Origin: Hydra vulgaris
Lineage: Eukaryota > Cnidaria > Hydrozoa > Anthoathecata > Hydridae
Reading direction: 5' to 3'
Length of the DNA: 64,000 bases
Assembly: GCF_038396675.1 (NCBI RefSeq)
Contig: NC_088932.1
Span: forward strand, 31,036,501 to 31,100,500
Shown here: positions 1 through 64,000 of the stretch, piece by piece
Layout of the letters: every line of letters starts with the position of its first letter
How positions within the stretch are numbered: the first letter of the stretch is position 1
The notes under the pieces: model-generated
The model's database searches: none
What the model saw: the letters and a program-made list of their open reading frames with translations, nothing else
What the model was told of the DNA's origin: nothing
Made by a program: the position numbers and the translations under genes

Positions 1-21
1 GTCAAAAAATTTGAATAAAAT

Positions 22-733
22 CTATTTACATAAAAAGCAAACATCGTTTAATGTGCAGTCTTTGTGTACCCAAACAGTACATACACAACATGCTATCCAG
101 TCAATTTGGGTACCATTGCACCATTTTCCTTGACAAACTGGACATAACCATTCCTCTTCATTGTTTACATGTTTTTCAATCAAGCATTTCTTTTTGTTCT
201 TTTTTAAGCTTTTGGTATGAGAACAGTGACCGTCAAATATAAGTAAAACTTTGTTGATCAAGGTGCATCGTACAAATAACAAAATGTTGTACATATTCAA
301 CAAATAAATCAGTATTAACCCAGCCATTTTCTGAGCATCCTTGAATAGTTTCAATTAGAGCATTATCTGGTTTTCTTAGTTATAAATCAGGATGGCGTTT
401 TAAAAAGCCTTGTACAAAGTCTTCTCCTGCTAATTTACTATCTTTGTTAAAAGGATTTGGAACTTAAATTTTTTTGCAGAACTCAAATACTGTCAATCTA
501 ATATCCATTATTGAGAGACCATAAAATGAATTGTCCATATCTTTAATATACTTATTTAAATCTTGTTCTTGGTTATCAGAAAGCACTTTTCTCAATCTTC
601 CAAGTAAATTAGTATGGAAACTACTTTCAAGTGAAGCTTTTTTAACACGTCGATGTAGCGAATCTTTTGGTACGCTAAAGTTTTTACAAGCTTTTCTTAA
701 AGGCATCTGCTTCAACTTAACTCTATAATACAT
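22..733 (-). pseudogene. pogo/Tigger-like transposase remnant (psq HTH plus PHD finger)
   Basis: Two separated minus-strand fragments look like the ends of one transposase. The 5' fragment (464-733) reads as a CENP-B/psq-type N-terminal DNA-binding region: MPLRKACKNFSVPKDSLHRR, then LGRL, an LSDNQEQDL stretch and FYGLSIMD, the usual order in Tigger/jerky-like proteins. The 3' fragment (22-354) ends in a PHD-like zinc finger (WLCPVCQGKW, then CCVCTVWVHKDC and CFLC), a C-terminal module known in some cnidarian DDE_1 transposases. The DDE catalytic core between them is missing, so this is an internally deleted, dead copy. The family call rests on motif reading only. Confidence 0.55.
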
Positions 734-1456
734 TTTTCATGTCATCTTCGTTCTAGTTAGCTTGATTAGTTTTTCTCTTGTAGTTTCTTATTTAAAAATT
801 TTTGGTCAATAAATGACAACAAAGTTATGTTAAATTATATTCATAAAATGATGATATCGTAAACGTTTACTTTGACAATTTATTAAAATTATAAAATTGC
901 TATCCTAAACGTTTACTTTGACGATCTCTTTTAGTAACTAGCGTTGTCGCACTTTCCCCGTAAATGTAAAGTTATATATTTCTTAAATATCTTTGAAACA
1001 AAATAATCTGATATAAAAAGAAGAATGGCTGTTGAAAGATAACAAATAAATGAATACAATCTCAATATTATGTTTGTTCTGTCGTAAAATATGGCGTACA
1101 TGGATTTTTTCCACAAAAGAAAAAAAAATTAATTTTAATTTTTTAATCAAATTGACGCAATTCGTAAGCTTTAACCCACTTTTTTATGTCATATTATAAG
1201 AAAAAACTGATGAAAACTACTTTAAAGCATAAAAAAAACATGAAATTTTTAATATAATAAAACAAAATTGCAGTATCATTTCAAAAAAATTCTGTACAAA
1301 GCCAGAAAACCTAAATGTCTCACTTTGCCTCAGGTTATCCTACGCTTAGGGGAGAAAATATGAACCCTCGGTAACGACACTGATGACAGCGCAATAAACC
1401 ACTGAGCTATCGAAGATAGGCGTTTAGGATAAAACAAACCATTTTATAAATCTCTT
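734..1456. other. Non-coding AT-rich stretch
   Basis: No convincing gene. Contains two similar short blocks with 'cgtttactttgac' (near 860 and 910), probably transposon debris, and the tRNA-like SINE head annotated separately. Confidence 0.5.
1345..1415 (-). repeat. tRNA-derived SINE-like fragment
   Basis: On the minus strand, GATAGCTCAGTGG matches a pol III A box (TRGCNNAGYNGG), and about 45 bases downstream GGGTTCATATT is a degenerate B box. The sequence between does not fold into a normal tRNA with an obvious anticodon arm, so it is more likely a tRNA-derived SINE head than a tRNA gene. Confidence 0.4.
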
Positions 1457-1726
1457 ATAAGCTCTTAGACGATATTTTGTCTGATTTTTTTTCCCGTGAA
1501 CTTTGGGAAGTCAGACGAGAAAACTTTGGTTTTTGCGCTAATGAATTTTACTATCTTTCGGTGGAGCGTTTTTTATTTACTGCCGTTAAATTCCAACGTT
1601 AAAATTTTATTGCGCAGTAAAATTTCATCGTTGGAATTTTGCGTTGAAATTTCAATTTTTTACTGCTTATTTTACTGACTTTTTTAATATACAGTTTTTG
1701 GCGTTTATTTTTTTGGGGTTTTCAAG

Positions 1727-3445
1727 ATGTACAAGAATATTAACTTTCATGATATCATGACATATTTGAATGAAAAAAAGTTTCCTGAAGATGTAAACGA
1801 GAGAGGAAAAAATGCAAGCTTTAAAAGGCAATGTAAAAACTTTGCAATTATAAACAACAAATTGATGTATTGCAAAAAAAATATTGGCATGGTGAGAAAA
1901 AAAATTTTAATAGTTAAAACATTTATTTGGTTCTAATTATTGTTTTTATTTAAATGTCTACAAACAAACTTTTGTTTCTTGTAGGTGATTGTGGTAATAG
2001 ATCGAGAAGAGCAACTAATCATAGTTAAAGAAGTTCATGAGGGTCTAGAAACTTCAGAGAACGCTGTTGCATTAGCCAGTCACCTTGGCATTAATGCTGT
2101 TAGAAAGCAAATATCTTCAAGATTTTTTTGACATTCAATAGTGGGGGATATCACAAAGCATATAAATCAATGTGAGCGATGTCAGAAAACCTCCAACAGA
2201 AATCTTAAAGTCTCTCCTGCTTTAAAACCTGCTAAAGTGGAACAAAAATTAATGAAGCAAGTTGGTGTGGATTTAATTCAATTACCTGAATCAATAACCA
2301 AATCATTAACCAAGGTCGGGAGTTTGTAAACTCTGTATCCATTAGATTACATGATATGACAGGTACTCAGCAACATGTTACTTCGGCCTACCATCCACAA
2401 GCCAATGGCCTTGTAGAGAGACAGAACAAACCAACTAAGAGAGCAATCATTAAAGTCTTAAATGAAAATATTCAAAATTGGGAGTCAGTTTTAGACGAAA
2501 TCCTTTTTGCTCTACGTGTTAAAGTGCATTATTTAATGGGGTACTCACCAATTTTCCTTATGTATAACCGACTTCTAATCTTCTAATCGATGAAAAGTAC
2601 ATAGATAGACTCAATGATGATGAATATAATCCTGTATATGATAAAGAGGTTTTACAAAAAGCTTTAGAAACGAAAAGAGGAAGAAAAAGCCATGAACAAT
2701 ATTGTTTGTTCACAAAAGAAACAAAAAACTGATTATGATAGAAAGCATGCAACAACATCAAAGTATTTTGTTGGTCAAAAAGTACTTTTAAGAAATATTG
2801 AAAGAGATGATAGGAAAGGTGCAAAAATGACTCGTGGCTGGTCCATATGAGATTCTTGATATTTTATCAAACTCTACATGCTTATTAAGTAACAGTAAAG
2901 GGAATACATCATCCTAAACCATTTATTGAAAAGGAAAGTAATTCAAAAATGTCTGAATTATCTTCAGAATGTGGTGATAATGATGAATTTCAACGCCACC
3001 TCAACCTAATGAAACATCCCTCCAAAGATATTTTCAGAAAATTGCTGAAAAACTTGCTCTCAAAATACTTGTTATGCCAGATCTTATTGATGGAAAAGAA
3101 AATAATACATCTTTGAAAATGCATGCATGCAAAGCTGATGAAAATTGTTTTTTTCGAGCAATTTTGTTTTTGCTGTCAGGTTCTGAATGTCAACATGCAT
3201 GTGTTCGCAATCTGGTTGTAAAACATATGATAACAGAACCTTGCTCCAGTCTCTTATCAGGATATTTAGGTGATGACGTGGAAAGCTATCTCACCAAAAG
3301 TGGTATGGCCGCAGATGGTATATGAGCTACAAATGTAGAGATTCTTGGTACTGCAAATCTTATTGGAATTGATGTAGCGGTGTGGTCATTCACAGGACAA
3401 AAATTAACATGGCTAAAATATCCAGCTTCCACTAAACTTGACTAA
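1727..3445 (+). pseudogene. Gypsy-integrase-like transposase with C-terminal OTU domain (Ginger-like)
   Basis: The reading resumes in several fragments. An N-terminal piece (1727) is followed by a plausible intron (donor GTGAGA near 1890, acceptor TTTCTTGTAG ending near 1984). The next piece gives an HHCC integrase zinc-binding motif ending in INQCERCQK (near 2175), then the start of the core (VGVDLIQLP). After a deletion come HPQANGLVERQN (near 2394), which holds the catalytic Glu, and later an OTU cysteine-protease domain: ADENCFFRA (near 3137) is the Asp-Cys block. The central part of the integrase core is missing and the OTU region has an in-frame TGA at about 3323. Ginger1 elements with OTU domains are known from Hydra, which makes this the favoured family. 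Not functional. Confidence 0.65.
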
Positions 3446-3775
3446 CTAACATCTCATACTATTCTTTTAAAAAATAAAAAACAATAATCATTTTAATGTT
3501 GCTTTGTTACTAAAACCTTTAAAGTGAGAAAAATTTGTACTGAAATAAAATGTCGATGGTTCCACTTGTTTTTCATGTTATTATAGAAGTATTTACAGTC
3601 CTATTGGAAGTATATCTGAACCTATTCGTCAGATATATACGTCAATAATTTATGGCCTTTAGTAATTGGTAACCTTGTTTGACATATGTTCCTAAATGAA
3701 AAATCTTCAAATGCTAAGAATTAGGGAAAATGCCTAATTTTACATTAAAAAGTAAACTATCATTTAATGTATGGG

Positions 3776-4433
3776 GCGACTGAATAAGTGCGAATTTCAT
3801 AACTGCGAATCTGCATAATTGCGACTGGCATAAGTGCGAACTGGCATAAGTGCGAACTGGCACAAGCGCGAACTGGCATAAGTGCGAATCACTTGGAAAA
3901 ACTGGCATAAGTGCGAACTAGCACAAGCGCGAACTGGCATAAGTGCGCCAAAAGAATTTGCAAACATTGGCATAAGTGCGAACTGGAATAAGTGCGAACT
4001 GGCATAAGTGCGAACTGGCATATGTGCGAAACAATTGCAAAAACTGGCATAAGTGCGAACTGGCACAAGCGCGAATTAGCATAAATGCGCCGAAAGAATT
4101 TGCAAACATTGGCATAAGTGGCGATATGGCAAGTTCGCACTTATGCCAATTCGCACTTATGCCAGTTCGCACTTATGCCAATTCGCACTTATGCCAATGT
4201 TTGCAAATTCTTTCGGCGCACTTATGTCAGTTCGCGCTTGTGCCAGTTCGCACTTATGCCAGTTTTTGCAATTGATTCGCACATATGCCAGTTCGCACTT
4301 ATGCCAATGTTTGCAAATTCTTTCGGCGCACTTATGCCAGTTCGCGCTTGTGCCAGTTCGCACTTATGCCAGTCTTTGCAACTGCTTCGCACTTATGCAG
4401 ATTCGCAGTTATGAAATTCGCACTTATTCAGCC
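3776..4433. repeat. Palindromic minisatellite (16-bp unit, inverted halves)
   Basis: The left half (to about 4130) is an array of the unit GGCATAAGTGCGAACT with variants; the right half is the same array in inverted order. The outer ends match as inverted repeats (GACTGAATAAGTGCGAATTT on the left, its complement on the right). Interspersed spacers with 'gaatttgcaaacattgg' occur in both halves. All ORFs here are products of the repeat. Probably a fold-back element or its collapsed remains, inside the 1466-5050 transposon. Confidence 0.8.
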
Positions 4434-5211
4434 TCCTCTAATGTACGCATTAAATAATAAAAGTTTCTTTTAGGAAGATAAACTGAAGTACCCTTAATTA
4501 TATAAAACATCTATACTTTTACCCGTCCCTCCCACAAACTTTAACATTTCTTCTTTACTTGATGACAGTAAAAAAATAACAAGCGCGGTAAATTTTTAAC
4601 GTTGTAATTTTACTGCGCAGTAAATTTTTAACGTTAAAAATTTACTGCGCAGTAAAGTTTTAACGGAGTAAAATATTAACATGACACCAGAACATATATG
4701 TTCCTGCGGCTTTACTTTGATGTTATAAAAAACGATGAAATTTGCGTAGTTTTGGGTGGTTTTTTAATGTATATTTTCTAGTCTTTTAAAAAGATTTAAA
4801 TTTGTTTTAAATTAGGATTTTATAGTTGCGTTATAATAAAAAAATGATATTTCAGGATAGGAAATAAATTAAATTTCTTTTTATTCATAGACTTTCATTT
4901 AACTTTTTGCAAAAGCAGTTTAGTACCCCTATCATTAAAAATGTTTGTAAAATATTTTTCTGCATGATTTTTTAACCAAAGTTTTCGCGTCTGACTTTTC
5001 ATAACTGACCCGAAGTTCTCAGAAAAAAAAGTCAGACAAAATATCGTCTAATAAGCTCTACGTATGTGGAAAAGGTGCGCATGTTAATTTTTTTTTACTC
5101 TTAAATTAATTTTTTAGAATGAACTATTCTACCAGAAAATATTGAGGTATATAAGGAGTAAAATAGAATCGGTGTAAAATAGATAAGTAAAGAAATGGTC
5201 GGTTTGGAAAA

Positions 5212-7965
5212 GATCCGTATTTTACGGATCCAGACAACTTGGATATATATACAAGGAAAAAGTATAGGAAAGGGCAATGTGGAGTAGACATACAAAGACC
5301 CGTATTTTTACGGGTCCGATCAATGTCTACTTAAATTACACGGCCTGATTTGTAGCATTTTCAAAATTAAGAAGCCAGTTTTTTTACGGCTCCTCCATAA
5401 ATACTTAATTTCTGTCATGGTTAAGAGTCGTGTTTGTACTATAAATGTTTTATTCTTATTTTATAAAAATAGTTTTAATAGTAGTTAGATTTTCTTTGAG
5501 TACTTACATTATTTTGCGCTGGATTTTTTTTGTTAACTGATTGCCTGCTTTAGTTTATTGCAATAACATAGAATACTGAAAGAGGTTTTCAGATAGCTAT
5601 ATATCAACATGCTATTGCAAATAAACTTGCATGTTGCTAAGATTGCTTAGGTTTCTCCATTGAAAATAAAATCAAAGGTTTGTAATTTTGTATTTATTAT
5701 AATTGAAATTAAAGGAAGAAATATCTTTTTACTTGGAATATTTCTTTTGTCTTTGTCTTTTTTGGAATTTTTTCACTTGATCTTTCCTTAATGAATTTAT
5801 TTGTAATTTCTTTTTGCAAATTATTATAAAAAATATTATTAACAATGCGAGATCTATATTTGATTTTTACTTTGGGTGTTTTTCACTGGTAATTTTGACA
5901 CTGCTATAACAAATCTTTCAGATTTGTTCAGCAAATTTTTATTTGAAAAAGAATGACTGCATTGTTTTATTAGAATAAGAGAAATAATATATAAAATACT
6001 AAAAAGATGAAAAATAAAATAAGACAGAGGTTGAATTGGATATATAGGTTCTTCTCTGTATAAAATAACGCTTATTGATCATAAGTTTAACATCAAAATC
6101 TTGTTAGTTTTTTTCCAATATAACTTGCTTTAGTATATATATTTATGCTATCTTCAAAAATCCAACACAAGTATTTATGTAGACAACTAAGCAATATCTT
6201 GCATAATATTTTTTAAGGATTATCAAATTTTTGATAAATATTTTCTGGGAAAATCTGCCAAAGTCTTTTGCATATTTCTAAAAGACTCACAAAAAGTCTG
6301 CCACTGGTCGTTTAACTATACTTACTAAAACCTAGCTCCAAAAATCACTTTGTAAAATAGAAGTAAGAACGACTGTAAAGCCTTCTTCGAGCAAATCATT
6401 CATAAGAGATACAACTACTTGTAGTGTTGTAATTAGAGCACGTGAAGTTTGTTAGATTAAAGTAAAGAATTTATCAAATTTTTTTAAAGGTAAATGTAAT
6501 CGAGTTTCATTTTGATCAAATTTCAGCACAATTTGCAATTTCTCTAAAAAGTGTGGGTTTGTTATCACCTTTCAAATCAGCATTGCTGAGTTTGATTGGA
6601 TAAATTGAGTTTCTACTTTGAATTAAGTATGATAAATAACTTATAAAACAATGATATAAATTGTGCTGCATCATTTCATTCAGGAAAATAACTCTATTTG
6701 CAGCTGTTTCGTCAAATATTGCCAATGTAAAATTGATAACTTGTTTTTTGTTTCCAAGATATGTGACTTGATAATTAATTTCTCTTGCTTTTTCTTGCTT
6801 GCTTAATAATTGATCTTTTAATAAACTTGAAGAAATATATTCCCTGTAATGTAACCAGCAGTAACTTCAACATTTTTTTGCGTCTAACAAGTTGTTTCTT
6901 ACATTTTTTATAAAACGGAGTATATCAAATAATAAGTATGTTTTAAACACTCCTTTTCTAAACTGGATGATAAATAAGTAGTTTTCTAGCTATGCTTTAT
7001 AAAACTATGAAAATGCATAAACATTGGTAGAATGGTTATCGGTAACAACAGCTCTTATTTTAAATTCAGTTTAGTGCATTTAAGTAATACACTCATCAAT
7101 TTGTTTTTTCGAACATAAACCTGTTATGTAAACTTTAGGTAAGGATTTCAAAACATAAGAATAAATTTTTGAAGCTCTACAATCATAAAAACAAAAAAAA
7201 CTTCTTTATAAAGATTCAATGATTTTTCTATTATATTATAGTTTTTTAATTTGTAATTTTCACTACTGTGAAACCATTTAGTTAAAGAAATATGATAGCA
7301 TTTATTAGACAATGAAAAATTAAGAACTTTATTAACAGCTATTGTTTCCAAAACAGCTGGTATGCCTGATGTTGCTTCCAAAACAGCTGGTATGCCTGAT
7401 ATTATTTGGCCTACTGTAAATAAATGACCAGATTTGTTGCATTTTAATTGTTGCATGTTTCAAATATGCAGCATAATAGAGTACATTGCAAAACATTGTT
7501 TTGCAATGTAAATATTTTAAAGAAAAATCCATGTTTTATACCTAATAGTTGCAGTTATAATAAATACAAAATTACAAACCTTTAACATTATTTCCAATTG
7601 AGAGTTGTGGTTAGTTTTAGTAACATGCAAGGTTATTTTTAGTAGCATGTTGGTATGTGTTGATATAGCTATCTGAAAGTCTATTTCAGTATTCTGTGTT
7701 ATTGGAATAAACTGAAGCAGGCAATCAGTTAGCAAAAAATCCAGCAACACATAAAATAATTACTCACAGAAAATCTAACTGTTATTTAACCAGTTTAATA
7801 GAACAGGAATAAAATATTTATAGTGCAAACACAACTCTTACTGATAACAAGAGCTCAAGCTCTTAGGCTATATAAACCGTAGAAAAAACTGGCCTCTTAA
7901 CTTTTTACGGAAAATGCAACAAATCAGGCCATGTAATTTAAGTAGGCCATGGTCCGATTAGTTAG
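5212..7965. mobile_element. DNA transposon with ~350-bp inverted terminal regions
   Basis: Sequence from about 5310 to 5650 reappears inverted at about 7600 to 7955, with shared landmarks such as CTACTTAAATTACA, TTAACTGATTGCCTGC and TTTTCAGATAGCTATAT (allowing mismatches). The terminal region holds hairpins GATCCGTA-tttt-TACGGATC (5212-5230) and GACCCGTA-tttt-TACGGGTC (5297-5316). Exact ends and TSD could not be fixed by eye. It encloses broken minus-strand transposase fragments. Confidence 0.6.
6516..7456 (-). pseudogene. Transposase fragments, possibly P-element/THAP type
   Basis: Minus-strand fragments inside the inverted-repeat element. 7148-7456 includes FVFMIVELQ, and the sequence just downstream (about 7030-7100) reads AVVTDNHSTNV, which resembles the catalytic-region spacing of P-element-like transposases (a hydrophobic 'MIVGL' strand followed by a D-rich 'DNHSTN' block). 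A 27-base direct duplication encoding GIPAVLE twice lies near 7357-7400. The frames are interrupted many times. The superfamily is a guess from these short motifs. Confidence 0.35.
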
Positions 7966-8874
7966 TTTTTAGTAATTTTTGCTGATACTCGTTAAATAAT
8001 TGACAACATCTGCATTTTGATATAATGTTATAATGTAATATGATTGTAAATAAAATTAGACAGATTTTATTTTGTTTTTAAGGTTTTTCATTAATATTTG
8101 CTATGAATTGATGTGCCCCTGGCTTGTATCAATGTACCCCGTGATAGGGGCAGTTTGATTCAAATTACGTTTTTTTAATTAAATAGATCCTAAAACTTTA
8201 TCTAAAAAATCTTAGAGGTTATAAGATTACTTAAATAAACAACGAACTCATTTGAATAGTTTTATTATTACTATTACGTCATTGCTATGATTCTTTTTCA
8301 CTCTAAAGTAAAAATGTACCTATGTACCCCTACACCCCCTACAAAAAAAGGTGCATAGTTATTTTTAGTAACGATCTCTATAAACATAGATACATCTATA
8401 CAGGGTTAGAGACACCTTTCTGATACAAAAAAAAGATACGATTTGAAATTCTTGTATTAAGAAAAATTTAAAAGTTGTGAATCTGCATTTAAATCAGTTA
8501 AACAGAAACTACAAATTTAAGTAAATAACTTTTTTTTAAATCTCAAGTAAAAAAAGCATTAAATACAATTATATTGACAGTTCAACAATAAATACATATA
8601 AAAAGTTATAGCACTAAAAGAATATCGTGATTAGTTTCCAATCCACAGCCAATATACAGCGGTCAATAATTAAATACATTTTTATACGGTTAACAAAGTT
8701 GAAAATATTTTCTAGACTGTTCCAAACAAACAAAAAAAAGTTCTAATGTGTTGTACTTTGTATGCTCTTAAATTTTAAAACCAATTCATGTAATGTAAAT
8801 TTCTATATGAATGAAAAAAAAATGTTATTTTTAGATGAACTTACAACTTCAAAGAACTATTAATTTCTTAATTA
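7966..8874. other. Intergenic, 3' side of tropomyosin
   Basis: AT-rich sequence after the last tropomyosin exon, likely holding its 3' UTR near 8875 and below. No gene, clear repeat or structured element recognised; only scattered 'tgtacccc' words near 8130-8340. Confidence 0.4.
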
Positions 8875-20752
<11,878 letters not shown>

Positions 20753-21915
20753 TTCAAAAAAAATTTGTTGACTTGAAATTATTTAATTTGTTGTTTCAAT
20801 GTTTTTAAAAAGCACAACACCAAAAAAAAATTTGTGCTTTGCGCGAGATAAGAGGAATGTTATTAATGAACTAGTGTTTGAAAAAGTGTTTTTTTATTTA
20901 TTGTAAAAAATCTTTTCATAGCGTAGGATTAGATTTAATCATGACGACCAACCTAGTTCAATAAATACAAACTCGGAAGACTAAACCCGTGCATGAGATT
21001 ACATTTCAATAGCAACTTTCCACTTTTTCATCCAATATCAACAATAAGGTTTTTATGCTTAGTATACTCTATGTTTTTGTAAAAAGTCACACAAAACAAT
21101 TTATTAACATTTACTGTCTTGAACATATTATTCTGAATATCCAAGCTTAAACTATAAAAAAGTTAATTTATTTTAAATCATGATATATAACTTTTTTTTT
21201 CACGATCACTTTTGAACGATACTTAACACTGACAAACGTGTTTTAAAAATCAGCATAACAAATACGCGTATTAACGATTTCAAACTGCAATTATTTTAAA
21301 AACACTTTTTAATTTCAATTTCCGTTTTTATTTTTAAACGCCAGTTTCTGATAAGAAAAACGTAGTAGTAATTACCTAAACTTATTGTTTTTAAAACATT
21401 AAATTAGATTTAAAACGCTGTAAAAAATTATTTTCTGTTATCTTATAATTAGAACTATTAACTATATAACTATAACTATTATATATAGAAATTAAATAAA
21501 ATTATTTAATTATTTTCACATTACAAAAAATTGACATTAAAAAATGGTTTAATAGTTACAAAATTTTTTTTTTTTTTAAACTAAGATAAAATTTTAAGAT
21601 ATTTTTTTAAACTTAGATAAAACAATTAAATAAAAATCACTAGTATTTTAAATAAATATTTTTTCATTTTAAAATATTCTATTTAGTTTTATACATATAA
21701 TAACAAAGGAAATAAGATGGTAAAATAATGCAAATTTTAATAAAAATTTTTTTTTTATTTAAAAATGAAATATTTTTTACTTCCTGGGAATTAACTAACA
21801 ATTTACCTTTTATATAAATACTTTTTACTTATACGAAGACAATACCTTATACTAAGTAAATATATATCTGGGGAAATTATCTTAACATGAGCAGTCGCTT
21901 AATATTAATACTTAC

Positions 21916-22059
21916 TTTGCAAGCTTTTTCAAGAGTTATTTTTAATAATTGTTCGTGCTTTTCTGCCTCTTGTACGCTTATTTTTAATCGGTTTTCTAAA
22001 TCAGATATTTTATTTTGAACTGCGCTATTAATTTGTCCAGTTTTGTTTGATTTCTCCAT
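21916..22059 (-). CDS. TPM: Alternative first exon of tropomyosin
   Basis: An ATG at 22059 opens 48 codons (MEKSNKTGQINSAVQNKISD...) with a heptad-like C-terminal half (LENRLKISVQEAEKHEQLL) and ends at AAA|GTAAGT, a consensus donor in phase 0. It lies 1.2 kb upstream of exon 1 and in the same orientation, and its phase fits the phase-0 acceptor of tropomyosin exon 2 (20360). The product would be 254 residues with a different N-terminus. Alternative promoters with distinct first exons are typical of tropomyosin genes. No transcript evidence is available here. Confidence 0.7.
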
Positions 22060-22560
22060 GGTTTTAAAATAAAAATATCGGTTTTCTTCTTTTTTTGCTC
22101 TTAAGGACTCTTTTTTGCTCTTCTTTAAACAATTTTTTTTACCAGATAACAAAATTATTACATATAAAGTATAGCATTAATATGAATACATAGAAATGCT
22201 GATAAACAGACCTAAAGCAAAATAAGATTGAGCTGTTAAATATTAACGAACGGCATAGAGTTAAATGAATAACAAAACGCCATGTTTTAAGTTTTGAACT
22301 TACTGAATAGGAGAAGTATGCAATAAATATATTTTGAATCAAACCGAATTTGAAAGCATTTTATAAGATGCGCTTTAACTATTTTTTCTTTTTCTTTTAA
22401 TTTATCAAATTTTTAAATACATTTTGATATTATGCCCATAATATATTATGCCCATAAGCAAGATTTTGGGTGATTAAGCACTTATGATCATGTTGCAGGG
22501 TAAAAAAATCATTTTGAATAATTTATTACACTTTTTTAAATTTATTTTAAGTTAAAAACA
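22060..22560. other. Upstream region of the tropomyosin alternative exon
   Basis: No gene seen. Immediately upstream of the alternative ATG (22059) on the minus strand, so it probably contains that 5' UTR and promoter. The tandem word ACAGATCAATAATAAAA (three copies, 22556-22640) marks the 5' edge of the following LINE. Confidence 0.4.
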
Positions 22561-22639
22561 GATCAATAATAAAAAAAAACAGATCAATAATAAAAGACAA
22601 TTTTCTAAATTTCGAAACAGATCAATAATAAAAGACAGT

Positions 22640-24542
22640 TTTTCTAAATTTCGTATGGCATGACACTACTCTTAAGAGTCTAGGTGTTAATTTCTCTAAT
22701 TCTAATCAATATATCAACCGACAATGGAACGAAAGCATAGAAAAATTGGACAAAAAGATAGAAAAGTGGGAAAAATTTAAATTATCGATTAAAGGAAAAG
22801 CTCTAATAATCAACCAAACACTACTAAGCGGCCTATGGCATCTTGCTTTCACCCTACCTATACCATGTGACAAAAACATAAAACCAATAGAACGAAAAAT
22901 CGACAACTTCCTTTGGAATAATAGCTCCATAAAAACACCTAAACAAGTTTCCAAACTCCCTATCAATAAAGGGGGTTTAAACATTATCGACGTGAAAAAA
23001 AAATTACAATCAATCCAACTAAGTTGGATTTCCAAATATTTTGATGAGAACAAGCAGGGAGCATGGAAAGATTCAGCCCTTCATATTTTTAATAATTACC
23101 GACATGCAAATCAAGGAAATCTTATATTTCTCACCACGCATTCTTCCAAATCATTAAAAACTCTACCCCCCTACTACCGTCAAACAATAAAAACCTGGAG
23201 TCATCTCTATAGAAAATTCAACAACCACAAAAATCTTACCATCGAGGAAGTACTAAACCAACCAATATTCTACAATCCATATATAAGACACGAGCGTAAA
23301 ATTCTCAAACTATCTCCAGAATCCACAAACAACAGCATAATCAAGATAGGCGACATTTCAAAAGTATTTGCTAGCGGCTTTCTAGAGAGTCAACTCATCG
23401 GTATAAAGCAACACCTTCTAACAAAAATAATAAATTCACTACCGCCGAAATGGAAACACCTCATAAGTTCTCAAAGCCAAAGGTACTACCACAACAAAGC
23501 ACTAACATCTATTTATCTAAAAAACTCACCCTCTCTCAAATTTATAAACCTCAAACCAAAAAATGTATACGCTATCTCCAAAAATGATGCAGAAATAAAC
23601 CTAACAGGAAAATTTTACAGATGGGCAGACTACTATAAATATAGCATGAGAAACATAACAACAAAAGACTGGTCCCAATTATTTAACTACATCCACAAAA
23701 GTAACATCAACAATAAAGCAGACGAAATTAAATACAAACTAATACACTTTGCAATTCCAACCAACTCGATTTTTAAAAAAAGAGGCTTTGGAACAGACGA
23801 TCTCTGCCCTCAATGTATGAAAAAAAAGGAAAACCTTCCCCATATGATGTTTAGATGTGAAAAAGCACAACCACACATAAAATACACACTCGCTCTTATT
23901 CAAAAAATCTATCCACATCATCCACCTCTTAAAAATACATTCAAAACTTTACTTTTTCCTTTAACACCTGTAAATAGTTTTTATATTGAAAATTTACTTC
24001 TTAACGAACTTTTATATAAATTATATTGTAATAGAATGAGGTCGTTCCATGAAAAGTCGATGTTTGCTAGAGTGAGTTTGTTAGAGGAATTCCAAAACAA
24101 AATCAAAAAGATTTTGTATGTGGAATTCGAAATTTCAAAAATATCAAACAGTAAAGAGTTTTTTCTTTTACAATGTGAAAAAATCTGGAGCGAAGATAAC
24201 AAAATTAAAATAGATATAAACAACAATGTTTTTTTAAACTAAAATGCCCAGAATATTTTTGGAACTTTTTCGATTATTAACGAATCTTGCTTTTCATGTT
24301 TTTCTTGTTTGTTTTTTTTTGTTTTGTTTTTTGATTTTATTTCATTTTCGTTTCTTCTTATTTGTGTCTGTGAGGTCTTCATTTTTTTATATTAAGTATT
24401 TAAATCTTGTGAGTTTTATATGTGACTTAGTAATGGAACAGTGGACCAGCTTGTAATTAATACCACTGTATTCATTATTAATATCTCTACAAGGCAGACG
24501 CCGGAGGAGAGAAATAAACAACAATATGATTTTAAGTTAAAA
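22640..24542 (+). mobile_element. 5'-truncated non-LTR retrotransposon (L1/Tx1-like)
   Basis: Contains the C-terminal half of ORF2 followed by about 290 bp of 3' UTR and an A-rich tail (near 24539). Truncation upstream of the RT core is the expected result of incomplete target-primed reverse transcription. The 3' UTR includes ACAAGGCAGACGCCGGAGGA, GC-rich against its surroundings. No clear target duplication was found. Confidence 0.65.
22746..24242 (+). CDS. LINE ORF2 C-terminal half
   Basis: An open frame of 498 codons that extends in frame further upstream (to about 22640) without a real ATG, so it is truncated at its 5' side. The order is typical of the region after RT in L1/Tx1-like LINEs: W-K-L-S-I-KGKALIINQ, then LLSGLWHLAFTLPIP, then FLW and GGLNIIDVKKK, and near the end a CCHC-type knuckle CPQCMKKKENLPHMMFRC (near 23805). 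The catalytic RT core and endonuclease are absent. The uninterrupted frame and different base use (fewer T, more C) suggest a relatively recent insertion. Confidence 0.75.
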   Translation: MDKKIEKWEKFKLSIKGKALIINQTLLSGLWHLAFTLPIPCDKNIKPIERKIDNFLWNNSSIKTPKQVSKLPINKGGLNIIDVKKKLQSIQLSWISKYFDENKQGAWKDSALHIFNNYRHANQGNLIFLTTHSSKSLKTLPPYYRQTIKTWSHLYRKFNNHKNLTIEEVLNQPIFYNPYIRHERKILKLSPESTNNSIIKIGDISKVFASGFLESQLIGIKQHLLTKIINSLPPKWKHLISSQSQRYYHNKALTSIYLKNSPSLKFINLKPKNVYAISKNDAEINLTGKFYRWADYYKYSMRNITTKDWSQLFNYIHKSNINNKADEIKYKLIHFAIPTNSIFKKRGFGTDDLCPQCMKKKENLPHMMFRCEKAQPHIKYTLALIQKIYPHHPPLKNTFKTLLFPLTPVNSFYIENLLLNELLYKLYCNRMRSFHEKSMFARVSLLEEFQNKIKKILYVEFEISKISNSKEFFLLQCEKIWSEDNKIKIDINNNVFLN

Positions 24543-25440
24543 AAAAAGTATAAAAAAACATCATATTAAGTTATTTTATTCTACGAATCATGGTAAAACA
24601 TAATACCACATAAGTCTCACAAGGAGGATAAGATGGAAAGGAAACATTTATTCTTATAAAATAGTTTTAAAATCAGTTATACTTTTTGCCATATCTTGCA
24701 TCAATTCTACAATATGAAATGGAGTCTGTCTTTTACACCCAATTTGCAATTTTACTCGCAAAATATTTCCATCCAATTCGACAGAATTTTTGTGTATTTG
24801 TGTTGCAATTAACGTGTTACAAATAATGTGTTAAAATTAATTGCCATCGTATCATATAAGAATGTCCGCATTCTGGAAATGCGATTTCAATGAAAATTCC
24901 GCGTTATGGAAAATTTTAATGATGTCAAACATCTTATTTTTAATATAATAATAACCATAAATCCCAGACAACGAATTAATTTACAGCTTTTGTTTTGGCT
25001 AGTGCACAAATTCTAAAATAGCTCTTCAGATGAAATCATTTATAAAAAAGTTATATAACATTAAAGTAAATTGATCCTTTTCTAACTTTTCAAATGATAA
25101 TTTCATTATAACAATACAAAAAAAACCGCACTTCATGAAAGCACGTGAACATTAAATGAAAGCACGTGAACATTAAATGAAAATAATTTTCTTCTTTTGT
25201 AAATGTTATTAGTTGATTAATTATGTAAATTTAAATTTTTTTGGAAATCAATGACTTGAAGTTTTTCTTTTTGTGATATAAACAGTGTACTTCGTTTTCA
25301 GAAATAAAATTTTTTTGCATTTTTGTGGTGTTGTTCTTGCTGTAATTCTGATTTTTTTGTTTTTTTAAAACTTTTGTTCTTTATTAAAATTTAAAAAAGC
25401 ATTCTGTTATAAAATATAAAATATAATAAATATTTACATA
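24543..25440. other. AT-rich spacer
   Basis: No gene seen. Has a tandem pair of AAAGCACGTGAACATTAAATG (25138-25180). Otherwise unremarkable. Confidence 0.4.
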
Positions 25441-25732
25441 ACTGCCATCAGGGACGTGGTGGCACCTGAAAAGCAGGTACGAATTTCCAGAAGAAGGGCC
25501 CGGTGAAGTACTTTTAACGAGAGACAAATACGCGATCAAGGAAAATTATATTTATACTAAAAAAAGTTTTTAATGGATACAAAATATTGCGTAACTCATT
25601 TGTATCAGCGTAGTTTTTTTATTATGTCTGAATGCGTCAAATTCCATATTTTCTCATGTTCCATTGACAAGAGAATACAATCCCCAACATGCTCTAATGT
25701 CAACCGATTTGCTGGACGAGTTTTGACAAGTT

Positions 25733-27289
25733 TCAGTTTGCTGAAAACTCTCTCGCACTCTGCTGAACTTGTTGGAATTGTACTGAAATCTTGTATAGAA
25801 CTGCAACTGAGGGGAATACAGCATCTAACATAATCTTCAGTATAAAGTTGTAAATGGTGAGGAAAGAAGGCAAAGTTTTGTTATCCTTCTCAGCAGCCTT
25901 TCTTGTTATCTCCACAAAATTGACCATTTCAGTAGCGAATTTATTTAAACTGATACCAATTTTGAATTTTTTAAGCACTGATTGAATTTTTTCTTGTGAA
26001 TTAGTGTTAGCCACTGATCTTTAGTCTGAGTAAGCCGTTCATCTTCTGTTTCATCGAAGTTCAATCGTTTCTTTTTGCGAGTCCTTTTCTCAACAAATGT
26101 TTGCTGTTCAAGCTGAGCTTCAGTTGAAATTTTAACTTTGAATTTTTAAATTTTTTAGATAAAATAGCATTTTGGCTAGTACTGTCCCTTAGTACTTGAA
26201 GCATTTCTAGTGATACAAAGACAGACATTATAGCAATGGAAAAATCAAGTGTTTCTCCTTGAAGAATTTTATTTAGGGACCCAAGGTAGTAAAAATTTCT
26301 TTGAAGAGATATAAGTCACAATTGCTTCATATGACTGAAATCGGGATAAAAGACCTCGTGCTTCACTTCATTTCATTTGAAATTTTTTCAAGGTAATCGA
26401 TTACTGCAGGGTATAGTGTCAGCAGTCGGTCTGTAGCATTTTGTAAGGAACTGAAACGAACACTGTGGGTAGCAGCCAGTTCAAGAGACTGATCCACCTC
26501 CTCAAGAAGAGGTTCGCACTTCTTAAATATATTATTTCGTTTCCTTGAGTTTCTGTATATAAAAGTCTTTCATTTCTGTACATCACCAGGCTTGTTTTCT
26601 GTTCCAAAAAGGTTAACAGAAACAACAGAAGATTTTGCACAAGCTTTCATAACCAGATTTGTTCCATGAGATCGACAATAAATATTTATTGCCGTGGGAG
26701 AATACTGCATCAAGTGTGTTGCAACTTATTTGTTTATTCCTTGCATATTGCTCGCACCATCAAAAGATATACCCACACACTTTTAAATATCTAGGTTATT
26801 TAATTTCAGTTCATCTTTGATTTTTTCACTTATTTCTTCGCCAGAAGTTGTTTCAGTTTCAACCATTAAAATCAGATGCTCCTTTACAACGGTCTCTTCT
26901 GCAGCAAGCGTAAAATAACGTAGTACAATAGAAGTTTGCTCACAGAGTGTAATATCAGTGGTGCCATCAGCTGATAGTGAAAAGAGTACTGAATTATTTA
27001 CCTCTTCTGAAATATCCTTCTTGACCATCTGTGTCATTGTATGAATTAGCTTGTTTTGTGTATAATTAGAAAGAAACGTAAAAAATTAGAATTTTTTTTG
27101 CATTATTTGGATTGCTTTGCAAACAATGCAAAATACTTTGTCTAGTGATAGAGAGTAAGTTAGCCATGACCTTTTCTGCACAACTTCAATGTCATTAACT
27201 TTAACTGATTCAGTGTAATACTTAGATAACCTTGAATGTTTTGTTGGCTGATTTGGCCCTAATACAATAAATTGCTTTTTATCAATCAT
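25733..27289 (-). pseudogene. hAT transposase, ZMYM1/DUF4371-like
   Basis: Minus-strand blocks in the correct order: a TTF/BED-like zinc region at 27289-27086 (FIVLGPNQP ... SWLTYSLSLDKVFCIVC), a catalytic-core block at 27037-26783 (FSLSADGTTDITLCEQTSIV then LRYF and NLDI) and C-terminal blocks (26640-26419, 26014-25733). The order matches zinc-finger MYM1-like hAT proteins of invertebrates. Frames are broken by stops and shifts between blocks, so no active enzyme is made. The enclosing TIRs and TSD support the assignment. Confidence 0.7.
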
Positions 27290-27904
27290 CTTTGCAATTT
27301 TTAGCTCTAGAAATTTAGCTGAATCATTTTCATTGACATTTACAATGTTGTCTGGTTGCTTTTGATAATCTTTTCTGCTAGAGTTAGGTCCATCGCTGCA
27401 GTTACAGGCACTTCATAATTACCCATTTCTACAGTCACTTACTCAGTTTCAGTAATGTTTCAGTTTCTGAATGTTTCTGAATATCTACTCCTTTATCTGC
27501 TGCTGCTGTTCTACTCCTTTATTTGCTGCAATTATGACATCTTGATTATTGTCTGTTTCTTGTACAGATGATTGGTCACTAATCTCTGTGATTGGCTCTG
27601 TTTCAATAATAGGGCTACTTGTGATATTCACAATGGATATTGATGTTAATTCTACATTCTCTGTTGCTGTAAAAGATGTCCCAGATTTTTCTCTGTATTT
27701 GTTGCACTTCCATTGACGCGAGACCTGCCGTTAACTTTAACTGTTTTGGATCATTACCAGCTGCTTTCAATTCGCCAGATTTGTATTTCCATGTTGCCTC
27801 TTTTTTTTTCTTCCTTTATTTCACCTGAAACATAAATAAATATAAAGTTAAAAATATGTCCTATGATAGAAACCAGGGCATTGGTTTCTTTGAGTTATAG
27901 CTAT

Positions 27905-27961
27905 TATCGGTCCATGGAATTTATAAATAGTAGCACTATTTATAAATTCCATGGACTGATA
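27905..27961. repeat. Near-perfect hairpin with 3-base loop
   Basis: GTCCATGGAATTTATAAATA at 27910 and its complement ending at 27956 form a perfect 22-bp stem around AGC; five more outer pairs extend it. Inside the hAT element. Confidence 0.85.
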
Positions 27962-28926
27962 GGGAGTGGACTGGAGCACCTTGAGTAGTAGTGAATGAAA
28001 GTAATAGCAAAAATTCATTAGGCACAAAATTTTATTTATCAAACATATATTAACCATATTTATCAATGCAAAGCAAATGAATTCATGCATTTTATATATT
28101 TATTGTTTTGAACTTTCCAATAACAATTTTCTCTTTTTTCTGTTCATAGGATGGGTAATTTCATCAGATAAAGAGGAGAACATCGTTTAATCGTTCGTCA
28201 CAACAATGCTTGTTTTCGGTATCCTTTTCGTTTAGCAATACTGCCTAATCTTCTTCTGTTTCACCCATCCTTGCGTCAACATATCGTTCTCTTCGTTTTT
28301 TTAGCCGAAATGCTCGTTGTTTAGCTGATTCATTTGCTCTAGCTCGAAATTTCCTTTCTCTTTCTCGAGCAAGACAAGCTAATCGATTAATTTCAGTTTC
28401 CAGCTTTCTTTTTATATTTAGCTATCTTCTTTATATTTCTACGTTTATAAGATATTTACTTTAAAAACTTTATTATTTTTAATTACTATTTACAAGTAAA
28501 GATTAAAGCATTACTTACTTTTTTACAGTATAAAATCTATCAATTTCAGGTCAACAACGTTTTTTATTATTATTATTCTACAGCGATTTTATTTATTTAC
28601 GCTAAACAAATTTTGTTGTTTTTTGTTTGTTTCAATTACTTTTCTTAACAAATTATTTATTTGCGCTAAAGTTTAGCGTATTTCTTTTATTATTACCGCT
28701 TACCTAGTGTTTGTTTTGCGCGGACACCAAACAAACAAACAAACAAACAAACCGACGTGAAAGCAAGTTAAATAAAATGTTGTAAAAAATGCCCTGATAG
28801 AAACTTATAGAACTAAAATAAACTTTTTCTCTTTGAGGATTCGGGACCCAGTTTCCTGAGACAGAATCAGGGCCCAGTACAAGTCCTTGTACCCTCGTAC
28901 TGGGCCACCACGTCCCTGATTGCCAT

Positions 28927-33995
<5,069 letters not shown>

Positions 33996-34740
33996 ATGTA
34001 TATATAGCAAAATAATGCCATTTTGGTAAATTTAATTTGGTGCCAGTATGCTTAGTATGTTAGGAATTTGTTTTAGTGTGCAAATAATATAATTTAAAGA
34101 GGCACCATAATTCAAAAAATCTAACAAACTTAACCAGGTTCTTAACGAATTAGGTTAAAAAATAAAAAACAAATTTATAATTAGTTTGTTGAACAACAAG
34201 ATTTGTTAAAAAGAGGCACTATCTTAACCGTAAATGCTACTGTTGCAAGCTATGAAATTAATCTCTTTAGTTACAAATTCTAAACCATTCAGTGACGGGG
34301 AAAGATTACTTAAATTTAAAATTATTCACACCCCTTCCCTCCTCAATGCATTTTTTGTGCATTTAGTCGGAAAAATTTACCCTTTTAAATAAGCCGGCAA
34401 ATGTAGACCTTTTAGACCAGTGAGTCGTCGAATTTCAAAAAACAAGGACTTTTTTTTTACTTTTTTAAATTTTAATTGCACCCCACCACGTGACACCTAT
34501 TAGCACCTGCCCTGGTGGCAGCTCAATGATTGAATACTGATGTTTTTTCCAGACAGGAAAAGAAAATAAAGACTGGAAAGAAATCAACTTGTCATTAATT
34601 AAGCTGTTTGTAAAAAAGCTCATCAGATAAACAAAAAAAAATACAAGTGTTTTAAATTACTAAGAACTATAAGTGAAAACAAATTTTAGTTCAATTCGAA
34701 CTCTTTCAACATTATTTGATAAAGAAATGTTTTTCATTAT
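33996..34740. other. AT-rich spacer
   Basis: No gene. A short tract near 34480-34520 (CACCCCACCACGTGACACC) resembles a hAT terminus and may be the 3' end of the following BED-hAT, but no matching partner was found. Confidence 0.35.
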
Positions 34741-34749
34741 TTGTTTTCT

Positions 34750-36805
34750 TTAATAAAAACTAACTGGTTCAATAAGCTCGGCGCAAGCCGGTTCCGCAGC
34801 TCCGTATCTATTAAACCGGTTGAACTAAATAAACATTCTGATGGTACCGATGCCGCTGGAACTGAAAATATTACCTGTGCAATTTGTGTCAAAACCGGGA
34901 ACAATTTTTGATTAGCTTGGAGAAATTCGATGGCACTATTTTCGAAATAAAGTATTGCAGACTGTAATCGTTCTGAAAGTATTGCAAACTGTAATCGTTT
35001 ATTTCTTTTTCCAGTTTATCATTGTTTTCAATTAAATGACAACATGATTTATCAGTTACAACTTCAATTAAGTTGATTGGCTTTCGTCTTCTGTTGTTAA
35101 CGAATGAAGTAGTATTTGTAAACGTTGGCGTTGACGATTGCTGAAATGTTTTTATGGTATTGTCAGTTGAGCTGCTTGATGAGTTTAAAGTGTTATTTAA
35201 ACAATTTGTTTCAATTTTTATATCGATTTCTTCGGATTCTTTAAGATGTATTTCATAAATGTTTTTCTAAACATTTTTGCCTTTGTAATGCATTTATACC
35301 TATCGATATCATTTTTGATAAACTCAAATTTACGAAATTTGAAATCAAGAAAAGTAGCTGCTAAGAAAAAAATCATCAGCAAAAATGTATTTAAAACGCC
35401 CTTTTAGAGACCTTAATAATTCCTTTTGAAAAGTCTTAACTAGTTCTGTAAAAATGGGTTGCGATTAAAGTATTTCATTTAGTAGAGAATACAATGTTGG
35501 AAACAGAAATGTTACTGTAACATATTTCTTTCGCTAAAAATTTTTGTTAGCTCTTTTATTGGGTGTAACAAATCACATAAATCCTCCAGCACCTTAAATT
35601 CATTAGCAGTGGGAAGATAGTCTTTTATATTTTGGTATTCGATGCTTATCATATCCAACGCAGTTTTATTAGTTAATATAGATTCAATCATATCGAATTG
35701 GCTATTCCAGCGAATAGCTATATCCTGTACTAATTTTATTTTAGTTTCATATCGAAATATTTCTTGAACTTCTCTTAACTTTTTTTTTGTAACATCTCCG
35801 AATGCTTAAATAAACCAACAATGTGCATAAAGGATGAAATTACCTTGGCGATTTCAAATTTGCCTTCGTTAATTTTTTCAATTTCTTTAACTTCACTTTC
35901 TGTAATTTCTTTATTTATTAATTTTTCATTACCGTCGTAATCCTTTACTTCGTAACACTTTGAACCATTTTTTAATTTTTTTACTTTTATATCTCTCGTG
36001 TTTAAAAGATCGTTAACCATAAGATTCAAACGATGACCAGCACATGGAATCTTAAGTACATTATCATCAAATTTATTTACTGCAGAGAAAATTTTTGCAC
36101 CTGAGTCAGTAACTAGTGCAAAAATCTTATTACTGATTGACCATTCACTGAAGATTTCGTTTAACGTATTAAATAAATATTCAGCTGTTTTCACTTCAGA
36201 CATAAACCTAAGATCCAGGTTTCGGTCAACCAGAATCATATTTTTATCAATAAAATGACAAGTCACACCGAGGTAGCTGTTTTTACTCAATGATGACCAA
36301 ACATCACTAGTAATTTAATGAAATGACATCCCTTCAATTCTAGCATTAAAATTGATCTTAGATTGTCCGTAATTGATGGAATTAATTTTTTGCTCACCGT
36401 ATTTATGCATGGCATTTTGTAGCTTTTGTTTAACTTACTAACTAAATTTACAAAATCTGGATGACATACTATCGAAATCGGCTGATCAGTACCAACAATA
36501 AAGTTTATCAACAACTTGTTTAATTTTTTATGACCAGTCTCTTCAAAACTATTTTCATTACCGCTTTCAATATCGGATGTATCGTCATCGTTGAGTAAAA
36601 TTGTTGATTTTTTATATATTTTTGAATTAATGCAATGATCAATTGATAAATGGGATTGCATTGAACTGGTCGAACTGTTGTAAGGTAGAATCTTATAACA
36701 TATACTGCATTTTGTTTGATTCTTTTGGTATTTTTCAAAATATGTCCAAACGAAGCTTCGTTTTCTTATTCCTTTCTTAATAACGGATTTATTTGTTTTT
36801 GACAT
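34750..36805 (-). pseudogene. BED-zinc-finger hAT transposase
   Basis: 36805-36287 begins MSKTNKSVIKKGIRKRSFVW and has a BED-type zinc finger (CSICYKILPYNSSTSSMQSH, then H). A second frame, 36290-35775, continues the hAT core: YLGVTCHFIDKNMILV, then ALVTDSGAKIFSAV and IPCAGHRLNLMVNDLL, the conserved CxxH-type block of Ac/hobo transposases. Weaker blocks persist to about 34750, where the C-terminal dimerisation region is expected. The frames are broken between 36290 and 36300 and again after 35775. A decayed autonomous hAT; the ends were not resolved. Confidence 0.7.
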
Positions 36806-37223
36806 GTTTATTCAAACTAAAAAGCAAGTAGTTTTTTTACTCGTACGCATACAACAAATATTAATAAATTAGTATCTTATGTTATTAGTAAATGTGTAAC
36901 ACATGTTACTTCACTTAGGGTACCGAGCGATTAAGGAGATTATTATAAGTTTAGTTACATTTTGAAGTTATGTAACAAAAAGATTGATTAGGTATAAATA
37001 TAATTGTTTGAAATCGTTGTAAATCTCATCTAAATAACCACTAGAGAATAATTAGCCGTTTACATGGCAACAATGATTTCATAACTTGCGTTAGAGGCCC
37101 TTAGGGAATTGCATATTATAACTTTTAAACATCATAATTATATCATTTCGGAAAAGCGCACGAGCTTTTATGTAAATTCTAAATCTAAGGTTTAAACTTA
37201 CGTTATGCAAATTTAAAATTAAA
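36806..37223. other. AT-rich spacer
   Basis: Upstream side of the BED-hAT gene; no gene or repeat recognised. Confidence 0.35.
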
Positions 37224-37225
37224 AA

Positions 37226-38850
37226 GTATTTAAACTAGTGTTGCTATCGATTTTGAATAAATCGACTAAAAGTCTACTAGTCGAAATTAGTCGACTTTAA
37301 AAAATCTAATAGCGGAACTAATCGACTTTGGATTATCTACTAATCGACTAAAAGTCGATTATGTCTAATAATAGCATTTATGCATGCATTTCTTATATCT
37401 TTTTATTTGATTGAACATTATAAATCTTTTTAATTTTATTTTGTTTATCAAAAGCAAGTATGACCGTTGAATAGAATGTAGTTTTTTCAGAGCCGAAATA
37501 AAATATTTGCCCACCTTCCTTTCATATTAAATTAAAAAATTAAAATATAGTATCTCCCTCCATCCTAACGACCTCTCTCCTAATCCAGCACTAAGTTTTT
37601 TGTTTACTCTGTTGAAGTTCATTAAGGGTTTGAGGATTTCAGCAACTTAAAAAAAATTACTTTTAGTTACCGGTACCGGTATCTGCGGTCACTTAGAACA
37701 ACTAAAAGTACTCAAGAGTAACTTATAATACACTAAAAGTAGCTTCACAACGTCTTCAGGTAAATATGATGGTAACTAGAATTAAATTCCGCCTAAGTTT
37801 ACAATTCGTAATGTTAACAGTAAGTAACTTGCCGAATCTTAGTTCTAACATAGTATCTAAAAAATAATATACAAACAACCAGGCCTGAAAAGAGGTTGGG
37901 AAAGATTCATTGGGTGTGTGTTTGTAAAAATAATATTATTTTCATCTTACACTATTTTTGTATACTTTTTCTCTATTTTTACTATATTAACATTTTATTT
38001 ATATTAATTTTTCATTTCTTCAGTATTTTTATAAATAATAAATAATCAAAATTACAAATTTCTTTTTTCGATATCCCAATTAATTTAAATCCAAAATATT
38101 GTTAGTTAGCTTCTGTATTTCTGGGTTTACGACTGATCATTTAACGATGGCTCGCCAAAAAAAGGTTTTTCCGCATGCTTTTTGGCATTTGCCTTTTTAT
38201 AGTCCAAAGATTTTTCCTGACGGCCCTGCATTATTAAACAACTTCATAACATATGACAATTATTATTTTAAAAAACTTTATAGTTATGTGTTGTTGTTTT
38301 TTTTTGCTTTTTTTAGCAGTCTTTGCATGCGATTATTAAAAAGATTTTCATACAATATCAATACAATATACAGTGCTGATCCGTTTCGTTCTTTAACTAG
38401 GGCTCTAAAGATAATTAAATTGTGAGACCCTTCATATCTAAATAGTTTATTTTAAAACTTATACTTACTTTTATTTTACTATTCTAGACTTATATTTGTT
38501 TTATATTTATCAAGAAATCAAAAGGACTTTTCCACAATATTAAATCATTTGGACCTAACAAAATTTATCCTGCGTGGCGTTCATATTGTTTTGTTTCATT
38601 AATATTTAAGTTGTATAATTTAAAAACGTATAAAACAGACGTAAATTACTAGATTTCTTTTATTACCCCCCCTCTCACATTTTGACGAAATCGGCTTTTA
38701 GTCGACTTGGTCGATTTCGAAAAAGTGTTAGTCGTTCAAACTATAATTTCAAAAATTTTAATATAAGTTCAAAAGTCGGCTTTGGTTGACTTTTGAAAAT
38801 ATATTAGTCGACAGTCGAACTTTTTAATAACATCACTAGTTTAAATATAG
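37226..38850. mobile_element. Non-autonomous element with TTTAAACTAGTG inverted ends
   Basis: TTTAAACTAGTGTTG at 37228 and CATCACTAGTTTAAA near 38834 are inverted copies, each followed inward by a region thick with GTCGA words (for example CGACTAAAAGTC). The interior has no transposase; a 108-codon plus-strand frame at 38099 shows no known motif. The TIR word TAGTGTTG resembles hAT ends, but no clear TSD was found. Confidence 0.5.
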
Positions 38851-39169
38851 TTTAACCAAATATAGTTTTGAATTTTATTTTGAATTAGAAGTTCAAATTT
38901 TTTTATTCAATATTGAATGAAGATGCTTTTAAGCATCTTTATTCAATAATTAATAAGTAAAAACTTGAATAAAAGAATAAGTTAAAATTTAAAAAACTAT
39001 ACGTTCAAAATTTATAATTTAAATTGTAAACAAAAACACTTAAGTAGCTTTTGCTATAGGTAGGTTTTATTCACTTTGAGAGAGCTAATATTTTATATGA
39101 AACATTTCACCGTGTAGATGTAAGGGGTCATTTGCAAATTATTTCACGCAAAAAACTTTTCAGATCCCC

Positions 39170-39500
39170 CTCCTCCCTTTCGAAAATATTTCGAAGCAAA
39201 TTTAAGAATTCCGAAAGTGAAAAATTGTTTCAGTAATATTTTCAGAGTTTCGAAATCGCAAAAATATTTCGAAACAAATTTTTACAATTTCGATAGTGAA
39301 AAATTGTTTTGCTAATATTTTCAGAATTTCGAAATCGCAAATATATTTCGAAAAAATTTTAAAATTTCGAAAGTGAAAAATTGTTTCGGTAATATTTTCA
39401 GAATTTCGAAATTAAAATAATATTTCGAAGCAAATTTTACAATTTCGAAATGAAAAAATCGTTTCGATACAAAATTAATTAGTTTGAAATTATTTCGAAC
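39170..39500. repeat. ~79-bp minisatellite
   Basis: At least three to four diverged copies of a unit containing TTTCAGAATTTCGAAATCGC, at about 39239, 39320 and 39397, rich in TTTCGAAA. No coding sense. Confidence 0.75.
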
Positions 39501-39924
39501 TTACCGAAACAAAAATAGAGTTTCGAAAACTTTTTTTTTTATCGAAAATTCGACTTTTGCTTTCGTGAACAACCTTAATATTTATTTAAAACTTTAACGA
39601 TATCATTTTTCCAGTCAGACTCACATTTTCTTGTTGCAATTCGGAAGCTGCTTATAAAGCTGTGTTTTTTTGGTTTATTTGAACTTTGTTTGTTTGTTTA
39701 AACTTTGTTTTGCACACTCTTTGATCAAGTGACACAAATAAACGCGAACAATAACATACAAGAATAGACTTCTAGACCATAGTTATATTCTATTGGTTAT
39801 GTTTGTATAATGCTCTATGACGTCTAATCTCACTACCAACCAATGAGTTCGTACAATGAACATAAATTCAATTATTAAAATATTTGATCAATTAAATGAA
39901 CTTATTAAGAGCTAATAATGTAGA

Positions 39925-40070
39925 ACTTTTTAGATGAACTTATTACCTTGCGATACACTGCATCAGAAAAGTTTGACAAAATCAAAATACTCGATGATAA
40001 TATTTCTGTTCTAATTGAAGATGTTAATGACTTACAACCATGGCCTACTATAGTGGCAGGCCGAGTAAAC
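39925..40070 (+). pseudogene. Possible retroelement gag-like fragment
   Basis: Frame near 39931 reads LDELITLRYTASEKFDKIKI then LDDNISVLIEDVNDLQ. Short coiled segments of this style open the gag of BEL/Pao-like elements in cnidarians, but nothing else of such an element is present. Very tentative. Confidence 0.25.
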
Positions 40071-40230
40071 CTACGGCTTTTAAAAAAACGAGTTTTTTTA
40101 AATATACATTTGTAATATGGCGCATTCTAGAGAAAGAACGTGGTCTATTAATTTTTTATGTGATAAATTTCACTTATATGTATATATAATTTGCTTTATT
40201 TTTAGAGCTAAGTAATTAGATTGTTATAAT

Positions 40231-41038
40231 ATGGTTTTTAAGTGTTGTGTCACTGGATGCAGAGGTAACTACGATGTTATCAAGTCTGTAAAAGTTTTTC
40301 GCCTTCCAAATAAAAAAAATGTAGATGAACGAAAAAGATGGATAAGTGATATACTTTGCGAGAATATTCTAGATAACCCAAATACTTTTATTTGCGAAGA
40401 TCATTATCCTAAAGATTATGAAAAAGTTTTAGTTTATGGAAAGTTAAGACCAAAATATCCACCATCTGTATTTTCTTGTGTAAATCCAAGTCAAATTCCG
40501 ACTCCGCATGCACCGCCAAGATCAACAACTAAATCATTGCCATCTTTAAGTAATATTGTGTCTGATGAAATGCAGGATTTTTTAAAGGCTGACAAAATTT
40601 CATCCTTTGAAGATTTGTGTAATAAAATAAAGTCTAAAACTATCTTCCATTTCCAATAACATCAAATATTGATGGAAACTGTTTACATCTTCAATCTGCT
40701 AATACATTGAACAACTTGGGTGTTCCAAAGTTTATTTTGAAAATAAAAAATGATTTACCCTTTGATTGCTACCACTGTGGTGTTAAGTGCACCATAAAAC
40801 CTTTTTCTTACAATCATATGAATAATATTGACTGTTTTAGTTGGCTCCATGCTGCTATACGCTATCTGAATTTTTTGCAATTGATCACAAGAAAAGTATT
40901 ATTATAGAACAAATGTTAAGTACAAACTCATTAGTGTTCATTGGTAAAAAAAAATATTCTCTTGATATGGTTGCTAGGGCGTTTGAATACTTTTCATTGT
41001 CAAAATCTCTTTGTTCTCGCTTTCGTGTGATGATATAG
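40231..41038 (+). pseudogene. THAP / P-element-like transposase, truncated
   Basis: The first frame (40231-40659) opens with a THAP zinc-finger domain: MVFKCCVTGCRGNY, a VFRLP block, a Trp (RKRWISDI) and CEDHYPKDY, fitting C2CH spacing with the following proline-rich tail. Later frames (40707-41035) read CFSWLHAAIRYLNFLQL and KYSLDMVARAFEYFSLSKSL, matching the segment before the catalytic domain in THAP9/P-element transposases. Frameshifts near 40655 and 40860 break it. The similarity ends abruptly at about 41036, where the viral-looking DNA begins, so the gene is truncated by the junction. Confidence 0.65.
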
Positions 41039-41256
41039 TATATTGGAAAAGTTTGCGACCAAGAGACCGTCCGTCCGAGTTCAAAAAAATAGTTTAAAAA
41101 ACGTGAAACCGGTCACAACCGATCGACCAACCGATCAATCGAAAGGATCCGAGAAAAAAAAAAGCGTCCAAGTAAAAAAAAAAGAATGACGTCACGCGGA
41201 TGCGCAGATGTAAAATAAAGAATAAGGTGTAAAAATTTTTTTATATAAAAAAACTG
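41039..41256. other. Left junction / possible viral terminus, GC-richer
   Basis: A non-coding stretch richer in G and C than its surroundings (GACCAAGAGACCGTCCGTCC near 41057; GGTCACAACCGATCGACCAA near 41109) lies exactly between the truncated THAP gene and the first viral-type ORF. It could be one end of the integrated genome. The partner terminus is outside the window. Confidence 0.4.
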
Positions 41257-41412
41257 TTAGAAATAAAAATTATTCTGTTCCCTGAAAATAGGGTAGTGTT
41301 TTTTCACAAAATTCTCAAACGTTATGTTTGGGTTACGTTTTTTTCCAATCGTGATGAAAGAATTATAAATATCGAGTTCTTCAATGAATCGTTTGTTAAA
41401 TTTTGTAGCCAT
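41257..41412 (-). CDS. Small hypothetical viral-type protein (51 aa)
   Basis: ATG at 41412 opens MATKFNKRFIEELDIYNSFI and runs 51 codons to TAA. The frame is too short to be sure. It is retained because it lies at normal spacing at the end of the minus-strand gene block and has protein-like composition. Upstream near 41490 another copy of the pre-ATG motif (TTTTTTAGCAAACTAATACA) precedes a 15-codon frame (MMENSNFVVKNIILS), which may be the true start followed by an intron or frameshift. Confidence 0.35.
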   Translation of the reverse strand: MATKFNKRFIEELDIYNSFITIGKKRNPNITFENFVKKHYPIFREQNNFYF

Positions 41413-41559
41413 TTCCACAACGAATAATAATTTTTTTTATGATAAAATAATATTTTTTACCACAAAATTTGAATTTTCCATCATTGTATTAGTTTGCTAA
41501 AAAATAAAAATTTATTCATAATAATATTTACAAAATTTATTCATAATAGTATTTACAGT

Positions 41560-41799
41560 TTAAATTAAATGGGGGGCGTCACAAATCCATTCTTCTTCGA
41601 TCCTAAAGGGAGGAGCGTCACATATTGATTTTTCTTCTATTTTTTCTTGTAATTGTTTTGTTTTTAAGTTTATAAATTTATTGCACTTTACAAAATTAAG
41701 ACCTCGGAGAGGTCTTTTTAATTTCATGTTTGGTTGTTGGAATTCAAAAGATGAAGCGACGAGTTCCGTTTCCGAATTTTCATCATTATTAATATTCAT
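41560..41799 (-). CDS. Hypothetical 79-aa protein with internal ICDAP repeat
   Basis: ATG at 41799 opens MNINNDENSETELVASSFEF. The middle is Lys-rich (MKLKRPLRGLNFVKCNKFIN) and the C-terminus holds a short tandem duplication, IEEKSICDAPPF then IEEEWICDAPHL. No known domain. Intact frame, first in a run of minus-strand genes. A T/A-rich leader without the full pre-ATG motif precedes it. Confidence 0.5.
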   Translation of the reverse strand: MNINNDENSETELVASSFEFQQPNMKLKRPLRGLNFVKCNKFINLKTKQLQEKIEEKSICDAPPFRIEEEWICDAPHLI

Positions 41800-41946
41800 T
41801 TTTTATTTATATTTAAAAAAAAGAATGTTAGTATAAAGTTGTATAAAAAAAGAGGAATAAAAAATAAAAAAAATAAGGAATAAAAAAAGACAAATTTAAT
41901 AAAAAAAATATATTCTAAAATAAAAAAATACAAGTTATTTTGGTAG

Positions 41947-42190
41947 TTTACAAGCTTGACACGAGCCACATTTTTTTTACACAAAAGTATTTTTGGTTTA
42001 ATAATCGTGATTGAGTGAGAGAATCCTTTTGTAAACGAAAATAGTAGAGATACATGGCTGTAAAAAAGAAAAAAAAATGAGTTAAAATAAATAAAAAAAT
42101 AGAATTTTTAAAAAATAAAAAAAAATACCTTTTATTTGATTTCTAACTCTTTTGCTGGGTTTTTTTAGTATATCCACTTTTGTTTATTTT
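41947..42190 (-). pseudogene. Possible small spliced gene remnant
   Basis: On the minus strand a well-kept pre-ATG motif (GCAAAACTAATTAAAAAAAT) is followed by ATA where ATG is expected (near 42180) and a short frame NKSGYTKKTQQKS ending in TAG. Then comes a donor-like AAAAG|GTATTT (42127) and, 74 bases later, an acceptor TTTTTTACAG (ending 42054) before a 35-codon frame starting MYLYYFRLQKDSLTQSRLLN. It reads as a two-exon gene that has lost its start and gained a stop. Low certainty. Confidence 0.3.
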
Positions 42191-42204
42191 TTTAATTAGT
42201 TTTG

Positions 42205-42705
42205 CTATAAATATAAAATAGCATCATTTTTATGTACAAATTGATGAGAAATAATATAATCATATTGCTCTAAAACCCAATGAATATAATTTTTTAATAT
42301 ATAAAAATGATCATATTGTGTATTATTTAAAAATGGTAGAATACAATGTGAATTAAAAATTTTAACACTTATATATATGAAAAAAGCTTGATCGAAAAAA
42401 AATTCAAAATGTTCTCTGTATAAAAATCAAGGTCCAATTTCGGTTTTCTTGTAAAAAGTTTGAGTCCAAATAATATATTTATCCGAATCGTAATATTCAA
42501 TAGGAATGACTTTGGCAAGTTCTTTTAAAAATGTTTCCATTTCAACTTGTATTCTTGCTAATCCCACTTTTCTTTTGCATAATTGTTTTTAAGTAGGTAT
42601 TTTTTCGTATTTATAGTCAAACTTTGTTTGTGGACAAAACCATACCCATTTGTAATAATGCATGTTGTATTCTTCAAAACTTTTTCTTTGCATTTTTGGT
42701 TCCGT
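42205..42705 (-). pseudogene. LCKRK-family paralogue C (function unknown)
   Basis: Third member of a tandem family. The motif leader ends at ACG (42705-42703) where the others have ATG; an in-frame ATG follows four codons later (42693, MQRKSFEEYNMHYYKWVWFC). Shared blocks: LCKRKVGLARIQVEMETF (near 42590), a Tyr/Trp-rich middle and a C-terminal YIHWVLEQYDYIISHQF. A TAA interrupts before LCKRK and a TGA lies in the middle, so the copy is broken. No domain recognised. The shared layout with the next two genes indicates tandem duplication in the viral genome. Confidence 0.55.
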
Positions 42706-42720
42706 TTTTTAATAGTTTAG

Positions 42721-43190
42721 CTATAAATATAAAATATTATTTTTATAATGTGCAAAATTATTTTCATTAATATAATAATATTGATCTACTGCCCATTGAA
42801 CGTATTTTATAATACAATTATAAAAAAAATCAAGTTCTTCATTTTTAATATAATGATTATAATAGTGTGATCTAAACATTTGGTACAAATAAGATATAAT
42901 TTTTCTTTGTAACCAAAAAAATAAATTGTGATCGCTTAAAGAACTAAATTCACAAATATAAAAAAAATCATCAGAACTGTTTTCATTATAATGACGATAT
43001 AAAACCCAAGCTGATCTTTTAATAATTCCAATGCAATTCTAATTCTTCTAACAGCTAATTTTCTTTTACATAATTCTTTTAACGATTTCATGTTTCGATC
43101 TATGTTATTTTTTGTTTCGCCTATAAACCAACTGACAATGTGGATGATGTCGTATTCATAAAAGTGTTTGTTTCTTTTGAAATTTTGCAT
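42721..43190 (-). pseudogene. LCKRK-family paralogue B (function unknown)
   Basis: ATG at 43190, directly after an intact pre-ATG motif (TTTTTTTAGACAACTAATAA). Opens MQNFKRNKHFYEYDIIHIVS, then LKELCKRKLAVRRIRIALEL, the block that defines the family. A frameshift near 43000 separates it from a continuation (LFFWLQRKIISYLYQMFRSH) and another in a T-run near 42825 from the conserved tail YVQWAVDQYYYINENNF. Expected length about 155 residues. No known domain. Confidence 0.6.
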
Positions 43191-43213
43191 TTTTTATTAG
43201 TTGTCTAAAAAAA
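43188..43213 (-). promoter_or_regulatory. Shared pre-ATG motif copy
   Basis: Read on the minus strand: TTTTTTTAGACAACTAATAA, then AAAATG, starting LCKRK paralogue B. Confidence 0.65.
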
Positions 43214-43214
43214 A

Positions 43215-43948
43215 TTAAAAAAATTGATTTACAATATTAAAGTGAATAAAACAAGGTTCAGTAGTATAAAAATATTGTTGTTTGGCCCAATTTATATATT
43301 CCATTGTTAAATGATATAGTTTTTTCATTAAATGTGTTTCTAGTTGTTTACATGGATCAGCAAATACGATATTTCTGTAAAAAGTAAATGAAATAATTTG
43401 TAAAGATAACGTCTTTGAAGATGAAAAAATAATAAATGATTTTTTTAACATTCAAAAAGGAATCCAATTCAAAACGAATTAGTGAATGAAAGCCGTAGAA
43501 CAATAATCTAATTTCATCTTTATTTTTCCATTTGGTGAGTGGTAGTTTGGTTTTATCGAATAGAGAAAAGATTTTATTTTGCAACTGTTCAAATTCTAAT
43601 TAAATTTGTTGATGTGCCAAGGTTCTTTTACATAAATCTTTCAAGGTGAGTTGAGATTGATTTTCATGGGTAAATTTGTTTGAGTTATCCAATGTAATAT
43701 CGTCATAATGAAAAAGATAATAAGAAAAATGACGTTCTTGTGGGTTAAACCAAAGTAGTGTTTCTTGTTCAAAGTTTTTAATGTGAGAACGAATATTTTC
43801 CAAAAAACGGCAACGATCTCTTGTTTTTTGTCCATTTTTATGACTTTTTTTCTCGTTTCATTTGTTTTTCACGTTTATGTAGAAAGTAGTGAAATGAAGT
43901 AAGTTCTCTATCAAGTATGGCGCCAATATTGCCCCAGTTGCTGCCCAT
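43215..43948 (-). pseudogene. LCKRK-family paralogue A (function unknown)
   Basis: Starts MGSNWGNIGAILDRELTSFH at 43948 after a pre-ATG motif. A one-base shift in an A7 run (near 43848) breaks the frame. The second part carries FNPQERHFSYYLFHYDDITL and the family block LKDLCKRTLAHQQI, immediately followed in frame by TAA (near 43600) and then LEFEQLQNKIFSLFDKTKLP. A further shift near 43450 leads to the conserved tail YINWAKQQYFYTTEPCF and the stop at 43215. About 240 residues if uninterrupted, the longest of the three copies. Function unknown. Confidence 0.6.
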
Positions 43949-43972
43949 TTTTTTAATTAGTTGTCAAAAAAA
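43946..43972 (-). promoter_or_regulatory. Shared pre-ATG motif copy
   Basis: Minus strand: TTTTTTTTGACAACTAATTA, then A-run and ATG; the TAG is TTG here. Confidence 0.55.
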
Positions 43973-44009
43973 AATTACAATTATATAAAAATACAATAAA
44001 AAAAAGTTT

Positions 44010-45315
44010 TTAGAGGAATTCAGATTCTTGAGCACATTCAGGTGCTTCAGGTGGTTCGGCATTAAGAAAATGATAAAAATTGAAAAGTTCTTCTTTTTTG
44101 GATTCTACAACAGCACTTGGATAAAATGTATTGGGTGGAGAGTAAATAGGTTGTAAATTTTTCACTACGCTTTCTTCATAAGTAGGTAGACGTGGTATTT
44201 GATTTTTACATTTATTGACAATATCCATTCGATGAATTGCTTTGCATAATACAAGTAAATATTCTAACTTGCTTTCTAATGATTCGTAAATATGTCCTTG
44301 TTCGTTTTGTATAGTGTTATCTTTAAAGTACTCTACAATATCCAAACCATTTTTTAAAGTTTCTTTGATTCCAAATGGTATTCTTAGTATAAATTTGATA
44401 GATCTTAAAAAATTTATCTTTATCTCTCAAGATACAAATAACTTTTTTGGTCAAAGGCCATTTTAAAGCATCGTCAAGATCACCTCGTAATAATTGAAAG
44501 TAAATGGCTAGATTATTTACGTTGGTACTTCGAGTAAAAATTTTTATACGATAACGATAACCTTCTAATGTGTAAATGGGTTCAGCATAAAATGCTTCAT
44601 CTGATAGTAGTCTGAGATTCATTTGATCTAGTTTGATGATTTGCGTGTCTGTAAAGATGTGCTGTATTACTTTTACTTCTTTGCTTTGTTGAATTGATTT
44701 TTTTAGTACTAAGAATTCTGTGCTGTTTTCTTCTACGATTTGATTGAGTTTTGTTATTTCTTGTTTGAGATGTTGAGTATCTTGTTGATTTGCAAAACCA
44801 TCATGTTGTCATAGAAGAGATTTTTTAATTCTGTCATTTCTTTGTTCATTTGTTTTAGGGTTTGATGAAGTTTGACATTCTCTTCTTTTAGGTTTATAAT
44901 TTCTTGGTCTTTTTCTTTTGAGTTGACTATTTGTTTAGTTGTGATTTCTTGAAGATTTTTAATGCTATTTATGTTGTAGTTGAATGCAAGATTTAAATAG
45001 TTTAAGTTTGTTTTACCATCTTGAATAATTTGTTCCATATGATGATGTTGTTGATCTTTATATTGACGAAAACACATAACAGAGTGTTCATAGTAATCTT
45101 TATCATTTACTTTGGTATTACAAAAAAAGCATATTTTTTTGTATGTCTAGAAATTCATAATCACATTCGTGGTTTAACAAATCTTGCACCATTTTTTTAC
45201 ACGTAAAACATTCGTGTGAGAATTGCTCTGTAGAACAATCTTTTTGATGATCCATAAGTTCTTTTGCAGTAAATTCTTTGTCACAAAAACAGCATGGATA
45301 TACGTTGTCTGCCAT
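44010..45315 (-). pseudogene. TRAF-like protein: zinc fingers, coiled coil, MATH domain
   Basis: Starts at 45315 after a pre-ATG motif. The N-terminus (45315-45118) holds two TRAF-type zinc motifs, CCFCDKEF...HQKDC and CFTCKKM...HEC. A long Glu/Lys/Asn-rich coiled coil follows (45077-44754, IINLKEENVKLHQTLKQMNK). Then comes a TRAF-C/MATH domain (44622-44323) with GYRYRIKIF, then LRGDLDDALKWPLTKKVICI, the TRAF 'G.D..L.WPF' signature, and IVEYFKDNTI at its end. A unique tail rich in Pro and Glu follows (PRLPTYEESV; EPPEAPECAQES). Frames change near 45115, 44760 and 44380, so this copy is broken. TRAFs are adaptors of TNF-receptor/Toll signalling; a viral homologue would be expected to interfere with or rewire that pathway (inference). 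Confidence 0.75.
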
Positions 45316-45340
45316 TTTTTTATTAGTTGATGAAAAAAAT
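45313..45340 (-). promoter_or_regulatory. Shared pre-ATG motif copy
   Basis: Minus strand: TTTTTTTCATCAACTAATAA, then A-run and ATG of the TRAF-like gene. Confidence 0.55.
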
Positions 45341-45479
45341 TATTTATTTATATAAAAAAGCATAATATTGTATAATAAATATACTCTAATAAATATAATA
45401 TTGTATAATAAATATACAATAATAAAAAATATACTCGTCTTTTTTTAATATAAAAGAATTAATAAATAAATAAAACGAC

Positions 45480-45653
45480 TCAATAAAACAATAAAAGAAT
45501 TAAAATTAAAAAAATGTTCGTTTCGATATCTTCAATATCTTGTTCCTTGAATATAACGTTAAATGTTATATCTTCTACTTTTTTATTTTCTGGTTCTTCA
45601 AAGACGTCTCCAAAACCAGGAAACATATCATCAAAATCATCATTGTTATTCAT
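45480..45653 (-). CDS. Small acidic protein with hydrophobic C-terminus (57 aa)
   Basis: ATG at 45653 sits right after a strong motif (TTTTTTTAGACAACTAAAAT). The product begins MNNNDDFDDMFPGFGDVFEE, is highly acidic, and ends in a hydrophobic run (IFLILILLLFY) that may be a membrane tail or read-out into AT-rich sequence. No family recognised. Intact frame. Confidence 0.5.
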   Translation of the reverse strand: MNNNDDFDDMFPGFGDVFEEPENKKVEDITFNVIFKEQDIEDIETNIFLILILLLFY

Positions 45654-45679
45654 TTTTTATTTTAGTTGTCTAAAAAAAA
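45651..45679 (-). promoter_or_regulatory. Shared pre-ATG motif copy
   Basis: Minus strand: TTTTTTTAGACAACTAAAAT, then A-run and ATG of the small acidic protein. Confidence 0.6.
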
Positions 45680-45704
45680 GATATATTTACAAAAAAACAA
45701 ATAT

Positions 45705-46330
45705 TTACAAATTGAGTTCAGGCAAATCATCCATTTTATTGATAACGTCTAAAATATATTGTTCCCAATCCATTTCGTTTATAATGTCATGAATTTCTAT
45801 TTGTTCTACTTCTTTTTCTGCTTCTTCTTCTATCATTTCTTTTTTTAGCTCTTCAATATAATCCATTTCTTCCATTTCTTCTATATCTTGTAGTAATTGT
45901 TCTAAATAATTTTTATAATCTTCCTCTGTTATTTCTTCCATTTCCATTAATTCTTTCAAATCCTGTTCTTCTTGCTTTGAGAATAACAAGTCGTGGTAAC
46001 AAATAGTCTCCTCGTTGATATATTCTCCATAACTTAGTTTCTCCGCGCAGCGGCCTTGCTTGGCAAGGTTCGTGTTTCGGAGTTAAAGAGTTAAGAGAGG
46101 GTTGCACCACGAATAACAACAAAAAAAAAAAAAAAAAAAAACACAAAAAAAATGAGCAGCCTCCTCGACTGTAGTGGCCCCCCTCGGGCCTTGGGGAGGT
46201 GAATAATCTAAAAAAAAAAAAAAAAAAAAAAAACTAAGAGAAAAAAAATAAAATGTATAAAAATATAAAAAGAATAAAAAGAAAAAAGTGGATATGCTTA
46301 CCATCCACATTTTTTGATGTATTGTTTCAT
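45705..46330 (-). pseudogene. Glu-rich acidic protein, probably the 3' exon of a spliced gene
   Basis: The 45989-45705 frame is about one-third Glu/Asp (MEEITEEDYKNYLEQLLQDI) and predicted to be helical. No ATG opens it; the frame extends upstream to NEETICYHD. Further upstream, 46330 has a pre-ATG motif and a 10-codon frame (MKQYIKKCGW) ending at a consensus donor G|GTAAGC. An acceptor with an extreme T-run (near 46205) precedes a GC-rich patch reading DYSPPQGPRGATTVEEAA, with another 23-base T-run near 46120. These pieces look like exons of one gene, but phases do not all agree, so the structure is uncertain. Confidence 0.4.
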
Positions 46331-46377
46331 TTTTTTAATATATTAGTTTGCTAAAATAAAAAAAAGTTCCAAAAAAA

Positions 46378-46695
46378 CTATTGTAATATAAAGTTTTGTA
46401 ATATTGTCATGCATTCATGTATATTATTTAAAAGATCTTGATTTTTATCATTGTCACTTGAAAGGTATAACGCCCAATTCCATAATGAATCGTATAAAAT
46501 ATGTGCTGCTTTCATTTCTGTTCCATGTTTTTGATATATTAAATTTAACAATCTATGAATTTTTTCGTTTGTGACATGATAGTCTTGTTGTATACATACA
46601 ATTTCTCTTTTTTTAAAACCAAGATATTCAGCCAAACATTCCCATTGCAATTGTAAACAAGCAGCTATTTTTAGTTTAATTTGTATAAAATTCAT
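46378..46695 (-). CDS. Death-fold-like protein (105 aa)
   Basis: ATG at 46695, directly after TTTTTTAGCAAAA. The core WECLAEYLGFKKREIVCIQQ has the spacing of a death-domain helix 1-3 signature (W..LA..LG....EI..I), followed by NEKIHRLLNLIYQKHG and AAHILYDSLWNWALYL, where an amphipathic helix set is expected. Length and predicted all-helical content fit a single death-fold domain. The frame is intact. Death-fold proteins act in apoptosis and innate-immune signalling. A degenerate second copy lies just upstream. Family call from pattern only; a structure prediction would decide. Confidence 0.55.
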   Translation of the reverse strand: MNFIQIKLKIAACLQLQWECLAEYLGFKKREIVCIQQDYHVTNEKIHRLLNLIYQKHGTEMKAAHILYDSLWNWALYLSSDNDKNQDLLNNIHECMTILQNFILQ

Positions 46696-46708
46696 TTTTG
46701 CTAAAAAA

Positions 46709-46992
46709 TTAATATAAATAATTGAATATAAATAATTTACATTGTTGTATATTATATAAAAGTTCTTTATCTTCCCATATGGATAAAACAAAATACAAAT
46801 GTTTTATTGCCAACTTTTTGTTTGTTTGTCTTAGTATAAATATTGTTAAAATGTTTTTTATTTTATCAAATGTTTTTATGTAATTCTTATTGATTTTTTT
46901 ATTTCATATCTTTTAAAATTCAACAGAAACGCCATTTCTTTCCATTCATGATGGAGTTGTTTTGCAGTGTAATTTATTATTTCTTTAATCAT
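46709..46992 (-). pseudogene. Second death-fold-like protein, frameshifted
   Basis: ATG at 46992 opens MIKEIINYTAKQLHHEWKEM, continuing AFLLNFKRYEIKK, which parallels the W..LA..L.FK..EI block of the neighbouring gene. A one-base shift in an A7 run (near 46895) breaks the frame. The rest (KNILTIFILRQTNKKLAIKH then LYFVLSIW and LLYNIQQC) also aligns with that gene in order and spacing. Likely a tandem paralogue. Confidence 0.45.
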
Positions 46993-47123
46993 TTTTATTC
47001 TATTATATATAAAATAGTAATATATTTGTATATCAAAATATTAATATATATAAAAAATAAAAAAATAAAAAAAGACTACAAAAAATTTATTTTCTAAAAA
47101 AATATTTACAAATTAATAAAAAA

Positions 47124-47639
47124 CTATAAATTTTCTAGATCTGGACTCTCTAAAGAAAAGACAGAGAGAATATTAAAAAATTATTTATACTTTTTTTTAT
47201 AAATAAAAAGGATCAAGTTCAACTAACGAGGAGAGTAGTCCCAATGCGACGGACCCACTTCTCTGTTTTGTGGTGGATATGGATTTTCTAAAAAAAAGAG
47301 GGAAATATTAAAAAAAATTTATTTTTTTATTAAAAAAAAACTAGTAAAGTTAAACTTACGACGAGTGTGGGTAGACCTTGTTCTATCTACAAAATTTGTT
47401 TCTACAAATTTCCGAAAGTCGGATAATCTTCGTAATTCTTCGTCTATAAGAAAATAGTATTATAAAAAAATAATTTTTTTTATTATAGATGTAAACCATA
47501 AAACAATTACCTCTTTTTGCATTGTACGCAAACACTTGATTGATGGGACGTTTTTATTATTTTGAATAATGTAAAGCTGGTCCGAAAGGCTATCGTTAAA
47601 TAGTTCATATTTAACTTTATTATTTGTAATATAATTCAT
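47124..47639 (-). CDS. Four-exon hypothetical gene with short introns
   Basis: Minus-strand exons: 47639-47511 (MNYITNNKVKYELFNDSLSD...), 47443-47360 (EELRRLSDFRKFVETNFVDR...), 47287-47228 (NPYPPQNREVGPSHWDYSP) and 47149-47124 (SPDLENL, stop). Donors GTAATT, GTAAGT, GTTAGT and acceptors TTATAG, TTTTTTTTAG, TTCTTTAG give introns of 67, 72 and 78 bases. Junctions 2-3 and 3-4 both fall in the same codon phase and restore an open frame. Exon 1 as drawn is one base out of phase with exon 2, so a small indel or a different donor is needed. The C-terminus is Pro-rich. Function unknown. Confidence 0.55.
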
Positions 47640-47740
47640 TATAATTAAAAAATAGGTTTATTTAGAAATAAATACTATATTATTTTTTTTGTAATAAATA
47701 AAAAATAGTTATAAATATAAAAATATCATTTTTTATAAAA

Positions 47741-48082
47741 ATGCCTAAAATAAGGTATACTCCTAGATTATTAAACACTGTTAATATGGCGCGTACAAAA
47801 ACAACAGTTCCTAGAACAAAAAAAGCAGTTCAAACACAAACAATTACAAAACAGAGTTCAACATCGACACAGACTGAAAGTCAGTATTTACCGAGCAATT
47901 GTAAAAGAATATTATCATGTTTACGAAGAACAAATAACAGATATAAAGATAATAAAACAAATCGTAAACTTGGAAGAGTTGGTAAAAGAATAAAACGCTG
48001 GGTTCATACTGCCGAATCCTATGTCGATATTAAACATCAATTAAAAGAAGCAAACTTAAGACGAAAAAATAGACAAAAATAA
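47741..48082 (+). CDS. Basic core-like protein with histone-H3-like ARTK segment
   Basis: Frame from 47741 gives 113 residues; an internal ATG at 47786 would give a product beginning MARTKTTVPRTKKAVQTQTI. After Met removal this starts ARTKT, close to the histone H3 tail (ARTKQT). The rest is Lys/Arg/Thr/Gln-rich, with RYKDNKTNRKLGRVGKRIKR near the C-terminus, a block shared with the gene at 49382. Small, strongly basic, no acidic stretch: fits a DNA-condensing virion core protein (inference). Which start is used is open; sequence just before the internal ATG (CCTAGATTATTAAACACTG) resembles the pre-ATG motif. Confidence 0.55.
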   Translation: MPKIRYTPRLLNTVNMARTKTTVPRTKKAVQTQTITKQSSTSTQTESQYLPSNCKRILSCLRRTNNRYKDNKTNRKLGRVGKRIKRWVHTAESYVDIKHQLKEANLRRKNRQK

Positions 48083-48101
48083 TGTATCATTGTTAATAAA
48101 T

Positions 48102-48589
48102 TTACAAATGTAATTTAAATGTTTTATTGATATTATATTTTAATTTTCTTACTTTTCTTCTCATTTTTTTATTATTATTTATACGATTTTTTTTCTAAAA
48201 AAAAAATGATTTTTTTGAAAAAAACTAACATGTTTAATTTAAAAAAAATATATAAAATAATAACTTACTTTTTTTATAGACTCGTTAACGGTTGTTGTTT
48301 TTATAGGTGGTTCTTCTTTTGATTTTTTTTCTTTAATTGTTTCATTGATAATAGTTTTATTTTTTATTGTGAAATCAATTTCATCGCCACAATTAAAAAT
48401 ATTTAAATATAAAAATTCTAACTCTGGTTCTTCATCTTCAATTACTATAACTTCGGCTTCTGACATAATTTCATCATCGCTTATTTTAATTTCGTCTTCA
48501 GAAAAGTCTATTTCGTTTCCAATGACTTTATCGTCCATTAGATACTTTGTATTTTTCACTGAAAGTTTTGTGAAGCGCGTTTTGGCCAT
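48102..48589 (-). CDS. Two-exon protein, acidic body with basic tail
   Basis: ATG at 48589 (MAKTRFTKLSVKNTKYLMDD), chosen over an upstream non-ATG frame. Exon 1 (48589-48269, 107 codons) has an acidic centre (EAEVIVIEDEEPELEFLYLN) and ends at AAA|GTAAGT. A 74-base intron ends in TTTTTTTTTTAG (48195). Exon 2 (48194-48102) continues in phase 0 for 30 codons of basic sequence (KKMRRKVRKLKYNINK) to a TAA. The total is about 137 residues. The exact phase match makes the intron credible. The bipartite charge could suit a chaperone or DNA-associated role; no family recognised. Confidence 0.6.
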
Positions 48590-48870
48590 TTGATTTGTTA
48601 ACAAAAAATACGCTTTTTATGTATAAAATTTAATCTCTACAGATTAACGCGAAATAAAAGACAAAGTGATGCAACTTTATGCAATGAAAAGAAAATGCTG
48701 TGTCATGCAAGTTAAATTTAGAAAATTTTAATACCGCTTTTATAAACAAGATTAAAGATATTAAAATACAGAGTAAACAACTTTTTAAAAACTCTGCGAA
48801 GAAAAAAAACTCTATGATAAGTGTTAAAACAACATGTTAAATAAATTTAAAACTTTATGAACCAACACGT

Positions 48871-48949
48871 CGACCTAGCATAGTGCATTCGTTCGCCGCA
48901 CTATGTTTCAAACGCCATGTCATTAGACCGTTGTGGGTTCGACTCTCGT
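48871..48949 (+). ncRNA. tRNA-like pol III promoter region (A and B boxes)
   Basis: CCTAGCATAGTGCATTCG is an imperfect A box and GTGGGTTCGACTC contains a perfect B box (GGTTCGANTCC) about 55 bases later. The fold between is not a clean tRNA (long central arm). Either a SINE head or a viral pol III transcript; no T-run terminator follows immediately. Confidence 0.4.
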
Positions 48950-48959
48950 TATATGTAAA

Positions 48960-49054
48960 GTTATATGTAAACACGGTGGGTAGAAATACTCGTCGAGTAA
49001 TGTCTAAAAAGTTATATGTAAACACGGTGGGTAGAAATACTCGTCGAGTAATGT
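48960..49054. repeat. 51-bp tandem repeat, two copies
   Basis: GTTATATGTAAACACGGTGG at 48960 and again at 49011, each followed by GTAGAAATACTCGTCGAGTA; CTCGTCGAG is itself palindromic. Follows directly on the tRNA-like sequence. Confidence 0.9.
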
Positions 49055-49381
49055 GTGAGTGTGTGAGAACAAGTGAGCGCACGAGTGTGTGAGTAAGCAG
49101 GCTAAGGACTAAGGCAGGACTAAGTAATTTAAGTAAGGAATAAGTAAGGTTAAGTAAGTAAGAAAAAATACGGCCATATAAAAAATAAACAGTATAAGAA
49201 AAACACAAGTGAGTAGGCCTACTAAGATAAAATAAAGACAGAATAAGTAAGGTAGTGTCAGGGTGACACCATGTTTTTTATCTTGTAAAAAAAGATATAA
49301 AAAAATACAAGTCAATAAAAAAATACAAGTCAAAAAATTTAAAGTCAAAAGTTAAAGTCAAAGAGTTGAAGTCAAAAAAAA

Positions 49382-49804
49382 ATGGCTGCAGATAATATTG
49401 GTTTTTCGCGTATGATTGTAAGGCGGAATTTGTTTTCAACACCTTCATATAAAAGCAATTTAAGACCCAAATATACATCTAAATTACCCAAATATACGGT
49501 AGATGGAAAATGGCCTTTTCATAGGGATGCTTTTTTTGAATTTTTCGATAGGACCTCTTTTGATGAAAACGAGTTAACCAATCCCAATAATACAGAACTA
49601 AGAGCTTTAAGACGTAGAAGAGCTAAGAAAAACTTGAAAAAAATAAAGCGTCAAATTTGTAGAAAAGCACTGATGTGTTATCAAAAAACGAAAAGCAAGT
49701 ATATAAATAATAAACAAAATCGCGAAATGGATCGAGTAGGAAAACCGATATATCGTTTTGTTTTAAAAAAAGTGGATCGCGATAAACACAGAAATATTTA
49801 TTAA
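49382..49804 (+). CDS. Basic core-like protein, paralogue of 47741 gene
   Basis: Intact 140-codon frame opening MAADNIGFSRMIVRRNLFST, with an acidic patch mid-protein (FDENELTNP) and then a run of Arg/Lys (RALRRRRAKKNLKKIKRQIC). The C-terminal block KYINNKQNREMDRVGKPIYR matches the block RYKDNKTNRKLGRVGKRIKR of the gene at 47741. Together with the next two basic ORFs it forms a plus-strand core-protein-like cluster. Likely nucleic-acid binding; the virion role is an inference. Confidence 0.6.
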   Translation: MAADNIGFSRMIVRRNLFSTPSYKSNLRPKYTSKLPKYTVDGKWPFHRDAFFEFFDRTSFDENELTNPNNTELRALRRRRAKKNLKKIKRQICRKALMCYQKTKSKYINNKQNREMDRVGKPIYRFVLKKVDRDKHRNIY

Positions 49805-49808
49805 AAAA

Positions 49809-50012
49809 ATGAGACATAGAAGACATAGAGGTCATAGAAATGCTAAAAGATATATTTTTGTTCATCGATAATCGAGAGCTGATCCTAGACCTTATCATTC
49901 TTTAATCGGTAAAGGACAAAAACGTATACTTAGAAAACGTGGTAAAGGTATCCTTGGTAACCTATTAGGAAATATACCCGTACTTGGTGGTGTATTTAAA
50001 ACTATATTTTAA
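49809..50012 (+). pseudogene. pX/mu-like basic peptide with hydrophobic C-terminus
   Basis: ATG at 49809, four bases after the previous stop. 67 codons with one in-frame TAA at codon 21. The N-terminal part is His/Arg-rich (MRHRRHRGHRNAKRYIFVHR). The C-terminal part is RKRGKGILGNLLGNIPVLGG, a Gly/Leu/Ile-rich amphipathic stretch. Basic N-terminus followed by a 'GGIL' hydrophobic segment is the layout of adenovirus pX (mu precursor) and of pX-like peptides in adintoviruses and Polintons (established for those groups). Short length limits certainty. Confidence 0.5.
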
Positions 50013-50070
50013 TCGGATTAAAAAACATGTATAGAAAGCTCAACTCTGTAATAAACGTTTATTTACAAAA

Positions 50071-50388
50071 ATGAATTCAAAAGTGTGCAAACATGTAAAA
50101 AGAAAGACTATGGTTGATAAAGATATAGAAAAACAGAACGATAAGCTCAAAAATTTACGAACAGATACGAGTGCGTTTGGCGATTATATACTTACTTATG
50201 AGTACGAAAACGGTATCGTCGAAATCATCAGCGGTGATAAAGAAAGCGGACACTTGAAAACATCAACTTTTTTTTTTTTTGGGGGGGGGTTTATATTAGA
50301 TTTTGACATTATAAATAAATTGTATTGTTTATCACATATAAACGACGGTGTGTTTTATGTCGGTAATAAAATACCAAAAATATATTGA
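50071..50388 (+). CDS. Hypothetical protein with T13G9 tract
   Basis: 105 codons opening MNSKVCKHVKRKTMVDKDIE, basic at the N-terminus, then ILTYEYENGIVEIISGDKES. A run of 13 T and 9 G (50268-50289) encodes Phe and Gly repeats in the middle; a length change there would shift the frame. The rest (INKLYCLSHINDGVFYVGNK) is protein-like. It may be distantly related to the IKVTRS genes downstream. Function unknown. Confidence 0.45.
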   Translation: MNSKVCKHVKRKTMVDKDIEKQNDKLKNLRTDTSAFGDYILTYEYENGIVEIISGDKESGHLKTSTFFFFGGGFILDFDIINKLYCLSHINDGVFYVGNKIPKIY

Positions 50389-50509
50389 TAAAAAAAATAT
50401 TTAATAGTGCTTTTTCTGTTTTTTTAAAAAAAGTACTATAAATTTGGTTTTTTTTAAACAAAAAAAATTCATTTGAAGAAAAAAAATTCATTCGAAATAA
50501 ACAAAAAAA

Positions 50510-50806
50510 ATGGAGTTTAAAACTTGTTTAAACGAATTTTATAATTCTGTTATGAATGTGGAAGCTTCCAAGTTTGAAGCTAATGATAGTTTAAAACAAG
50601 TCCAAGGCAATTTTAAATTAGTATTTCGTTTGGACAGACTAGCTGAAATTAAAGTCACTCGTTCTAATGAAAACGCTAATATTGATTTTATTTATAATAA
50701 AATCAACCACGAATTTGAAATGGTATAAGAAGATTTTGTTGATGTTATTAAAGAGTCATTTAACATTTGGCTACTCGAAGAAGCAGACATAAAAAATGAG
50801 TTTTGA
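50510..50806 (+). pseudogene. IKVTRS-family paralogue 1
   Basis: ATG at 50510 opens MEFKTCLNEFYNSVMNVEAS, then LDRLAEIKVTRSNENANIDF. In-frame TAA at 50726, after which the same frame continues (EDFVDVIKESFNIWLLEEAD) to TGA at 50806. A strand-rich small protein by appearance. The block IKVTRSN.N..I.FIY recurs in the next fragment, so this is one of a tandem pair. No known domain. Confidence 0.5.
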
Positions 50807-50937
50807 AGTTTATGCAGAGATTTGTTATCCGTTTCCACAACTGATCCGTTTCCACATCTGATTTTTAAATTTTTTTATTTAAAGCAAATAGTAAAAAAAG
50901 GGAGATTTTTCCTTGTCACATTGTTTAAAACAGGGAT

Positions 50938-51095
50938 AAATTATTAAAGTAACTCGTTCCAATGATAATCTCACTATTGTGTTTATATATGAAGATGGAA
51001 ACGAACATTCTTTTGAAATTCCTTTGAAGATTTTTTATCGTATGTTATCAATTCTCAAGAATGGTTTATCGAAAAATGCAAAAGACACATTATAG
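50938..51095 (+). pseudogene. IKVTRS-family paralogue 2, fragment
   Basis: A frame without a start reads IIKVTRSNDNLTIVFIYEDG then NEHSFEIPLKIFYRMLS, parallel to paralogue 1. The N-terminal half is lost upstream; the region just before (50825-50865) holds a short duplication of ATCCGTTTCCACA. Its 3' end overlaps the start of the next gene in another frame. Confidence 0.5.
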
Positions 51096-51306
51096 ATCAA
51101 AGATACGTCGAAAGAGAAATAGGATACGCAGATTGGTAAGAGGAAGAGGATTAGCTGATTTTATAACCCCAAAAAATGTAACCAACGCATTGCAAGTGGG
51201 TTCGCTGTTATACGGTATAAAAAAAGCGTGGAAAGGCAAAAAAACAAAAACTCCTCCTGTTCCTGTTGTTATAAAAACTCGCCAACCCTTATATGCCTCC
51301 GGATAA
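51061..51306 (+). CDS. Arg-rich small core/pX-like protein (81 aa)
   Basis: Intact frame opening MVYRKMQKTHYRSKIRRKRN, with Arg/Lys clusters (RIRRLVRGRGLADFI) followed by a hydrophobic Gly/Leu segment (ALQVGSLLYGIKKAW) and a Pro/Val tail. The same basic-then-amphipathic plan as the 49809 peptide, again resembling pX-like and minor core proteins of adenovirus/Polinton-type genomes. It starts inside the end of the preceding fragment in a different frame. Confidence 0.55.
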   Translation: MVYRKMQKTHYRSKIRRKRNRIRRLVRGRGLADFITPKNVTNALQVGSLLYGIKKAWKGKKTKTPPVPVVIKTRQPLYASG

Positions 51307-51437
51307 AGTGTTTGAAGTATATTAAAAAAAACAGTTGTAAAAAAAATATTGTATTCATTCATATAAAGAATAAATATGTACAAATAAAAAATTGTTTGTT
51401 TTTTCTTCATCTTTTTTCTTTTTGTATCGTTTGATGG

Positions 51438-51679
51438 TCAATATTTTTTTCCTTTACAAGTTAAACACTGCGTCTTGTGAAGATGTATTTTGGCCGCTCT
51501 TTTAGTAACGGTGTTAAATATCCACACTTCTTTATTTAATACGTGAATGGTACAATTTTTTAATAAAGCATCATTTTTTTATCTTTTAATACGAGGAAAT
51601 AGAGTTCGCCATAACCATTGCACGTAGCGCACTTTTCTTCGACAATTTCTTCTAGTAGTGTGTGAGCTGTTCTCTTCAT
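51438..51679 (-). pseudogene. Small zinc-ribbon-like protein
   Basis: ATG at 51679 opens MKRTAHTLLEEIVEEKCATC. Two CxxC knuckles, CATCNG near the N-terminus and CLTCKG at the C-terminus, could bind one zinc. A one-base shift in an A7 run (near 51580) breaks the frame; the second part (IHVLNKEVWIFNTVTKRAAK) ends at TGA. About 80 residues. No family assigned. Confidence 0.5.
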
Positions 51680-51687
51680 GATTATGT

Positions 51688-52227
51688 TTATATTAAATTC
51701 AGAGCAATCTGCCTTTTTATTTCTTTTTTAGTCATGGCATCATCAATAGGTACATCTAAAAATTGATTGGCAATCTTTAAACGAGTGTAATTGTTTGCAT
51801 AAATCCTATCCATTTCATTTTGAATCATATAATAAATATTTTCCTCGTTCATCACAGATGGAATAGCTTGAATATCCAATAGTGATAATTTATCCCACAT
51901 AGCTTCATAATTTGTTCTTAAGAATCCTGCATCTTTTAAAGATCTTTTAATAGCATTTTGAGCTAATATTTGTTTTTCATAAATATCATAATGTAAAGGA
52001 ATTTGTTTTGTTTTCATAGACAAAAGATCACGTTCCAGATTTTCCTGTTTTTTCATATATAAATGCAACTGCATGTCTTTTTCAAACAGTTGTTTAGCAG
52101 TGTTATCAAGGTGTGGAAAGAGTTCTTTCTTAATAAATTGAAAAAATGAATAGAGATTTATCTGAACTAGTGAAGAGGCATGAAGCGTTGTTACTTCATA
52201 AAAATAATGGTTTAACAGTCTGCACAA
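51688..52227 (-). CDS. Hypothetical helical protein (up to 179 aa)
   Basis: A long open frame with helix-rich composition: DMQLHLYMKKQENLERDLLS, then LAQNAIKRSLKDAGFLRTNY and a C-terminus NQFLDVPIDDAMTKKEIKRQ. The frame stays open upstream to about 52285 without a motif-marked ATG, so the start is uncertain; a splice acceptor-like TTTATTAAG lies near 52130. Ends 9 bases before the next minus-strand gene. Not recognised. Confidence 0.45.
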   Translation of the reverse strand: MCRLLNHYFYEVTTLHASSLVQINLYSFFQFIKKELFPHLDNTAKQLFEKDMQLHLYMKKQENLERDLLSMKTKQIPLHYDIYEKQILAQNAIKRSLKDAGFLRTNYEAMWDKLSLLDIQAIPSVMNEENIYYMIQNEMDRIYANNYTRLKIANQFLDVPIDDAMTKKEIKRQIALNLI

Positions 52228-52379
52228 CGAAGGTAAACATATTTGATCTGTATATAATACATTTTCACTGCGAAAGACTAGAGCTACAAACTAAGCGGCA
52301 AATGCTCCACATAAACTACTATCATTCCATTGAAAAGGAAATTTATTGTATGAAAAAAATACGTTTTGATTGCCAGTGA
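52146..52379 (+). CDS. Uncertain 77-aa ORF opposite the 5' part of the previous gene
   Basis: ATG at 52146 after an A6 run opens MNRDLSELVKRHEALLLHKN and ends CMKKIRFDCQ. It overlaps the doubtful upstream extension of the minus-strand frame, so the two are alternatives. Composition (HCERLELQTKRQMLHINYYH) is as protein-like as its competitor. Kept with low confidence. Confidence 0.3.
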   Translation: MNRDLSELVKRHEALLLHKNNGLTVCTTKVNIFDLYIIHFHCERLELQTKRQMLHINYYHSIEKEIYCMKKIRFDCQ

Positions 52380-52386
52380 TTTCGCT

Positions 52387-53360
52387 CTATTTTGAAATAA
52401 ATTTGGTAAACCAATAAAATTCACGATTTTCTGCTGTCCATTCTGTAGGAAAATGATTTGATTGTCTTATATAAGAATTAATTTCAACTTCAATGTAGTT
52501 GATGTTAATAGTGTTGATTTGTATATTGCTATTGACTTCTTCTACTGCTTCAAATAAATATATATTAAACCTTAAATGTTTCGGATTTTTTTGCAATACA
52601 CTTTCTTCTCCTTAACTGTCAAAACAAAAAAATGACCCTTGTCTATTTTCATCAACACTCTCCAATGTTGACCTGCTTCTTTTGTGGTTTCATTGTTGTA
52701 AATGATAAAGGAGCCATTTTTTTTCATTTGATGAGTAATATGAATATGAGTTTTTGTTTCACTTAGCTGGTCAAAGGCATATATTCCTATAAAAGTTTTT
52801 TTTATCGCTAGTTCCTTCCTTTATAATTCCTTCAATGTTTCTTTTAACAAATTTTTTTTTAAAGCACCATCTAGTTTTTCTATCAAAGAAGAGACGGTAG
52901 GTATTACTTTTGTAGTAAACGTATCCACAAAACCGTCAGTTTGATCACCATCTGTTAGATCCATAGTAGGTTTGATATCTCTGTCTAGTAGCAAAACAGT
53001 GAGCTTGGCTTTATAAAGTTTAGCTACATAGTTATCGCCGTGTTGCTCTTTCAAATCATCAAAATGGTTGAGATGAATAGGGCAAAGTTGAGGATTTTCG
53101 AGTAAATTATTAAATTGACTGTTTTTAAAACATTTTGCAATACTGTAAGAATTTAATGTTATTCTCTTAGAATCGAGTACATTTTGTAAAAAATTAAATG
53201 AATTTTTATCTGTAAAATGTTCGTCTTCTACGTGATCAGATGATGGTGAAGAATTTCCAGACTTGTGTTCATAATGTTTGTATCTTTTAGATACTTCATC
53301 AAGCGCGCACACTGCGCAATTGTTGTAAATTTTTTTAATGATGCTATCAACGCGATTTAT
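52387..53360 (-). pseudogene. Hypothetical viral gene with lost start, one stop and one frameshift
   Basis: The leader AATTAAAAAATAAAT at 53360 matches the shared motif with ATA in place of ATG; the frame is open from there. It runs through CAVC and DEVSKRYKHYEHKSGNSSPS, a long body and LKKNLLKETLKEL, meets TAA at 52821, and continues in the same frame (GIYAFDQLSETKTHIHITHQ ... GQHWRVLMKIDKGHFF). A shift near 52600 leads to the last part (52596-52387, NPKHLRFNIYLFEAVEEVNS). About 320 residues in all. The GQHW tetrad recalls cysteine proteases, but no downstream catalytic Cys context is visible. Function unknown. Confidence 0.5.
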
Positions 53361-53469
53361 TTTTTAATTAAAAAAATGTAAAAATATTGTTTAAAAATTT
53401 GATTTTTTATACTTTTTTATTTTTTTATTAAAAGCTTCTTTTTTTAATAAAAAAGCATTTTTTTTCTAG

Positions 53470-54195
53470 ATGTGGTTACTTGATGTAGAATATATAACGA
53501 ATAAAGAAAATCATGCGTGGGGTTGTCATTGTATTAGAGAAGTTTGTTTAAGATCGATCAACGATAAAAAGTATTTTCATGTACAAGTCATACCTTGTAC
53601 AAAGTTGGAAGAATTAGATGAAAAATATAAAAAAGTTTTTAAATATTGTTACGATAATATACATGGATTAAGCTTTTATCCCTCGTTTAAATATACTGGT
53701 GAAATTATTTTTTGTGCTTCCGTAAACGACTATTTAAAAGAACAATTAAATAAATATAAATGGAATCTTGTATTTTACAAAGGTGGAGAAATCGAAAGAA
53801 ATGTTTTAAAATCAATAAAGACAGAAAGCAACATTTGCAGTTTTGATTTAAATCGTTTATTGTTCCCTAAAGTAAGCAAGCTGCCTATCTATGTCATCAG
53901 TGAACAGTTGTGTATGGAACATTTCAGACATTCTTTTACAAAAACACATAATTTAGAGCATTGTCCTCGCTACGAAACATATATGTTTTCTTTATATTTA
54001 GAAGACTATGTTAACGAATTCGTGTATACAGAAACAAGTGTTGAAGAGTATGCAGGACTTATTAAACTGATAGAAGATAATATACAATGTATGAGACTTT
54101 TGAAAAAAGACACTTGTGAATGTTTTGAAAATATATTTAAAATAAATAATCTTGTATATCAACTTTTTGATATGGAAAAAAAAATACAAAAATAA
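53470..54195 (+). CDS. Hypothetical 241-aa protein, possible DEDD exonuclease-like fold
   Basis: The largest intact gene of the viral region. ATG directly follows TTTTTTTTCTAG. It opens MWLLDVEYITN; a D-x-E at residues 5-7 on a hydrophobic strand is how DEDD 3'-5' exonucleases begin. Later WNLVFYKGGEIERNVLKSI (about residues 98-116) and LEHCPRYETYMF (about 160-171) could be the following strand/helix and the His-containing block, but the other Asp residues are not clearly placed. Could act in viral DNA metabolism or be unrelated. Flanked by convergent minus-strand genes. Confidence 0.5.
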   Translation: MWLLDVEYITNKENHAWGCHCIREVCLRSINDKKYFHVQVIPCTKLEELDEKYKKVFKYCYDNIHGLSFYPSFKYTGEIIFCASVNDYLKEQLNKYKWNLVFYKGGEIERNVLKSIKTESNICSFDLNRLLFPKVSKLPIYVISEQLCMEHFRHSFTKTHNLEHCPRYETYMFSLYLEDYVNEFVYTETSVEEYAGLIKLIEDNIQCMRLLKKDTCECFENIFKINNLVYQLFDMEKKIQK

Positions 54196-54210
54196 AAAAT
54201 TTTTTCCTGT

Positions 54211-55159
54211 TTATAATCCTTCTTTCGCGGTGAGATAATATTTGGTGTAATAAATATTTGTATGAATAGGTTGTTTCGATACTATTTTGTCGTTCTCGTA
54301 ATTATAAACTTCGTCTTCTTTTCTGTATAAAATCTTTAAAATGTTAAAATTTCTTTTAAAGAAAAAAAAACCATTGAGCCGTAGGAAACATTTCTATCAA
54401 ACTTTTATCGTGAAAATTGCAGCGATCAAAAGCTTTATAAATGTAAACTTTATCATCTTCTTTACGAACTTTTTCGAATATAAAATATTTATAAATAGGA
54501 GCAGGTGTATATAGGGTGTAATAGCCATTATGAAAAACTTTATCCTCGAATGAAAAGCAAGGCCGTTGCTCCATGCAAGCTGGATAAACGTGATTTAATA
54601 TTTTACAATTTTTCTTCAAGTTATCATAGTCCCATTTGTTAGATAGATAAGGAAACAAAAAATAATACTTTAAAGTTGGTTTAAGTTTGCTTTTCCACGA
54701 AGTGCATTTCTTTTCCATGTTTTTTGATTTGTAGTAAAGTTTATATAATTTAATAAAGTCTTCTAGTTGTCTTTTTAATTCTTCGTGCTGTTTTTCTACT
54801 GTTGTTTTGGTTACATTTAAAAATTCATCATTTATCATGCGACATACTTCTAGCATGCTCGTTCTCCATGATGGTAATTGTTCTTCAAAAGTCATATCAC
54901 TACGAGAAGCTTTTTCAAACAAATGAAGACAGTTTTCATAGTCTTTAGCTATAAAGATATAATACAAATCCTTGTATTTTTCTTCTTCCAAGTTCAACTC
55001 TAAGTTAAAATTTTTTAAATAAGCAAATATAATGTCTTACCATTCTTCATACGAGTTATTTAAATGGTGAAATTCAAACAACATAGGATGTAATTCATTA
55101 TCTGAATAAAAAAGTTGAACAGCTTTGATGAGACTTTCGTCGAGTTGTTTGCTAGTCAT
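54211..55159 (-). pseudogene. Hypothetical ~315-aa viral gene, one stop and one frameshift
   Basis: ATG at 55159 opens MTSKQLDESLIKAVQLFYSD. In-frame TAA at codon 41 (55039). The frame then continues through NLEEEKYKDLYYIFIAKDYE, a helical middle and a C-terminal strand-rich part (NGYYTLYTPAPIYKYFIFEK). A T8 run near 54364 shifts the frame; the last ~45 codons (54355-54211) echo the preceding KEDDKVYIY segment, suggesting an internal repeat. No family recognised. Confidence 0.5.
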
Positions 55160-55286
55160 TTTCTCTTTCAAAAATGAACTAGCATTTAGTTTTTACCCTT
55201 TATATAGGAATTTAGAGATAAGAAAAAACAAGTTTTTTATTAATAAAAGAGGTTTTTGTAATTCAATTAAAAAATTACAAAAAAAA

Positions 55287-56849
55287 TTATTCTTCGTCTT
55301 TTTCTGGTATTTCTGGTTCGACTTTAGCTTTTTTAGTTTTCAGCAAGCTCAGCACAAGCTCTCTTCAAATTTTGATTCAAATTACTAGGAACACCATTTT
55401 TAATTAACGTGTTGTGGAAAGTCGGTTCTACAGCTAACAATCTTTCATACTCTGTAACATGAATTTCGTCTTCTTCTTTTGCCACACGTATACCAAAACC
55501 GCTAAAATCGACCGTTTTTAATATGTGAGTTTTAGAGTAAGCCACTGTCATATAGGCTTTGTTTTGAGTTTCTTGCATACTCACCATCAAACTATCCAAT
55601 ATTTTTTGGTCATTTTGTTATGATTAAATTTAAAAACCACATTATTAGTGAGTTCGCCTTTGTTCATTTAAGGTGGTACTACCCTACAATTTTAATTTTC
55701 CAAAATAAGATCTTTTTCTTAAAATGATAAACAATTTTCGATAGTAGTTAAAAAACTTAATATAAAAAACACCATTTTTTTACTTAATTGTCACAAAAAA
55801 ATGCTAAGTCAGCAAAAAAAAGCAAAAAACACGTAGTCACAAGAACATAAATAACTTGAGTAATATTTGAGATAAAAGCTTTAAATTTTACAAACATGTA
55901 GCTAACTGGTTGGTGGAGGGCCCTTAGTAGAATTTTTTAAAAATACAGAGCCAAAGTAAAATGGCAGATAATAACCTGTAAAAATCATAAAAAATAGTGC
56001 GTGGGGTATGTAAAATTTTAAAATCTGGCCAAAATAAAAACAATTTTTTGATTATTTTACTACCAGCCCTTTCTACAATATCAATGAACAAACTGTAAAA
56101 ACTTCAAAGAAAAAGAGTAAATAGTTTCTGAAATATCAATGTTCTGGTTTAAAAATATTTGAAAAAAATTATTCTGAGAAAAACAGCTTTAAAATAAAAA
56201 ATATCATATACTAAAAAAATCTCTAATTACTAAAACATCCATACTGACCAGAAAAATATGATTAATCACCTTTTACATTTTGTTCTGTAACAAAATAATC
56301 TTTTTACAAAACCAATTAAAAAATTGTGATAATAGGGCAAACACATAAACAGTCATGGTTTCTAAGGCCGTTGCTAGGGGTTCAAAAATAACCTCGTTGC
56401 CTTTGAATACAAATTTCAGGACTTTCTGTTATTTATTTAAAGGAAATTAAAGTGATTCTTGTGATTTATGATGTTCAAGCTGTTAGAATTTAAAGAAAAT
56501 TTTTTTTTCTTTTTTGCTGATTTTAACAGGGTAGTACCACCTTAAAATTTGTTGTCATCTTTAGTTAATTTCAGTTCGGTTATAAACAAACAATTCGTTT
56601 TGTTGAGATCGCACATATCTCTATATCTCCATGGTAACAAGATTTCACAGCCCTCATTTTTTGGTTTGTAAATCAATTCTTTTTTATTATAGTTAAATTG
56701 TGCCAATGGTTTGAGAGGAACAGTGCAATATTGTTTATGTTTAATATTTTTTCTTCTTTAAATTCAATAAGCCACAAAGTAGCAGCTGCTAAATCTGCAA
56801 ATTTAACATAGGTGTTATCGTTGCAGTAAACAGTTTCAAATTCTGCCAT
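55287..56849 (-). pseudogene. Hypothetical viral gene split by a MITE
   Basis: The 5' part starts at 56849 (MAEFETVYCNDNTYVKFADL), shifts frame near 56745 and continues with YKPKNEGCEILLPWRYRDMC and KLTKDDNK. An 870 bp inverted-repeat element follows. On its other side the gene resumes (NKGELTNNVVFKFNHNK) and, after a shift near 55605, gives SMQETQNKAYMTVAYSKTHI and YERLLAVEPTFHNTLIKNGV. A final shift near 55335 leads to a Lys/Glu tail (TKKAKVEPEIPEKDEE). Removing the insertion leaves about 230 codons. The continuity across the insertion is an inference. Function unknown; no nucleic-acid-binding motif certain. Confidence 0.5.
55672..56541. mobile_element. 870-bp MITE with GGTGGTACTACCC ends and TTAA flanks
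   Basis: Left end GGTGGTACTACCCT and right end AGGGTAGTACCACC are inverted repeats, each flanked by TTAA (55668-55671, 56542-56545). TTAA duplications are the hallmark of piggyBac-type insertion, but the terminal sequence is not the common CCC start, and TA with a longer TIR is also possible. No ORF inside. Inserted into a viral gene. Confidence 0.75.
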
Positions 56850-57135
56850 TTTTTGTTTCGTTGTGTTGTGAATGAATTTTTAAATGAAAATGAGCTCCTT
56901 TTATACTGTTTGACTTGAAAAGAGAGATTAAAAAAAACAAGTATTAAACAAGTTTTTTTAAAAAAATGTTAATTCCCGATCTAGAGTCTAAAGTTCAATG
57001 TGGTGTGATGTAATTTAAACTTTGTACTTTGATACTTTTAAATCTATTTTAATGATAGAGATAATGTTGCTATGACTATAATATATAAAAACTTGTTCAA
57101 ATCATCTTCTGGTCAAGACAGTGAATTAGATAAAA
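56850..57135. other. Divergent intergenic region
   Basis: Lies between a minus-strand gene starting at 56849 and a plus-strand gene starting at 57136. No motif copy stands out. A 14-codon frame at 56965 (MLIPDLESKVQCGVM) is probably meaningless. Confidence 0.4.
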
Positions 57136-57588
57136 ATGTGTTTGGATTGTAAAATAATGGAAAAGGAAGAAAATAGTTATTATGAAAACACAAGAGTGAA
57201 AATTTTAAAATTAAAGTACAAACATTTTAATGGAGATATTCAATTAGAAAAGTCTTTAGTTGTAGATGAACACGATTGAGAATTAGTTAAAAAAATAGAT
57301 GATTTATTTTTAAATATGTGGATAGATACTGAGTTTAATACAGGTGTACTATTATTACCTTATATTAATGAACTTTTTAATAGACCTTTAAACAAAAACG
57401 ATTTGAAACAATTTGAAGTTTATTATTATTGGTTTGGTCATTGCGAACTTTGTGAAAAAAAATATTTGTTTTGTTTTAATTGTTTTTTTTGTAAATTAAG
57501 TTTTTGTAAAAATTGTATTGTTGCTCATAAGGAAAAAAGAGAACATGTAGTTTATTCTTTAGAAAAAAGGCACAATGTATGTATTTAA
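57136..57588 (+). pseudogene. Cys-rich zinc-binding protein with an in-frame stop
   Basis: ATG at 57136 opens MCLDCKIMEKEENSYYENTR. In-frame TGA at 57277 (codon 48); the same frame continues to 57588. The C-terminal third holds HCELCEKKYLFCFNCFFCKL followed by SFCKNCIVAH: at least four Cys pairs plus His, like a B-box or treble-clef zinc module. About 150 residues. With the neighbouring MATH gene this could be part of a signalling-mimic set, but no family is certain. Confidence 0.5.
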
Positions 57589-57598
57589 ATTTTTTTAG

Positions 57599-58047
57599 AT
57601 GATTAAAATAAGAGATAGTCAAGAAGGGTCTTTTTATGAAACAAAAGAGAGTGCTTGTTTTGATCTAAGAAGCACAAAGGATGTTTTCTACCACATCAAC
57701 GTATTTTAGTAAGTACTGGAGTGCATATCGATGAAATCGATTCTAATTTAGCAGGACAGGTATATTCAAAATCAGGTATAGCTTACAAATATGGTGTGGT
57801 AGTTTTGAATGCTCCAGGAATAATAGATGCAGATTATGTAGACGAAATTAAAGTCTTATTGATGAATTTTTCCGAAGAAAATCATATCATTAAACGTGGA
57901 GATGCTGTTGCTCAGATGGGATTTGTGAAAATGTTTAAAGCTATAAAAACTGAAATAGAAATAGATGGATGTTTTTGTTGTGAAGTAAAAATGTCAATGA
58001 TTAAAGACGTAGAAGGAAAGGGTGGTTTTGGCTCTACTGGAAAATAA
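57599..58047 (+). pseudogene. dut: dUTPase (trimeric type), frameshifted
   Basis: dUTPase hydrolyses dUTP to dUMP, keeping uracil out of DNA. ATG at 57599 follows TTTTTTTAG. Motif 1 SACFDLRS (57653), motif 2 around YSKSGIAYKYGVVV (57760), motif 3 NAPGIIDADYVDEIKV (57809), motif 4 RGDAVAQM (57897) and motif 5 GGFGSTGK at the end (58021) are all present and in order. A one-base loss near 57690 separates motif 1 from the rest, so this copy cannot make the full enzyme unless it is an assembly error. About 149 residues, normal for the family. Confidence 0.85.
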
Positions 58048-58103
58048 TTTTTTTTGTAATATTTTTTATTTTCTTATTTTTTTATTTTAGATTAGTAAAA
58101 ATT

Positions 58104-58655
58104 ATGGCTAGCATACCTTCATTTATTTACACTGACAATCCAAGTTTTTTATTCAATGGATTATATAATGACAAAATAAAGAATTTAGATTTTCGACTAT
58201 CTATGTTGGAAGAAATGCATAATAATAATGATCATGGATGTAAAATATGGATTTTTGAAAATTTTAAAGAGCAGTTAAAAAAAGAAAGCGAGGCTTATTA
58301 TAGTGTTCCTTTTTATTATAAAAATTATCAATTTTTAATGAAATTGAGTATCAATATGAAATGCGATAGCCATGAAGAAGAAGAAATTGGTTTATATATA
58401 ATGATGTGATCTACACCTTATGATGCGGTTTTAAAAAGGCCTTTTATCAATCGTGTTATTACTTTTAAATTATGTGGTTCTCATGGTAAACAAATAAAAA
58501 AAAGTTTTATGACTAAAAACAATGTGTCTTTTCAACGTCCTGTCAAAGATCAAGAAAATAATGGTTATGGATATTGTAATTTTATAAAGACAGCAATGAC
58601 ATAAATGATTATTTAATTGAAAATAATTTGTATATTAAATGTAAAATTAAGTAAT
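58104..58655 (+). pseudogene. TRAF-type MATH domain protein
   Basis: ATG at 58104 after TTTTAGATTAGTAAAAATT. The N-terminal helix leads into FYYKNYQFLMKLSINM, then IGLYIMM, an in-frame TGA (58407), and STPYDAVLKRPFINRVITFK, SFQRPVKDQENNGYGYCNFI; after a one-base shift near 58600 it ends LIENNLYIKCKIK. The order 'G/Y..lkl', 'P.D..L..PF', 'FQRP' and a final 'Y...n.LyIkc' is that of the TRAF-C domain; FQRP is particularly diagnostic. About 184 residues, no zinc finger. A second TRAF homologue besides the one at 44010-45315. Probable target: host TRAF-dependent signalling (inference). Confidence 0.75.
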
Positions 58656-58668
58656 TTTTTAAATATTT

Positions 58669-58693
58669 CTTTAGAAAAAACTAATTAAAAATG
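58669..58693 (+). promoter_or_regulatory. Shared pre-ATG motif copy
   Basis: TTTAGAAAAAACTAATTAAA directly before the ATG at 58691; one of the plus-strand copies. Confidence 0.5.
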
Positions 58694-59104
58694 GAATGGC
58701 CTACACGCTTTGCTTGGGATACTATTTTTCAACATGATGAAGAACAATATGGACGTTTATCAACAATAATCACTTATGTTAACATCTATCAAACAAACTC
58801 ATTTAGTAATGTGCTCAAAGATGTTAAGGATATGAAGAGTTTTTTTATGCAAGCAATTCAAGTTATGAGTTTAAATAAACTAGATTGCTATTTGGATATT
58901 TTTTCTAAAATTCAGCTCGATTGTGCTAGTAGAGAAAAATTATTTATGGATTCTATAGAAATGGAAAAGAATAGTTGTATTTATAATTATATATTGAGTT
59001 AACAAACAATTGCAGAAAACTTTTCAGAATTGTTAACTTTTAGTTATAATTATATTGAATGTAATCACGATTTACAATATCATTTTAAACATTTATCTGT
59101 ATAA
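58691..59104 (+). pseudogene. W-x-x-W tandem family member 1 (function unknown)
   Basis: ATG at 58691 after TTTAGAAAAAACTAATTAAA. Opens MEWPTRFAWDTIFQHDEEQY, helical throughout, with FFMQAIQVMSLNKLDCYLDI mid-protein. In-frame TAA at 59000; the frame continues to LLTFSYNYIECNHDLQYHFK and a final HLSV before the stop (59104). The IECN.DL block and HLSV end are shared with the next two members. 138 codons. Unknown family. Confidence 0.55.
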
Positions 59105-59126
59105 TTTTTCGCTTAAATCATTGTAA

Positions 59127-59153
59127 TTTTTTTAGATAACTAATTAAAAAATG
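59127..59153 (+). promoter_or_regulatory. Shared pre-ATG motif copy
   Basis: TTTTTTAGATAACTAATTAA, then AAAATG. Matches the copies before 59628 and 62532 almost base for base. Confidence 0.65.
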
Positions 59154-59612
59154 AGAAAAGATAAAGAATACGTTATTTGGAGCGCTTGGGATGATATTAA
59201 AAAACTAGATTGCGATCAACATATTCGTTTAAAAACCATACTTGCGTTTATAGAAGACTGTCAAGTTATTACATTTAGTGATGCACTTTATAATATGATT
59301 GAAATAAAAATGAAATTTTATCAATCGTTTGGAACTATTTATGAAACTATTTCATTAAATTTATATTTGGTTGTTTTTGACAATATTTATCATTAATGTG
59401 AAATTACAGAAACTGAAATTAAAAACATGTTATCATCATTTAGTATAATAGATGAGGATAATAGTATTCAAAAATATTTAACGGATGTAAAATTTATAGA
59501 AAAAATTTTTTTAGAATTAGTAACTTTTGCTTACAAACATATTGAATGTAATCAAGATTTAGTATATAAAGTTAATCATTTAACTTTATGTTTTTTTTAT
59601 AATTTCTTTTAG
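59151..59612 (+). pseudogene. W-x-x-W tandem family member 2
   Basis: ATG at 59151 after a perfect motif (TTTTTTTAGATAACTAATTA). Opens MRKDKEYVIWSAWDDIKKLD and continues FSDALYNMIEIKMKFYQSFG. In-frame TAA at 59394, then the same frame gives VTFAYKHIECNQDLVYKVNH to a TAG at 59612; the family's usual end (HLSV) is drifted here to HLTL with read-through. 154 codons. Helical, function unknown. Confidence 0.55.
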
Positions 59613-59630
59613 ATAACTAATTAAAAAATG
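59606..59630 (+). promoter_or_regulatory. Shared pre-ATG motif copy
   Basis: TTTTAGATAACTAATTAAAA, then AATG. Confidence 0.65.
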
Positions 59631-59850
59631 AATTCTTGGTATGATATCAAACGAAGTTGGGATACTATTTCGCGTCTTAATCGAGAACAATATTAGAGAG
59701 CTTACGATATGAGAACGGCAACAGCAACGAAGACTTCAAAGGTCTGGGACGAGCGGTTGAATCTTTATGTCGCCGTTTTGAAATAAAATAACTTACGACT
59801 TTCCGTTACAAAAAATCAACATTGTTTTACGGAAAATTTCTAAATTAAAA

Positions 59851-60718
59851 ATGGCTCCTTTAAGAAATGTTAGAAATAACTTCTTACTTGCATTAGAATC
59901 AAATATAATAGATAGCGAGGAATTCTTATTACTGTACAATTTAAATGTCTCTAAGAATCCTGATTTACCTTTTTGGAGTTATAGGCAATTTTGTTTAGAA
60001 AGCATTTCCGACGACGAATGCAAAAGCGAATTTAGATTTTTAAGGAGTGATATATATCGTTTAGTCAACGTACTTCAACTACCTCAAGAGTTTGTATGTT
60101 ATAACGGATTGAAAGTTACTGCAATAGAGGCACTGTGCATTTTTTTAAAACGGTTTTCGGATTTATAGATGGCACTGTTAGGCCAATAACTAGACCTGGA
60201 AAAAACCAAAGAGTATTATACAATGGACATAAAAAGATACATAGTCTAAAATTTCAATCTGTTGTTGCTCCAAATGGACTTATAACTAACTTATTTGGAC
60301 CAGTTGTAGGAAAAAAACATGACAGTGGTATGTTAGCGGATTCTAATTTATTAAACTTATTAGGACAACACTCATTTAATACTGCAGGTAACCCTTTATG
60401 TATTTATGGTGATCCTGCATATCCTCTTAGGGTGCATTTACAAACAGGATTTAAAGGTGGAGTGTTAACCCCACAACAGAAAATTTGGAACAAAAAAATG
60501 AGTGAAGTCAGAGTATCAGTTGAATGGTTGTTTGGAGATATTTTGAATTATTTTAAATTTTTAGATTTTTGAAAAAATTAAAAATTGGTCTAAATGCTGT
60601 GGGGAAAATGTACATAGTTTGCGCTTTACTAAATAATGGTCGAAGTTGTTTATATGGTTCACAGACATCTAATTATTTTGATATTATTCCACCTACCCTT
60701 GAAGAATACTTTGTATAA
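59851..60718 (+). pseudogene. PIF/Harbinger DDE transposase, internally deleted
   Basis: The N-terminal part (59851-60168) opens MAPLRNVRNNFLLALESNII and reads LKVTAIEALCIFLKRF. It jumps, after loss of the segment normally between, to FGFIDGTVRPITRPGKNQRV (60146) in another frame. Catalytic residues: D in FIDGTVRP, D in IYGDPAYPL (60405), E in VRVSVEWLFGD (60507). A final shift near 60570 precedes the C-terminus ending LEEYFV. About 50-60 residues before the first Asp are missing, so the enzyme is inactive although D, D and E all remain. Confidence 0.85.
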
Positions 60719-60753
60719 AAATAAAACTACAATAATATACAAATAAATGTCAT

Positions 60754-61575
60754 TTATTTCCTGGAAAGTTGTTTTATTATTTCAACCATTGACGCTTGCT
60801 GCTGCGATTGTTGTTGCACCATTTCCTGCATCATTGTTTGTTGCTGTTGAAACAGCTTCAACATATCACAATGATTCTGAAGACTTTGCTTTTTTAATTC
60901 AAGCTCTTCCTTTTTAATAACCGCATCTCTTTCTCCTTTCTCTCGTAAGTATATAATAGTTTCTGAACTATTATTTCTTGTACGCTTGCATGCTTTTCCT
61001 TTGTTTCTTTCATTAGTTTCAGATAAAGTTTCCATACTACGCTTTCGCATTTCTGCAGCTTTACTGTGATCGTCAACTTCTTTTAATTTTTTGGCATCAC
61101 TTTGCGAAGTGTGTGCTTCATCTGCTTCTTTGAATCTATCGATTATATCTGCAACAGCTCTATCAACCTCTGATTCTATGACATCAATTCCAGATGCCTT
61201 TTCTTCATCTATGGTTTTTTTTTTATGGTTTTCAATTAAAACATTTAAACGATCTCTTACAGCTCGTGACTTAACTTTAAAAAATGGTTGACTTGTAGAA
61301 TTAAGAACACTCGCAATCTTTTCCCAACTTTTCCCTCTTTCTATGGACCCTTTTTTGAACTGGTATGGTTCATGTAACAAAATTTCACGAAGAAAAAACA
61401 CATCATGATCCCCTGTCCATCTCATTGAACTAAGAAACAAAAAACTTAGTAAACTTGAATTTTTTGGCAGCAAAATATATACAGTAACAAATAATAAAAT
61501 GATAAGTTAACAGAATAAAAAACAATAAGAACACAATTATCAACAACCCATATGAACATCACATAATATAAGAAC

Positions 61576-61634
<59 letters not shown>

Positions 61635-61703
61635 GTATAATATAATGTATATGTAGATATATTTATATATATATATATATACATATAATATATGTATAAT
61701 ATC

Positions 61704-61796
<93 letters not shown>

Positions 61797-61829
61797 GTAT
61801 AATATAATGTATAGTATATATATATATAC

Positions 61830-61861
<32 letters not shown>

Positions 61862-61977
61862 TTATATATATTTATATATATATATCTTTATAAATTTTAT
61901 GTATACTTCATAAATTCAATGCAGTAATTTTAAACTTACTTTGGTGCACTTTTTGAACAAGAACTGTTTTCATCCAT
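60754..61977 (-). CDS. Harbinger Myb/SANT-like DNA-binding protein, two exons
   Basis: Exon 1 61977-61940 ([12 protein letters not shown]) ends AA|GTAAGT. Exon 2 61429-60754 begins after TTTCTTAG and restores the frame with [20 protein letters not shown], a Myb/SANT-like trihelix (W, then [10 protein letters not shown] and [10 protein letters not shown]). A basic mid region follows, and a Gln-rich coiled coil ends in [10 protein letters not shown]. The 510-base intron contains the (TA)n tract. In Harbinger elements this second protein brings the transposase to the nucleus and the TIRs. The frame is intact. Confidence 0.8.
61576..61885. repeat. (TA)n tract in the Harbinger intron
   Basis: About 300 bases of TA with scattered G and C. 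Makes long artefactual Tyr/Ile frames on the minus strand. Confidence 0.9.
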
Positions 61978-62507
61978 TTTGGAGCCGTTTTCAGACAACG
62001 CGAGTTTAAATGTTTGGACGTTGTGGAAAAAGTTTTAAAACGGCACACCAGGGAATCCCATCCAGGACGCATGCGTACGGATAAATATTTAACATAAATT
62101 GTCGTGGTTGCCGTTGCAGTTCTCGTATCGTAAGCTCTCTATTATTGTTTATCGAGATAATATGAATACGTTGTAAACTTTCAAACTCATTTGTTTATTT
62201 CAGTGGAGAATGATTTTAATAATACGAAGTTATTTTTTTTGCAAATGGTTGAGAATATTTCGCCAAATGAACGAAATGCATATGTGGAAATTTTTAATCG
62301 GATTTATTGGAGATGTAATGGAAAAAAAACTAGTTACGTTTTAAGTATGATGAAAAATGACTTTTTATCAACAATGAATGTAAAAGAAAGGAAGAATTTC
62401 ATTCAAAATTATTTATTAAAGAAAATTTTTTAAATTTATTAAAAATTTATGATTATGTTGAAGAAAGTGATGATATAGACTGTAATTTTGATCAATTATC
62501 TGTTTAA

Positions 62508-62534
62508 TTTTTTTAGACAACTAATTAAAAAATG
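62508..62534 (+). promoter_or_regulatory. Shared pre-ATG motif copy
   Basis: TTTTTTAGACAACTAATTAA, then AAAATG; begins right after the stop of the preceding gene. Confidence 0.65.
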
Positions 62535-62875
62535 AATAATGAAAAATGGTCTGAAAATCGAATTCAATGGTTTGACAAACGTCACAAACTACATTATTCT
62601 GAACAGGAATGGGGGAAAATTTGGAATTATTAGCACCTGTATTTTATTTTCATTTTGTTATCATTGATGAATTTTTAACCAAAGATGACCATCAAGATGG
62701 AATATTTGGGGAATTTGAAAAAATAACAGAAATTATAAATAAAAATACTGAGCTGATCAAAAATAATCTCAATATACGTCATCTTTTAATGGAAATGTTA
62801 AATTTCATGATTGTCATTTGCAATAATGCAATTGAAGAAGACGAATTTATCGTAACAAAAGAAAAGGAAGAATAG
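62532..62875 (+). pseudogene. Hypothetical viral protein, frameshifted in a G-run
   Basis: ATG at 62532 after a perfect motif (TTTTTTTAGACAACTAATTA). Opens MNNEKWSENRIQWFDKRHKL; a one-base shift in GGGGG (62610) breaks it. The second frame (62609-62875) gives LELLAPVFYFHFVIIDEFLT, then ITEIINKNTELIKNNLNIRH and an acidic end. About 115 residues, helical. Its Trp-rich start suggests distant kinship to the W-x-x-W family. Function unknown. Confidence 0.5.
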
Positions 62876-63060
62876 CAAGAAGAGATAAAGTCATGTTCTC
62901 TTATATGAAATCAAACGTGGACATGAAAGATTTTCATTATATTTCAAAGCACGAAAAAAGATTATTGTTAAAAAAAACAATTAAAAATATTTTATGGCTA
63001 CTTTAATAAATATTTTTAATGAGTAAAAATTTTTTTTTTAACTTTGTACTTTAAACTTTG
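62876..63060. other. Short intergenic stretch
   Basis: No gene seen. A decayed tail of the preceding gene may persist (YMKSNVDMKDFHYI in one frame). Confidence 0.3.
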
Positions 63061-63062
63061 TA

Positions 63063-63091
63063 TTTTTTTAGGTTAACTAATTAAAAAAATG
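63063..63091 (+). promoter_or_regulatory. Shared pre-ATG motif copy
   Basis: TTTTTTTAGGTTAACTAATT, then A-run and ATG. Confidence 0.6.
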
Positions 63092-63612
63092 GAATTGTTT
63101 CACAAACATGGAAAGTATATTTCGAATATTTACGATAGGCCTGTTAAATGCAATCCTGATATGGCTTATGAATATCAAAGAGTAAAATATTTTTTTCTAA
63201 ATATGGTAGTGAAGCTGTTCATTTTGATAAAAGTTTGGATATGAATGGAGATGGAGTAAAAGAAGCCAATGAGGAAATTAATAAATTAATTCGAAAAGAT
63301 GGTGAAAAAAATGGTTTTAAAGAAAGATTAAAAACTTTACAAATTTATATTCGAGCTCTATGCAAATTATTTACTTTAAATAAAGAAGATATCGAATATT
63401 TGAAAAAAAGGATTGAATATAAGAAAGAGAAACAAAGAATGAGAGACAAAGTTATGTTTGATTTTATTGAAAAAAATGTTCCTCAGTTTAATAGAGAAAT
63501 CATGAAATATTTTTATTTGCAAATTGAAATTGAAAATATATTATTTGTTCGTGAAGAATTACAGAGTTCGTTTTTAAAAACAATGGAATATTTGAGTACT
63601 TTTTTTGATTAA
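63089..63612 (+). pseudogene. Hypothetical helical viral protein, one frameshift
   Basis: ATG at 63089 after TTTTTTTAGGTTAACTAATT. Opens MELFHKHGKYISNIYDRPVK; a shift in the T-run near 63190 leads into the 63235-63612 frame, a long Lys/Glu helical stretch (EEINKLIRKDGEKNGFKERL; KKRIEYKKEKQRMRDKVMFD) ending MEYLSTFFD. About 174 residues. It starts like its tandem neighbours but no domain is recognised. Confidence 0.5.
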
Positions 63613-63651
63613 ATTTTTATATTTTTTTCGTTAGATTACATAATAAAAAAA

Positions 63652-63792
63652 ATGGTAAAACTAACAGTACGAGCAACTATTAGTTTTATGAAACCTGTTG
63701 TAAGCACATCACGTTATATAGAACTATGTGCAAATCGTCAAAAAGCTAAAATTGTTTATGTAATGAACGAACCAAAGAAAAAACTTTTATAA
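63652..63792 (+). CDS. Small basic protein (46 aa)
   Basis: ATG at 63652 after TTAGATTACATAATAAAAAA, a drifted copy of the shared motif. MVKLTVRATISFMKPVVSTS, ending NEPKKKLL. No acidic residues except one Glu in each half. Too short to classify; retained for its motif and spacing. A frameshifted gene is possible because the following 80 bases also look protein-like (NIYEETVFENYTLI). Confidence 0.4.
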   Translation: MVKLTVRATISFMKPVVSTSRYIELCANRQKAKIVYVMNEPKKKLL

Positions 63793-63871
63793 TATTTACG
63801 AAGAAACTGTATTTGAAAATTATACTTTAATATAAATTTTTTAATAATTTTTTATGATACATAATAACAAA

Positions 63872-64000
63872 ATGGATGTGGTTTGCGAATTTGAAATTGT
63901 TAAAAACAAAGATGGAAGCTTTGGTGTCGTTGAAGATATTGATAATTCCAACAATGTTTATCAAGATTTTACAAGACTAGCTTATTTGAATTTTAAAGAT
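63872..64000 (+). CDS. Partial ORF running off the window
   Basis: ATG at 63872 after TATGATACATAATAACAAA. Opens MDVVCEFEIVKNKDGSFGVV and stays open for 43 codons to the edge (LAYLNFKD). The 3' end is missing. Unrecognised. Confidence 0.4.
   Translation, partial: MDVVCEFEIVKNKDGSFGVVEDIDNSNNVYQDFTRLAYLNFKD

What the first reader, a model, noticed from the sequence alone, without database searches (positions are those of the whole stretch)
41039..64000. Endogenous large-DNA-virus-like locus in a cnidarian genome
Seen: an abrupt change at about 41.04 kb from transposon debris to about 40 compact small genes on both strands, with a shared pre-ATG motif, dUTPase, Arg-rich core-like proteins, tandem paralogue families and TRAF/MATH plus death-fold modules. 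Established: this mix of nucleotide metabolism, core proteins and captured signalling genes is characteristic of DNA viruses. Inference: an integrated, decaying viral genome of which at least 23 kb is visible. I know of no described virus with this gene set.
Basis: partly seen in the sequence, partly recalled or inferred. Interest (0 to 1): 0.92.

Follow-up and report, generated by a model that had tools for sequence, protein, structure and literature searches.

The report
Giant virus-like transposon family in Hydra
The stretch is the left half of a 44-kb integrated DNA virus of the Polinton/Maverick kind, present in many copies in a Hydra genome (some of them identical), whose crowded genes look laid out to be cut apart by the host's own RNA trans-splicing.

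Summary
The finding is real and larger than the window. The change at 41.04 kb is the left end (41,028) of a 43,782-bp element with ~190-bp terminal inverted repeats; the right end lies 20.8 kb beyond the window. Of seven other TIR-paired copies examined, five have perfect 6-bp target duplications. The right half carries a Pif1-type helicase, a PolB with Polinton-type motifs, ATPase-like and integrase-like genes, and a probable capsid gene. It is a multi-copy Polinton/Maverick-class provirus with TRAF/MATH, death-domain and dUTPase cargo. Our copy is decaying, but 50 of 77 scored capsid-gene copies have no stop, and six sister copies on six contigs are identical over 3,290 bp to their ends. 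Most surprising: many accessory and replication genes form tight arrays with a pyrimidine tract plus YAG before the ATG. In three of four copies and a sister fragment AG, but not five control dinucleotides, is enriched at ORF starts; in that fragment it precedes 9 of 9 genes, 7 of 8 by strict rule. Likely mechanism: polycistrons resolved by Hydra spliced-leader trans-splicing. RNA evidence, capsid fold and protease were not obtained.

The parts
41028..41216 (+). left terminal inverted repeat, starts TGATGATATAGTA; partner ends at C13:31,121,309 (20.8 kb right of the window)
   Evidence: same terminus in other copies
41257..48589 (-). minus-strand accessory gene unit; many, not all, starts carry a pyrimidine tract + AG
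44323..45315 (-). broken TRAF-like gene: zinc-finger-like piece (sub-cutoff), coiled-coil-like piece, MATH piece (pieces searched apart)
   Evidence: Pfam MATH 4e-9; TRAF structures by sequence 4e-6
46378..46695 (-). stand-alone death-domain protein
   Evidence: Pfam Death 6e-7
47741..48082 (+). Arg-rich core-like protein, paralogue of 49382
   Evidence: 46% over 35 aa; codon signal
49382..49804 (+). Arg-rich core-like protein
51061..51306 (+). small very basic protein
   Evidence: no Pfam hit
53470..54195 (+). 241-codon ORF with purifying-selection signal, no family match; starts directly at a conserved YAG
54356..55036 (-). conserved ORF of unknown family (two sub-cutoff Pfam hits)
   Evidence: codon signal p 7e-13
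55670..56541 (.). block absent from two other copies (insertion here or loss there)
   Evidence: L019, L023
56850..57135 (.). divergent promoter-like region between a minus and a plus unit; TATA-like box on the minus side in all 3 rows compared, on the plus side in the 2 other copies and partly lost here
57590..57598 (+). pyrimidine tract + AG within the 10-nt spacer between two genes, AG abutting the dUTPase ATG
57599..58047 (+). dUTPase gene, frame broken
   Evidence: Pfam dUTPase 4.6e-12 on the open frame 57706-58044
58104..58409 (+). second MATH-like piece
   Evidence: Pfam MATH_2 0.0016, below cut-off
58691..59396 (+). two paralogues of a small accessory family (third at 62161-62430)
59851..61425 (.). 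ORFs of a nested Harbinger-type transposon, not part of the virus; its limits were not determined. It lies in a 2.9-kb stretch (59,600-62,468) missing from L023, which also holds the viral paralogue 62161-62430
   Evidence: Pfam DDE_Tnp_4 5e-22 on 60105-60569
62508..64000 (+). plus-strand accessory unit, continues to helicase, PolB and ATPase-like genes beyond the window

Best explanation
The locus is one old copy of a multi-copy, very recently mobile Polinton/Maverick-class integrating DNA virus of Hydra. Shown: TIRs, 6-bp target duplications, copies on most contigs, identical sister copies, and a gene block with helicase, PolB-type, integrase-like and ATPase-like genes. Inferred: it replicates its linear DNA with a protein-primed PolB, packages it in a double jelly-roll capsid and inserts it with an rve-type integrase; TRAF/MATH and death-domain proteins blunt host apoptosis and TRAF signalling. 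Expression (acceptor-like sequences shown, use inferred): accessory and replication genes are transcribed as polycistrons from head promoters, and downstream mRNAs are released by splicing to a pyrimidine-tract/YAG acceptor just before the ATG, most likely by addition of Hydra's spliced leader. The structural-gene starts examined lack such acceptors and probably use separate promoters.
For: Ends. Copies: an internal probe found 39 other places (40 scored of 332 candidates) at 86-94% on 14 of 15 contigs; capsid gene 77 scored of 831 candidates, 50 of 77 without a stop in the matched stretch, 12 sharing one identical score; 6 of those 12 fetched: 14 of 15 pairs aligned at 100% over 3,290 bp, the 15th ran past the end at 99.88% and both members match a third copy at 100%, then flanks differ; 12 right ends 100% over 501 bp. 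Genes: PIF1 3.5e-35 and the Endonuclease_7 motif of the PolB frame 5.3e-6, both above cut-off; PolB motif A vs a neighbouring Polinton 2e-4, integrase vs its integrase 0.017, single comparisons. Acceptors: Y6+YAG at ORFs >=40 aa vs <20 aa: ours 14/123 vs 7/467 (p 5e-6), c3 10/88 vs 9/314 (0.0025), c4 11/71 vs 7/324 (4e-5), sister fragment 7/21 vs 2/105 (4e-5); no control dinucleotide below 0.05; left flank 0/90. Spacers to the nearest upstream open frame (>=40 codons) at 17 junctions: -8 to 148 nt, median 39. Hydra intergenic polypyrimidine-AG suffices for trans-splicing in transgenics (PMC3273482 passages); 30.9% of AEP TE Iso-Seq reads carry the leader (PMC12220107 passage).
Against: No RNA was examined. 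c2 gave no significant enrichment (4/84 vs 7/307, p 0.19); that set includes stretches not aligned to our copy. Several ORF starts inside our plus unit show no site (L011 1246, 1610, 2242, 2855, 3096, 5352, 7682; L012 2546); some may be inner ATGs of broken genes. A cis-spliced viral leader would need the same acceptors. In the strict-motif class the bases after AG (AACTAAT) are conserved too, which a promoter element would also explain. At 53470 the YAG is kept but 6 of 8 distinct copies have no ATG there, unexplained. Capsid: no family hit, fold failed (pLDDT 31.6). ATPase and integrase below Pfam cut-offs; no polymerase-family Pfam hit; no protease found. Mavericks were expressed but not among the most expressed active TE families of Hydra (PMC12220107 passage).
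Confidence: 0.62

Rival explanations
1. Same virus, but the YAG sites are acceptors for cis-splicing from a viral leader exon at the head of each unit, as adenoviruses do with their late leader.
For: Same acceptor evidence; Polintons and adenoviruses are related (recalled).
Against: No leader exon or conserved donor was identified, but no systematic donor search was done; only some tens of nt lie between the plus TATA-like box and the first ATG. Short spacers fit either model.
Confidence: 0.2
2. The pre-ATG motif is a promoter/initiator of small independent genes, not a splice site.
For: In several non-paralogous genes the bases after AG (AACTAAT + A-run) are conserved, close to the ATG.
Against: The tract varies in length and in T/C while YAG is mostly kept; only AG is enriched; many sites lack AACTAAT and some AGs abut the ATG; spacers of 10-16 nt leave little room for a promoter.
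Confidence: 0.17
3. An endogenous large nucleocytoplasmic DNA virus or a unique viral insertion, as first proposed.
For: Accessory gene mix; NCLDV-type core genes have been reported from Hydra vulgaris (PMC5294986 passage).
Against: TIRs, 6-bp duplications, many copies and integrase-like and Polinton-type PolB genes.
Confidence: 0.03
4. A cellular gene cluster or ordinary transposon debris.
For: Host-type domains (TRAF, Death).
Against: Precise mobile ends, identical copies, PolB/helicase block, compact frames.
Confidence: 0.01

Closest known systems
Polinton/Maverick elements (polintoviruses), including Hydra P1-HM
   Same: TIRs, 6-bp target duplications, integrase-like gene, PolB with the Endonuclease_7-like motif (its link to Polinton PolBs is recalled), ATPase-like gene, probable capsid gene, many copies.
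   Different: 43.8 kb here (seven TIR-paired copies 12.4-46.9 kb) against a typical 15-25 kb (PMC6431247 passage); extra helicase, dUTPase, TRAF and death-domain cargo; polycistron-like units with acceptors; capsid not matched to any known family. A conventional-looking Polinton lies just to the right, with acceptors at 1 of 34 ORFs >=40 aa.
Adintoviruses
   Same: Animal hosts, PolB plus integrase, anti-apoptotic cargo reported in some (PMC11071296 passages).
   Different: OTU domain and integrase chromodomain not detected by Pfam; hexon relationship not tested.
Hydra operons (RFC140/flp)
   Same: Pyrimidine tract and AG upstream of a closely following gene (PMC3273482 passages).
   Different: Spacers here are shorter than its 417 nt and the units hold many genes; leader addition not tested here.
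Burro giant Gypsy elements of planarians
   Same: A mobile element carrying MATH_TRAF_C and apoptosis-related domains (PMC6431247 passage).
   Different: Retrotransposon, different replication.

Membership tests
Polinton/Maverick | terminal inverted repeats | tested here: met
   ~190 bp, 92.8% identical
Polinton/Maverick | 6-bp target-site duplication | tested here: met
   5 of 7 other pairs perfect (in one the right end is a few bases short), 1 in a TA repeat, 1 no match; ours 5 of 6 bases
Polinton/Maverick | protein-primed PolB | tested here: inconclusive
   motif A vs neighbouring Polinton 2e-4; Endonuclease_7 motif 5.3e-6; other motifs read by eye from recalled patterns; no Pfam or PDB polymerase hit
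Polinton/Maverick | retroviral-type integrase | tested here: inconclusive
   Pfam rve 0.01, below cut-off; 0.017 to a Polinton-type integrase
Polinton/Maverick | packaging ATPase | tested here: inconclusive
   P-loop piece and Pox_A32 0.0035, below cut-off; no match to the neighbour's ATPase-like piece
Polinton/Maverick | adenovirus-like protease | tested here: inconclusive
   none found among the pieces scanned
Polinton/Maverick | double jelly-roll capsid protein | tested here: inconclusive
   574-codon intact gene in the capsid position; outside this genome only two relatives found, P0001 (ENA) and P0002 (JGI) (capped candidate lists); fold failed
Adintovirus (PMC11071296 definition) | PolB with N-terminal OTU-like domain | tested here: inconclusive
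   no Pfam OTU hit on the 1,943-codon frame
Adintovirus (PMC11071296 definition) | integrase with C-terminal chromodomain | tested here: inconclusive
   no Pfam hit on the C-terminal piece, no match to the neighbour's
Adintovirus (PMC11071296 definition) | hexon recognisable by BLASTP | not tested
   no reference hexon at hand
Hydra SL operon | pyrimidine tract and AG upstream of downstream genes | tested here: met
   enriched in ours, c3, c4 and the sister fragment, not significantly in c2; not before every ORF
Hydra SL operon | close gene spacing | tested here: met
   17 junctions, -8 to 148 nt to the nearest upstream open frame
Hydra SL operon | spliced leader on downstream mRNAs | not testable with these tools
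   no RNA reads held

The most novel reading that the evidence does not exclude
A DNA virus of an animal has built its early genome as true polycistrons with an acceptor before nearly every downstream gene, and depends on its host's spliced-leader trans-splicing to make monocistronic mRNAs; it is recently, perhaps still, mobile in laboratory Hydra.
Probability: 0.5. Interest if true: 0.87.

Novelty: new variant of a known kind. Interest (0 to 1): 0.76.

Why it matters
Hydra is a model animal without an established DNA virus (recalled). Identical, independently flanked copies with open frames imply very recent mobility, which makes 'are Polintons viruses?' testable in a laboratory animal. Splice-acceptor polycistrons would be a way for a nuclear DNA virus to express many genes from few promoters, restricted to hosts that trans-splice; the cargo gives a set of candidate viral regulators of cnidarian apoptosis and TRAF signalling. 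The general facts that Hydra TE transcripts can carry the leader and that Mavericks are putatively active in this species are already in print (PMC12220107 passages), so the new part is this lineage and its gene layout.

Tried and rejected
Large-DNA-virus reading: rejected for TIRs, duplications and copy number. Host cluster: rejected. Relatives: capsid queries in viral contigs none, 53470 ORF none, phage records none; PDB by sequence nothing relevant for the capsid profile, the 53470 ORF or the PolB frame. Rfam gave 0 hits at gathering thresholds in the window and L011-L013; Hydra leader RNAs may not be in Rfam. NCBIfam added only a weak dUTPase hit and noise. PHROGs were useful only for the helicase, 3e-28. 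The capsid fold from one sequence was useless and was not searched. A first, stricter acceptor rule (10-nt tract) gave element 4 of 75 ORFs >=60 aa against 0 of 38 in the left flank; the looser rule was chosen after seeing that result. One conservation script used a wrong offset for the window sites and was rerun. Only seven of about a dozen possible left/right pairs were checked for duplications, chosen because both matches reached the ends. Literature searches; in the listings, and in the passages that I opened, none described this element or a Polinton using trans-splicing; the adintovirus founding paper is not held, and no paper was read whole.
Full report
WHAT IS THERE. The window lies at C13:31,036,501-31,100,500 of a 911.5-Mb, 15-contig genome; a Hydra vulgaris AEP haplotype of 912 Mb and 15 chromosomes is described in PMC12220107 (passages), so I take the host as Hydra. 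The abrupt change at 41.04 kb is an element end. A ~190-bp inverted repeat (92.8% identical) begins at window 41,028 with TGATGATATAGTA and ends at C13:31,121,309, giving 43,782 bp. Left-end and right-end probes each had 40 candidates scored, of 228 and 365. Seven other copies were paired from those lists (12.4, 29.3, 30.3, 33.7, 34.0, 39.5 and 46.9 kb); a few further possible pairs were not examined. Five of the seven have a perfect 6-bp target duplication (in one the right end is a few bases short), one lies in a TA repeat and one has no match; ours agrees in 5 of 6 bases.

GENES RIGHT OF THE WINDOW. On the plus strand: small accessory genes, a Pif1-type helicase (4e-21; 3.5e-35 in an intact sister copy), a PolB frame (1,943 codons open in the sister stretch and cut by its end; Endonuclease_7-like motif 5.3e-6; motif A alike to a neighbouring Polinton; other polymerase motifs seen by eye from recalled patterns), a second stand-alone death domain (4e-10), a P-loop ATPase (Pox_A32 0.0035, below cut-off), an integrase (rve 0.01, below cut-off; 0.017 to the neighbour's integrase), a penton-like gene (my guess by position), a 574-codon gene in the capsid position, and very basic core-like genes. 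Outside this genome the capsid candidate has two relatives in the capped searches: P0001 (60% to ours, 565 aa, ENA) and P0002 (50% to P0001 over 56% of it, JGI), on contigs of 2.0 and 1.3 kb; their hosts are not named. Its fold could not be predicted from one sequence (pLDDT 31.6). No protease was found among the pieces scanned.

GENES INSIDE THE WINDOW. A broken TRAF-like gene (zinc-finger-like, coiled-coil-like and MATH pieces, 44.3-45.3 kb), a death-domain protein (46.4 kb), a dUTPase (57.6-58.0 kb), a second MATH-like piece (58.1 kb, below cut-off), Arg-rich paralogues (47.7 and 49.4 kb) and conserved ORFs of unknown family at 53.5 and 54.4 kb with strong codon-position signal (10 of 112 ORFs tested pass p<0.001, one of them antisense to others). 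A block at 55.67-56.54 kb is absent from two other copies. A Harbinger-type transposon sits at about 59.85-61.4 kb, inside a 2.9-kb stretch missing from L023; that stretch also holds one viral paralogue (62161-62430), so its loss in L023 may be recombination between paralogues.

AGE. Our copy is broken in many genes and is 86-94% alike to the 39 other places scored with an internal probe (332 candidates), on 14 of 15 contigs. The family is young elsewhere: of 77 scored capsid-gene places (831 candidates) 50 have no stop in the matched stretch, and 12 share one identical score. Six of those twelve were fetched. They are identical over 3,290 bp (14 of 15 pairs aligned at 100% there; the 15th alignment ran past the end at 99.88%, and both members match a third copy at 100%), end at the same TATCATCA terminus and then differ, on six contigs. 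Twelve right ends are identical over 501 bp. These sisters are 88.9% identical to ours in that stretch. Maverick was already listed among 14 putatively active Hydra TE families, expressed but not among the most expressed (PMC12220107 passages).

THE PRE-ATG MOTIF. Test: six pyrimidines + YAG within 25 nt upstream of an ATG, ORFs >=40 aa against ORFs <20 aa. Ours 14/123 vs 7/467 (p 5e-6); copy c2 4/84 vs 7/307 (0.19, not significant; its stretches are only partly aligned to ours); c3 10/88 vs 9/314 (0.0025); c4 11/71 vs 7/324 (4e-5); left flank of the window 0/90 vs 6/489. Replacing AG by AA, AC, AT, GA or CA gave no p below 0.05 in any set (lowest 0.058, CA in the sister fragment). The ORF lists include spurious and antisense ORFs, so the fraction for real genes is probably higher. 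The rule was loosened after a stricter version, so the first test is not blind. The sister fragment L055 was fetched afterwards as an unseen case: 7/21 vs 2/105 (4e-5) by the same rule; of eight sense ORFs >=70 aa seven pass, the eighth has a shorter tract with TAG, and the PolB start just after the helicase has a site too.

Across copies the tract changes in length and between T and C, while YAG mostly stays. At three starts our copy has lost the AG that other copies keep in 3 of 3, 3 of 4 and 9 of 9 rows. At 17 junctions of the plus unit the distance to the nearest upstream open frame (>=40 codons) is -8 to 148 nt, median 39; at the dUTPase the whole spacer is 10 nt. Starts without a site: the minus and plus head genes at 56,849 and 57,136, which have TATA-like boxes in other copies; the six structural-gene starts examined (L012 4607, 5092, 8522; L013 534, 2389, 2762); plus 47741, 49382, 50071, 50510 and 52146; minus 43835, 48589, 52074 and 53358; and, inside the plus unit of our broken copy, L011 1246, 1610, 2242, 2855, 3096, 5352, 7682 and L012 2546, some of which may be inner ATGs. 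A neighbouring conventional-looking Polinton has 1 of 34.

READING. In Hydra an intergenic stretch with a pyrimidine tract and AG is enough for leader addition to a downstream gene, shown in transgenic animals (PMC3273482 passages); the leader is added to at least a third of genes (PMC7986045 passage), and 30.9% of AEP TE Iso-Seq reads carry it (PMC12220107 passage). Polycistrons resolved by the host leader are therefore the most economical reading. A viral cis leader of adenovirus type is the main rival; both make these sites splice acceptors. My probabilities: Polinton-class integrating virus about 0.93; splice acceptors about 0.8; spliced leader about 0.6.

OPEN. Start codon of the 53,470 gene (YAG kept in 8 of 8 distinct copies, ATG in 2 of 8); identity of capsid and protease; left ends, lengths and cargo of the youngest copies, of which I read only pieces.

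Noticed in passing
L013:7000-10000 and L048:1-8500 (C13 about 31,124,500-31,136,000): A separate, conventional-looking Polinton (integrase, PolB motif A, ATPase-like and capsid-like pieces, partly named by eye) lies a few kb right of the element; acceptors at 1 of 34 ORFs >=40 aa.
   Followed up: partly
window 53358-53470: Divergent gene pair about 110 nt apart; the plus gene begins at a conserved YAG but lacks ATG in 6 of 8 distinct copies.
   Followed up: partly
L017 and L014:1-535 against L012/L013: In one copy, right-end sequence lies inverted beside the left part, as after rearrangement of two elements or an inversion.
   Followed up: no
window 33242-34006: 765-bp TA dinucleotide repeat in the flank.
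   Followed up: no
window 48957-49054: 51-bp unit present almost twice in tandem inside the element.
   Followed up: no
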